A model generated the notes under the pieces. The model saw only the letters and a list, made by a program, of their open reading frames with translations. It had not been told where the DNA came from and did no database searches. 64,000 nucleotides of DNA from Paramacrobiotus metropolitanus. Its lineage: Eukaryota; Tardigrada; Eutardigrada; Parachela; Macrobiotidae. A program made the translations under genes and the position numbers. Within the stretch, counting starts at the first letter, position 1, and every line of letters begins with the position of its first letter. Below are positions 1 through 64,000 of this stretch, one piece after another. Location of the stretch: contig NW_026570512.1 in NCBI RefSeq assembly GCF_019649055.1, positions 1 to 64,000 on the forward strand, read 5' to 3'.

Positions 1-1331
1 CCATTAATTTAACAGAATATAACGTATGGTCTTCCTGGACTGTTAACAGGACATTTATATCCATTTTGTCATTGATGGCGCCTGTGATATTTCGATGCTC
101 TATAGACCGGCTTTCTTCCCTGATCGATACACCCGGTTACGTTCTTGTGACAGCTATAGCTTTGCTAAAGCCTTTTCATTGCTAAATCTTTAATGTAGAC
201 GGATGATTTTATTTCACAAAATGCGGTAACATCACACTTTCAAAACAACATCATTTGGGTTAGCATTGGTAATTTGCTACCTGAAACGCGTGATATTATG
301 CCGGCTTTCTTCCTGATCAATACCCGGTTACGTTCTTGTGCATCTGCAGATACAGCGTGATTAAAGATAGCCTGCAACCGGCAGTATTATGCAGGCTCCA
401 TTTTTCGGTCGATATGCGCTAGCTTTCTGGCTTCTGCAGCTCTGCCATACATTTTCGTGTACAGGATAATTATTCCACGATGTTGGACAATAAATCTGTG
501 CATAGAAGTATGTGAGGTATGTATAGTGTTAAAACATTTTGGTCTTTGTGTGGCTCTATACAAATCACGACCCAGTAGTGCATTACTACTGATTACTAGT
601 TACAATAATTTTATCTTTCGTCGTTTTTTGATCGCGCTTTCCTTGATTGATTCTTGTTAATTATTTGTGAACCTTGCATGTTTCACTAGCGTCGCTTACG
701 TTTACAGGCTGCCAGCCTGCAAGGCTGCAACGGAAGGAATTTTAATTGGCAATAGCCACCAAGATAACAATAATGGCAAGCGTCGATACACTATTTAATA
801 GTTAAAATTTAAACATTGACTTTTAAATTTTACGAAATGGTTTACTGATGTCATGACATGTGACTATGTAACTGCATAGTAGCAGTCAGGGAATATGTAC
901 TGTACCCTGCGCAACTACGTTTCTGCATGACTTCCAATAACTGACGTATCCTCTTTATTGATGTTCTTATCGCGACATAACAGTCGTAATTCATATCACT
1001 ACGGTCAACTAATGCACAATTCAGAATTAAAAAACAACCGAAATCAGTATTATCAAAACAACCGAAATCAATAATTAACTATAATTGGATGTACATAGTA
1101 CGAGTAACAAGCAGCTTTACACATGGGCAAGATTTTTTAGATAGTCGGTTGGGGAAATCCTGCAGTAACCGTTGTGTATTCCCCATTTCGCTATTCTTGA
1201 AACTCTGCTATGCGCTGACCACACACTGAAACTGTGGCAGCGTGAGAGAGATTGCTATCAGAGATCTGAAACCAGTGATTGCATTTCCCCGTACAAACAT
1301 TTTCTTTTCCCCGTCTATAAGCGAACCGGTG
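1..1331. other. Gene-poor left edge with a short dispersed repeat
   Basis: I see no convincing coding region here. A ~42-nt sequence at 107-149 recurs in the same orientation with a few changes at 301-340; both copies share the blocks CCGGCTTTCTTCC and CGGTTACGTTCTTGTG. The rest is AT-rich unique sequence. Short open frames lack coding character and splice context. Confidence 0.4.
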
Positions 1332-1338
1332 TATAAAA
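1332..1338 (+). promoter_or_regulatory. TATA box upstream of the first secreted-protein gene
   Basis: TATAAAA lies about 110 nt upstream of the ATG at 1444, leaving room for a transcription start near 1360-1370 and a short 5' UTR. A clear TATA box so close to a small secreted-protein gene fits an inducible or abundant transcript, which is inference. Confidence 0.45.
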
Positions 1339-1443
1339 ACCCTTTGCATCACTTAGTAATTTTAACTCAGTTGTAAGATACAATAACTTCATCCCGAGCT
1401 TCGTTACTATCTAAATTATAAATTAAAGCCTTTTGCTGCTAGA

Positions 1444-1789
1444 ATGCATAAGCTGACCTTCTACCTATTTATCGCGGTGTTGGTGGCAGTTTGCCATGCC
1501 AGTCCACGGATCGCCGGCAGGTTGTTAATGCGGTATGTGTTCACACTTCACGGGGCCGTGGTGCAGATGGTTATGATACTTCCCGTAATTATACGCAATG
1601 CTCTTTGCTCAACGAATTTGTTTTTAGGCGGTTGATGCGGCAAAAGCCGTGGGACACGGAGTGGCGGCAGGCGATGCGTTAACCCTGCAAGGAGCCAAAG
1701 CCGAGCACCAGGGCGGGCGCGCCGTTGACCGGGCTGGCGATGCCGTCGGTGACTTGGGCCACGCCATTTACAACCCGAATAAGCCGTAA
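1444..1789 (+). CDS. Small secreted Ala/Gly-rich protein (family member 1)
   Basis: This is a two-exon gene for a secreted protein of about 83 residues that I do not recognise. Exon 1 (1444-1532) starts with a signal peptide (MHKLTFYLFIAVLVAV then CHA) followed by a dibasic RRQVVNA stretch. A 95-nt intron (GTATGT...TTTTTAG) separates it from exon 2 (1628-1789). The mature part is rich in Ala, Gly and Asp with regularly spaced charges (VDAAKAVGHG, AVDRAGDAV), which suggests an amphipathic helix, and ends IYNPNKP. Exon 1 needs one extra base near 1498-1505 to connect the signal peptide frame to the RRQVVNA frame, so an indel is present. A paralogue lies 1.6 kb downstream in the same orientation. 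Function is unknown; an antimicrobial or extracellular protective peptide is a guess. Confidence 0.55.
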
Positions 1790-3107
1790 AACGAAGGTCA
1801 ACACCGAATGCCTTTGACCACGGATTGAGTCGGATACCGCTGTATAAATTGTATATACGCGTCATGAGATCGAAAATACGAATGGATGGTCCGTGGACCG
1901 TGATGAAAAATTCCTTTGCAGTGCTTTTTTTTAAGAATCTGAATTACATGCATTTTTCCTCATGTTGCTGTCACCTGTGGTGGAAAATTTCTAATAAAAC
2001 TGTTTCAATTCGAAACTGATACGAAGTTTTAAACTGATAACCGTCCGGGTATACTCAATACTTTAATAGGTTTTACATGTACATGCAGCATGTGACCATA
2101 ATATTACTAAATGCTGTATTTTATAATAAAAAGTGAAACTTGGTGAAGTAGATTTCTATTTTGCCTCCCTGCCAATTTCGAAGTAGTACATGCTACTCTA
2201 GGCTCTGCCTTCGATTCGATGCAATTAAAAGCACAATATCCGGTGCAAAAAATAAAAAAAATAATATTGGTACAGGTCATTTAATTACTCTGCTGTAGCA
2301 GCATGCTGATGCAAATGAAGACACATTATCATTTTGTATTATGGACTAGGGTGCGTGCTGACGCTACAACGAAATAAATCAAATAATTATTTCGATGTTC
2401 AACCTGGCAGAGTGGAATCATAATAAACTTATACTAAATGTACTAAGTACAGTAATTGGGTACTCGTACAGTCGTACTGTACCTCTGTGGTGCAGTTGTT
2501 GGCCCTCTTAAAACCTAAAGCCGTTCAAAAACGATGCTTTATACGTTACTTACTAGTGTTGTTTTGTGAGTTACATTCCAAGCAACGGTATCACAGTGTA
2601 CAACTGCAGCGTCATGATGTTGCCTCGGGTACAATGCCGTGCAGTTTGAAATCATTTTTCTAAAATGTTCATGAGCAGAAATTTCCAAAACGTGTTTGTT
2701 GTTATGAAATAAATCATATTTTTATACGAACTTTGCACGGTAGCTTATTCAACGAACAATTTCTTGTACTTATTTATGGCCCGTTTATTGTACTGCTATA
2801 ACCGGACATAGACACCGGCTTTGCCTCCACGACTTGGGTGCGTAATGCGCCAGTACAAGTCGGACAATAATACACAATTAAACTATACTTAAGTACCGGT
2901 AATAATAACTGCAGATTTCGCGTATTTCAAATTCCGGGTAGGCATAATGTGGTGCTGCTGTATAGAGCTTCAAAAAATGCGGAAAGTTCCAAAAAAGCCG
3001 TATTTAATCATGTGCGTTCCAGCCGTTTCGATCACTTTATTTATTGCATCAGTAGCAAGCAGAATATAAGCTGCAAGAATTCGTTATCGATCTCCGTTAT
3101 CGTTATC
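1790..3107. other. AT-rich spacer between the two secreted-protein genes
   Basis: It contains polyadenylation-like AATAAA strings near 1994 and 2126, which would suit the upstream gene. No open frame with coding character was found. I see nothing else in it. Confidence 0.4.
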
Positions 3108-3535
3108 ATGCAGAAATTACTCTTATGTGTATTCCTTATGCTGTGCAGCATTGTCTTTGCCAGCAACCCGCGAGAACGCCGGCAACTAGTAAATTCCGTA
3201 AGTACAAAAATTAATAATCAAAAAAGCTTTGTGCGTTCGTGAACAGTTATTATTTATTAATATTACTGTATTACAGAGTACACTGTACCATAATCCTTTT
3301 GATCACACCCAATTAAATTTTTCTTTTATTTTATCGTAACGTATGCGCATACATTTGGCTCAATTAGCACATTGCAGGCAATCGATGCCGCAAAATCGGT
3401 CGGGCACGGACTCAGCGGCAGGTGATGCGCTGACGTTGCAAGGCCACAAGGCGGCTAACCAGGGGAAAGGCTGTCGACCGTGCGGGTGATTCTGTTAAGG
3501 ATTTGGGAAAAATTATTTATAACCCAAAATCATAG
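3108..3535 (+). CDS. Small secreted Ala/Gly-rich protein (family member 2)
   Basis: This is a paralogue of the gene at 1444. Exon 1 (3108-3197) encodes a signal peptide (MQKLLLCVFLMLCSIVFA) followed by ERRQLVNS, ending in phase 0 at GTAAGT. Exon 2 (3378-3535) begins after TTGCAG with AIDAAKSVGHG and ends IIYNPKS, matching member 1 block for block. Exon 2 holds two small indels relative to the paralogue: a missing pair of bases near 3416-3421 and an extra A near 3464-3467. As written, the frame breaks after about 15 residues of exon 2. Either this copy is decaying or the assembly has homopolymer errors. The intron is 180 nt. Confidence 0.5.
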
Positions 3536-4353
3536 TCCCAGAAATTATGTTTCGTTGTTATACTGTATGTATCGGTATGCGAGCATCGCTGTCTGTATTA
3601 TGTATGTACTATGTAGTGTACAATTGCACGTATAAACGTAAGCTTATCTGTTTGGACTAAATGGATTTGTACAAAGCTGTAAATAAATTTTTGTTCATGT
3701 AATTTTATCACGGTGACGTTGTGAATTGCTAACTGTAAGTTGAACGGCAAATCTGGGCAATAAAACACCCGGTACATTCGCGAATTCATAAATTGGCAAG
3801 TGCAGTACTGTGGTTCTGTCCGATAGACTGGCTAAAACATTTTCATAAACAGTTTTATAAAGTACGAGTAAATGCACAGTCTTCCCGTTCTGTCTGCACC
3901 AAATCGAAGCCGGAAACCAACGGTTGGTTGTTTGTATCAAAGCTTTTAGCGTCAATAATACTAATTTGGGAAAACAACGTTACGTGGGCAAAATCTGCAG
4001 CTGGGTCCCTACTTTCCATCGTATCTTTTGCAGGATTCTGAGAGGGGTTTTCTTGTATCTGTACGTGTCTACTGTATTGTTTCAGTGCTCCCGGAACAAA
4101 GAATTACCGTATCCCGAACTGCTGAGAGCGAACAGGCTCCCGGACAAAACAAAGGTCAACTAGTTTTGAATAAAGTTCAAAAATGAACTGTAAAATGCTG
4201 ATTACCCTATGTACTGCCTGGATGACCAGATCTAGAATTGCCAGAACCAACCCCATCATATCTTAATAACCAACCAGCGCCGCTCTTTAATAGTGCATAT
4301 TAAGTACTGCCGTCAGTAGACTGCACTATTGTCATAATTTATTTTTGTTTTAG
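3536..4353. other. Spacer without a recognised gene
   Basis: Overlapping open frames on both strands (3695-4163) show no domain, signal peptide or supportable splice structure. The last 15 bases form a good polypyrimidine tract and AG (ATTTTTGTTTTAG) that acts as the apparent splice acceptor of the F-box relic. Confidence 0.3.
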
Positions 4354-4915
4354 AAAGCCAGTAGAGCGGAGACGGCAGATGTCGAGATTTCCGGATCCCC
4401 GTTGATCGGTTTGCCTTTGGAACTGCAGTGAGAAGTCTTCCTGAGCCTGGAATTGCACAATCAACAGTGATGCCGGCGTGTGTGTCAAATCTGGGATGCC
4501 GTGATTTCAGCGTCTCCATTGCCAGCGACGATCTGTCAAGCCAGTTCCCACATGATCACTTTTGCCGTACAAACTGAACGTAAGACAGTCAAGGCCTCCA
4601 CGCCCATGGTCACCATTACTGGTTCTTTCGGACGATGTACGCCATGTCAATACCATAATCGACATGCTAAGCGCAATAGGGGTCCAGACGTCAAAGGTCA
4701 ACATTGTCCTGAAAGTCCTCTGGATGCGCGATTTCTTTGACATGAAATCAGAGGCGCACAAAGACCGTGTACGAGCCCATTCCGACTGGACACGACTTCA
4801 CAGTTGGTTGACAAGAAATGTTCCCGGTCTGGGACTCAAAGCACAGTATCATTTCGCTGATTTTCGCAATTGTGCTGCTGCAGTGCGCTGGATGAACAGC
4901 CATCAACAGCTGTGA
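4354..4915 (+). pseudogene. F-box protein relic
   Basis: After a splice-acceptor-like ATTTTTGTTTTAG, one frame reads through an F-box-like block: LPLELQ, stop, EVFLSLELHNQQ, stop, CRRVCQIWDAVIS. In F-box proteins the substrate adaptor binds SKP1 in SCF ubiquitin ligases. Both interruptions (TGA at 4429-4431 and 4468-4470) fall where Arg would be expected and are one C-to-T change away from CGA, which is typical of decay. The frame stays open to 4740. A second frame (4620-4915) then shows coding character (for example IIDMLSAIGVQTSKVNIVL, then TRLHSWLTRNVPG) and ends at 4915. No upstream exon was identified. The identification rests on one short domain. Confidence 0.4.
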
Positions 4916-7249
4916 GGTCTGCTTGTTACAGCATCTGTAACTTGCTCGAGCTGGAGAACGTAGGCGTATCTGTACAGCTGACGCTAGGTGATGAAGTAGG
5001 TACAAAAAGGTACCAATAAGAATGCCAATCCACCCATCAAACGTAAACGATACAGAAAGGTCACAATTACAATCATCGGCTGCTGAACGCGACAGGTATT
5101 GTCAATTTCGTTTGCCAATGCAGATTATGTGCACACGATACTTGTGCATGCAGTTACTTTATAGATAGAAGTATGACTATGAACTTACTATGAAGTACGT
5201 ATGACTACATATGAAGAAATTCTTATAGATAGAAGTTTGACTATGAACGTTGCTGTGGTATAAGTCGATTCGTTTATGTAGGTTTTAAGATTACGGCAGC
5301 CTCGTAAAGGAAGAGGACAACCAGATGAGGTTCACGGTTCACTCTGGATAGGGATAAGCGACGAAGAACGAAAGCTGCTGTATTCGTGGATTCTTTTAAT
5401 ACATAGATCGGGAATAGGCGCGCTAAACATGCGCTATAGTGTAGACTGTGTGTCCATAGTCCATACTGTAATTATTTCTATACTCTATTGCTTAACATAG
5501 CCAGTGGAAGTAATGACTATACTCGTCACGTCCTAGGTTGCTCTAGAGAGTTTCAGACACTGTTCTCTTTTTTTAGTTTGGTGATGACATGAGTCCCTAA
5601 TTACATTATTTCGATCGTTTTGCGCACTGACGAATATTGAAACTTTAGTCTGTGTTTGCCATCCGATACCCTTTTGAGACTTCGGATGGATCGGAACCCG
5701 GTAACCGAAGGGTAAATTAACCATTAAATTACAGTAGTGATCTATGATGTTGTCTTACTGTCAGTTACGTAAAAAATTTGTTCTGGTCATTTTTGTGAAA
5801 CTGTGAACTATCGACGATCTTGGTCTGTACCAACCAGTGTGACAATAAAGGCTGAATATTCAGTTTGTACATGCAATATGTAAAGGTCACAATCGGGCGG
5901 ATTCATTAACGAAAGTTTTGCCCTGGACGACAGAACTTCCGTGAAACCGGTCGGCTGCATTTCTACCGTACATTATTAACATAATAGCAGTCGTTCCAAA
6001 CTGCATAAAAATATAACACATTGTTTTAGAACGCCTTTAAACTTGCAATCCATAATTTATCTTTTAGGCCTGCCTAAATTTATGAAGTCGGCAGTTAACA
6101 TTTCAAATAATCACAAAGCCGATAGGAAAGCTGAGTTCCAAGTTTGCGGTGTGATAACATGGTCTGTTTACGAACGGTGCATACGAGTTTTAGTTGAAAA
6201 TTTGCATTGAAAATTTTGAATGCAAAGTCTATCTGCCGCCCTGGCTTACATGCTGGATGCTCAATGCAGCGATTTTGTTGATGTAGTTGTTAGCACTGAC
6301 AATCGCAGATAAGTATTTGGCTAACTATGCATCGCTATCAGCTTAAACAATATAATGACGACGAATTTTTACTGCACCTGTAAAATTAAGCGCAATCGTG
6401 TCTTAGCGCGGATATATATGATGAATGAACCGTTAGTCAACGTTCATCAACACATATTTCAGCTTTCTCTGGTACATTATATAAAACGGATTAATTCATT
6501 TCACCGACTTCTTTATCGTACTAAATTTAGTAATCTGTTTCGAAATATTTATTACGCTGTTTATTCGCTGAAGTCGGATTTGCATTCTACATATATACAG
6601 CACTGCACATGATCTTTGGTTGACCATGGAAACAGATCCTTTATCCTTCGAGCACGAAGCTTAACCTGCATTTTCGAGAATGCTAAAACTACAGAGCAAT
6701 ATGGTTACGCTGAAGACATTGTGATGGACGCGGGGTGACCTTTGGTTTTATCGGTTTCACAACGTATGGAGACGGAGAAAAAGTTATCATGGAGCACATG
6801 CGCAGAAAGCCGGACAACAATCCCTTTGAGCCGTTTAGAAAAAGCCCTGGCTAACAAGGAAAAGGGCTGACCCAGCACTGAAAGTGAACAGAAGTGGATG
6901 ATTGCGTTTTTTTGCAACAGCGTTACTGCGCACTGACAACGCCACCGGAGAAACGGGAGAAGAGTGGAAGAAGTCAGTGCCCCGGATTGCCATTTACAAA
7001 GATCTGATGGATGCCGGTGCCTGAAATGGAAAAGCCAATCTCCATTGGCCGACAAGTGCCAGACTTATCATTCGTCTAATACACATTATAGCAGTCGTAT
7101 TTCTACATTGCGTAAAATTCTAAGCTGCGAACCTGATAATTAATTATTGCAGTAAAATCTTGATTTGTGGATTACGTTTTATTAATGGTTTGATCGGTTT
7201 ATGTTCTTGTATAACACCATCGAGGTAGATATACGAGGTAGATATACGT
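4916..7249. other. Gene-poor region
   Basis: A near-duplicate phrase (TATAGATAGAAGT...TGACTATGAAC) occurs at about 5160 and 5224. Around 6740-6850 a plus-strand frame (GFIGFTTYGDGEKVIMEH onward, ending KSPG then stop) has coding flavour but no splice context, and may be a gene fragment. Nothing else supportable was found. Confidence 0.3.
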
Positions 7250-7250
7250 A

Positions 7251-7405
7251 TCATATAGATAGACGTAGATATACAGACTGTACGTATATATATAGATACG
7301 TATCATATATTATATAGAGATACGTATATAGGATACATAGTATATAATGTATATAAATATAGTATATAGATACGTATATAGTATATATAGAGATACGTAT
7401 ATAGT
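7251..7405. repeat. GATACGTATATA-type microsatellite
   Basis: AT-rich simple sequence built from GATA, TATA and the palindrome GATACGTATC. A matching TATAGATACGTATCATATAT string sits at the other end of the foldback element (about 10066-10085). The minus-strand open frame across it is a low-complexity artefact. Confidence 0.75.
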
Positions 7406-7628
7406 TAGATGAATACAAGCCCAGCATGGATGAATAATGTCTTAGGATTTCGAGCATAAAAGGGTTAAGTGCATATGTATTAACGTAAATAATGGCACGA
7501 TGTTTATTACATTAGGAGGCACGAACAAAATAAACAGGCGTGAGCAGAACCTGTTATTTTGCTAATGCGCAGTTCGCTAATTTCAATGACAATTGATATA
7601 ATAACACATAGTAACAACTAGATTTACA

Positions 7629-7684
7629 AACAGCCCATGTTAAGCTAATGGCCACCATGGTAACAAGCTTTTGAGTGACCACTG
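7629..7684 (+). repeat. Left half of a perfect 56-nt inverted repeat
   Basis: From AACAGCCCATG to GACCACTG this is the exact reverse complement of 7845-7900. The 160-nt loop between them contains no gene. A third, diverged copy in the orientation of the right half lies at about 9403-9460. Confidence 0.85.
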
Positions 7685-7844
7685 ATTGTGGGTAGTGGGC
7701 ATTCCAGAAAATTAATGATGCAGGAACACTCTCGACACTGAGAGGATTCTAGCACTTTAGAGCGTGCAGATTGGATGTGTGGAACGGGAGAACATTCGAG
7801 ACAACGGCAAAGTGTCGGGGACCCTTGTCACGTAGTTAGTATCC

Positions 7845-7900
7845 AGTGGTCACTCAAAAGCTTGTTACCATGGTGGCCATTAGCTTAACATGGGCTGTTT
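7845..7900 (-). repeat. Right half of the perfect 56-nt inverted repeat
   Basis: CAGTGGTCACTC through CATGGGCTGTT pairs perfectly with 7629-7684. The exact identity suggests recent formation or selection for the hairpin. Confidence 0.85.
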
Positions 7901-7901
7901 G

Positions 7902-8900
7902 TTAACTACATCCGTAACAACCGTGACAGAGTAAGGTTAAAAACCTATGTTTGGGAGAACGGGTAGGCCGATTTCAACGCGGTCAGTGCGCCAGAACCGC
8001 TGCAACGACGCGGTGGATGTTACGCTATTACCGAGACGATGCGCCCCTAGAGGAAAAAAGGGGGCCGAAAGAAAGTTGTTACCATGGGCCTCCATAGACA
8101 TACATGGACAAGTTGTTCCCATGTGCGTAAATGACGACATACGCCTCGGCCAGCGGCCCTGATGCGAACAAAAAACAAAATTAATTAATCACCAAAAGCC
8201 GACGCCGAGAATTGGTTACGGATGTAGTCCTCCGTAAACTGGTTAACTACATCCGTAACAACCCGTGACGGCATAAGGTAAAAAACCTATGTTTGGGAGA
8301 TTGGGTAGGCCGATTTCAACGCGGTCAAATGCGCCAGAACCGCTGCAACGACGCGATGGATGTTACGCTATTACCGAGACGATGCCTCGAGGGAAAAAGG
8401 GACCGGAAAGGAAAGTTGTTTCATGGGCCTCCAGACATACATGGACAAGTTGTTCTCATGTCCGTAATGATGACGACACACCTCGGCCACCGGCCTCGAT
8501 GCGAACAAACACCTTAAATTAATCAACAAAACTGACGCCGACAAACTGGTTACGGATGTAGTCCTCGTAAACTGGTTATCTACATCCGTAACCACGTATA
8601 CACGATTGATAATGTCGCTAATGTTTGGGCGAACGGCTGAACCGATTTCGACGCGGCCAAGTGCGTTAAATTCGTCTCAACGGCGCGAATGTTCTTACGC
8701 TATTGCGCCATCGATACGCCCCAAAAGGAAGGAGTAGTTCCCAAAAAACAAATTGTTGCCATGGGCCCCATAGATATACATGGTAAATACATTGTCTGTT
8801 TGCGGGCCGTTCGGAAAACTGAGACAGACCGCGGCCTCGCATCGGCACGTTACAAAATACTGAAAATTTAAGAAACATGTGTAAAAATTAATCGCAGTCA
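7902..8900 (+). repeat. Three tandem units of about 335 nt
   Basis: Units begin near 7902, 8242 and 8575 with GTTAACTACATCCGTAAC or a close variant, then share ATGTTTGGG, GGCCGATTTCAACGCGG and GTTACGCTATT. Units 1 and 2 are very similar; unit 3 is more diverged. Unit boundaries hold a small hairpin (GTTACGGATGTAG paired with CTACATCCGTAAC) at about 8211-8260 and 8549-8592. Short open frames inside the units repeat with them and do not look like genes. Confidence 0.8.
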
Positions 8901-8929
8901 ATCCCACCAGCGTGATTGGTATACCTCGA

Positions 8930-9150
8930 CTTTTCTATACGATATTTCTTAGATATCTTAGGTTTCTTAAGTTTTCTTAGGTTTCTAGGTTTCTAGGTTT
9001 CTTAGGTATTCTCAGGTTTCTTAATTCTTAGGTTTCTCACGTTTCTTAAGTTTCCTAGATTTTGGGTTTCTTTGCTTTCTTAGGTTTCTTAGGCTTTTAG
9101 GTTTCAAGTTTTCTTAGATTTTCTCTTTCTTAATTTTCTTAGTTTTCTTG
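8930..9150 (+). repeat. Degenerate TTTCTTAGG array
   Basis: Roughly 220 nt of irregular TTTCTTAGG / TTTCTAGG repeats. The TTAGG core recalls the arthropod telomere repeat, but the unit length varies and the array is interstitial, so simple-sequence expansion is the safer reading. Confidence 0.7.
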
Positions 9151-10089
9151 AAGCGGCTGGGACCAATGCAATTAACTGTTATGAAGTGCATTATGTAACA
9201 AACTTGCGTGCAAAATTTGTGTGGATGTAGATCCTGTAAACTGGTTATGAATACTAAACATCTCTAGCAGGTGTCGGCCTCTTCATTGTCCCGGGTGATC
9301 TCAGCTCCTGATAAACCGATTTTCATGCTTTAAAATATTCCATCCTTTCAGGGCGGTGGGTGTTGTGAGACTAACGACCTTTGCTGCTTTTAAGAATTCT
9401 CAGGCGGTGGTCACCAAAAGTTTGTTACCATGGATGCCATAGGGCTAACATGAGCTGGCCTGTTACCACGGGCACGTTATACCGCACTTGCACAAAAAGT
9501 TTGGCTTCGCCCCTGTGTTGTTTGTGGTTAACCGACGGAAACCGTGCTTATTTCAATCAGTTCATAATTTGATATTGGATCTTTTAAGATTTTTGGTAAG
9601 ATCTGCAATTAAGTCGAAAAGCACATTACCGTTTTCTAATATTTCACTTGATCACTGTCGCACCTTAGGTTCAATACACTGACCTGCATCAGTAGTTCGG
9701 TCAATCTCTCACATATACAGTAGCAGCCCAGTTCACTAAACAGTTACATACATTACGACGTAATTTTACGACTGAGTAACAAAAAATCCTAACTCTTATT
9801 TTACATTACCTAGTCAAGCCAATATTCATCCGCGCCCAGCTTGTAAATCCCCAGATTGTTACTATGTGTTATTATATCGAATTGTCATTGAAATTAGCTA
9901 ACTGCGCATTAGCAAAAAATAACAGGTTCTGCTCACGCCTGTTTATTTTTGTTCATGCCTCTAATGTAATAAACATCGTCATTATTTACGTTAATACATA
10001 TGCACTTAACCCTTTTACATGCTCGAAATCCTAAGACATTATTCATCCGTGCTGGGCTTGTATATATAGATACGTATCATATATTATAT

Positions 10090-11072
10090 TGACGTGTACT
10101 GGCGTCCCTTAGTACACATCGGTACTACTTTACTACTTCTACCCTTACAACTAAGGCTTAGGCTTTACTACATCTTCTACGCGAGTCCTGACCCCCGAGT
10201 TCTACCTCGACTTCTCAGAAATCCCCAGCAGAGAACTTTGACCGCGACTTGCCATTTCGACGTGACCGCGCTTCGATGACGTAGCTCAACCTATTGTTCT
10301 AGTGTATTAGTTGACCTGATGTTCTCATTAGTCCACGTGTAGTTATGCAGCGGTGTGATTAGTCCACGTGTCCTTAGATGTCTCTTATTGGTTAGATTCT
10401 AAATCCCTATTGTTCTCAGACCCGTACCTGCGCGTACGAAGAGCCAGCACTTGCGGTGCCCACGGCTATATAAGGCGCTCGTCGCCCACACAAATGTCAA
10501 GAGTTGTAATCCCAACAAAAGTAGAGTCTTGTTACTCGATCTGATTAACTTCAGGCTTTTGCTCTGGTCTTCTCTTTCCAAGTGAGGCTGTTCAAACTGA
10601 CCTCTGGGTGACCTTTCACCTATTGTCAGGGGTCATTCCTCTACTTCGTCGACGTGCATTATCATCTTCGGATAGTCTCGTGACGTAACAGGCTACCCAC
10701 TTGATCCCACTTGTTTGCCGTGACCTTTCGGTCCCATCGATCTTCATGCCCTGTAGCGCCAGGTTGATGGATTTGTCATACTCATACGCTTCGGCTACCA
10801 TCTAGCGTCGGACAGGTAACGTATAACTTCACGCATCCCTTGTGTTTCCTTTCGTGTCTTCTCTTTCAGCAGGCTTTCGGGTTCCGGATCCTCCCTATCA
10901 TCCTTGCATATCATCTCATACTTGTACATCAACATCCTTAACCTTTCGGCTCCATGAAATACATAAGAAGTTGAGATTAAGAGTCGCTCTATTCCCCGAC
11001 TGGTCGTGGTCTGGGAAGTGCATATCGCACGCAACCCCTTATTTATTTATTTTCTGCTTCTATTGCACGACA
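10090..11072 (+). repeat. 5' LTR of the giant element
   Basis: 983 nt, near-identical by eye to 34483-35426 over most of its length. Two patches differ strongly: about 10187-10237, and the last ~50 nt before the shared terminal ATTGCACGACA. It contains a TATATAA box at 10467. Short minus-strand open frames in it recur in the 3' LTR only because the DNA is repeated. Confidence 0.9.
10467..10473 (+). promoter_or_regulatory. TATA box of the 5' LTR
   Basis: TATATAAGG followed by GC-rich sequence; transcription would start roughly 25-30 nt downstream, which would define the U3/R border. The same box is in the 3' LTR at 34835-34841. Confidence 0.65.
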
Positions 11073-11090
11073 TGGCGCCCACCGTGGTTC
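11073..11090 (+). promoter_or_regulatory. Primer-binding site
   Basis: TGGCGCCCACCGTGGTTC starts immediately after the CA end of the 5' LTR. TGG pairs with a tRNA 3' CCA end, and TGGCGCCC is the start of many retroelement PBSs. I could not assign the priming tRNA with certainty. The stretch including ATTGCACGAC recurs, diverged, at 31270-31303, and in shorter form at 28221-28240. Confidence 0.75.
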
Positions 11091-12110
11091 AAACTTTCCC
11101 GATGGAGCAGAAAGTTTAATTTAATTTGATAGTACAATTAAATTGATGGTGCAGGATGGTTGGTGGTCAACTCGAGAGAGCCCACATTTAAGAAAGTCCG
11201 TTAGGAGCCACTAGTGTGGTGCAGGAGGTCTGCGTTCCAGTTCTGACCTAGGGTAACCGAGTCCCCGGTTTGATTGATGTATAGATTGATTCGCACTTAG
11301 CGATATATATTTTGGGTGACAATACGGACTGAGAACAGTATAGGCTCTTGAAAACTGTTCGTGTATGCGGCACTTTACGTGTCTATGATTGAAAAGCACC
11401 GTAAGACCATTCGAGGTCAAAATTTCCTTTCATTTTATTTTTCTTTTCTGAACCGGGCAAGCCAGAAAGACTACGTGAATTTGAACGGCAGAACCAGCAG
11501 AATCAGCTGATCGGAATTGTAAGTCAAACGTGCGAAAATTCGCAGTATATTTTAGCCGTTCCTTTAATTCTGAATCTTCGTAAAATGTCGAATTTTGTAA
11601 ATATGGCGTATCCGAGTTAGCGGAGTAGCCATCGTACTACGATTTTGAAAATTTTCGGTAATCAACAGAGCAGATATAGCTGTCTCTTGTTGTGAACGCA
11701 GTGTCACTGTTAACTGGAAATCAGTCACAGTGTTGTAACTAGCGGTTAAAACGAAATTGCAGTTGAAACCTTAAAGGTCAACTGTAAATACGAGTTGTTT
11801 ACTCATGCTTGAGTGCGTGTTGTAACAACGAGATTCATACGAGTTGGTTACGCATGCTTGAGTGCGTGCTGTAACAACGAGATTTTCGGACGTGTTGTTT
11901 CGGTACCGCGGAAGTTGGTGTTGAGTCAGCGTCGTCCTAACGAAACGGTGTTGTCAGGAGTCACAGCTTTGAGTAGCGTACGTGTATTTCTGTCAAGAGC
12001 CGTGGGTCATACGAGTTGGTTGATTCGTCAATCAACGGGAACAGTGTAACTTTCACTTTCTGAATCCAGTTGTAATTGGTAAGGTTAGTCGCGGTTGCAT
12101 TGCACACAAA
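11091..12110 (+). other. 5' leader of the retroelement, with a 49-nt tandem duplication
   Basis: About 1 kb without a credible gene. A 49-nt unit (GAGTTGTTTACTCATGCTTG...) at 11792-11840 is repeated at 11841-11889 with few changes. Open frames crossing it are produced by the duplication. The leader would carry packaging signals, but none can be named from sequence alone. Confidence 0.5.
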
Positions 12111-12954
12111 ATGTCAGAATCAGCAGAAGTAACTGTGAAACGAGATGGCTTTTGGCCATTGAGAAAAGTTGAATCAGATAGATTGCAGTCGAAAGCAGTT
12201 GAAAGCGGGTTTGACACTCGTTTTCAGTTTCCGAAGAAAGTTCCCTTGGCTTAATGTATAGGGCAGTAGGGTTAGAACCTCCGGAGAAAAAGAGCGCGTA
12301 TTGCAGTCAACAATGGGTTGACTGGGAAGACAAAATTCAACGTTGGTAAGAGCTCCGAGTTACTATAGCACTTGGTTCTCGCACGAACGGTCTATCCCGT
12401 CAGCTTATTTGAATATGTCAGAAGCAGAGTTTAAGGCAGCGAAAGAATGGGCGACCTTGAATGTCACTGCGTACGAGGCAGAAGTGCAGCAAAGAAAGGA
12501 GTCAGGTACTGGTAAGAAATCTCGGGATACCATAGTTATGTCAGATGGGCAGTTAAATGCCTCGGTAATTATTGAGAATTCTGGGAATGCGGTAAGTGAG
12601 TCGTTGTTGGACTTGGAAGATAGTTCGGCTTCGAGTGCACAGAAAAATGGCATGACTCTGTCCAGTATGCAGTTGATTTCAAGTCAGTCAGTTGGTACGG
12701 TTAATCCTGGGAAACAGGTAACTCCGTCAGTGGTAAATCCAGATCAAGTGGTGGATCCGAGGAGATCGGTGATGTCGCAACTGGTAAATCCACATTCAGT
12801 AGGGCAGTCAGTAAATGTGCAGAATGCAGAAGTAGTTGGAAATGCAGTTGAAAATTTGAATTCAGTAGCGGTAGGGAATTTTGTAACTCCGTCCAATATG
12901 GCGAGAGAACGTAGTGCAGCGGCTCAAGTGAGCGATGAACGCGTGTTGCTATGA
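12111..12954 (+). CDS. Pre-Gag N-terminal reading frame(s)
   Basis: An ATG at 12111 opens a 47-codon frame (MSESAEVTVKRDGFW...) ending at 12254. A second stretch (VGLEPPEKKSAYCSQQWVDW) continues in another frame to about 12346. A third frame runs to 12954 with a Glu/Lys-rich start (MSEAEFKAAKEWATLN) followed by a Ser/Val/Asn/Gln-rich low-complexity tail. Together they look like one N-terminal region broken by two frame changes. No domain is recognised. Base and codon use match the Gag frame, so it belongs to the element. Confidence 0.45.
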
Positions 12955-14316
12955 GCAATGATCAGAATAATAATACGGTTGGCAGTAATTTCCTTGGTAA
13001 TATTACGATGAGAGAAGGAACTCCTTTTCTGAAAATTCAGATGATGAAAATAATACGGCGTTTAATTGTGAAAAGTCGTTGTTGGATGAAGATATTCCTT
13101 TTGATGAAAATGTGAATAACCTTTTGCATCCTCTTCAGTCAGATTTGCGGCATTTTATTTTTGAAAATGATTTTGATCCTTTAAATCAGGAATTTGCGCA
13201 ATAAGTAAGTGAGGTTGACGCTAAGTTGAAAGCTTCTAAATCGGAGCAAGAGGCATTAGCAGTCACTCGGGACTCATTGGGTACTATGATTCGGTGTACG
13301 AAAAATTATGTTGCATTATGTCTCAGGCAATTGCAAAATAGCAGTGAAATTAATCGGTTGAATGAAATTTTGTCTAAAGACGATAAACTGAAAAATAAAC
13401 TGCACAGTGATATTTCGGCTCTAAGGCAGCAGTTAACGGCAGTTCAGGCAAGTAATGCAGAACATGAGAAAATGTTCGTGCACTTTCGAGTAAGTGTCAG
13501 GTGAATGAAAACGTATTCGCGATCTTGAGGAGGAAGATTCTCAGTCGTCGAAATTAATTTTGGAAAATCAGGAGCTTAGTGCTCAGTTGCGGTCAGTAAA
13601 TGAACATTTGCAGAAAGTTAAGGCAGAAGCGTCGAAATCACTTGGTTCGAGTAATTTGCAGGCTTTAGCTGTTTTCAAAGAAAATGAGAAGAAATTGCTT
13701 TTGGAAATTGAGCAGTTGAAAGTTAATTGTAAATTGAATGTAATGCGAAAATTGTTGCGGAAAAAGATTTGAAATCAGCTCTGAGTAGGAACGCAAGCTT
13801 AATGCAACGCTTGAAGAGAAAGAGAAATTAATTCATTCAGTTGGTGTCAGGATTGACGGTAAAGATTCCGAAATTCTGGATTTAATGCAGCGTATGGAAA
13901 AATTGCGAGTTGAAGCAGAAGAATTGAAAGGTAATCAGATTTCGCATGAAAGAGAGTGGAATTTTGAACCTGAAGTTCGTGTAGGTACGGGTAATTTGGC
14001 TTTTAATCAGCCACCGGCTTACACTAATATTTCGCATATGTCAGGTCAGTCTCAGGGTTTTGTACCGAGCAGTAACGAATGAGTAATCATGGTAGCGGAA
14101 GCAGTCAGTTTTACGCGGGTAATTCAGTCGGTAGCAGCAGCAATCAAGTTTGCGGGGTGAAAACTCTCCGAGTTCCCTTAGCTTCGCGTAATGACAGTGG
14201 TCAGTTAAACGAACCGAGATCAGATCAGCCTCGTTCGGCAGCATCTCGTGTTAGGCATCAGTCGCAAGATAGGCGGCATACGCAGGCGGTTAACGTAGGG
14301 CATGTTCCCTTGATTA
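12955..14316 (+). CDS. Pre-Gag coiled-coil region, frame-broken
   Basis: Coding character continues in successive frames: 13060-13203 (acidic, ending FAQ then TAA), 13204-13504, 13510-13772, 13885-14082 and 14079-14351. The 13226-13772 stretch is a coiled coil with heptads such as INRLNEILSKDDKLKNKLHS and EIEQLKVNCK. At 14079 an ATGA overlap joins two frames. The region lies between the leader and Gag and is unusually long for Gypsy elements. Either it was one protein now split by indels, or it is several small proteins; the sequence cannot decide. Confidence 0.4.
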
Positions 14317-17300
14317 ATGCTGGAAATACCGGTAAACAACGGTATCGATGATGACGGTAATGTCGACATGGAAGACGTGAATGCAGCGCCGGCAGGTGGT
14401 TTGGCTGCACAGCAGAATGCGAATCCAGATTGGCTTGGTGTGATTAAAATTATGGCGGAGGCGATGAAGAATGCAAACTCCAGCAAGCCGAGTAATGTGA
14501 TGAAATTACAACCGTATGAAGGTAAGCGGAAGTCAGGTTCGATTGAACATTGGCTCACGCAAGTTAATCAGTGTCGATTGTCGAATGGATGGAGTGACAA
14601 TGATACGTGCAGGCAAGTTGTCGGTGCATTGAAAGGTAACGCAGTATTATGGTTCCAAGGTTTACTTCGCGATAAACCAAATCGCGATTGGGAAAATTTC
14701 TATAAGAAAGAAATTCTTGAACATTTTAATATTGCGACGTCTCCAGCAGATATACGTAGGGAAATGACGGCGAGAATTTTTCGTGACGAAGATACAGTTG
14801 ATAACTATGCGGATAGTTTTATTAAGTGGTTTAATGACTTGGAATTAGGTGATATTGAGAAAACTAGCATTTTGCTTGAAGGATTGAAAAGTAATAAGCC
14901 AGATTGGTACAGGCATTTATTTATCATGAATATTACTGATCCGTATGAATTGATTAAGCATATGAGAGAGTTGGAAAAACTACAGAATATTCTCGGTGGT
15001 GAGAAAAAGTCTCCTGAAACTCAGCGTGTACGTTCAGGCGGTAACAATGGTTTCAGCGGATTTAGCGGCACTTTCAGAGGTGGCCGTGGTAACTATGGAA
15101 GTCGCGGTAATTATGCAGCGCGAGGTAATTCCTTCCGTGGTCAGTATTCAGGGCGTGGAAATTATGCACGTCAGTATGGTAATTTCGGTAATAATAATGG
15201 CGGTAACTGGAGTGGTCAGCCTGTTCAAATGGTTCCACCAGTCTATCAGAATCCGGTAGTTTTGCAGCAGCCTGTGTTGTCTTCAGTACAGCAACCAGTG
15301 TATGCTCCAGTACAGATGTCGAATCCAGTTCAGATGTCGAATCCAATGCAGATCTCAGATCAGCAGTCTTTTGTTCAGATAGCGCAACAGCCAGGTAGTA
15401 TGGCGATGGCCCCGGTAAATAGCGGTCAGCCAGTTCAAAATTTTCAGCCCTTGCAGAATAATCAGAATATGATGAATTCACAGAATTTTCAGAATCAGGG
15501 TAATTTTAGGCAAATGGCGCCTATGAATAATTTTCGCGGACAGAATAATTTTAGACCGAGATTTCAGAACGGTAATAATTTTAACCGCGGTGGTTTTAAT
15601 GGAAATAATGGTAATGGAAATTTTCGTCCTCGGTTTAACGGTAATAATAATTTCGGTAACGGTGGTAATAATTTTGGAAATAATGGCGGAAATTTTTCGA
15701 ATGATATTCGAAATGATCAGCAGCAGAATAGTGGTCAGTTTAATGAGAGTCAAATTCAGAGAGACAAGTGGCGATTGTCGAATGGTAGGGAAATTTGCTA
15801 TAAGTGTCATGATTTGCATGCAGCGTCAGCATGTCAGCGACCCTTAGCGTATCCTCGATTGATCGAACCGACTACAGAAATGTTGCGACGTTATGGTGCG
15901 CAGGTAAATGTGATTGAATTTGAGTATGTATGGCAGAAGAAACCAGCGCAGTGTAATACGACGGAAGTTATCGATATGTCGAAGTATCCAGCGTCAGAAT
16001 TGGTAATTCATAAGCCGACGTTAGACGCGCAGGCGTGGTATTGTACGATTGACGTGAATTATAAGCAGGTTAAGGTCATGATCGATACAGGTTCGAGTAT
16101 TTCGATAATTCCTTTTCGATTAGCGAAGAAGTTAGATTTGCATATTTTTCAATGTCCGAGTCATGTTAAGGGTATGTTGGTTAATACGGCGTATAATGGT
16201 CAGCATGCAGTTGAACCTTTGTCGACTGTAATTACTATTCATGAATTTGGCACGGCATTTGAGCACACGTGTTTGGTAAGCACAAACTGTGATCGCGATC
16301 ATATTATTTTGGGAATGGACTTTTTCGTCACGAAGCCTTTTATTTTGGACTTCAGTTCTATGACTTGGCGTATGATTCGTCAGAATTCGTTAGCAAAACT
16401 TCATGAGAATGCGTTAAGGAAGACTTGCGATATGGATGAGATTGTCAGAGAGCATAATTTCGTTGAGTTAGCTCCAGTGCATACGTATTATGGTAAGTCG
16501 ATTCCAGCTTTAATGCAGGCAAACATGTTGGGTTTTGCTCCGTATGCGGAATTTCTTCCGTATAAGACAGCGCATAATGTGTACATCGGTGCACCGGTCG
16601 ATATTTGTCAGATGGAAATGGATTACGCGGTGAGAAAATGGCCGAGAGTTTCAGATTCGATTTGTTATGCAGACGTAGATAATTCGGAATCTCAGTTGAG
16701 TAATAATCAGCAAGCAGGTGGCGGTAAGCAAGTTTGCGGGGGTGTATCTCAATCCACCGCCCAGCAGAGAGAAGTTACGAACGATACGGCAATAAATCGT
16801 AGTGTAAGGGATTCAGAATTAGCGGATGTTCGTAAGCGATACGATAAATTACTTGGTCACGTTGATGAACCGGTAAGCGTGAGTAATCCGAACTTTCGCG
16901 GACAAAATAATGGCAGAATTTTTGAGGAAGAAGTTTTCAGTATTACGAACTCAGGTGAACAGCAAGTTTGCGGGGGTGTGTCTCAGCAAGTTTGCGGGGG
17001 TGAAAGTATGCGTGAGAACGTACGCGGTAATGTTGAGAATGTGCGTACTTATGCGGTCCCACCCGCCCAAACCCTTCAGAATAATTCTCAGAATAAGAGT
17101 ATTGTGCAGCGACGTACTTTTCCTGATTCGAATATGGTTAAACGTAATCAGCATTTTATGGAGAGAGGTATTAATCAGCCAGCAGTTAATGGCGATAAAG
17201 CGGTTAATAACGGTAAATCTTTGACGATTGCGGGTAAGAAATTGAACGTAGTTCCGGTTGAACAGAATAACGGTAAGAGAGTGCCTGTTAAAAGTGCGCA

Positions 17301-17427
17301 GTATAAAGTTGATTCTGATTGGAAACGTTGGATGATTCCGAGACTTGATCCGGAAACGCGTGAGATGAAACCGAGTCTTGCGGATTTCAATAAGGTTTTG
17401 GCGAGCACAACAGCGAGCGCAGGGTGA
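14317..17427 (+). CDS. gag-pro: Gag plus aspartic protease
   Basis: A 1036-residue uninterrupted frame. Residues about 75-225 resemble the retrotransposon Gag capsid domain (IEHWLTQVNQC, then GNAVLWFQGLL). About 240-490 is an Arg-Gly and Asn/Gly-rich tract (GRGNYGSRGNYAARG) suited to RNA binding. At residue 494 is a zinc-knuckle-like CX2CX3HX4C, one residue short of the usual CX2CX4HX4C. At 590 is the protease active site DTGSS, followed by HIILGMDFF, the usual second protease motif. A long tail has three copies of a QVCGG-type motif whose DNA (TTTGCGGGGG) matches the polypurine tract at the 3' LTR. The ORF stops with GGG TGA, after which coding continues in the +1 frame. The start is the first ATG of this frame; an upstream fusion is possible. 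Confidence 0.8.
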   Translation: MLEIPVNNGIDDDGNVDMEDVNAAPAGGLAAQQNANPDWLGVIKIMAEAMKNANSSKPSNVMKLQPYEGKRKSGSIEHWLTQVNQCRLSNGWSDNDTCRQVVGALKGNAVLWFQGLLRDKPNRDWENFYKKEILEHFNIATSPADIRREMTARIFRDEDTVDNYADSFIKWFNDLELGDIEKTSILLEGLKSNKPDWYRHLFIMNITDPYELIKHMRELEKLQNILGGEKKSPETQRVRSGGNNGFSGFSGTFRGGRGNYGSRGNYAARGNSFRGQYSGRGNYARQYGNFGNNNGGNWSGQPVQMVPPVYQNPVVLQQPVLSSVQQPVYAPVQMSNPVQMSNPMQISDQQSFVQIAQQPGSMAMAPVNSGQPVQNFQPLQNNQNMMNSQNFQNQGNFRQMAPMNNFRGQNNFRPRFQNGNNFNRGGFNGNNGNGNFRPRFNGNNNFGNGGNNFGNNGGNFSNDIRNDQQQNSGQFNESQIQRDKWRLSNGREICYKCHDLHAASACQRPLAYPRLIEPTTEMLRRYGAQVNVIEFEYVWQKKPAQCNTTEVIDMSKYPASELVIHKPTLDAQAWYCTIDVNYKQVKVMIDTGSSISIIPFRLAKKLDLHIFQCPSHVKGMLVNTAYNGQHAVEPLSTVITIHEFGTAFEHTCLVSTNCDRDHIILGMDFFVTKPFILDFSSMTWRMIRQNSLAKLHENALRKTCDMDEIVREHNFVELAPVHTYYGKSIPALMQANMLGFAPYAEFLPYKTAHNVYIGAPVDICQMEMDYAVRKWPRVSDSICYADVDNSESQLSNNQQAGGGKQVCGGVSQSTAQQREVTNDTAINRSVRDSELADVRKRYDKLLGHVDEPVSVSNPNFRGQNNGRIFEEEVFSITNSGEQQVCGGVSQQVCGGESMRENVRGNVENVRTYAVPPAQTLQNNSQNKSIVQRRTFPDSNMVKRNQHFMERGINQPAVNGDKAVNNGKSLTIAGKKLNVVPVEQNNGKRVPVKSAQYKVDSDWKRWMIPRLDPETREMKPSLADFNKVLASTTASAG
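16732..17002 (+). repeat. Three in-gene copies of the 3' polypurine-tract motif
   Basis: GTTTGCGGGGGTG occurs at 16732-16744, 16966-16978 and 16990-17002. It matches 34472-34484, the sequence across the start of the 3' LTR. A shorter version with one G fewer is at about 14148. All in-gene copies encode a Val-Cys-Gly-Gly-type peptide. Confidence 0.7.
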
Positions 17428-17794
17428 CGCTAAGTGTTGGTATCATTTGCATTTAAATCCTCAAAAGGCAGATACAAATTTCATTAAGGAGGAGATTAAT
17501 TGGTTTACGATTTACGATGGAGTTTTGTGTCATAAGAATGAGGCGCGAGGCGCTAAACCACGTATTTTTGTACCGTATCATTGGCGTGTTAAATTAATTT
17601 TAGCAGTACATGCGGCAGTTAAGCATGAGAAAATTTTGAAAGATACTACGACTTATCGTCTTTTGGTTGAAAAATTCTATTGGCCGAATATGTTAGTTGA
17701 AATTGATCATGTCGAGTCTAATTGTAAGTTCTGTTATCCTGAGCATCGGGATACACGTCCTCCGAGACATCCAGATCCGGCAAGTAATGAGTAA
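17428..17794 (+). CDS. Extra integrase-type HHCC zinc-binding domain between protease and RT
   Basis: In the +1 frame after Gag-Pro (frame open from 17378) lies FTIYDGVLCHK, a VPYHWR block, then His-X3-His (HAAVKH, about 17609-17628), KFYWPNM and Cys-X2-Cys (NCKFC, about 17720-17733). This is the layout of the integrase N-terminal domain (DG-L-Y, VP, H-X3-H, FYWPGM, CX2C). A separate canonical copy precedes the real integrase core at 20600-20850. The frame ends PASNE then TAA at 17794; the next 163 codons stay in the same frame. No DDE core accompanies this copy, so it is a duplicated or repurposed domain fragment. Confidence 0.7.
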
Positions 17795-20700
17795 TTGCAG
17801 TCAGATTTGTCGAAAGATGAAGTGGCGACTTGGGTTGATCCGAAATACACGAATAAATTCGCGGTGTTGCAAGGAGAAACTGGAGATTTTGTCAATGGAA
17901 AATTTGTACCGGCTGAAGGTAGTTACGATGTTGACCTTGGTAAGGCACCAGTCTCAGCGGAAGACCAGCGTGCTATGGCGAGAGCTATTGCTCGAGTGGA
18001 TTTTGACGGTCCTATTCAGGTAAATAGTCCAGGAGTAATCCGTGGTCCGTTACCGAGTAGTCTGTTGGATCCGATTAAGCGGAATAGAGTAGATACGGCG
18101 TATAAGAAGAGCGATAAGCCGACGAAGGCTAAGAAAAACGGTAAGAAAGTGACATTTTCAGGAATAGCACTGGCAGATGATGATGAGTGGTCAGTTCCAC
18201 CTGTTCAGTCGAATGTTAAGCAAAACGTTAGACAGTCGAATGTTGAGAAGAGAAATTCTTCGGAATGGGTCTGTTCCTCGGAATGAGTCTGCTTTTCGGA
18301 ATGAGCCTATATTTGAGTTGAACAAAGAAGTACCTGCAGTGAGCAGTGAAACGGCACGTCTTGTGAATGAAGCGGCAACGAAGCAGAATAAACCGGCAGT
18401 TGATTTTTGCACTATGGAAGTTTTTCCTCAATTTGCGGTTGATATTAAACCTCGGTCCAAAGGTGTGATTCGTGCTCGTATAAATAAGTCTGAATCTGAA
18501 ATTGCTGAATTGGTGAGAAATGGTTTGGTTGAGCAAAATTTCGAGTATGAAGGTAAACGGTTTGGCAATTTACTTCTGTTTGACGGTGTGATTGATGTTA
18601 ATGAAAATGGGTGTTTACGTATTCCCGTGATGAACATGTCAGATAAGGTAATGAGATTCGCCAATTCTACATTTTTGGGTAAACTGAACCCGGTTGAAGA
18701 AGTTTATGCTGTTGGTTCTGAAGACTTTAATAATAGCTTTCATGACGTAGTTCGTGCTGAATTAGTAGCTTGCGAATGTAATGAGATGAACATAATAAAA
18801 AAATCGGGCACAAACGAAGCGAATCCGGAAATAGAGGAAATTTTTAGTAAAATAAAACTTGGTAATTTAGCAGATGAGCAAGATAAGGCAGACTTTAAGA
18901 AGTCAATATATAAAGCTAAAGGTGTACTTCCGACGAAAGAAAGACCGGTAGGCTGTTGTACAATTTATGAGCATCCGGTAAATACGGGAGATAGTCAACC
19001 TATTAGGACTCCACCGTATCGCACATCGTTGGAAGATCGTAAGTGGCTGAGAGCCAAAACAGAAGAAATGATAAAAGATGGAATCATAGAACCAACAAAT
19101 TCCCCATGGGGAAGTCCGATTTGCATAGTTAAGAAAAAAGATGGATCAAGAAGACTAACGGTTGATTTTAGAAAACTGAATGACAAATTGTTAGGTAGTA
19201 GTTACCCACTGCCCAGAGTGGACGATATTTTGAACGCGCTCAGAGGAGCAACAGTGTTTAGCAAGATTGATTTAAAAAGCGGTTTTTGGCAAATTAAATT
19301 AAAAGATGAAGATAAACAGAAAGCCACAATGGTGGGCGAGGATTTTCAATATCAGTATAGAGTTCTCCCTTTCGGGATGAAAGACGCGCCGGCTGCGTTC
19401 CAGCGCGCCATGGATCTCACACTTGTTGGTATCAAATGGAAGAACGCGTTGGTATTTATTGATGACATTATTTGTTATAGTAAAGATAAAGCTCAGCATA
19501 AAAAAGATATTGAAGAATTGTTGTTGCGTTTAGAGGAGTGTGGCTGGACCATAAATCCTGAAAAATGCGAGTTTTTTGTTGATACAATTAGTTTTTTGGG
19601 TCATGTAGTGGATAAGAATGGAATCTCTTGTGATCCTGAAAAAACTGAGGCAGTTCAGAAATTTGGGCCATTTAAGGATAGGAAAGACATTATGCGGTTT
19701 TTAGGTATGGTCGGTTACTACCGGCAGTTTATTGAGCATTTTCAAGAAATGGCAGAACCGTTGCAGCGATTAATTCCCAAAAAAGCAAAATGGGAATGGG
19801 GACCTGAACAGGAGGAAGCAGTAAAAGCGTTGAAAAAAGCGTTGATGGAAGCACCGGTTCTGGCGAGGTTTGATCCTGAAGCAAACACAAAAATTCACGT
19901 TGATGCGAGTATGACGGCTGTTGGTGCAGTTTTACAACAGGAAATTAATGGTGAATGGAAACCGGTAGCATTTTTGAGCAAAGTTTTAACCCAGTCTCAG
20001 AAGAAAAATTACTTTCCATCTGAGCTCGAAGCATTTGGATTGGTATCGGCATTAAGGAAGTGGAAGCACTTTATTGGAGACAAGAAAATCGAAGTCCACA
20101 CGGACCACCAAGCTCTAACGTTTTTGCACAATCTAAAGGATATGGGAAGTCGTATTGGCCGTTGGGCACTTTACCTGCAAACAATTTAATGTGAAGCCTG
20201 AATATGTAAAAGGCAAGGATAACGTAATAGCAGACGCGCTATCGCGTAACCCAGGTGATCAGCCCGAACCGGCATCAAATGAGTCGGATGTCGAAGTCGA
20301 CTATAGACAAGGGGAGCCCTTTAATGGAGATGAAAAATTACAGAAACAGTGCGAAGATATCAGATTACAGGAAGCGAAGCTGAAAACTGTCAAGGTTCAG
20401 TGCATGTCTATGGAAACTAGGTCAGGCCAGCCCAACGGTGAGAATGGTTCAGTAGGGATTAAACAGTATATGTTAATCGCGAGCGATAAAGCAGAGTTTT
20501 GGGCGAACGAGCAGTCAAAAGACCCGGCCATTCAAAGGTGGCGTTTAGCAGCCCAAAAAGAGGCGGATGGGATTAAACTATCGCCATTTGAAGTTAAGCA
20601 GCTGAAAAAGTTTGTCTTGAGACAAGGTGTTCTCTATTATCGGTATTGCATGGAAGGTAAAGAATTTTTTATGTTCTACGTACCTCTTAAATGGCGCACA

Positions 20701-22037
20701 AAATTTTTACAAGAAAATCACGATAAGGTGCATAGTGCACATCTGGGTGTAACAGCAACATGGTTAAGAATGTACAGAACCTTTTACTGGCCCGGGTTGA
20801 GGCAGGATGTCGAAAGTTTGCAAATCATGTGTGCAATGTCAAGCAATAAATCCTAAAAATACGGCAACGCCAGGTTATATGATGACGAATCCGATTGTTG
20901 AGCCGCGTTCGGCTTGGGCTATCGACATAGCACCAGCACTCCCGACAAGCAAAGAAGGAAACAAAAACATAATTATTGCGGTAGACTACGGATCGAAATT
21001 TGTGATTATGGAGGCAGTTAAAACAATCGATGCATTTACAACGGCGATGTTTTTGTATAGACGTATTTGCATGGTGTTTGGCATGCCAGTAAGTATTACA
21101 AGTGATCGCGGCACGAACTTTATGTCCGAAGTTTTTAAAGAATTAATGGCACTCACTGATACTACACACGTACCGACCGCGGCCGGTCACCAGCAAGGTA
21201 ACGGCTTAGTGGAAAAACGAGTCGGTGAGGCGAAGAGAGCAATTGCAAAGTATATTAACGACAGGCAAACGGATTGGGATTCATTTTTGCCCGGTCTATG
21301 TGCGGCATTTAATAGTAAGGTTGTTAACCGTACGGGTTTTCCCTTTTGAACTTATGTTTGGTACCAAAATGCGGTTACCCATCCACAACTTTATCCCGGA
21401 AGTAGAAGTGGAGAAGTATCCGATACCGGCGCATGTGTACGTTCAGAAATTACAGCAAACACTAGCGGAGTGTTTGGACTTAGTTCACATGGGTGAATTA
21501 CAGCACAAGTTTGCGGATAAAATTCGTTATGACGAGAATAAAGTAGCAGTCGAATACAAGGTCGGCGATCAGGTTATGTTGCACAAGATAGGGCAGACAA
21601 AAGGGAAAAATAATTCCTTGTTACCTAAGTGGACTTCGGGATATGTCATTGAGAAGAAAATTGATGACGCGCATTATATTGTTACGTCCACTGCAAAGGG
21701 CAATGCCAGACGTGATAGGGCCCACGTGTCCCGGTTGAAACCGTATACGTTTAGAGAAGCAACCCCTGAAACCGAACCGGAAGACAAACCGGTGAAACCG
21801 TTGAAATGTAAAGAAGGTTTAGAAGTACTGGGTGAGAATGTTTTGCTTCCCGATCCGGTAATCCCCGACACTGGGACGTATGAGTTGACGGAAGAGGAGT
21901 TGGCCTTAGTTGCAGCCCAACCGGTAAATTTTGAGCGTAATAAAAAAGGGAAAACTATTGCACAACCCAAGCAGGTTCCTGTTCAAACAAAAACAGCACC
22001 AAAACGTGGGAGGGGTCGTCCTAGGAAGAAATCGTAA
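17795..22037 (+). CDS. pol: Reverse transcriptase, RNase H and integrase (frame-broken Pol)
   Basis: Coding runs through four frames: 17795-18286, then to 20189, 20856, 21349 and 22037. A linker (17795-18800) leads into RT (about 19000-19560) with LTVDFRKLN, PLPRVDDILNAL, the polymerase motif FIDD (about 19454; F replaces the common Y) and FLGHVV. RNase H follows (IHVDASMTAVGAVLQQ, FPSELEAFGLVSAL, VHTDHQALTFL). Integrase has HHCC (HSAHLG, FYWPGL, CKSCVQC), the D-D-E core (WAIDIAP, ITSDRGTNF, GNGLVEK), and a basic tail ending in an AT-hook (KRGRGRPRKK, about 22000-22034). Each of the four joins fits one extra base in a short homopolymer (TT near 18257, AAA near 20175, AAA near 20814, TTTT near 21346). 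All motifs are otherwise intact. Confidence 0.85.
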
Positions 22038-22662
22038 AATCTGTGAGCGGATACTGAGTGCTTGTTAGTGTTATAACCTTGTTGAAGTGTTGTAGTGTAA
22101 TGGCTGAGGTACACAATGCCTCTTCGTTAATGCCGATCGATGGCAAGCTGTATTTGGTAAATAGGAAGCAAAGCTTGATCTAGGAGTATGTAGCGGTCGA
22201 AATAAGTTTTTGCGCAAGTTCGTCGTCTAGCGGCAAATAGAAGCTGACGTTGAGATGGGCACTATATTGCATTCCCAATACAGCATTTGACGTGCTGAGT
22301 ATAAACAGCCGCGTTGTAGAGTGAAAGTTTAGAAGTAGCTTTTTCATTTTTCAAAACATGACTATGGACGCGGCTTAACGGCGTCAATTAGTGTAGGAGA
22401 AGCGAAATTGTAGTACGAGGACTAAAGTTGCTGAATCATCCGCAGAATAAGTGGTCTGCGCAGTAAAAATACAGCTTGGCGGCAAATAGTGTCCGTGGTT
22501 CATTTTTAGCACAACGTTGTAGTACAGTGGTCAGTACCGTGACAAGACGAGAAATCAGCTGGTGAATAATTAAGAGCGGTATTACGAAGTCAGTATGAAA
22601 TCTTTCGCCTAGCTAACAATTTCTAAATTTTTGCCAAATTGCGAGACTTCAGTGCAAGTAGA
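22038..22662 (+). other. Spacer with a tRNA-like A-box
   Basis: No gene. TAGTACAGTGG followed by TCAGTAC at 22520-22536 closely matches the D-arm/A-box of tRNA genes. No convincing B-box lies at the right distance. Confidence 0.4.
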
Positions 22663-23433
22663 ATGGCAGTTAAGTTGCCTTGGCAGACTGATGAATTTTG
22701 GGAAGAGATGGATAGAACTACTCTTCCAGCTTTACCCGGCAGTGATGAAATTTGGACCCCATACGAGTGGCAAGTTTTTCGTCACGAAGTCGACAAACAG
22801 CCTGCTCAACGAGACCGTATTTTGGGTCTCCGTGTCGACGCAGCAGTTAAGGTCCTGGCAGAAAGCGACTGCACGATGACGAGAAAGACCGGTGGTCTAA
22901 CGGTTGAAAATGGCGAATTTGTGTGGGAACAGCCAAACCAAGACGGATGTGGGTCAACAAAGGTTCCATTAACGCAGCTTGAGAAGGAGCATACGCGATA
23001 CTTTTTATTAACGGACGAAGGCCTTGAAGCGCCCATAGGACCGAGCGGTCCGGAGAGACAGATAGTCCATTATGCCTTATGGTTGGAGGACGGCCAACCA
23101 ACCTTGCAACAGAAGAAGGAGATTGACGCTGAAGTGAAAGCATACTTCGAGAACCATCCTCACTATGAAGACAAGAAGGACATAGATGCTGGTGAGGAGA
23201 GCGATGACAATGAATGGTATTCTGAATTGATGGCTCAGAAGGAAGCGGAAAACTCCCAGTCGGTGTTTTTGAATGACAGCGACCCAGTCGAGCGACCGCG
23301 GGGAACGCGTCCTAAGAATTGGCGAACGGGTCGTATTAGGCCCTATCGATCGACAAAGAAACAGGAAGATGCACAGGCATCATCGTCTAACCTGCAGTTA
23401 ATCGAGCCCGAGCGTAAGAAATTTCGACTGTGA
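22663..23433 (+). CDS. Accessory protein A (256 aa, unknown)
   Basis: A clean single frame from ATG 22663. The protein is acidic in its second half (GEESDDNEWYSEL) and ends with a basic, nuclear-signal-like tail (RPKNWRTGRIRPYRS, then PERKKFRL). It has no signal peptide, membrane span or cysteine pattern that I recognise. It lies 625 nt downstream of pol inside the element. No family is recognised; a structural or nucleic-acid-binding role is a guess. The frame 24 nt further upstream is open but lacks an ATG. Confidence 0.7.
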   Translation: MAVKLPWQTDEFWEEMDRTTLPALPGSDEIWTPYEWQVFRHEVDKQPAQRDRILGLRVDAAVKVLAESDCTMTRKTGGLTVENGEFVWEQPNQDGCGSTKVPLTQLEKEHTRYFLLTDEGLEAPIGPSGPERQIVHYALWLEDGQPTLQQKKEIDAEVKAYFENHPHYEDKKDIDAGEESDDNEWYSELMAQKEAENSQSVFLNDSDPVERPRGTRPKNWRTGRIRPYRSTKKQEDAQASSSNLQLIEPERKKFRL

Positions 23434-24368
23434 AGTTAAAACGTATCCCGTTCTGAATTATGAATGCGAAATGGTGTTGGAAAATTTTATGCTTTTATTG
23501 TATTGCTTTTATTTTTGGATGTTTTTAAATACGGTAAAAGGGCGCTTATATAGGCCGTACAGTTGATGTAAATAATACTTCGAAATCAGCGCAGAGTGGG
23601 CACCTTGTATCTACGCGATTACGAATAAGTGAATTAATTCTGTTCTATCTCTAAACTACGGAAATGATAATTGTCTCGAAAATTTTAGAAAGTAAAATAA
23701 GAAGGGAATTAAAACGGAAATAAAAACCGGAGGAACAACGTCTCTAGCATAGCGAAGTATCACAGAATATAGCGAGCATGTTATAGCATAGGCGTTCGTA
23801 TTCAATTTCGGATCGCCACCGGAAGTGCCGGTATGAACGGAATCTCACCAAAACAAAACTTATAGCTCTAAAACACGCGCCCTTCAAGCTGATGTCGTTT
23901 CTAGAATTTTAGGAATGCAGGGGACACGGGAAATCAAGTACTTTCGGTCGTGTCGTAGCGTGCTTAAGTATAGCACAGTAATACATAGGGGTTTTGGGGT
24001 GCAATGGACACCGGTAGTGAGGGATGCTCGCAGAAACTCAAATCCGAGATCTCTTCACCTCAAAATACAAAAATAAATTAAAGAACCAATAGATCCTTTA
24101 AATTTTTGCAAAAGGAAGGACAGTTCGGGTCTTTAACGTGCTTAGATCTTCGAAGGTTCGCCGATGGCGTGGCGTACCGAAGATCGCTATGTTATAGCAT
24201 AGGAAATAGCCAGCGTACAGTGTGTTGATGGTCAGAAAACTCTAAATTTAAAACTCTCACGTTCTTTTCGGTTCTTCCCTTTTCTTCGGTGTTTTCCGGC
24301 ACGATTGTGCGGAAATTTTATTTGTTTATCAGCACGAAGTGTGCTATTATTAATTTTTTAGTGGAATT
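23434..24368 (+). other. Spacer between accessory genes A and B
   Basis: AT-rich, with no open frame of substance. A pyrimidine-rich stretch (CTCACGTTCTTTTCGGTTCTTCCCTTTTCTTCGG) lies about 100 nt upstream of the next ATG and could be a promoter or splice-acceptor region. Confidence 0.3.
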
Positions 24369-25656
24369 ATGGCGGAAAAGAAGAGTTCGGACGACTATCA
24401 GATCGTCCCGGTTGGTCGACCGCGTCAGCGTCAGCCTGCAGTAGCTGCGGTGGTGGCCGAAGAGTTGGCGGAGCAGATTGCTCCTGTGAATGCCGTGTTT
24501 GTGGCCGCAGATGATATTGCGGTGGGTGAGGAACAGGTCCTCGTCGCGGCTGAACAGCCAGTTGTGGAAGCTAGCAGTTCGGGCGCGCAGGCCCAGGAGC
24601 AGAACGCGGAAGTGGCAAGCAGCAGCCATGCAGGTACGGGATACACCGTATTTAGGTACCCTCTTGTTGCCCTTGGTGTGTGTGTGTGTGGCAGCAGTTT
24701 TCAACTCTGCACATGTTTGTAGACGCAGTCGGACCTGCGGTATACGGGAATGGAGTCCCGCGTAACGCCAACCACAAGGCGCTCCCGGCCAAGTTGATTG
24801 CCGAGCGTGTTGAGCGTGCGGAGTGGTCCAAAGAGCAGCAACTGGAGGAGATGCGTGCCGCCCACAAACCGGGCGAAGTGTACCGCACCCCGTACGGATA
24901 TAAGGAGGTACAGACTCCGACGAAGGCAGAATTGGCAGATATCAAGCGAGCCAAGAAGGAGTCCAAGAAGACTGCCAAAGCGGCGAAGGCAGCCGAGCAG
25001 AAACCGAAGACGCTGGCCGAGTTGTCGGCTGAACTGTACAACAAAAAGTACAAACCGGAGAAAGTCCGTGACGGAAAACCGCAGAAATTTCGCGTCAACT
25101 GTGCGAATCTGAAGGGAAACTGAACTGGGAGCCTATTGAAGATGCGGTCATGAATGAGTTCAAGTTTCCTAATTACTTGTCGGAGGCTCAGCGTCTGAAG
25201 GTGAAAAAAGCAATGGTGCAACGTTGTTTCCGTCGTGAGCCCGTGGCGATCAAACGGTTGGCAGAATCTGCCCATGGAGGAGAAGCCCCGCGTGCGCGTA
25301 AGTGCCCAAAGATTCCGTTTTTAAGCACTTACGGCAAGGGTCGTAACACGCGATTGATTACGGATTACGGCAAGCGTGTGACTGCTCTGCCTGCGTTGAC
25401 CAAGGCGACCGGGAAAATGTATCGAGCGACTACCCGTTTCCAAATTGCGGAGAAACGTGCTGAGGTCGGGTCGAAGTTGGTTCATGGGATCAATTACATC
25501 CAAATCACCCGTAAGCCTCGTCGTACGATCGTCAATGATGAGAAGCGTCTGCAGAATTTAGTTCGTGGAACAGCGCGCAAGATGCGGCCTGGGGAGAGTA
25601 TGCCCGTTGATTACCCGTTCCACGAGCTGTTTGGGAAGAAACCAAAGACTGAGTGA
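24369..25656 (+). CDS. Accessory protein B: spliced gene with a candidate -1 frameshift
   Basis: Exon 1 (24369-24633) encodes an Ala/Val/Gln-rich segment. An 89-nt intron (GTACGG...TTTGTAG, 24634-24722) joins it in phase 1 to exon 2, which gives a Lys/Ala-rich coiled region (IKRAKKESKKTAKAAKAAEQ) ending FRVNCANLKGN and TGA at 25121-25123. The -1 frame continues without loss into LNWEPIEDAV and then a basic 168-residue region (SKLVHGINYIQITRKPRRTI) to 25656. At the switch is G GGA AAC directly before the stop, a canonical X XXY YYZ slippery heptamer (25114-25120) in the correct phase. Conventional reading gives a short form and frameshifting a long one, as in retroviral Gag-Pro. A one-base deletion in GGG or AAA would look the same. 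No family recognised. Confidence 0.65.
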
Positions 25657-27400
25657 ATTACGGACACTCTGTCGTTTTTGGTCTGTTGGAAATGAGTAGA
25701 GTAACTCGATTTTTTGTTGTTAATTGTTCTAGGATTTAAGAATTCTGTTGGTTAAATCCTCAGTGATAAAGGTGCTGTCGGTGAATAATTCACCTGTGAA
25801 AGAGATTACGTGGTGATTTTGTTTACGGAAAACTGTTGCTTTCTCGTAGTTGATTATTAGAAATAATGATAAATTCGAGCGGTACGGCATTTGGTGGTTA
25901 GTGGTTATAGGAATAAGTATTACAGAAAATTTGTAGTATAGCGGCTAGTGTCAGCTCACCGCAAAGCTCACAATACTGAAAGCTGAAGAGAACGATAACA
26001 GACGTAAAAACAGTTGGTAAAATTATAGGAAAATTTCACCTTTTTGTAATTTAGCATAGGGATGTATTTTCACTTATAGCAGTATGAATTTCTGTAATTT
26101 TTAGTAAAGCCTCATTAGCGTAGTGGTCGAAGCCACGGACAACATTAAGTTTAGTCCTTTTGAGAAGTTGATATCCTGTCGGCATACATATGGTTGATCC
26201 TTCAAAATCAGGATAGCGCTTGTAGGCAACTTTTTATCCTTATTTTTAGCAAGATTTGTAGTGTCTTATGGGTAGTAACCTTATAGTCGCAGAGTAGAGA
26301 AACCTTCAAAAAGCAGCATTTGTTCATGTGTTCTGGAGTTCGATACTCAGCACAGTCATAATTTTTGGTAATTTTCATGTGAATTTTAGTAGGATTTATA
26401 TGTGTAATTATAGGGCAGTATGTATTGATGATTATCAGCGGTATTTGGAATTGTACTTTTAGTAACTGTGTAGTTGGCGCAGTGAGTGCGACCTTCGTGA
26501 TATTTTCGCATTGCACACCAAGAGAAACTGGTATCAATTCTTCAAAATAATTTTTGGCGAGTATCATTTTTCAGCGGATGTATCTTGCAATTATTAACTC
26601 ACGGAAAAGCCAGAATGTTATTATTTAGCAAAAATTATAGTCATTTATAGGAAATCAGTTTTTATTTTGGCGGTGTATGTAAACTTCGATTTTAGCGGTA
26701 TGTAAAAGTTGTAGAGCAGTGGCTCTATTGAACGAACGCATCAGGAGTACGCTGAGAAATCTTACGTATAGCAGAGCTGAACATGTAGCAGAAATTTCTT
26801 TTTCCTTTGTGAAGCAGTAACGAGTGTTTTGTACTATTTTTCGTGGAGAACAGTTTGTGTCAGAAAATCACATAACATCAAAACTATAGTAGTACTGATG
26901 TTGGCGCCCCCCGGTGTCATCTCTCCACATCAGTTACTAGCTAATCCAATTATATTTTCGAATGAGTATGGCAGATTTTTGTTTTATTGACGGTGGAAGA
27001 TGTGAATTTTAGTAATTACTATAGGCAGAAGTAGTAGTACAGTGGCTATAAGATAAATCTGTACAGTAGCGTTTAACGTGTGTTCAAGTCATGAAATTTG
27101 TCAGTACGTCTGGAAAAATTCATTTTTTTTTATCGAAAATAGTAGGAAAATATTATTGTGATAAATTCGCGGATTATGGATTTGTCAGAATTATCCAGTA
27201 TTCAATTAATGAGGTTATATGCTTCCGTATGGTCTATGGTATGAGCCAGTTAGATTGCAGTACGACAGTCAGTCTTGTGTGTTTTTGAGCGGCAGAATTT
27301 CTTCTGTGTTTTAGTCTGAGTTTGTGAGATTGTCAGTGGCAGATTCTCGATTTGATCGCGGTATTTGAATCGTGTTTGTTGTTGAGAATTTCCTATTATC
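25657..27400 (+). other. Non-coding spacer with tRNA-like motifs and hairpin copy 1
   Basis: 1.7 kb without a gene. TAGTATAGCGG is at 25934-25944. TAGCGTAGTGG is at 26116-26126, with a degenerate B-box-like GGTTGATCC at 26192-26200. TAGTACAGTGG at 27035-27045 is followed 36 nt later by a perfect B-box GTTCAAGTC (27082-27090). A GC-rich hairpin is at 26894-26934. The rest is AT-rich with frequent GTAG/GCAG tokens. Confidence 0.5.
26894..26934 (+). promoter_or_regulatory. GC-rich hairpin, copy 1
   Basis: ACTGATGT (26894-26901) pairs exactly with ACATCAGT (26927-26934). The loop contains TTGGCGCCCCCCGGT, which is identical to the loop of copy 2 at 28113-28127. The loop core GGCGCCC resembles the PBS start. 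It lies upstream of accessory gene C. Confidence 0.55.
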
Positions 27401-27787
27401 ATGTCAAAGCGTGGTGAAATTATTAAGCAGCACAGCGGTGCTCGAGCTCTTGTGTTTCCTGAGAATGCATTCGATGATCGTGTGAAAATGGCAGACAGTG
27501 TGCGAGAGCGTGTGATGGAAGATCTCTCTTCCAAGGTTCTCGATTGGCATGTGAAAGACGACTTGAAGAACGAACCTAATGCGGCGAAAGTGGTGGAGAA
27601 AGCGAATGTTGAGACTCCAGTGCAGTCTCGTGAAGTTCCGAAAGAAGCAGAGAAGACGATGACCAGCGGGTCTCAGCAGTCAGCTATGAGTAAGGAAGAA
27701 GCGGACAAAGAGTTCTTTCGCAAGTATTATCGTCCCTACAATTTTCCGCAGCCGAAAATTGATCCTCATTTTCCTCATGGTTGGTAA
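27401..27787 (+). CDS. Accessory protein C (128 aa, unknown)
   Basis: A single frame from ATG 27401 to TAA, preceded by ATCATG. The protein is hydrophilic with mixed charge (RERVMEDLSSKVLDWHVKDD) and ends with an aromatic Pro-rich tail (YYRPYNFPQPKIDPHFPHGW). It has no membrane segment or recognised motif. It is bracketed by the two copies of the GC-rich hairpin, 470 nt upstream and 320 nt downstream, which suggests it forms a module with them. Confidence 0.6.
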   Translation: MSKRGEIIKQHSGARALVFPENAFDDRVKMADSVRERVMEDLSSKVLDWHVKDDLKNEPNAAKVVEKANVETPVQSREVPKEAEKTMTSGSQQSAMSKEEADKEFFRKYYRPYNFPQPKIDPHFPHGW

Positions 27788-28105
27788 TGGACATGTTTTC
27801 GATTTTATGGAATTGTTCTCACTTAGTACCTTGATTTATCGGTGATTATAGCTTTTATTCAGAGATTTTAGAGAGATTTCCTTGTGTTTGTGGAGCAGTA
27901 TTTCTCAGCATTTCAGATATTTTATTTGCGGATGTATCGGCGTTTTTGTTCAGTATTTAGTTGTAGTTTAGATTTATTCAGAGGATTTAATAAAGCTTTA
28001 CTTCGGGTCTCTTATTGTTTGTTTGCGGATTAAAGCGGTGATTTTGCAGTGATTTTGTTTGCTTGTCAGTTTATAGCAGTGTGTCACCATAATAACAGTG
28101 GCAGT

Positions 28106-28143
28106 GGTGGTGTTGGCGCCCCCCGGTACCAGCAAACCTCACC
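28106..28143 (+). promoter_or_regulatory. GC-rich hairpin, copy 2
   Basis: GGTGGTGTT (28106-28114) pairs imperfectly (7 of 9) with AACCTCACC (28135-28143) around the same TTGGCGCCCCCCGGT loop as copy 1. The stem bases differ between copies while pairing is largely kept, which is what a conserved RNA or DNA structure would show. Confidence 0.5.
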
Positions 28144-28220
28144 ATTCACTCGCCGTCTGTAACACCAAAAATCCAGTAAACACAGGAGAAAAAGTGGAAT
28201 TATAGAATATGAGTAGTTAT

Positions 28221-28240
28221 TATTGCACGACAATGGCGCG
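28221..28240 (+). repeat. Internal LTR-end/PBS-like junction, copy 1
   Basis: TATTGCACGACAATGGCGCG repeats the junction at 11061-11078 (TATTGCACGACATGGCGC), with one inserted A, then diverges. No LTR-like sequence precedes it. Confidence 0.5.
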
Positions 28241-28447
28241 TAACCGTTTATTCCTTGTAAACTTGGATGTAGGAAATGTGCATTGCGGCATGTAAAAGCA
28301 GTAATATTGTAATATTGAAATTTGTAGTATAGTGGCGTGAGGTGCTGTATCCACTTGTCGTTTTAGCCTTACCTTCTAAAACATTAGTAGTCGAAACTTT
28401 AGCTTTTGCAGTGAATCGTAGTATTTTTATTTCGGTGAAATTCGTAG

Positions 28448-28520
28448 TGGCCTAGTGGCTGAGAGATCTCGCAGTAGTTATTCAAGACGAATAGTAACAG
28501 CGATGATCGGAGTTCAACTC
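28448..28520 (+). other. tRNA-Leu/Ser-like sequence
   Basis: A-box TGGCCTAGTGG and B-box GTTCAACTC, set within a short GGAG...CTCC T-stem, are 53 nt apart, as in tRNAs with a long variable arm. An anticodon-stem-like ATTC...GAAT surrounds CAA. No acceptor stem closes convincingly, so I call it tRNA-like and not a functional tRNA gene. Confidence 0.45.
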
Positions 28521-28582
28521 CTGACTTGTAAATTTTTGTTTCGTAGCGTGTTTATTTTTAATGGAATTATCGAATTTCGTAG

Positions 28583-28656
28583 TAGTCGAGCGGTTATGAA
28601 GTGGCGCTACAGATCTGGACATTGTCATCGGTAGCAGTATAGCCATAGTTCGAAAC
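28583..28656 (+). other. tRNA-like sequence with A- and B-boxes
   Basis: TAGTCGAGCGGTTA matches a tRNA D-arm and GTTCGAAAC matches the T-loop. They are 54 nt apart, again fitting a long-variable-arm type. The acceptor stem is not evident. Confidence 0.45.
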
Positions 28657-29598
28657 CCGAGCAAGTTGTAATTTTTGTATTTCGGAGTGTGTATTTTTGC
28701 AGTAATTATGAATAGAGTGTAGTGTCCGAGTTGTTATGCGTTAAGGTGCACATCTTTGTGGAATTATGTTTTTTGGAAATTCAAGAAGTATTGCAGTAAA
28801 ATTTAGAATGGTAACAGTAATTTTTCAGTATTAGCGGTGTTGTGGTGTTGTAATTTTAGTAATCTGCGTAGTGGCGCAGGGTACATGTTTTACAGATCAT
28901 AGTAGTTTCTGTCAAATAGTAGGACAAGCAGGTTTCGAGTTCAACCCGTGCTAGCAGTAGAATTTTCTTTTTTATATCCAGTTCTGAGCAGATGAATGAT
29001 TTTTTATTTTTAGTAAACTGTAGGAATTGTCTTATGAATTATGAAATAAGCAGAAATCAGAGAACTTTTATGACAGAGTATATGGAGAATGGTTGCGGTA
29101 ATATTTACGGATTGTTATAGGCAGTTATACAGTAGCAGTCTAGGGCGTAGTAATTTACGGCATTTGTTGTGAAAATTCGTAGTAGTGCAGCGGTATCAGC
29201 GGTCGAGCTATGTAGCGCTGTAGTGGTATTTATGCGGATAACCTTTTCATACTTCGTGTTACTCAGTGTATTATTAGCGGCTTTAGCAGTAGCAATATTG
29301 TCAGTAGTTTTACTTCGTACTTTTATTGGATTTCGTAAAACACAGAAATTGTACTTTGTATTGAACATTGCGGCAGTATCAGAGTACGCCAGAAAAATAA
29401 AATCAAAATAGAACTTTTCACCAGTGTTCATCGCAGTTGAACATTATTCACTCGGTAATTTGTGCAGAATATACAGAATAAAATCGCAAAAGGCGATCTG
29501 AATAAAATTGAACGTAAATATACAAGACGTAAGAGAAAAGATAAAAGAAATAAAATCAATACAGCAGTTCAGCAGACACGGTAAAAGACTTCGTAACT

Positions 29599-30918
29599 TT
29601 AGTTCTTCTTGAAACGCTTGGCAGCAGGAGTTTTCAGATGCAGTGATCCATCAGGTTTACGTGAGAAAACCATAGCAACCGATTTAGGCATGTCTCCACG
29701 TGTTTCAGTTCCTGGTGCGTTAGGACGCTCAGCAATTACAGTAGTTGGATCGCGTAGCAGAGATAGTGTGTCCTCAGCAGTCTCAGTTTTCGGCAGTAGC
29801 GGAATAGGATTTGCGGCCAAGAGTCCACACAGAGGCATCGGTCCGTGCATCGCAGCAGCATCGATTTTCATGGCAGTTTGACGCAGAACACTTTGTGCAT
29901 CAGTTCCGAGATAGGGAATTCGTACTTCGATAGTAGTTCCTTCGCGAGCACAGCGATCACAGCCACGATTATGCTCTTGAACCAGCATTCCTGTAATGAT
30001 AGTAAATCAGTAGGGAAATTTATACAGAAATTGTAGTCGTAAAATTCAGTATTAATAGTCAGAAATTGCGGTTAAATTAGCGGAAATATATAGCAATTAA
30101 TTTTGTAAATATTTAGGCGGAAATGAAAAGTATGCAGATTTGTTTTGGTAATTAGTAGGGAAATACTCGCGGTAAATTATAGGAAATTATGCAATAATTA
30201 TTTATGCGGAAATAAAGAGATACAGTAAGCGGTCAATTATTTTAGCTGTTTTATCAGATTTTTGTATGTGTTTGATCTTACCGACTCCTCGTGCTAATTC
30301 GTCCGACAGTCCTTGAGTTCGTCGATCTGTCATTTCGCGGTATACGATCGCACTCACGAACTTGTCTCCTCCGATAGACGTTAGGCACCCAATTTCCAGT
30401 AAGAAGTTTCTTTCCTTGTGGTAGTACTTGATCCAGTTGTGTAAGCAGACAGTGTATGTTGTTTGGATGACGCGTTGAATTTCGAATTTCGTCATTGCGT
30501 ATCCTCCTTCCTCCAGCACAGTCAGAATAGCGTTTCGCAGTTGCAGTCGCGTGGTAATTTCCTCGTTGCGATCTCGCTGAATTCGTGACGATACTTCCAG
30601 GAAACAACGTCCTTCTTTCACTCTTTTGCGTAGAAACCCAGAAGTTACGGCAGTCTCGATGTACTTGTCGATGTTCAGCATGGTGAATTCATGATGTGCG
30701 TTGTTCAATGTAGCCTTTAGATATTCAACATCCACGTAAAATCCAGAATTGGTGTGGTGTCCTATGATAGCTCGGACAGCGAACTGAAAAGCCTCATACA
30801 GTCGCATTTTTCGCGTGTAAAAACTCGTAGTGTCACGATCGAAAATTTGTTCGATACCAACATGCAGTCCAGCAGGAGCAGTAGATAAGGAAGTAATAGC
30901 GTTTAGCATAGCGGACAT
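29599..30918 (-). CDS. Accessory protein D: antisense spliced gene (342 aa, unknown)
   Basis: This gene lies opposite to gag-pol. Exon 1 runs from ATG 30918 down to 30282 and ends GTC G before GTAAGATC. Exon 2 (29990-29599) follows ATTACAG. The phase-1 join gives ARGVG-MLVQEHNRGCDRC in frame, and the coding length (1029 nt) is a multiple of three. Exon 1 has repeated helical segments (for example AFQFAVRAIIGHH, YLKATLNNAHHEF, FEIQRVIQTTYTVC). Exon 2 has a CX2C and ends with a basic PAAKRFKKN, like a nuclear signal. No family is recognised; a DNA-binding regulator is a guess. There are no indels, in contrast to gag-pol. The exon-2 ATG could also act alone. Confidence 0.65.
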
Positions 30919-31542
30919 TTCAGTAATTATAGGTCACGCTTTAAGGAAATATAACGTCTTAGTAATAATTTCGGTAGGAAAACGTATGAGGAAACAGAAC
31001 TGAAAATTTTTCGGAAGCGGTGATGACTTTTATAGGCTTATAGCAGGAAATTGTGCAGCGTGTTCAGTGTATGTGTGTATCGCCCTTGTATGGCAGTGTG
31101 TCAGTGCAACCCGTAGTACGTATGTTCTTCTCATGTATTGTACGCCTCAGTACTTTAGCGCGTATTTCGGTGCAGATGTACAGTTTTTCTTCTCACAATT
31201 ATGGAATTGTTAGTTTTTGCGGTCAGATTTTCAGATTATCAGATTTTAAGTAGTAGGATATCTTTTTCCTTATTGCACGACTTGCGCCCAATCGTGGTTC
31301 AAATATGCGGAAATAACCTTCAGTTTGTGGAAAAGGCAACTTTACAGTAAATTTTCGGTGTAATTAGTAGCGTATGGTTAACCCTCGTGGTAGGGCAGTT
31401 TTTGTGTACAGTGTGCTGAGAGCGATGACAGTGCAGATTTCTTGCGGTCTCTAACTTCAAGAGATACTGACAGTGTTGTGATTTCGTCAGAGCAGTGAAC
31501 TCTTTTGTTGTGGTTTTTCGATTTTTGATATTTTCGGTAATC
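30919..31542. other. Divergent spacer between antisense gene D and sense gene E
   Basis: A likely bidirectional control region between divergently arranged genes. It contains the second internal LTR-end/PBS-like junction (31270-31303). The short frame at 31053-31253 is Cys-rich but has no support. Confidence 0.4.
31270..31303 (+). repeat. Internal LTR-end/PBS-like junction, copy 2
   Basis: TTATTGCACGAC, then TTGCGCCCAATCGTGGTTCAAA, parallels the true junction ATTGCACGACA / TGGCGCCCACCGTGGTTCAAA at 11062-11093, with small differences in the TGGCGCCC part. It lies 240 nt upstream of accessory gene E, as the true PBS lies upstream of the gag region. Confidence 0.6.
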
Positions 31543-32540
31543 ATGCCTCCTAAAGCGATTAAGCGTAAGCAGGAAGAGAGTTCTTCTTCTTCTTCTTCCA
31601 GTAATAGCAGTTCGAGTAGTAGTGTTAACTTTGCTCTGATGAATCGGAAGTGTCTTTCATCTCGGTCTCCAGTATTCCTTCGAATGAGTCAGATGTGACG
31701 GAAACTCAGAGATTTTTGGCAGATGTTGATCCTTACGCAGTTGATTATATCGTGAGAGAACCGGATCCTGAAATTGGTAATCGCAGTGACGTAGCAGATG
31801 TTGAGAGTGTGCACAGCGGCAACTCCAGTGCAGGTCTCGAGAAATCAGCGGAAATGTTCGATTGTTATCAAGAAGACGGGAAACGTTATAAGGTGATCTC
31901 TACGACTGATACTGAGAGTTTTACGACCTTGATGTCTACTCCCAGCGAAACGTCTGATGATGAAGATGAATGTGCGTCGTGTTCAACTGGTCCTTTACCT
32001 AACACAGCGGAGAGATTAGCTGATTTGGCGGACGTGAATGTTGAAGTTGAGTCAGATCGCAGTTCGGAATTTGAAGAGCAACCAATGGTGTATCACGAGA
32101 AAACTCCTCCAAAACGTGATGGCAAAGGTAACATAGTCCTTCATCCTGGAACTCGTTTGTTTTTGAATGGCAAGTTGTACCATGCCGGAAAACTTATCAG
32201 TGTGAAGAAGTTTAACCATTTTGTGCGTAATATGTCCAGAGAACGGAATCGATATCTTAAAACCCAGTATTTATTTGCTCATCCTGATTCGATTGAGAGT
32301 CTAAACTTGATTGCGCAGTTGCATCAGAGAAATGACAGCGTCGTCGACTTTCCTACGCGGATGGTGTTCAATGGCGGGTTATTGCATTCGCAGCATGTTG
32401 ATAAACCTTCCCCAGCAGCAGTGCGGAAGAGGCAGCGGGAAATCAGTCCTGAAATTGTTGAAATTCCTTCAGTTGTGTTGTCGCGTGAATCTTCTCCTGA
32501 AATCCCTGTTCAGTCGCGTAAGAAGCAGCGAACTTTTTGA
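31543..32540 (+). CDS. Accessory protein E: Ser-rich acidic protein
   Basis: The ATG at 31543 starts MPPKAIKRKQEE followed by a poly-Ser tract. A -1 frame change between about 31629 and 31645 (one missing base would explain it) leads into the main frame (DESEVSFISVSSIPSNESDV). The body is acidic, then a central segment (LHPGTRLFLNGKLYHAGKLI) looks like a small folded unit, and the end is basic (PVQSRKKQRTF). The poly-Ser tract and acidic character suggest a disordered phosphoprotein. No family recognised. It lies just downstream of a PBS-like junction. Confidence 0.55.
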
Positions 32541-32952
32541 ACTCTTTTGTTGTCGGTTCGTATTTGTTGTGTTTTTACTTGGAATGGTGTGTAGTATTAC
32601 GGTAACTACGCGGAAATTGTCTTTTGTTATTTGCAGTCGTCGTACAGGAACGGTAGTATTTTTGTGTCAGTGCTTTTCGCGGTATTTACTCTGGTCGTAC
32701 GGATCGGTGTACTATGACGTATTTCACTTTTTATTCGTTGATCAGTGTAATCTGTGTGATGCAAGTACGAATTGCGGATGTGCGGTTGTTCAGTCATTAA
32801 AACTTGTGAGCGCGTCAGCGCTAATGCGGTTGGAGTTTCGCAGTCAGAATTCAGTGTGTGGTTTGAGAACTTTGTATTCGCTTTTCATTTTTATTTGGAG
32901 ATTTTATTGCGACCTTTTACTTTTATTTCCTGGTCATTTTTGCTTGGTAGTT
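32541..32952 (+). other. Spacer upstream of accessory gene F
   Basis: The open frame of gene F extends upstream through this stretch (to 32311) but encodes a hydrophobic, Cys-rich sequence unlike the gene and overlaps gene E in another frame, so I treat it as non-coding. Confidence 0.4.
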
Positions 32953-33870
32953 ATGGATCTTAACGCAGCTTTCAATTATATGGTTGATGCTTTGTGTAGT
33001 AACGGTCATCAGTATGGTAATCGCGGAAATTATCGTGGTCGTGGCAATAATCGGCGTATGAATTACTATCGTCCTTATTCTCGTGGAAGAGGTTATAACG
33101 GATATCAGAATAATGCTCAGCAGTGGCAGCGAAATCCTCAGTATCCTTTGGCAAATAATGGCGGAAACGGTGTTAACGGTGTTCAGTTGGTTGTACCGGA
33201 GAATGTACCTATTGTTGGAGCGGTTATGCCTGTTGTGAATAATCCTGGTTGGCAAGCTCAGAACGCGGAAGTTGTCCAGCAGAACATGGCGGCTTTACAG
33301 TTGAATCAGCCTGTGGCGAATGAGGAAATGGACATTAACGAAGAGAACATTGTTCCTCAGCAGCAAGGTCAGAATGTCGGTGTCGCTAATGCTAACGGTG
33401 TTGTTGTTGTGAACGATCAGAATCCTGTGGCGGTTGGCAATGTGGTGAATCCTGAAGTTGTAGCTCAAGCGGTGAACAATGTTCAGAATGCGATGAAGGG
33501 CGGAAATGTTGCGGCAGAACCTTCTCAGAATGCTGTGGTGAATGAACCTTCAATTGTGGTTCCTGGTATTGCGTATGTTCCTATGAATGGTGACGGAAGA
33601 CCTCAATATCCTTCAATCAATCCCTCGGATATTTTTCAGCGTAACGCAGATGAAGAACGTCGTAAACAGTCAGCAGAGCGAGCTCGTATGGCGGCGGATG
33701 CTAAACGTAATGATTTGTCCGGTTTGCAGTCTCGTTCCTCATATCCTGATGTGCAGCGCAGTCGTCTTCGTGTCCAGTCATCTGATAACCTTGTCGCCCC
33801 TGATCCTAGAGCTCATCGTCGTAATAATTCTGTGGATAATTCTTTGCAGTCAGCCTGTAAACCTCAGTGA
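32953..33870 (+). CDS. Accessory protein F: Arg-Gly/Asn/Gln-rich RNA-binding-like protein (305 aa)
   Basis: ATG 32953 was chosen because the composition changes sharply there. Residues about 20-60 form an RGG-like and aromatic tract (GNRGNYRGRGNNRRMNYYRP) like the nucleocapsid-type part of Gag at 15030-15220. A Val/Asn/Gln-rich disordered middle follows, then a charged region (NADEERRKQSAERARMAADA). No zinc knuckle is present. It may derive from a Gag nucleocapsid region or encode an RNA chaperone; that is inference from composition. Confidence 0.6.
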   Translation: MDLNAAFNYMVDALCSNGHQYGNRGNYRGRGNNRRMNYYRPYSRGRGYNGYQNNAQQWQRNPQYPLANNGGNGVNGVQLVVPENVPIVGAVMPVVNNPGWQAQNAEVVQQNMAALQLNQPVANEEMDINEENIVPQQQGQNVGVANANGVVVVNDQNPVAVGNVVNPEVVAQAVNNVQNAMKGGNVAAEPSQNAVVNEPSIVVPGIAYVPMNGDGRPQYPSINPSDIFQRNADEERRKQSAERARMAADAKRNDLSGLQSRSSYPDVQRSRLRVQSSDNLVAPDPRAHRRNNSVDNSLQSACKPQ

Positions 33871-34471
33871 TGTCATGGTTTGTAACCTTGTGCGTTGGCA
33901 TTTTTGTCATGATTTTGCGGTGTATTGTCAATTTTTTTTCGCGTTTATATGTTCTCAATTTTTGCTGTATATACGTTAGCGGAAGACAAGTTTAAGTTCT
34001 CACTTCGGTCGTGTGTTGAATAAACGTTCGGTGTATGGATGAAGTATGGAAACATGGAAGAAAGCGGAAGTAATTGGAGCAGTAATTTTGGAGTTATAGG
34101 ACATTTTCCATCGTATTTTAGCTGTGCAGTATGATTCGATATCTTTTTGAATACGATAACACCCTGGATCTCATGGACGTTCCTGCTCTCCGCCTTTCCA
34201 CTTCCTTGGACTTCCGGATTGCCAGTTACGCTCCAGGATCCGATGACCTATAACACTCAAACTCACTAACAACTTACCGGACCGAGCGATGTCACTTACT
34301 TTTGATGGCACCGGATAGTCGGGATGGAATTTGGCGATAGTGCTAGATGTTGCACGCACTATGCGGATGGAGCAGATGTTACTTTTTCCTATGTCCCTAT
34401 GTTCCTTCCTCTTCGTTCCACGTCGTTCCGCAGAGCTTCACTTTTGTTCCACTACGATCCAGAGAAATCTC
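33871..34471 (+). other. 3' untranslated part of the element
   Basis: No gene. AATAAA-like ATAAACG at 34019 and a G-run immediately before the LTR are the only features seen. Confidence 0.4.
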
Positions 34472-34484
34472 GTTTGCGGGGGTG
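34472..34484 (+). promoter_or_regulatory. Polypurine-tract-like G-run at the 3' LTR
   Basis: GTTTGCGGGGGTG spans the LTR border, the last two bases being the LTR's TG. A purine run abutting the 3' LTR is where plus-strand synthesis is primed in LTR elements. This one is short (GCGGGGG). Identical copies lie in the gag-pro gene. Confidence 0.6.
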
Positions 34485-35426
34485 ACGTGTACTGGCGTCC
34501 CTTAGTACACATCGGTACTACTTTACTACTTCTACCCTTACAACTAAGGCTTAGGCTTTACTACATCTTCTACGCGAGTCATGACCGCGACTCCGAGTGT
34601 CACTTTGACCGCGACTTTCCATTTCGACGTGACCGCGCTTCGATGACGTAGCTCAACCTATTGTTCTAGTGTATTAGTTGACCTGATGTTCTCATTAGTC
34701 CACGTGTAGTGATGCAGCCGTGTGATTAGTCCACGTGTCCTCAGATGTCTCTTATTGGTTAGGTTCTAAATCCCTATTGTTCTCAGACCCGTACCTGCGC
34801 GTACGAAGAGCCAGCACCTGCGAGTGCCCAGGGCTATATAAGGCGCTCGTCGCCCACAGAAATGTCAAGAGTTGTAATCCCAACAAAAGTAGAGTCTTGT
34901 TACTCGATCTGATTAACTTCAGGCTTTTGCTCTGGTCTTCTCTTTCCAAGTGAGGCTGTTCAAACTGACCTCTGGGTGACCTTTCACCTATTGTCAGGGG
35001 TCATTCCTCTACTTCGTCGACGTGCATTATCATCTTCGGATAGTCTCGTGACGTAACAGGCTACCCACTTGATCCCACTTGTTTGCCTTGACCTTTCGGT
35101 CCCTTCGATCTTCATGCCCTGTAGCGCCAGGTTGATGGATTTCTCATACGCTTCAGCTACCATCTAGCGTCGGACAGGTAACGTATAACTTCACGCATCC
35201 CTTGTGTTTCCTTTCGTGTCTTCTCTTTCAGCAGGCTTTCGAGTTCCGGATCCTCTTCTTCCTCCTTGCATATCATCTCATACTTGTACATCAACATCCT
35301 TGAACTTTCGCTCCATGAAATACATAAGAAGTTGAGATTAAGAGTCGCTCTATTCCTCCGACTGGTCGTGGTCTGGGAAGTGGTATAGGAAGATCTGACA
35401 ACGTCTTTCAATTATATTGCACGACA
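34483..35426 (+). repeat. 3' LTR of the giant element
   Basis: 944 nt, same orientation as the 5' LTR, from TGACGTGTACTGG to ATTGCACGACA, with a TATATAA box at 34835. It differs from the 5' LTR mainly in the segment at about 34581-34606 and in the last ~50 nt. The flank (GCGTAC) does not match the 5' flank. Confidence 0.9.
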
Positions 35427-35770
35427 GCGTACTTACAATTTCACTACGAAGTACGAACTACGAAGGATATTGCGCACTGTTCCCACCTGACATCTCCCTG
35501 CACGATTTTTATTATTTCTCTAACAATCCATTATTATATGTGATCAACTGTGCTATGTTTTGTCTTGGTCAAACGTTTGTACAGTGCGTTAGGAGCAGTT
35601 ATTTTCACCAATCTGCAGCTACAGACAGAACTAAAAGTACTGTACCGTAGATTCCACATGGTAAAAAAATGAATAGTCACTTTTAAACCACAGTAACGCT
35701 GCCGGTGCAATACCACACCTTAAATAATCTTAAATTAAAGCAAGCACATAAAAATTATTACTGCACAATG

Positions 35771-35848
35771 TACATAAGATTTCAGTACGTACATAAGATA
35801 AGATGTACATGTACATAAGATAATGTACATAAGATAAGATTTCAGTAT
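35771..35848. repeat. Short ACATAAGATAAG simple repeat
   Basis: Several variants of GTACATAAGATAAGAT and TTTCAGTA(C/T)G in about 80 nt, just past the SLU7 stop codon. Probably simple-sequence expansion in the 3' UTR. Confidence 0.6.
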
Positions 35849-35873
35849 GCATAAAGTGCTTGTTTCAGATGCA

Positions 35874-37983
35874 TCAGTTTTTCTTAACAAAACTAGCCAT
35901 TGGATCATCCGCCCGGATTTCTCGCATTTTATAGGCTTCAATCTCTTCATCCGTCAGCTTTTTAACAGTGTACATGCTATTGTACGGTCGTTTCCGTTCA
36001 TCCATTGCCATCAATCGTTTGGCCTCCTTTTCTTCCTCTTCTTGAGCTTTCATGGCGGCTTTAATCTTCTTTTTGCGAGTGTTTTCCTCATCCTCACTGG
36101 AAGAACTTTCTTCCGACGAAGAAGATGAGGAGGAAGACGACGATGACGAAGAGGAGGAACTGGAAGTGCTAAGTTTTCTTTTCCGCTGTTGTTCTTCCGT
36201 ACCCACAGGATTACTCAGGACTTCCGGTACAGCTAGCGGAGTATCCCCAGACTCTTTATCTTTTTTAGCCAATATTCCTGCCATTCCCGTACAGTATGAC
36301 ATCTTGACGAAACTATGACAACATTTGTATCCCCAATTCCCGTTCTCCCAGTATGATCCCCAGACCGACGTATGGTTATTGTTATAAACATCCTCTTCGT
36401 AGCGCGACCGTACGACAACGGTATCCATACCCTTAAGAACCTCGCCCCGTCGCGAATACTGCACAAACGTCTCGGTCTGGGCCAAGAGCATTTCTTTCGG
36501 TGGCGCTTCCAAATGCTCCGCGCCGCCGTACTTATCCAGTACACTACGCTCAATGGTCTTTTTAAACTCATTCCGTTTTTCTTCGTACTGCTTTCCCAGC
36601 AGTTCCGCCTTCGTGGGATCGGCCTGGAGGTTGAGACTAATGCCCTTCTCCGAAGCTTCCCATGCAAATAACTGGGATTGTGCCACTTTATTCGTTTCGC
36701 CGGAATATCGTACAACATTCTCGCCAGCAAATGTGACATTGCTAGCTTTGACTGGCTGATCGGCTAGCGGATTTTCTCGCATGCTGCGGGTCTTGGGATC
36801 GTAGTATGCTGAATTGGGGTCCAAATTCAGGAGGTATTTGGCCGTGTCTTCACGGATACGCAGGTTGCGGACGGTGATGCGCTGTTTTGAATCCACTTTT
36901 GTGCCAGGCATTTCCATGTCGTCCGCATACTTGTCTTCATCCTCTACCTGATCTCCGTCCGGTTTAACTTCCGCTACTTCTGCATCTTCTTCGGCGGTTC
37001 GTTCGCGGAACTCTGCGTTGTCCGCCTGCTGCACTTTGTCCGCTTTCAACAAGCGTTTGACTTGTTCTAATTTAGAATATTCTTCTACCACGGCTTTGTA
37101 CTCGTTGGGATCGTAGCCGTTCCACCGATCGCGTTTGCCTACAGAAAGATATTTCGTTACCATATCCGTTCTTAACTGCTTCACCTGAACAGTGTTTACT
37201 TTTAGGTATGTCTGATTGGCAGCTTCCAGAAAATGTTAGCTTGTGTAAATCATGTTTGGTAAATCATTAGTCGTCGAAACCAGGAAACTTTAGCTCCTAT
37301 GCAGCTTTTGTAAAGTCAGGTTTTGTAAATTTCTGTTTTATAAATTCGCATTTGTCGCTATCAAACAAACTAGTTAATACAAATTAATCGCACAAATTTT
37401 ATTTTAACATATCGACGAATTTAACATAAGCAAAAGTTATCCGAAAGCACGAATTGTCGCACAACGAACACTATCGTGCAGCGTGGTTTCTGGTCCGATT
37501 GGGCTTACCTTCAAAATCCAGTCCAATTGCAGTATTGACATGCTCATCAGGGGCGATATCCGTCCCAGTATATTTTGCTCCAATTTTTCTCGGCCGTTCC
37601 AAGCAGTCCTTCTTCTGATGTGTCATCGCACCACAATTCTCGCAAGCGCCTTTTCTGAATTTGGTGGCAGTGTTGCCCGTCACACCTTTCTTGTACCATT
37701 CCGTTATGGGGGCAGCAACTTTCACCTTTTCGTCCGGAATACGCTGATGCTTGAGTGTGGGCCCGACGGATCCCAGATACCAAGGGGAAGATGCGATATA
37801 ATGAGGAATGTGGGGATTAATATCGCGTCCTTCTTCGTCCTGTTCAGCAGGAACCGTGCCAGCTTTGCGTGCTTCTTCTAGTTCCTTGGCTTTTCGGTAG
37901 TCATCTCTGCTGGCCTTCTTCAGTTCTCCACCGTCCTGCTTTGATCGAATTACCGCAGATACGGGTAGGCTTGGCTGAGCCAT
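35874..37983 (-). CDS. SLU7: Pre-mRNA-splicing factor SLU7
   Basis: SLU7 acts in the second catalytic step of pre-mRNA splicing, helping select the 3' splice site, in the nucleus. Exon 1 (37983-37509) and exon 2 (37138-35874) join in phase 1 across a 370-nt intron (GTAAGC...CTGTAG) to give 579 residues, close to animal SLU7. The CCHC zinc knuckle is C114-X2-C117-X4-H122-X4-C127 ([14 protein letters not shown]). Family blocks are clear: [70 protein letters not shown]-like [17 protein letters not shown] poly-Ser/acidic stretch precedes the Lys-rich C-terminus. No indels. It ends 448 nt from the retroelement and is transcribed towards it. Confidence 0.95.
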
Positions 37984-39008
37984 TTCGCGTAAAACGAACT
38001 AACGAAAATAAAAACAATCACCAAATGAAATTAAACACGCAAAATTAATTCGCAACACTTCTCAGTTTTAACTTTTGGTAAGTTTTGTTTTGGATATTCG
38101 ACGCATCCGCGCTCAGGCGTGCTGTTGCTGGATAACAAGTAATCGCCGTTCAGTGCGGTTGGAAACAGAAGTACTTACAGACGTTACAGCAACGTTTATG
38201 GTTAGCCAGAGTCGTGACTCCCAAGTTCCCAACTACGCGTATGAAACATCTTTCGGTATCAAGTCTGGCATGGGAAGTGGCAGTAATCTTTCTATCCGGT
38301 TATGGAATTGCATTTCAGGATGCAATTATTACGCAGTGCCTACTAGTGACTGTTTGTGGAAGCGCATAAAAGGCCCTTGGCTTGCTTCTGATACTGACGC
38401 GCTCAAAAAGCTATGCGAAGCGGATTGTGAATTTAAGAGCAGGAACTAGGAAGACAGCGTTTAAGCCCTTAATAAACAGCTGATTTGCACATTTAGCGCT
38501 AGTTATTTCCCATAGATTCTAGGAATATATGGTAAGTAACAGATGAGGTGGGAAACAATATCAAGAAACACAAAATGTTAATGTAGGTGTCCTTTAAATA
38601 ACAGCACACAGATAAATATTCAGAAAATGTTCAAGCTAATTTTGCAGGCAGCACACGTGATAGATTTTTCAGCCTTTTCAAAGCTTAACAAAAACAACAA
38701 TAAGGTGCAGATGTGTAGTTGAGAGTATTGCTTCTTATTCGGCAATAGAAACTGTTCATTGAAGAACACAGCAAGAAGTACCACATCGATAACAACTTTA
38801 GCGATTGGTCAACCGAGTCATTCCGGCTGCCGACCGGACTGGATAACTACGTACGCACGTTCCAATGTGAAACAGGTCGTCAACTTAAATCACAATGAAG
38901 CTCAACTAAACTCACAACTGCGAAACGATAAAAAATGAAACAAAATTAACCAAAAAAATCACAACTTTTTGGAGCAAAATTGCAACTAACAGTACTAAAA
39001 CAACAGCT
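37984..39008. other. Spacer upstream of SLU7 and downstream of the proteinase gene
   Basis: No supportable gene. A 124-codon plus frame at 38075-38449 lacks domains and overlaps the likely SLU7 promoter side. Confidence 0.4.
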
Positions 39009-42000
39009 TCAAGCCGCAATGTTAACATAGGTAGCATCAGTGGTTACTCCGCAGTTGTTATCCTTACGGCTCATCAGAACGTAACCGTCGTTACCCCAGT
39101 AGGTGCTCCACGAATTCTTCACCAGCCAGTATGGCTCCCCGTTCAAATCCCCGTAGCCTACAGCCAGGACAGCATGGTCGAGATCGTCAGGCCCGTTCTT
39201 GCAATCCGGCTCGTAAAACACACCGTGAGAGTAGAAGCTGAAGGATTTATGCGCCGCATCGATACCCACGGCCGTCGGGCCCTGCACGGCGATGGCCATC
39301 TTTAGCGCCTCTTCATCACCGGAAGTCACGTTGACATAGGATGCAATTCTTGCGCCGATGACCGTATTCGAAGAGTTGTAATGGCAGTAACCATCCTGAA
39401 GAGTGGAGAAACTTGAGTTGAGTTGATTTTGATTAAAACTGCTATCAATACCAATAGCCGATAACAACATTAAACGCGAAATGTGGTCAGCGACAATAAA
39501 TGAGATAAGAGCTCACATAAGTTCATAAACATTTCTTGGTTGAAAAACAAAAAATCGACACAGTACGATAACCATTTTTAAATCACACTGAAATAACCTA
39601 CAAAAGGAGAATTTTCTGCAAATGATTTCACTGTACTATAATGCTATAAATTCCACATTTTCAATCAATTTTCAGCAAATGACTAATCAATGCCTTACCG
39701 CTCCCAAATATGATCCATAAGATTCATCGGTGGCAATGCCTCCATGTTTCATAATCCACTCATAGGCGCGCCATTCTTCGCCTCCATCGCATGCGTTGTT
39801 TCCATATCCCCATGAACAATCCACTAAATTCTGCTCGCTCAACTTAACCAACTTGCCGGTCTTCACAAACAACGCACCTTCCACAGATCCCACAGTGCCA
39901 AAACTCCAACACGATCCACAGATAGCCTGATCCTTCACTGGCGTCACCGCTCCATACAGGCGCCAATCAATCTCCGTGGGAATATCCTTCTTCTTGAACT
40001 GCTTTTTATTGAAGAGAAGGCCGTTGTTTCCCTTGCCCTTGGAAGGCAATCGCCCTCGCAGACGGGTTAGTTCGTCGTCGGATCGGTCAGCCAGATGGTT
40101 GATCTTTAATTTATAAGTTTTGCCCGCCCGATTGTGACTTTTAACAAAGCGGTAATTATGACGGAAATGACGGATGCGAACGGCATGCTCCTTGTCATTA
40201 TAGTCCCGCTGATGATTCTTTTTGAAGTCTTCGAAAGCGTGGTGGATGTGGCTATGATCACGACGCACATACTCGTGCATGGGGTTGGCTTCCACAATGT
40301 GCTCCACACCCGAGCCGGGACCAGGAAATCCACCGCATACCAATCCTTGCGGAATATCGAATACTAAAAAAGATGAAAAGAATAACAGTTAAGCAGCATT
40401 CCAAAAATCAAAGAAATTTACCGCCAGTCTAATCATCACTACGTATTTCAATGCAAAGGCGAAACAGTCATAGAAGCAAAGTGTACAGTCGCGAGCAATC
40501 ATTCCTTCGAATCAGTATCGTACTAGTACAGTATATATAACGGTGTAAAAGGCACTAAAATTTTATCAGGCATAAATTACCTTACATAAACGATGCACCC
40601 GTAATCGAATCTCATAAAAGTCAGATGAAACTTTACATTTGCACTAAATAAAGCAATATAAATTTACTCCAGATAAAGAAAATTTATGTAACTACGTTGA
40701 TTTCCAATAATCTGTAGATAACTCATAATTGTTCACATCAGTTTCGATTACCATCTTCGGCTGTATGGGCGTTTCATAGTCAGCTGATGCGTTGCCATTT
40801 TAATCCTACAGATACTCCCGCTAATGCGCATATGGAATAATCAATTTACCTGATGGATCGGGTTTGACCGGATCGAACTGGATATAGGAGATTACGTATT
40901 TATCATAATGACTTCCGATTAGGCTGTCATATCCCTTCATCTCATAATGCCGCGGGATGGGAGCGCCATCCTTTGAGCGTGTCAGCAGGAAGGTGTAGCG
41001 GTTCATCTGGTCGCCCACTTGAGTGACTAGCAAATACTGCTCACATGTTCCCCATTTGCAGGACACTTCACCTTTATACTGCAAACAAATTGAAACATGA
41101 AGGGAAGTACTTCAGTTGCCAATGTAATTAAACAGAAAATCCGACATTAATCTAGCCGTAAGTTTAATTATCGAAACCGAACCACCTCCTCATTGTGACA
41201 ACAAAAGGATAACTCTGCACATTTTTTAAACCGCCAACCAGTAAGCACTACATACATAAAAGCGTGAATATGCACAAAATAAGCGTTGCAATGACACTGA
41301 GCAGTCCACAAAATGACCATTGCCATTGTGTTTTGAATTTAAAACTGGCTGTTACTGGAAGCCAACACAATTATAAATACTCGTATATTACTTTCAAGCG
41401 GCAGAAAACACTTGACAAAAATTAAAGTGTTGTTTTTTTGCCATGGTTTCAAGGAAAACAAATATTTTCCCTGCAAAACTGATTAAAGTTAATTTTAATG
41501 TTAGAGAGATTTATGAAAAAAAGGCATACGACGCAAAGTCGAGAAACATTTCCGCACACCAAAAATTTCTGCTAAAAGATGCATTTAACAATATTCGAAA
41601 TGTAAAAATAACTGTATACTCTACTTTTAATGGTTAAGTCAAGCTCTTACAGTGAATTCCGTGAGATCTGGCACAATTGACTGAGGTAGTATCTCGTTAT
41701 CCTTGGTGCCATTGACTTGGAAGCATGTCTGCACGTTGGTCTGGGTCTCCGTTGTCTCGGGTGCCACCTTGTAGGAGACGCCGTACGTCATCTGATCCCC
41801 CCGCTGGTAGGTCATGACCATCCCTGCGTAGGAAGACACGTGCTGTTTACAGTGAATGCTCCAACGCAGCGGCATTACGTCAGCACAAAACACCCACCTC
41901 CATAGTAGTCAATGCGGCTCCTGTTGTTCTCTAGGTCAAAATACGCTGTGAAGGGCTCTTTGATTTCCGCGTAGGGCAGGTGAATAACCCCCGACGCGGT

Positions 42001-42232
42001 GTAATAGGGCCCGAAATCGGGAACGGCCACTTTCAAGGCCAAACTGGAGGATAGCCCTATAAAAATAAACATGACAACCATCAGCGCAGGTCTATACAAA
42101 CAAACTTCGAGGATTTTCAAACTTCCACTGACAATGAGATGACTAAACACTGCTCAGGCACTGAAGAGTCAATCTAGTTTAACTCTCCTGTTTCTTACCT
42201 GCCAGGAAGACGAACAACACTACTCTAGACAT
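39009..42232 (-). CDS. 26/29-kDa-type papain-family cysteine proteinase
   Basis: A secreted or lysosomal C1A peptidase with an extra N-terminal domain, as in arthropod 26/29-kDa proteinases. Six exons (42232-42199, 42056-41898, 41823-41651, 41078-40850, 40363-39699, 39395-39009) join in consistent phase to 548 residues, the family's usual size. Order: signal peptide (MSRVVLFVFLAG), N-terminal domain (ATSG-like YYTASGVIHLPYAEI, SRIDYYGG, TCFQVNG, YDSLIGSHYDKYVI), the I29 inhibitor segment, then the mature enzyme. The catalytic Cys is in CGSCWSF, the His in LDHAVLAVGYG and the Asn in VKNSWSTYWG. All catalytic residues are present and there are no indels. The role is probably intracellular or gut protein digestion. 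Confidence 0.93.
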
Positions 42233-42239
42233 TATGCCG

Positions 42240-45200
42240 ATGTAAAGATCCTCACGGGAAATAAGTCTGATAACTCCCACTAAATTTTAAAACTGACTTA
42301 CATTAAATACGTTTCTCAACAAGTCGCAGAAGTTTGGAATTTGCACCGTTTGCATGACCAGATCAGATGACTGGCACAGAATTACCGTAGATAAGTGCCT
42401 GCGGAGCTTCTGTACGCATACGTACGGCTGATACGAGAGTCGAGAGCACGGGTGTTTTGAAGTTTGAAACGCTCTCAAAATGTTTTCGTGTTATTATGCT
42501 AACCATGCATAAATATTTAAATACCTTCAAAATCATTAAAATAATTGTAAAACAATTATCAGAATCAGACCAAGTTCATTAACAAAATGCTTAAAACATG
42601 ATCCCGTATGGGTGCCGTTCGTATGCAGTCAAATCATTGTTTTTAATATATAAAAGTAAAAATTTTAAGCTATTGAAAACTATTGCACAATAGGTCAAAG
42701 GTATTACAATACTTCTATACTTTACATAAAGAGTGTTTTGTTGTAACTATTTTCTCACAATCACATCTTTGACATCTACAGTATACGGTACATGCATGCT
42801 TTATAGCTAGAAGTATGGTTATTTTGCGTTCCAGTGCCGGTGTACCATATAAAGTATGAACCATTAATTGTAAGTACCTAGTCGTAACTGCTACAGTAAT
42901 AAGTGATAACCTAACGGTAAGTCAGTCACAGATTTCTGCGGATATGCAGATGTTGTCATAAACACGGATACCTATGTATTGCGTTTCGTCCTCGGATCTG
43001 TTCTGGATGTTGCGCTCGTGTTGCCATTGAAAATTACTTAAGCACCTATGATTCAGTATTTTCCACCTCTAAGATCTGCTAACTTGCCCTTTAATTAGGA
43101 GTCTCATTACAGTTCCGTACTGTTATAGTTTCTTGCATAAATAACCGCTCCCACATTCGCCGGTCTTTCGGGGGAACCCGTCTTACACAGAAACGGCAAC
43201 GACCTTCCCGGTTTTGATTACTTAGCTTATTTTAAAGATGTTTCAACAAGGCTCTTAGAGACAGGAAATATAACAAAAGGTCAAGCAACTTGATGTGCGT
43301 TGCATGCAAGTTTTTTTAAATCAGCATATTACCGATTATAACATAGGCATGAACACATACTTATTTATACATATATATTTTTTAGTTAATTTGGTGATCT
43401 CAGTCTGTTTCGTACTAATTTTACTAATGAATCAACTGCAAGTTACAATACTCGATCATATGCATGCAATAGTTTATGTTAGCACACTGCAGCTGACCAG
43501 TGAGATAACATTAACTGACGTCATTGAAATTAAAATAACTTCCGGAATACAATTCGCGCATGAAAAAAACAATTTTGCTGAACTGGCTGTGGTAGTTAAT
43601 TAGTCCAGAATCCACAGAACCGTAGTTCCGCAATCTGCAGACCTAAAAAACCATCACTATGCACATATTCTTACCTGCCTACACTGTACATGCCATTAAG
43701 TTTTTTGTCATGTATTTGTACCGTCTCTCAGTTACAAACAAAGGACTGGTCAGCGTAGCGCGTCAATCGTCACATTACCGCTGCCATTCATAAACAACTT
43801 GAACTGGCCGAGCGCCAAGCAGTACGGTTGTAATATGACTTTTTATCGCCGTTGCACACCATAACCGCGCTATGCACAAGATTACCATTAATAACCTGCA
43901 ACCTGTTTCGTTTGGCGCGCTGGTATTGAATGATTACTTAAGTACTACATATTGCATCCTCAAGGCTGTTTTACACGATTGAATGGCAGTTTACCGGCAA
44001 GGTTTATGCAGCAAACCTTGGTGTCACGGTTCAATACGCCACATTCGCGGGCGACGCTAACGTTAACATTTGGGCCCGCAGACTGGTGTGGTTTAATTAG
44101 AATTGCTGTTGGACATTTTGTGCGAGAATCGATTGGCACGGCACGTCGTGGTACAATGCAACCCGCGTACCGGAACTCAGGTTTGCCCTGACGACGACGT
44201 TTCCGACCGAGAATACAGCGCATGTCAATGGTGCGACGCAGTTAGCTGCACATTGAACACTCTCTAACGGCTGCACGTGTTCCGTTCGTTGTTACGCAAA
44301 TACCCCGTCGCCTGCTACTACTGCCGCTGTCATGGTACTCTAAGCCTAAAAGGAAAACCGATACAATTATATTTGCAGTCCAAGCATTGATCGTTCGTCA
44401 CCGCGGCATCGAATTTCCCACAGCTTTTTGGATTTGTCCTTTAAGTTGTTCGATCACTGCTTCAATCAGTTGATCGGCGTGCGGTGCTGGTGCGAGCGAA
44501 CATATCGGGCGGCAGCGCATGCACCCATATTTCCTTATCAGTAACTCCAATCCTTAATTAAAGTAGTACGGTGCTCTTATACGCGAATCATTCCACGGTT
44601 ATCTTTGGGATTACCAATTCGCCGCTGTCCAACTGCTGCCGTATAATATGTGGGATTGGGTTACTTTCGGGGTTTGCGGTAAGTGCTAGCCAAGTGGTTA
44701 CTATGCCATATGGCACAATTAATGCAACGTTACGACAGCTACGTGCATATTTGCAACAGTGCGACAAAGTTACGAAATTCTTTGTGGACTTCCTGGAAAT
44801 GCCTTTTTTTGCTCGGACAAGATTTGATTGCATATCTTTACAGAGGTGTAATAAAGGCTTTAGTTTGTAAGCGCTACATGTTCCATAGCAATGTATTTAT
44901 AGTTCAGAAAACCAAAATTCAGACTTTTCGTTTGGGCATTCACAAGGCGCAATTTCAAACCTGTGTGATGCAACAGCAAGATCCGAATCTCGAATCGAAA
45001 GGCAAGATGCTTACTGTATGCGGTAATAGTGTGCTGATCGTCCTTCTATCAAATTGAAGAATTTACGAAAGCGCAGCTGGACGCTGACACTCACAATCTG
45101 CAATAAATTTACTTGTATAATTTGGACTTTACAAGCTTAAAGTTAAGGCGTGTCGGAAATTTATTTTTCGATAGTAATCCAATGCGTGCGCGGAAAGCAG

Positions 45201-45260
45201 TCAGTACATAGATCTAGTGTTATAAATATTGTACCTGTAGCTTACCGGCATCCTGCGCCG
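42240..45260. other. Gene-poor region with possible decayed coding fragments
   Basis: 42.3-43.9 kb is AT-rich with nothing supportable. From about 43980 to 44720 several plus-strand stretches have coding flavour in changing frames (FTGKVYAANLGVTVQYATF near 43990; TENTAHVNGATQLAAH near 44205; DYQFAAVQLLPYNMWDWVTF near 44610). I could not connect them by splicing or place them in a family; they may be exons of a diverged receptor-like gene or a pseudogene. Confidence 0.25.
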
Positions 45261-46484
45261 ATGAATTTACTGCAGATTGTGAGCGCCGGTAATGTTAATT
45301 TTACTTGCGTAAATGTTTTTTTGCGTCAATTTGTAGTTTATACATAGTATGACATATACATTTTGTTCCCATTTCTGACTTCCTATTTGGCGATATCGCA
45401 AATTTGTTTGTGCTATTTGGCAAGTACAAAAAATTGTGAAGTACGAGGTTAAAGCCCTTTGTTCACGTACTCGATTTGGAATTAAGTGCTGAATAAGCCA
45501 ATCGAATGACATTGACCAAAAAGAGTTTTGTCCCGAAGCTATAAAAGTGAATAATTACTATTTTCTAAATAGTGTTCAGTACTCCAATAGTGTTATGTAT
45601 AAACCAAAGAATAAATATTTAGATAATTTGAAAACAGCAGAAAAATTTGCGAAACTCCAGGTTTTTAATTTTTTTGCGATCAAAACTATGCAGTTCTCAT
45701 GTTTCGTATTCCGATGTGAAATACCTACTCGTAGTACGCACTTACACAATACTAATTTGGCCGCGGTCTTGAATATGGCTCATTGCTTTGTCAGTTATAC
45801 TATATTTTCAGCAGTTCAGATTTATCTAAATGGTTCGAAGCTAAATACAATTATTATTGTGCTTTCGGGAACATGTCCGCTCTTCTTAATGTAGTGTTAT
45901 GTATGTTAGCTTTCTTATTTTTCTGAATTTTAGATGTACGTACTTGTATACAACTATCCTTTTAGCACGACTTGAGAGGACATTTTTTGTTTGCAGTTGC
46001 CGCCGTAGTTCCATCTGTGTTACTGCTCGCCATCTTCCTGCGCTGTATACTGAAAAACAGTGACCGTCGCTGTTTTAAGGGTTCATCGGAAGATTGTGAA
46101 ATTCTTATTAGCACCACGACAAGACCACGACCGACTCGCATAATAGAACTGCTGCATGAAACTACCCATCGTCAAGTGGTTGGAGCCGGTTCACCAATGA
46201 TGTCTTCCGATCCTCCACCCGATTATCACTCCTCATTGCCACCCACCGTAGACGAACAAAGTGGAAGCGATTCCGTTGATCTGATTTCGCTTTTACCTCC
46301 CGTCTATGGCAGTATGACGAATTTGCCGACACCCTTACCGCCTTACGGCAGCATACCGAACATCTCCTCCAGCATTCCTTTTAATATTAATACAATTATT
46401 ACATCGCTGGATTTATTACCGGAATTTGCGACATTTCCACCGCCACCGACATACGACGAGACAATTCGCATTCCTGTTGCGTGA
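45261..46484 (+). CDS. Single-span membrane protein with PPxY motifs (1)
   Basis: Proposed exon 1 (45261-45288, MNLLQIVSA, ending before GTAATG) joins in phase 1 to exon 2 (45997-46484, after TTTGCAG), giving 171 residues. A hydrophobic span (VPSVLLLAIFLRC) follows the short N-terminus. The cytosolic tail is Pro-rich with several WW-domain-binding PPxY-type motifs (PPDY, PPVY, LPPY, PPTY). Proteins with this layout recruit NEDD4-family ubiquitin ligases, which is family knowledge applied by analogy. The exon 1 choice is supported by phase and by the similar gene at 48650, but is the weakest part. The intron is 708 nt. Confidence 0.45.
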
Positions 46485-48649
46485 ACGTTCATTCAGCTCA
46501 GCGCTTGTGATATCGGCTGGACATCGATCGAGCATTGGTCGAGTTGATCATCAACCATTTTCGCGAGGAAACGATGGTTATGATCGATTTCTGATAATAA
46601 TTTAACTGCGATAGAAAAATTTTAATTTGGTGAAAAATTGAAATGCATGGCAGACTTGTTCCGGTTGTCATTCCTCTCGTTTCATTGCATTTCTTTATAA
46701 AAGCTAGATACTTGTGAAATGATTTCGATTCCACGGCAAGCACAATCACCTCGTTGTTTAAAAATTTTGTTTCGTGTGCGCACTATAGCATTGGTCTGTT
46801 TCTGCTAACTGATCATGAAAATTATATAATCGGCCGATATTCTCACTGTATCTTTGTTAGGACGATTTCTGATTGAACAGTGTCCTTGACGTCACAAAGG
46901 CAAATAAAAAATGATCGATTTACTACGTTCCATTGGCTTTTGGACTTAAAGCGGCTTCCGAACTGTATATAGTTACTTTCAACACATAAAGAGGTTACGG
47001 TGAAAGGGAAAGTGCTCGTGACAATGCACGGAAATTCGAGTTGAGCGTTCATTGATGTGTACTTCTACTCGTACACATCAAATAATATAAAACTTATATG
47101 CCGTCCGAAGCTATATATTCACATTGTCAGTTCCAAGTGCAGCCATCAATGTCGCACATGAATTGTGGTAACTTATATATTAATAAGTAATCGATATTCT
47201 TGACGTAAGTACAGTACAAGAAGACGCACTCCGATATGCAATCCTTATTAACTAATACTGCGCTAATCTCAAATTAACCAAAAGGACTATAGTAAGCCTA
47301 TGCTTTACTGCGCATTTATGCTTCGTGCACCCGTCAAGGTCATCCGCTTCTTTCAGGTCCTTTTAATATTAATGCACGTGACGACGTTACATGATCTTAT
47401 GTGCACAATCCACACGGTCTCGCCCTTCCCACTTTAATCCGAATTTAATATTTAACATACATCGATAAATTGTATTTGTATGATACATATATGTCGACAT
47501 TTACAACATTTCCAAACACTAATAATTATTAGCTGCTCAAGTTAGTCGATTTGCATAGGTACTGTATTTATGAAGCTTTGGATGCGTGCTGTAGCGTTGG
47601 AATGCAATTAACCTGTGAAAGACTATACCGTTGTAATACCCGACTGGGTGACGGTATTGCCACTAGCGTAGCTTTCAGTCCAGATTCTTGTAAAATGTAC
47701 ATGTAAAATTTTGATTTACATGTATCTTTTAGTCGGTGTTGCATCTCTTACTTTTTTTAGTTTCAATGCATTATTACATCAGAACAGATGTCGCGCTATT
47801 TGTTAACGCGTGAAATAATTAAATTTTTTGTACCTTCATAATGTATTTTGGAAAAGATATGTTAATAATGTACTCGCACGGGTGGAGACAAGGAACATGT
47901 CTTTTAGGGTCAATATGTTTGACTGCACCTCCTGAAAGTCACCCGATAATACGCCACTGACATTTTCCTTTAATCAGATTTACTGTACGGTCTGTACCAT
48001 ACCGAATTCGTGTGAAGACATATCTATATGTTTGATGTGACAATCCGATACTCACAATGAGTAATCAAAACGAGCGAGTCATTGCCGCTTTTTGTGACAC
48101 TCCACAATTTGGGAAGAGTAATTTGCCGGTCTGCCAGCACTAGGACAATGTTTTGATTTTATAGCATTAGACGATTACCGGATTATCTAGAGTACCTCTT
48201 TTTATGAACGCACATTTACGCGACTAGTTTAGTAAATTAAATATCTTGTGAATAGATTTGGCATAACAGAAAGTCGTTTCGCAACGTGGCAACATTTTCC
48301 TTTGCCGCCAATTGTCGAATTCGTACTTAATTTATTCCAACGTTAATTTATGTTGATAATTAAATGGCTGAACCATTCTTGACGCTTCCAGTATTGGCTA
48401 CACCGGCGTCAAACATGCCGTTGATATACAGCGAATCCGTCTGTGCACTAATTTTTTCTCTGGCAGGAGGTTTGTACGCATAGAATCTCTTTTCTTAGTT
48501 CCAAAGCACAATTTTGGTTATAACATCCATCGCATCTTTACAACTAAAAATTAAAAGCATACGATTTTTATTAGAAAAAACATATGGCATATCTATATTC
48601 AAATAAATATATAACGTATAGTGTGCTGTACCGTTCTGGGATTTGTCTG
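46485..48649. other. Spacer without a recognised gene
   Basis: AT-rich. A short plus frame from ATG 48364 (MAEPFLTLPVLATPASNMP) ends after 39 codons and has no further support. Confidence 0.35.
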
Positions 48650-50625
48650 ATGAACAGTTGTGTAGGAGCCCTTCTACTGGTGCTGGGATGTTGCTGCTTA
48701 GCGTATTACAAATTATCTCAAAAGTATGGGACGTGTGCGCCTGTTGATCCTGCTGACCCGGAGTTTTTCGGTATTTCTCACGCAAATGGATCCTCGCATC
48801 GCATGCTGTTTGTAAGTACCTTTACCAGTACTTACTACCGTACCTACTTTTGTCCTGTAGCTTTGGAAGCTAAAACTTTAACAAACTGAAAAAAGGACTT
48901 TTACGTAAATTTTATAAAATCGAACTACGGGGCGAAGTTTGAAAAACCCGTTCAACTGGCAGAAATACACACATAGCCTGTTTACCTGCTTGAAGTGTCG
49001 TTCAGGATCCACACAACGAAATCAGTGGCATTCATTGTTCGATGTTATTGGTGGTTATGCTTATTGATACATAGCTATCCTAGTCGACCTAGTGTAGTTC
49101 GTTTTGTATTGTTGATAAAAAGGTTTGCGTTAGCAGAGGATCATTAAATAAAACTGCCGCGTAGACTTATGTGTTATACTTATACATCGACATTTGACAG
49201 TTTTGATGCGCACAGTGGCATGTACGAGCATTACATGCCCTACCCTCGTGTATGCTATCTAAAATGGAAACATGGAAACATTACATTACATTCATACTAA
49301 CATTACATATGCCCTAGAGTAGTGTATGCTAACTAAAATGAAAATATCAATATTAACAGGTGAATAAATTGGTTTTGTTTACTTTGCACTAGTGCACAGA
49401 AGTAACCAGATTGCAAAAAATATGAGCAAATTTTTTAACAGTACTAGGCATTCGCTCATGGTGCGTCAGCAAAATTCTGTACGGGCAAGTTTGTTTTATA
49501 TTGTACTGTATTGCCACCTAGCTGGAATGGACTACCTGTTCTGATGCGAATCGAATAAAGTTAAATACAAAGTAAATACAAAGTACTTACTCTTGTGGAT
49601 GCATCTACTTACTCTTCTGGAATGTGGGATTTTTGGTGGTCAAAACTGTTCGCGTCAAAACTACTTTCGTTAGATCAGAAACAAATTAATCGCACACGTG
49701 AATAATGAAAATTTAAATTCGCGCTTTAATACAGATCTAAAAATTAAGCTGAACTGCAGCTACACTTTTGAATTAATGAGAAATTAGAAATCTGTTACTC
49801 TTACCATATTAGGTCACTTACAAAAAATTTCTACGGTCAACTTAATTGTTCAGTTATCTCAAAGGTCAAAGCCTTGCTATTCAGATTCTTATGAATAATA
49901 CGCACAAAAAAGACAAACAAAGCCATCCTAAATCTGCCGTTAGGGTGCGGCTCGATTTCTTTTCGAATTATTGCATGAATCTGTCTAGTTATGAGTAATA
50001 CAATTTTCAACTGCATATTATTATCTAAAACAGGTCTTCCTCATCGCGGGCTATAGTATACATTTCCTCTAAAGCAGACCAAGCAGCCAATTTATTTAAC
50101 CAGATAAAATTCTTTAGAAATGTCATAGAAGTAATCTGGAACATCTACAGTAGCTAAGAAAGCCATGGTAAATTTATTTCGACGTTTTAGGATTCCAACG
50201 TCCGTACTCGAGCTGCTGGATATCCACCGACGTATTCTGCACTGGACATTACGAATGAAGCCGACAACAACATAAATTCTTTGCTGGCCAATGGCCATCC
50301 TCGCGGAGAGCCGAGCTCCTATATCGGTGTCAATGGCAATATTGCCGACTGCCTTGACAGGAACTATGAAAAGGATGTAAAATCCTTTCCCACACTTGGA
50401 AGTGAATCTTGTGAACGACCTCCTCCCTATTGTTTACTGCCGATGTCTCCCACAAGCGTCGTTCAACCAAATCCGTATGTGTTTTCTGTACAGGATCCCT
50501 CTCCGCCTCCCACATATTCCGCCGTCCCGCGTCAACTGCACGACAAGGAGGAAGATATTTTTACTTTTTTGGTAAATCATACGGATTCTGCCAGGCAAAA
50601 CAGTCCGCAGCACAGCCCACCGTGA
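48650..50625 (+). CDS. Single-span membrane protein with PPxY motifs (2)
   Basis: Exon 1 (48650-48811) encodes MNSCVGALLLVLGCCCLAYY, a signal anchor or signal peptide with a Cys cluster, and ends in phase 0 at GTAAGT. Exon 2 (50191-50625) follows CGTTTTAG and gives 198 residues in total. The tail has PPTY, PPPY and PPPTY motifs (YPPTYSALD, ERPPPYCLL, SPPPTYSAV). Overall layout matches the gene at 45261: short N-terminus, one membrane span and a PPxY-rich tail, in tandem and in the same orientation. Common origin is likely but the sequences are diverged. The exact substrate or partner is unknown. Confidence 0.6.
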
Positions 50626-51084
50626 TCTGCTTTATAAAGAACTTCACTTGATTTTTGAGATGACGCTATTTTAATGACTTGTGCGTAAGAAGGGCAAGAC
50701 CGATCGAACAATCGAATTTTTTTTCGCTGTACATAAATGCTTTTATTCGGCTAGTCAGCCAGTACACAATGACAGCTGTTGTGCCAACAAACTGGCCGCT
50801 TCAATCTGCAGAAACCATATGAAAGTGGATATCGTTGATATTTGAGAAGAACTGTTATATATATAGTTAAATTGTGAAAACTGCATAAACCATTCTTTGA
50901 GATTGTGTACAGATACATTGCATTATTTGTGTAATGTACGTACGTTATCTTAATTTGCTTTTTTGGGCGCTCTACTTGATTGTGTTACAGGCTTTGGTTT
51001 TGATCCGGATTTTTACTTTTTATAAGAAATAAAACACACATGTGGTTATAGTTGAAGTAACAACTCAACTAAGTCCCAATCGCA
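50626..51084. other. Spacer
   Basis: AT-rich 3' flank of the preceding gene with an AATAAA-like GAAATAAAAC at 51026. Nothing else seen. Confidence 0.4.
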
Positions 51085-51297
51085 TCACACTAATTTTCCA
51101 TTACGGAACAGAGCCGCAAATCGTACCAAGATAATTGTTCTTGTTGATGAAATAACAATTTCGGTTTGGTATGTATCTTTGTACACAAGTAGCAAGTAAC
51201 ACACTGCAACGAAAATAATTATCAGAACAAGGAACAATTCGGAATCTAGAAACGCGGTTAACAATGGAACACATAAAACTGAAGACCGGCGCCGCAT
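51085..51297 (-). CDS. Possible small membrane protein
   Basis: A 70-codon frame starts MRRRSSVLCV and has one strong hydrophobic span (LFLVLIIIFVAVCYLLLV), then a polar tail. It could be a small tail-anchored protein or the last exon of a gene whose other exons I cannot place. No family recognised. Confidence 0.3.
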   Translation of the reverse strand: MRRRSSVLCVPLLTAFLDSELFLVLIIIFVAVCYLLLVYKDTYQTEIVISSTRTIILVRFAALFRNGKLV

Positions 51298-51386
51298 GAC
51301 AACAAAAGCTCTGAATATGCTAGATCAAGGATGATTTATTTTTCCTCATTTCCTCTGATGAAATCCAATCGGATTCTCAACATATT

Positions 51387-51766
51387 TCACAAATTTTCAT
51401 ATCGGCGTTGAACCACAATTGAGTAATATGCATCGCGTTCTGCTTGTTCCCTTTTAGAATCCAAATACAGCGCAAACCGGACCTTTTCCACTCTGGACAT
51501 CCTGTTATAAGATAAAGGAAACTGCGTTAATTGAGAAAACATTAAGATGCCATCCACTTGCACCGTAAAACGCGCAGTCAAGCAGGCTGCGCCGTAATGT
51601 GTAGTCATTTTGAAGGTTACGAGAACTTGAAGAAATGCTTATATTGACCTGGAAGTATACTGGCGATAATAGCCATATTCTCGGGCCCATTTTTCATAAC
51701 GTCCTCGATGGCTTCTTCGAACGGAGTGGACTTCCTGGCTCGATTCATCCGTTCGGCAGCATTTTT
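51387..51766 (-). CDS. Small charged protein, exons partly resolved
   Basis: On the minus strand, a segment after GTGTTTAG (from 51766) encodes KNAAERMNRARKSTPFEEAI and on to MAIIASILPG. A later segment after TTATAACAG (near 51504) encodes MSRVEKVRFALYLDSKREQA, ending YENL and a stop at 51387. They probably belong to one gene with a ~150-nt intron, but phases do not match exactly and the donor (GTCAAT) is weak, so an indel or another exon is likely. Helical and charged; no family recognised. Confidence 0.35.
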
Positions 51767-52237
51767 CTAAACACAGTCAAACTAACCTAACCATTTCTGA
51801 TAAGGCTAAAGCGTTACGTCAGCCCGACTCTGCCTCTAAAATTTTATGAACGGACAACCACAATAGACGAACGATCATATTATCTGAGTTAGCTTGACAG
51901 TGTACATTTTATTGATGTTAAGACATATGGACTGCCGGTAGTCAGCAATATAAAGGTCAATTCCCCTACAGATAAACTTAATGAAGATATATGATATCAT
52001 TAGACAAATTGGCGAGCCATGAGTAATGATCCTACTGTTTTAACTTTTAAAGTTTAAGTAATAAAACTATTGATAATAGTAAATGAACGGGAGCATCAAC
52101 TTTTGCAAGGATAAATCTGATGGTACTCCCAAAAATAATACACGATAAATCTGATAGTACTCGTATGATGGTACTCCCAATCAATGAAGCAACTGTACTG
52201 ATATATTCTTCTTAAATATAATATAAGCGATAACAAC

Positions 52238-53618
52238 CTAAACTTTCACCCGACCTCCAGCTCCACAAAACGAACTTCTGGTCCCAAAATATCTTCCACA
52301 CTTGGCATCGGCTTCTGAGACTCCCGAGTTTTCAATCCCGCTTCTTTCCGGGTCAGCGGACAAAGCGGCAGGGTCACCAAATGACCTTTTTTCTCTGGTC
52401 GTTCTCGGACTGGAGCTAACCCGGAAAGCAGAAAAATAAGGTTGTATTAGTGTGATGACCGATGTTGGGTAGGCAGCTGTATAACACAATTGCCTACCGA
52501 ATCGCAGATATACAACACTACCGGTAATAATATATGCACCTGTCTTCTCGAACAACAAAATTAATCTCTTATCTGTAGAAGCGGGATAGCCAAAAACCAT
52601 TGATAACAGTAAGTGAACGGCTGCGTTTTACCTATGTTTGCAAAATTATATTATTTTTGCATTCTTTTTATTCTTTTACTTAACATTAATATTGCGTTGT
52701 TGCAATGCTTACCTTGTCGCCGGTTTGGGCAGATTTGCAGGTGAATTTCTCGTTCTACGTCCAGTGCCGGATAAAAGTGGACTGGGTTGAACTCGCACGA
52801 ATCCACCAGCTCTTTTTTTGCTGCCTACATCGGGCACAGGCATGTGGAACATATCATCACTATGTTTTATGATTAACGTATCAAGACGATCAACCAGTAT
52901 GACTCTGACGAAACTAAAAATTATGAAATAAGTACTGTAATGTAAAAGCGAAATCAAAGCGCTGCGCATCAATTTGGAACGAAAAAATTTTTTGATTGCA
53001 AGCGATCAAAAACGGAAAGTTTGTATCAAACACTTCTCTAGTTTACCGCATCTGGACATGCCCGCAGGTGTTTCTGGAAGACTTCGAACGGAACTTGATG
53101 GCGAAAATTATAAGGGCACTAGAAGTATGAATGATAAATTAAAGATAACCTCACCATGGTCAGTAGAAAGATACACAGGCAGCAAGCGTTAGTGCAGTAG
53201 GTATTAGAAAACCTACATGCAAGATCTCTTTCGAATTTTTTTCGTTGACTTCCCGATACTTGAATGTCCCCTAAAACAGTCTTGTGTACCGTATAAACTA
53301 CATGGATTAATAACAAAGTGCTGTATAGAAAATTAATCGGATTTGTTAGTAATAATTACCGAAGTATAAAGATCATGCGGGAACATGATCTTTTATTACT
53401 GTAATTATTCAATCAGCGTTACTGGAAAGGAATGCAATATTTTCACTCACGTTCACATGCCCTACGTAAAGAGGCATTTCTGATCTTAATGTTGCAGATC
53501 GAGACGCGAATTCACAGGTTGGCGAACCAAGGACAGCTGAAGATATCGGAAGGTATTTTGTCAGAGTGCCACCAGACAAAGTCACATTCCAGATAATTTT
53601 GCTCTCAAACAAGAATTT
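52238..53618 (-). CDS. Type I membrane-like protein, partial gene model
   Basis: Likely exons: 53618-53451 (KFLFESKIIWNVTLSGG...), about 53270 downwards (GTFKYREVNEKNSKEIL, then a hydrophobic VGFLIPTALTLAACVSFY), 52913-52713 (FVRVILVDRLDTLIIKHSDD...) and 52415-52238 (SSSPRTTREKRSFGDP to stop). The last join is phase-consistent across GTAAGC...GTTAG. The layout suggests an extracellular part, one membrane span and a basic, Ser/Arg-rich cytosolic tail. The splice between the membrane exon and the next is unresolved, and 5' exons probably lie beyond 53.8 kb. I do not recognise the family. Confidence 0.35.
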
Positions 53619-53819
53619 CTAGAAAACACGAACAGGTGAAAGACTGAAAGTGCAGAATACCTCGCTGGAGACACTGCAGTATGCAAAAGCCAAAAACTGT
53701 ACACTAGCTTTCGCAGGTTTTGCCTAAATCTGCTCAAAATAACAACTTTCACTTTTGACCATATGCAAGGAGTCCAGCTAACAATAAGGTAGCTAGCCAG
53801 ATCGAACTATTCAATGAGC

Positions 53820-56800
53820 CTAATGGGCGGAGCTAAAACCGTTAAGGATGCTAATGCATGCTTTGTTTGTTGACCGCTGACCATAAGATTTATCACGTAC
53901 TAAACCAGCAAAAGGCATTCGGTAATCGGATCCGCTGCTTCGAAATACGCTGCAGCTAACGAAATGCAGATGGATTTTTAATTTAAAAACAATTTGAGTT
54001 TGGGCGGGGTTGTTTATAGGGGCAGCAAACAAAAAACGTACTGAATTATTATTCATACACGGGTCCTGTGGATGTATGCCAGCATGCGAATTCATTGTCA
54101 CTTGCGAAGTTCCGGGTGTTCCATCAGGGTATGTATTTACTGACTGTATTCAAGCAAGGCGGACACATCGCCCGATTTACAGATAGCAACCGATGGGAAT
54201 CAGCCAGAGCTGGCGACCTTTCCTCAGGATGGATGGCGCTTCCGCGTAGGATTTCGAGGACAATGCTTGTAATTAGACAGCCCTTGCACTACATCGACAC
54301 TCTAATACGCTGTTACTCTATTACAAAGGACGCTCCAAAAGTAACTTTCCCTATTTTGTCTCCCTGTCATTTGAAGTAACAGACATGTGATATATTTTTT
54401 GTTGTATAAGCAATTATGTAAACTAATTAGAGAAATAAGAATCAAAAGATTTAATGAAGAACTGGGAAAACGAAAAACAAATTAGCAATACTACTTATAC
54501 ATTCATTTCCACGAGTTTTTTCGAAGCTCGTTCTTTTTATTACCACTTCCGTCCCTGTTGTAATTTCGGCAGCAAATTTAAAGTACCAGCTACAAATACT
54601 GTTCTTAATATTACTGCAATAACAGAAGGCTTTGAAAAAATTTACGGAGGAGAGCAAACATTTTTTCTCCACGACGCCGGAATCCCCTTTTCAGCCTTCT
54701 TGCTGATATGAATCCGAAAGTTCTTAACATCAATAAAAGGAAATTTCATGCGCAGTCATGAGGGTCTTGGACACAAATAACTTCAAGTTGTACCGAGAGC
54801 AATAATGTTTTACAAGAAATTTTCGATATTTTACCGTCTGGCACCTTGAGCAGCTCTGTGGTTTTCCACCTAGTCATCGAGTTTCTACTTTTCTGGAAAA
54901 GCACTGCAAAGAAGTTATTTTGTTTCGTTCTTAGAATTAGGACAGAAAAAGAATTCTTAATCTGATGATATTTGGTGCTTTCCGAAAACTGAGCAGGAAG
55001 ACTGAGAAAAATAACAAAACTGTCAGGGTAAAACCCGTGGCAAAGTGCCAAAAACCTTGGACGGCTTTCTCGGCAGTTCTTCTCCATTTGATTGTAGTTA
55101 GGTAGAGTTATATTTTATTTTGGTTCGTGAGTGAAGGACGTTTCTAAAAATATGGTTCATAAGAACTAAAAGCGTTCAAGCCGGAGATACAAAATAGGAA
55201 ACTTACTTTGGAGCGTCCTTTGTAGTTTGTTTTGCAGAAAATAAAAGAATTTTGACTCTCGCAGATAATTAATTAATTTTCGGTACTTTTGTTCAAAATT
55301 TGAAACCATGAAGTTTTTAAAAAAAGAAGTTTTAAATTACGTTAGTTGATGTACCTGTACGAGTAATACCTTTTCCTTTTTATGATACAAACAGCATCTA
55401 TGCGTATGTTGGATTACGCGCGTATTTATACCGCCATAGGCGCACGTGCAGAGCAAAATATTCACAAACAGTACCAGTATTTTGTTTACGGCGAGATAGG
55501 CGGGGACCTTTACAAATTGGAATAGGTCGAATAAATTACACGTTGGGTACTTAATGTAACTTGTAAGTACCTGTTGCGTGTGTACCGTAAATTCTAAATT
55601 TGCAGGATTAAAGCAGACAATTTGTATCCAATTGCAAGTAGCAATTAATTTTAATGCAGTATACAATCAACTATTGTATACAGTACTACAGTGTAAAATT
55701 ATAGTGCTGTATACCGGGTATGTAAGTACTGCAGCAGGTTACGGTACTACCAGTCAGATACGATATTAAATGCAGTACAATCACGTTGGCGCTCACTTTT
55801 GACTTGCGGTTACTAGGGTTCTGACGTGGAAGTGGCAAACGATCGACTGCCACAAGGCAAATTATGCGATGGCTTTGTAGGTCTTGTTTAAACAAAATAC
55901 TTACGTTTTTATTCTTACCTATGCCATGTCAGACCGCTTGACGCTTCTCACTATAGTGCTCTTATTGCTTCTTACCAGGTTAGTTTGCCGTGAACAGAAA
56001 AGCACACACAACAAAACTGATCCGCGCGGTATTAGCGGAATAACGTCGTCGATATTAAATACCTTATATTTCAGCAGTTTTGTATATTTGTTGAGATACA
56101 TACTCCTGTTTGCATAAATATCCGCTTACGTCTTATCAATCGCGCATGTACGTAAAATTTTATACTGACTTGCGAGGATCCCCAACTTGCAAGGCCATCA
56201 AACTGACTGGCGTATGCAGTACTATTTAAAATTGTGGCGGCAAAATTGGAATTGTCACATCTCTATCAACTGATTGTTTTAGACCTTTGGTGTTAATATC
56301 GCCGTGTGTCTGTACTGTTGTACTAGCATCGCATTGATCGTTCTTATTGTTAAATATAATTTTCCTTGAAGACATAAGGTAAGTTCTCAATAAAGTACTC
56401 AACATGAAATTGATAAACTTCCTATATACATGTGCAGATAATTTTGGTTTAGCGCAGGTTAAATAGCTCTGTATTGATTAAACCGATAACTAGGCTATAG
56501 TACTTCAAAGAAACGTGCGCATGATAACCTAATTTACAAACTCTTTGGAAAGGATAGGATAAGACAGCTGATAACAGCTTTCCTTTCTCGATCGTTCGAT
56601 AATTTTCATCATCCTCCGGTTCAGTATTATTGCATAATATACCGTATTCAAGATAAGCTGATAGAAACCAGAATTATACAGATTACGAATAGGCGGCTGT
56701 TACTGTACTGTGTCAACGAGATGCAACAGCTGGTGCACAAGACACTTTACACTTCATAGGCTACTCAATTAGTAGTCAGTCGTATTATAATCAAATCTAC

Positions 56801-56880
56801 AGTAGTTGACTAAATTGTCTATTTTGTAAAGCTGCGTTTTCACTCGCGCAAGCATATTAGCATTTCGTGGCTGTGAAAAC
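53820..56880. other. Gene-poor region with unresolved coding fragments
   Basis: Plus-strand stretches at 54068-54379 (FRVFHQGMYLLTVFKQGGHI) and 54454-54711, and minus-strand stretches at 53820-53960 and 54746-55087, have some coding flavour but no shared splice model or domain. 55.1-56.9 kb is AT-rich and appears empty up to the UGP gene. Confidence 0.25.
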
Positions 56881-56895
56881 CATGTCTGCTTCAGA

Positions 56896-59090
<2,195 letters not shown>

Positions 59091-59947
59091 ACCCTGGGAC
59101 AGCAGATAAAAAGCAATTGGCCGACATGTCTGTGTGTTCGTATAAATCGTAACTGCGCTGTTGTTGGAAATTGATGCAGTTTGATGCCACTAGATGTATT
59201 CCCGCTGCGCATGCGTGGAGTATCCATTTCTATTTATTTAAATGAATTCCTAGAGCAATATGTACACTAAAAATTTTGGGAACCAAATTGTTGCACTGGT
59301 CCTTTCTTTGGTGTATTAGTCGTTCTAGAATGTAAGCGATCGCGAGCACCGAGCAACTATAATTTTAACCTCCGGGGCTACATCCTTCGAATATATACAG
59401 TAATTCGGTAGTTCGAACGAAAGTCACTTCCGGTTGCACGAACTACAAAATTGTGAGGAACTTTGTGACTTACAAGTTAAAGTGAACGAAATCGTATAAG
59501 GGTAATGTGCAGCATGGAGGCGCTTACAATAAAAGGAGGCGGAGTACGGAATAGTGTGCACTGTTTTCGAACCGGCACGCGCTGCCTTTGTGGCGATCCA
59601 GTGCTTAAAACTTCGAACTATGTATCGACTATCGATGTTTGCCTGCTGCAAATTTCTCATTAAAAATGCGCGGTAGGTTTGTCCTCCACACTCGACAGTG
59701 GAGTAGGTACTGCGACTACCCGCAAACGTCACAGTTGAACTTCATTATTATTATAAAATATAACATCACCGCGAATTTTAGTCGAAAAATATCACGCCAG
59801 CGAGCTGGCTGGTTTTCTATTTCTAGCGTCATAAAGTATAAATAGCGCTTTAAAAACACAACCTATAATAATCATTGCGTGTAGATAATAATGTTATCTT
59901 TGCATATAGCCGTTTGAACGAAATAATTGTCAATTTCCTTCAGTTCT
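59091..59947. other. Spacer between UGP2 and tRNA-Val
   Basis: No supportable gene. Immediately upstream of the tRNA is ordinary AT-rich sequence. Confidence 0.4.
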
Positions 59948-60020
59948 GTTCTCATGGTGTAGCGGCTATCACGTCTGCCTAACACGCAGAAGGTCGCCAG
60001 TTCGATCCTGGCTGAGAACA
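59948..60020 (+). tRNA. tRNA-Val (anticodon AAC)
   Basis: 73 nt. The acceptor stem GTTCTCA/TGAGAAC pairs perfectly. The A-box lies in GGTGTAGCGGCTATCAC, the anticodon stem-loop is TCTGCCTAACACGCAGA with anticodon AAC, and the T-arm is GCCAGTTCGATCCTGGC. Discriminator A is at 60020. A T-run (60024-60028) gives a Pol III terminator. No intron. It is a useful in-window standard for judging the degenerate tRNA-like motifs of the retroelement. Confidence 0.95.
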
Positions 60021-60615
60021 CACTTTTTAAAATTTTTTTACCTGATTCAGCTTTAAGAATAAGCCGTGTAACTGCCGGTTTTGTTCTAGTAGTGAAGGAT
60101 AACAAATTATTAGTTGACAATGAGAAAAGCATACGTACTTTTTTGTTCTTAGCCATTAACGAATACGAGCCAATATTGGAACTCACAAGTCATACGAACG
60201 CCCATGGCTAACTCTTATGTTATTAAATTTTCGTTTCAGACTTTTTATTTTATTCGGCAACAGCCAGTGCACACTGCACAGATCAATACATCTGTGCATA
60301 TTTACACTAATTAAAAGACTTTGAATCCAGCCAGCGATACGTTCTTAGAACCACTTTTCACTGAAATTAAGAATTATAATACAATTTCTGATTTTGAATC
60401 TGATACACATCTAATATTAATTACGGAGATATAATGCCTCGTTTATACCACGGGTTTATTAGGTTGCGAAGTCCCATTTCGCCCACAGTGAGACTTATGC
60501 AAAGCCCCAATCACATAATATTGCACTGCAAACGAACGCTACGGTATTTGGTTAAAACAAGTCAAACAACAATCTATGAACAACAAACGGAGCAAGCAGT
60601 GCTATTTGAAATGCT
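60021..60615. other. Spacer between tRNA-Val and CHCHD4
   Basis: It begins with the Pol III terminator. The rest is AT-rich 3' flank of the minus-strand CHCHD4 gene; the long plus frame that overlaps it is antisense to CHCHD4. Confidence 0.4.
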
Positions 60616-61529
60616 TTATGCCGCTTTATTTGGCACAGAACGTTTCGACCTCTTCTCGCTTTCGGCTTGCTTTTCGGCTTTGTCGATCGTCGCAAAGGCA
60701 TCTTCCTCGTCTTCGTCCTCATCATCACCACCCATGGGATACAGATTGGGGTATTTCGCCATGCATTCAGTCATAGCGCGGAACTGTTCAATACAGTCAC
60801 TGCCCTTGGCTTCCGCTGTACTGAAATGGAAGCAGGAAAAGGCCTGCCAAACGGGCGCACACGGCCCATACGTAAGATTTCCGAGACATGGACAACCCCA
60901 GTTAATTTCCCATTCGGAAGGACAACGCCTAATTGCGAAAATCCATATTCAAGAATCAGAGCTACAATGTAACTAGCAGTCTTCGGCACATTATTATTTA
61001 CCTCTGGGACCATCGTCATCCAGAACCCTTTTCAGAAAATCACTGGAAATTGAGTCCGGTGGTTTTTCCCAATCCCCACGCGACAGGAAAATCACTTTAT
61101 CTTTGCCTATGAATATAATGTAGCTTGAAATTAAAAAAAATGTAGAAAAATTAATATTACACAGAAAGCACAACATCCTGCTGGCCAAAAGTTGAATACA
61201 AGCCATGGTCAAGCAAACTAGGTTCGCTATTTTTTAACAGGCCATAATCTTATTGTGTTCTTATGATTAGAATCCCATGCGAAAGCGAAAAGCTTATAAA
61301 ATAACTGATGCAAGACTGTTTACTGTTAACAGTGTTAAATCACATTGTCACACAAGCAACCTATGAGCTTCTTACCATACTCCTTGCAATAGGAACTCTG
61401 AATCTCACGAACTTCTCTTAAAGGCGAAGTTTCCTGAGAGGTTACGTGATGATCGTGATCCTCCGTAGTAACAGCCTGGGAAGCTGTTGGAGGGGTGTCC
61501 GCGACGGGGCTCGAGGTGCTGGTACCCAT
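60616..61529 (-). CDS. CHCHD4: Mitochondrial intermembrane space import protein CHCHD4/MIA40
   Basis: The oxidoreductase that traps and oxidises cysteine-rich proteins entering the mitochondrial intermembrane space, working with the ALR/Erv1 oxidase. Exons 61529-61376, 61106-61002 and 60961-60616, with phase-1 joins (last intron 40 nt). Motifs: [18 protein letters not shown], the redox CPC in NWGCPCLG, then twin Cys segments in [13 protein letters not shown] and [11 protein letters not shown], followed by an acidic tail ([12 protein letters not shown]) and a basic end. One base (a G, near 60909) must be missing for LPNG and NWGCPC to share a frame. The first Cys pair is spaced CX8C where CX9C is normal. 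The ATG at 61529 is preferred; an in-frame ATG lies at 61589. Confidence 0.85.
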
Positions 61530-61589
61530 GAGATACAAAGTCTTTAACCTCAAATTCAAAACACCGGAAGGACCCAAACAGTCTATCAA

Positions 61590-62110
61590 TTATCTCGCAA
61601 ACTTTCACAAATTTAATCCCAAGTCTTCACAAAAACAAGCCAGATTTCAGTAAAAAACACAAAAACAATTGTGTATGCAGTATGCACTTCGCAACTTTGC
61701 ATGCTTTGCAGCCTTGCAAAGCTTTCACCAGGCGCGTCTCGGTGAAACCGACTGACTGGTCTTTCACCCAGGGCCTGGGGGCGGTTGTCCACAGCTGGCC
61801 AGTGTAATTACATGAGGGCTGTTACTGACTATGGCTGTAGCGTGCTAAACGCTGTAACTAAAAGAATAAAACCCACTGGAAGACGGTTTTTACTGTTTTC
61901 AATGACTGTCGCTCGTCAGTGTTTTCGTTCTTATCCAGTTTGTTTGTACACAATTTACGATTAATAGGTGACATCGTGACAATAGTTTGTTTGTTCCTAG
62001 TTTCTAGATTCCTTAAACAGTTTCTTCAAAGCACCTAAGTAATTATTCTTGGTTGTGCAACGTACTCTAATTTGTTTTGGATAAGTTATAATTAGTTATT
62101 CGTTTTAACC
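61590..62110. other. Divergent promoter region between CHCHD4 and cyclin H
   Basis: The two housekeeping genes diverge from this ~520-nt stretch, so it likely holds both promoters. A short GCAACTTTGCATGC...GCAGCCTTGCAAAGC repeat with ATGC boxes lies at about 61690-61725. No TATA box is placed convincingly. Confidence 0.4.
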
Positions 62111-63437
62111 ATGTATCACAGTAGTACACAGCGAAACTTTTGAAGAAGAACTTCAGTCTCATCGGAGAACAGCTCGCCGCGCTTTGTGCAGGAGCGATTG
62201 GACCGCAAGGACTGTTCAGCTGTCAAGTCCTCGCGAGCGATACTCGACCTCACTCCGGATAACCCCGCTGTTGCATCCATGTTTCTTTCCATTGAAGAAG
62301 AAGCTGAATTATGTCGATTTTACCAAACGATGCTGCGAGATTTTTGTTCCAAATTTAAACCGGAACTGCCACGCTCCACGATTGCGACGGGATTTGCTCT
62401 TTTCCAGCGTTCTTACGTTAACGAAAGCGTCATGCGATTGCATCCTAAATATGATGATAACTTGCATGTGGATTGCAGTGAAAGCTGATGAGTACCATAT
62501 TACGATGGAACAGTTTGTGGCTCATCTGCGCGGTGATCGACAGAAGGCGATAGATATCATTTTAAATAACGAGCCGTACGTTATGAAGCGACTTCATTAT
62601 CATTTAATGGTACATCTGCCGTACCGAGCTATGGAGGGTTTCTGATCGACATTAAAACCCGCTTCGGGGCTTTAAGCCAGATCGAATGAGGCCTGGTGCT
62701 GACAAATTTTTGGAAGGATCTATGTTTTCCGATACTTTGTTATTATGGTCGCCGTCTCAAATCGCTTTGGCAGCACTGTTCCATGCTGCGGAAGAGCTGA
62801 AAGAGGATCTTACTGGTAGGCAAAGTTTTACCGATAGTAGGACGGATTTCGGATTGTTTGTTTTACTATTTCAGTTTAATGCTAATTTCGTATTGTTTGC
62901 CGATTCGGTACGGTATCGTTTTCTTTATTTTTGGAGGTTTATTATGCTCTTTAGGGTGGTAGTATAATGTTGCATTCTATTTACCAGTTAATTAACAGTA
63001 AAATTGCTGTGATTGCACCAGTGAAGTAAACAAGTTTTACAATTTTCTGCTTATTCTTTGCCTCCAGTTCCGTTGTTTTGGAATACCAGGTTGTTTGTTT
63101 TTCAGATTACGTTGAGAAAATTCTAGTGCAGAAGCCTATTGGTAAGCCATTTGCGGAGTCAGGGGATAGTATGGACAAAGCGGAAGAAGCCAAAGAACAA
63201 GACGATGCTGCCGCCGGGAGTCAAACAATTATTCATCTTTTGGCAGTAATCGATGCCATCCGTCATCACGTAAAGGAATCGGCAAAATTAGTACCGAATA
63301 AAGACCGAATAAAGAAGATTGAAGCGAAATTAGAGGGTTGTCGGGATCCTGCATTTAATCCCGAAACAGAGGAGTATCAGAAGCGGATAAATGCCATGAT
63401 GCAGTTACAGCTGGAGGCTGATACTGGGTTTGACTGA
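62111..63437 (+). CDS. CCNH: Cyclin H (CDK-activating kinase / TFIIH subunit)
   Basis: Cyclin H binds CDK7 and MAT1 to form the CDK-activating kinase, which is part of TFIIH and phosphorylates RNA polymerase II. ATG 62111 gives MYHSSTQRNF, as in animal cyclin H. Exon 1 runs to 62815; exon 2 (63106-63437, after TTTTCAG) joins in phase 1. Cyclin-box blocks: FYQTMLRDFCSKFKP, LPRS, then ITCMWIAVKADEYHI, HYHLMVHLPYRAMEGF, LIDIKTRFGAL and LLLWSPSQIALAALF. Frame changes near 62132, 62185, 62450, 62638 and 62682 are each explained by a one- or two-base indel, and the protein is otherwise intact. The C-terminal helix (AVIDAIRHHVKESAKLV, IKKIEAKLEGC) matches the family. Confidence 0.85.
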
Positions 63438-64000
63438 AAATTAGAGCGCATTTGGGTTGCCTGTCTGGGATTTAAATTTTTGTACTCGCAGTTAGTTCGT
63501 GACTTCGTATTAATGACCATTTGCTTTCCGGTTGCTCATTTGGGCTGAAAATGTTTCTGAAGACGGATCACAAGAGAAATAACGATCTCGCTAATTTTTC
63601 ACATACTGTACCGTATTTGGAGCCTATTATTGTTGTTGGCGCTGTCTGCTATTTGACAGATAGTATTATGATATTCTGAACCTCGTCGTGGGTTGTATTT
63701 GATGGGCTTTCTTTATTCTGCAGTCAACAACGCTTTTAAAAAACGGTTTTCTCTGTATCGAGAAAACATCAAGAAATAGTAACCCTATTCGTTAGTATTA
63801 AATTTTTCCAAAGGGCTGTGCCTGCCTTTCCTTGAATGAGCTTAATGTTTATGAGAAGTTGAGAATTAGTGGAATGCTAAATTCAGTGACCTGCATAGTC
63901 CACATTTTTCCTGAGAAATAGGATGATGTTTATGTAATAATATGTACTCACTGATCGATTATGCAGTTACGATTTAAAAGTTGAGTTTCCATAATTATCT
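63438..64000. other. 3' flank of cyclin H
   Basis: AT-rich sequence with no gene seen up to the window edge. Confidence 0.4.

Follow-up and report, generated by a model that had tools for sequence, protein, structure and literature searches.

Among described systems, the Burro elements of planarians are likewise animal Gypsy-type LTR elements that reach 25-30+ kb and carry extra domains and accessory ORFs (PMC6431247). Burro joins many of its extras in a single giant polyprotein that includes an env-like region, whereas in the tardigrade element reported here they are separate 3' genes, one of them antisense and spliced, and no env was seen; the word "antisense" is absent from the main text of the Burro paper (PMC6431247). 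The accounts considered here place protein-coding antisense genes of LTR elements in plants, in a fungus and in HTLV-type retroviruses, and assign no role to those of the retrotransposons (PMC11963269, PMC7264820). In the plant Retand, Grande and RIRE2 elements, too, the interval from pol to the 3' LTR holds a conserved antisense ORF; its product is also predicted to be DNA-binding or nuclear, and non-autonomous copies occur there as well (PMC11963269, PMC7264820). The antisense domain of the plant elements is, however, TRP28 and not the tandem winged helix predicted in the tardigrade; the region between pol and the 3' LTR is 2.9-6.6 kb in Retand versus about 12 kb in the tardigrade element, which, unlike the plant ones, also carries several more sense genes and has an antisense intron that is conserved. 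HBZ of HTLV is likewise an antisense nuclear protein of an LTR element, the nuclear role of the tardigrade protein being predicted (PMC11963269, PMC7264820). The LTR elements of bdelloids, also microscopic animals, have swapped extra ORFs; as presented in PMC5408684, these are a single ORF3 downstream of pol, enzymatic or membrane, and no antisense gene is described there.

Here we analyze a 64,000-nucleotide stretch of Paramacrobiotus metropolitanus DNA (the window), of which positions 10090-35426 are a giant Ty3/Gypsy-type LTR element, one copy of a tardigrade family. Slu7 homology assigns the host to the tardigrades and overrode a nematode origin first considered from size and GC; an Rfam SL1 search was blank, as were its controls. 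We found no description of such tardigrade elements in the literature searched, which included part of the tardigrade TE curation paper (PMC11071193).

Organization of the window copy

The initial annotation described matched ~1 kb LTRs, a primer-binding site (PBS) and a G-run, and these features hold up: both LTRs are bounded by TG...CA, their aligned cores are identical at 874 of 894 bases, and a PBS beginning TGGCGCCCA and a G-run ahead of the 3' LTR are present in all seven copies examined, the window copy among them. The paired TG...CA LTRs, PBS and polypurine tract (PPT) that characterize Ty3/Gypsy elements are thus all in place (Table 1). The PBS is putatively tRNA-Lys-like. GC skew is positive in all 23 internal 1-kb bins (minimum 0.104), the flank mean being -0.009.

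Table 1. Features of the element in the window (positions are those of the window).
Feature	Position	Strand	Remarks
5' LTR	10090..11071	+	starts TGACGTG, ends GCACGACA
PBS TGGCGCCCACCGTGG	11072..11086	+	
Gag + aspartic protease ORF, 1037 aa	14314..17427	+	Pfam gag-asp_proteas 3.1e-7, Asp_protease_2 1.8e-6
H2C2-like zinc-binding segment (17369-17791) and following ORF	17369..18286	+	Pfam Integrase_H2C2 7.7e-5, below cut-off
RT + RNase H	18168..20189	+	Pfam RVT_1 1.2e-33, RT_RNaseH 3.2e-28
Integrase: H2C2, core, C-terminal part; frame-broken	20137..22037	+	Integrase_H2C2 1.2e-11, rve 1.2e-8
g1, acidic protein, 256 aa	22663..23433	+	no Pfam match
g2, one or more genes, several reading frames, basic C-terminal half	24366..25656	+	
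g3, 128 aa	27401..27787	+	dN/dS 0.12-0.24, 10/10 comparisons with a match
Antisense exon 2, ends TPAAKRFKKN	29599..29990	-	dN/dS 0.05-0.21 in 10/11 comparisons
Antisense exon 1, two predicted tandem winged-helix domains	30282..30918	-	
Short interval separating g5 from the divergent antisense gene	30919..31542	.	divergent layout in window and C78
g5, acidic, frame-broken in window	31543..32540	+	dN/dS 0.14-0.33
g6, RG/N-rich, 300 aa	32968..33870	+	dN/dS 0.07-0.17, 8/8 comparisons
PPT region CTCGTTTGCGGGGG	34469..34482	+	same sequence in 7/7 copies
3' LTR	34483..35426	+	

Pfam places aspartic protease, RT, RNase H, H2C2 and integrase core within 14314-22037, and the order is Gag-PR-RT-RH-IN with a Ty3-type RT, the closest solved RT being that of Ty3 (E 8.5e-73). 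The claim of a full Gypsy-type gag-pol stands as far as protease, RT, RNase H and integrase are concerned, but pol is split across several frames and Gag models on the first ORF score under the cut-off. The RT/RNase H and integrase regions give dN/dS of 0.02-0.07 (three comparisons) and 0.04-0.19, respectively, between copies, the RT is covered by a 1412-aa open frame in the copy on contig C80, and segments related to the H2C2-like segment are present in other copies.

A target-site duplication was sought at both ends of the window copy and no matching one was found. Its flanks as well as its LTRs pair crosswise with the copy on C80: the best partner of the window 5' LTR is the C80 3' LTR (7 substitutions in 980), and that of the window 3' LTR is the C80 5' LTR (3 substitutions in 943). 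The window copy, with its broken reading frames, is either a crossover product or an assembly switch with C80. That assembly alone made the window copy, as a chimera of two elements, is an even call. The crosswise matches speak for a chimera, and so do the indel errors of the assembly, which are evident because most differences between the window and contig C100, a second assembly of the window locus, are gaps (23 gap events and 6 substitutions across 1,966 aligned bases). A genuine reciprocal exchange between two insertions would, however, look identical, and the family-level findings are independent of the window copy. Contig C68 was ruled out as a plain second haplotype, its element diverging from about 18.78 kb onward.

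Copies of the element in the genome

The initial annotation proposed a search for further copies with the same LTR and cargo order, a unique cargo block and cargo-free copies being the outcome expected of host DNA or a nested insertion. The search came out for the element: window positions 25959-34141 are found again, complete or partial, at 13 further places (C100 not counted), and the antisense gene occupies the same position in a related family. Positions 18700-24650 are matched along their length at only two other places, C80 and C347. The LTR spacing is 23.9-28.9 kb in all 12 pairs measured, the C17 pair being in mixed orientation, and the family ranges in size from 24 to 29 kb, with a 3' gene block of 10-12 kb that is inherited with the element. 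Because the copies carry a conserved set of extra genes, the extra DNA is part of the element and not stray host DNA, and the likening of the element to a mobile genome, rather than to a simple retrotransposon, is fair as a description. Contig C109 has a shorter LTR pair, about 12 kb apart, and could be cargo-poor.

RT and integrase core are absent from seven sister copies read in their middle. As in LARDs, these RT-less copies have LTRs in common with the RT-bearing type. Target-site duplications were found in three of the seven copies examined, namely C91 (GAAC; LTR identity 977/981), C46 (ACGC; 982/982) and C2 (AAAC; 976/977); there is none in the window copy, C80 or C101, and none is readable in C86b because a PBS-like sequence follows its 3' LTR. 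Since C91, C46 and C2 are all among the copies read as RT-less, their duplications and near-identical LTRs mark recent insertions and suggest that copies lacking RT and integrase are mobilized in trans. LARDs, too, are LTR copies without their own polymerase, and they are moved in trans (PMC6431247), as is probable here, but the tardigrade RT-less copies, unlike LARDs, retain Gag, protease and several selected cargo genes.

Sense genes of the 3' block

At least five accessory genes had been proposed, and codon-level purifying selection between copies establishes that the extra genes are real: dN/dS over the cargo genes is 0.05-0.33, apart from the error-rich copy C68. Seven non-gene ORFs, one of them a shadow of g6, served as controls; the 48 comparisons that yielded a ratio ranged from 0.19 to 5.52, with seven below 0.6, four of these in 29154-29408. 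For g1, both comparisons having a match gave low values (0.10 and 0.12). For g2, which probably has an intron near 24633-24710, dN/dS is 0.09-0.25 against C80 and C347, and 0.97 and 1.68 against C68. A single open frame of 331-332 aa represents g5 in three of the four other copies checked, and its break in the window sits in or near a serine repeat. Of the two cargo genes thought to be spliced, the one at 31.5-32.5 kb is therefore frame-broken rather than spliced, and the clearest spliced gene is the antisense one. The amino-acid composition of g6 suggests that its product is probably RNA-binding. In C78, the positional counterpart of g5 is weak (E 5e-4), and at the g6 position there is an RG-rich counterpart with a pairwise E of only 0.027.

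No cargo protein has a Pfam match above threshold (DUF5041, Mob_synth_C, ACTH and similar weak matches were under the cut-off and were discarded), seven cargo proteins had no PHROGs match, and of nine proteins searched against NCBIfam the four from the cargo had none. To this extent the cargo is as unrecognizable as had been stated; the exception is the antisense protein, with its recognizable predicted fold.

The antisense gene and its association with RT

One cargo gene had been reported as antisense, correctly: it has two exons, and its splice sites are conserved at 11 of 11 loci, C100 (the same locus as the window) being counted among them. The one exon 2 comparison without a ratio in Table 1, that with C100, has no synonymous change. 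We take the C-terminal TPAAKRFKKN to be a c-Myc-like NLS. The short gap separating the gene from g5 is a candidate bidirectional promoter.

The genome search with the antisense protein listed 101 matches, 78 of them at only 25-35% identity; dropping two of three C100 pieces left 99. A sampled RT lies upstream on the opposite strand, 5.7-17.2 kb away (median 9.9 kb), for 44 of these 99 listed matches, and a same-strand sampled RT accompanies one; the other 55 have no sampled RT at the expected place, which may be a miss or a real absence. Conversely, the antisense gene was found downstream of 27 of the 40 RT relatives listed (the window RT included) and of 17 of 120 other sampled RTs, and the 13 listed relatives without an antisense match may again be misses or real absences. 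In a second family, with elements of 23.4-24.2 kb, RT and antisense gene occur in this order in seven of eight LTR pairs, the remaining pair having neither among the matches listed. Thus, at least one second family has the same layout.

The antisense protein

Structure prediction gives the antisense protein a winged-helix fold (three helices and a beta-hairpin) twice in tandem (pLDDT 77.6). Modelled alone, domain 1 is again a winged helix (pLDDT 87.3), a generic one whose top match is not DNA-specific; its likeness to SAMD1, seen in the two-domain model, is absent among the matches listed for domain 1 alone and was dropped. The model of domain 2 superposes on H1/H5. Foldseek against PDB and BFVD returned no match at E <= 0.001. 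The N-terminal WH1-WH2 of MOZ/MORF are also two adjacent winged helices, those of the tardigrade being predicted, and MORF WH2 superposes on H5 and is located at the nucleosome dyad (PMC9908889). MOZ/MORF are host acetyltransferases, and the likeness rests on predicted structure and not on sequence.

At the sequence level, the linker histone H1/H5 family (PF00538) was matched weakly by 6 of 19 antisense proteins (best 3.3e-4; top score 21.0 against a cut-off of 22.4 bits), and four of six rerun members match. Domain 1 alone has no match to PF00538 and nothing above the cut-off in Pfam, and TRP28 (PF04195) is absent from the eight Pfam families matched by the 19 proteins at E <= 0.1. Homologue searches yielded 185 candidates with the protein as query, none at E <= 0.01, and 2486 with the 19-row alignment, again none that passed; an IMG/VR scan gave seven pattern matches, none confirmed, and three matches of the alignment to PDB sequences (best E 0.38) were judged chance. 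The linker-histone profile has 61 matches in the genome, including one clear host H1 at 104.9 bits, and none of the 61 lies within 20 kb of any listed antisense match, so descent of the antisense gene from host H1 is unsupported.

From the predicted fold and the NLS-like motif we infer a role as a nuclear regulator of DNA or chromatin. Cullin WHB domains tie with H1/H5 in the structural comparison, and given this tie the winged helix can also be a protein-protein module. An alternative role in integration, as a factor of site selection or of the pre-integration complex that links integrase to nucleosomes, is unlikely: the level scores of cullin WHB and H1/H5 stand against it, and separate antisense expression would better suit a late or latency function. 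Very unlikely, in our estimate, is that the locus acts as RNA, through dsRNA or small-RNA control, a possibility raised for plant antisense ORFs (PMC7264820), since the antisense frame shows third-position bias and dN/dS of 0.05-0.24, and intron position and predicted fold are conserved down to 25-29% identity.

Search for an envelope

In agreement with the initial annotation, which saw no recognizable envelope, there is no strongly hydrophobic 19-residue stretch in 18 cargo and related ORFs (highest mean 1.57). In Burro the env-like region lies between gag and pol; the window gag-pol ORFs show no such domain among Pfam models. One could regard the element as a degenerate endogenous retrovirus with a highly diverged envelope among the cargo, as its gene content is complex, giant Burro elements are known to have an env-like region (PMC6431247), and two short hydrophobic ORFs in sense orientation (73 aa, 19-residue mean 2.58; 89 aa, 2.02) occur in the additional 3' sequence of C101 and C80. 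We find this highly improbable: the in-frame cargo proteins lack a membrane-like stretch, and no ORF above 101 aa occurs in the pieces read of that additional 3' sequence. Finally, an origin of the 22-34 kb block as host DNA, or as a nested insertion caught in one LTR element, might be suggested by the missing Pfam matches and the two-place recurrence of 18700-24650, but it is refuted by the 13 other occurrences of the 25.96-34.14 kb block, by purifying selection on its genes and by the antisense gene of the diverged family.

A proposed strategy of the element

The whole is probably best explained by a giant Ty3/Gypsy family with element-borne 3' genes, an antisense nuclear regulator and RT-less copies moved in trans. 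Sense RNA starting in the 5' LTR would serve as genome and gag-pol message, and a promoter inside the element, at 30.9-31.5 kb, would fire both ways, giving the antisense message and the g5 and g6 messages. The antisense intron would be spliced only in the antisense orientation and would therefore be kept upon reverse transcription of the sense genome. The antisense protein, with its two predicted winged helices and basic tail, may enter the nucleus, bind DNA or nucleosomes and regulate proviral transcription or chromatin, as the HTLV antisense gene does and as was proposed for plant Retand. HBZ is a bZIP protein with its promoter in the 3' LTR, whereas the tardigrade element has predicted winged helices, an apparent internal divergent promoter and no env that was seen. 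The RG-rich g6 product may bind the very long element RNA, and copies lacking RT and integrase, which retain Gag and cargo, would move with the enzymes of the RT-bearing type.

A bolder reading, which we offer tentatively and consider doubtful in its entirety, is an undescribed tardigrade lineage of envelope-less complex retroelements. Their antisense gene, ancient and with an intron, would encode a tandem winged-helix protein that binds nucleosomes and sets the state of chromatin or proviral latency, and RT-less 26-29 kb partners with Gag and regulatory genes would live off the RT-bearing type, the two forming a two-part system with swappable middle modules.

The elements described here provide an animal lineage with an antisense gene that is old (25-35% identity between families), intron-bearing and under strong purifying selection. 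The predictable fold of its product is of a DNA-binding type, and the elements that bear the gene are young enough for their LTRs to be identical. What antisense proteins do in retroelements thereby becomes testable. The family also means that Gypsy elements which apparently lack an envelope carry a heavy coding load within the small genome of an animal, and that this cargo is maintained by selection even in copies without a polymerase of their own.

Structure and surroundings of the element

The Ty3/Gypsy-type LTR retroelement of the window carries its cargo genes as an inherited part of itself, in a recurring layout and under selection, and some of its copies have inserted recently. In the window it is bounded by direct repeats separated by 24.4 kb; the matched LTRs (identical at 874 of 894 aligned core bases), the PBS and the G-run described in the initial annotation are all present (see the table). 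Of the Gypsy-type gag-pol reported there, Pfam matches cover the aspartic protease, RT, RNase H, H2C2 and the integrase core; the Gag models stay below their cut-offs, as does the earlier of the two H2C2 segments. The window pol is split over several frames, whereas a copy on another contig, C80, has a 1412-aa open frame across RT. The closest solved structure to the window RT is that of Ty3. All 23 internal 1-kb bins have a positive GC skew (minimum 0.104); the 38 flanking bins average -0.009, with two of them above the internal minimum. A Slu7 gene, whose top two matches are in Ramazzottius varieornatus (59%) and Hypsibius exemplaris (62%), adjoins the 3' LTR and marks the host as a tardigrade. 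At its other end the retroelement lies at the right terminus of a DNA transposon, parts of which are widespread (at least 273 matches, with 26 of 862 candidates scored), and a single tRNA gene was found in the window.

Features of the window copy, its surroundings and two related copies, with dN/dS between the window and other copies
Feature	Position	Strand	Remarks
DNA transposon	7372-10095		inverted terminal repeats 7413-7629 and 9841-10095; abuts 5' LTR
5' LTR	10090-11071	+	TG...CA ends
PBS	directly 3' of 5' LTR		TGGCGCCCACCGTGG
g1	22627-23430	+	dN/dS 0.10 and 0.12
g2	24366-25653	+	dN/dS 0.09-0.25 against C80 and C347
g3	27401-27784	+	dN/dS 0.12-0.24 (all 10 comparisons that had a match)
Antisense gene	exons 30918-30282 and 29990-29599	-	342-aa product
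Antisense exon 1 region	30205-30918	-	dN/dS 0.11-0.24 (10 of 11 comparisons)
Antisense exon 2 region	29602-30006	-	dN/dS 0.05-0.21 (10 of 11 comparisons)
g5	31632-32537	+	dN/dS 0.14-0.33 (9 of 10 comparisons)
g6	32968-33867	+	dN/dS 0.07-0.17 (8 of 8 comparisons)
G-run	directly 5' of 3' LTR		
3' LTR	34483-35426	+	TG...CA ends
Slu7	35877-37998		convergent with element; gene end ~450 bp from 3' LTR
tRNA-Val (AAC)	59948-60021		
C80 copy	C80:420960-449900		crosswise LTR and target-site pairing with window copy
Alternative middle ORFs, L009	556-1857, 1740-2126, 4371-4676, 5608-6210		read from the C91 copy

Copies elsewhere in the genome

A search of the genome assembly (169.8 Mb in 533 contigs) for further copies with cargo, the check proposed initially, recovered the 25.96-34.14 kb block, complete or partial, at no fewer than 13 further places plus C100 (query window 22050-34450; 14 of 59 candidates scored). 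C100 matches the right half and right flank of the window with 6 substitutions and 23 gap events in 1,966 aligned bases, and because the substitutions are few and the gap events many it is taken as the window locus assembled twice, with indel errors. Among incomplete blocks, C76:52191-56976 is without most of the middle, those of C50 and C86:420856 end early, and that of C17 is mostly missing its left part. Further copies match the left half of the element (10090-18759) at 92-96% (with 12 of 316 candidates scored), and LTR matches pair up at a spacing of 23.9-28.9 kb in the 12 pairs measured (40 of 123 LTR candidates scored). The C109 pair is only ~12 kb apart, that of C17 has mixed orientation relative to its cargo, and C86b, with a PBS-like sequence directly after the 3' LTR, is not simply arranged. 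The copies in C91, C46 and C2 are flanked by 4-bp target-site duplications and their paired LTRs agree at 977/981, 982/982 and 976/977 positions, respectively, so they are recent insertions; C101 (974/979) has flanks without a matching duplication.

The window copy itself is a hybrid. Its LTRs adjoin ATAT on the left and GCGT on the right, those of the C80 copy GCGT on the left and ATAT on the right; between the window 5' LTR and the C80 3' LTR there are 7 differences in 980 positions, and between the window 3' LTR and the C80 5' LTR 3 in 943, whereas the copies' own pairs differ at 20 of 894 (window) and 22 of 924 (C80). Either the ends were swapped with the C80 insertion by reciprocal ectopic exchange or the assembler switched between the two, and because of this crosswise pairing the window's own LTR divergence does not date its insertion. 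C68 has the window's left flank at 95-96% identity, with an element that differs beyond 18.78 kb.

Selection on the cargo genes

Judged by how non-synonymous changes compare with synonymous ones when other copies are set against the window (dN/dS), the accessory genes noticed initially are real, with values mostly of 0.05-0.33. The exception is part of g2 against C68, which has 12-16 frame-changing gaps there (0.97 over 24710-25120 and 1.68 over 25090-25653). The comparison without a ratio for g5 and both antisense exons is that with C100, the same locus, at zero synonymous changes. Seven non-gene ORFs used as a control ranged over 0.19-5.52 in the 48 comparisons that yielded a ratio, seven of which were below 0.6. 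Some cargo genes have a stop or frame change in single copies.

The antisense gene

The antisense cargo gene of the initial annotation has two exons, and the donor and acceptor of its intron are kept in all 11 loci examined (C100 among them); in nine diverged members the GT at the corresponding position reads GTAAG seven times, GTGAG once and GTAGG once. The intron is an argument for replication through sense-strand RNA, because reverse transcription of such RNA leaves an intron of the opposite strand in place. The protein has 101 matches in the genome: 23 are at least 53% identical, a count that includes the window and three C100 pieces, and 78, some of them fragments, are 25-35% identical. 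A sampled RT lies upstream within 30 kb on the opposite strand for at least 44 of 99 matches, at 5.7-17.2 kb (quartiles 9.6-10.0), and on the same strand for one of 99. The 44 are a lower bound because the RT list is a sample of 160 places (150 of 1953 candidates of one search and 10 from a search with window 18700-24650). The gene lies downstream of 27 of 40 relatives of the window RT (window included) and of 17 of 120 other sampled RTs. A word-based search of 5.8 billion proteins, which distant relatives can escape, gave no homologue at E <= 0.01.

Linker-histone-domain matches number 60 besides the clear host H1, seven of them above the Pfam cut-off and only two with a sampled RT within 20 kb. 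In C296, C42, C37, C7, C63 and C160 they are paired at a distance of ~580-600 bases within a single open frame, which makes them a further gene family of many copies with H1-like domains in tandem.

A second family with the same layout

The diverged sequence of contig C78 repeats the layout: pol end, sense ORFs, antisense two-exon gene, divergent sense ORF and RG-rich ORF. Its divergent sense ORF is weakly similar to g5 (E 5e-4) and the RG-rich ORF, in the position of g6, has a pairwise E of 0.027 to g6; no similarity to g1 was seen in the single C78 ORF with which it was compared. The LTR of this family (575 bp, in a 601-bp query; 40 of 188 candidates scored) forms eight pairs spaced 23.4-24.2 kb. 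Seven of them enclose both a sampled RT and an antisense match, arranged in the order expected; C69 has neither among the matches listed. The C78 LTRs are 100% identical, and the RT lies in open frames of 3,537 aa (C78) and 3,517 aa (C52). At C338:19227-23291 the LTR and 3' region of this family occur in tandem and inverted repeats.

The envelope question

Like the initial annotation, we saw no recognisable envelope: strongly hydrophobic stretches are absent from 18 cargo and related ORFs (the highest mean over 19 residues is 1.57). That the element is a degenerate endogenous retrovirus with a highly diverged envelope in its cargo is very improbable. It is made less likely by the extra 3-4 kb 5' of the 3' LTR in C101 and C80, which in the pieces read contains no ORF >101 aa; two short sense ORFs in this stretch are hydrophobic (L034 and L028; 73 and 89 aa, means 2.58 and 2.02).

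RT-less copies and a possible mechanism

The middle region was read in seven copies: C91, C101, C46, C86b, C2, C50 and C76b (loci L009, L011, L015, L013, L017, L021 and L023). In tblastn the window RT ORF matched them only in its N-terminal linker part, outside the RT domain, and the integrase-core ORF had zero matches. In six of the seven the 5' half has a full or large DNA match to the RT-free window 10090-18759; C2 lies outside the scored matches. The RT-bearing middle (window 18700-24650) is matched along its length only in C80 (94%) and C347 (86%) among 40 of 146 candidates scored, and sister families have RTs 69-79% identical to that of the window. The LTRs of RT-bearing and RT-less copies are 94-99% identical to the window LTR (40 of 123 candidates scored, among which C347 has no LTR match). 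Instead of the RT-IN, g1 and g2 of the window, the RT-less copies have other ORFs, in L009 including a second linker-like domain, an H2C2-like segment and ORFs of 101 and 200 aa. Since C68, moreover, joins an RT-less middle to a window-type 24.6-26.1 kb part, middle modules appear to be exchanged between copies.

Our literature searches found no published description of these tardigrade elements. The nearest precedents are the giant Burro elements (PMC6431247), the antisense ORFs of plant elements (PMC7264820, PMC11963269) and the variety of ORF3 in bdelloid LTR elements (PMC5408684). The element may contain an internal bidirectional promoter, and its antisense protein would act in the nucleus. 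The RT-less copies may be mobilised in trans, the best evidence being that C91, C46 and C2, with their target-site duplications and near-identical LTRs, are all RT-less.
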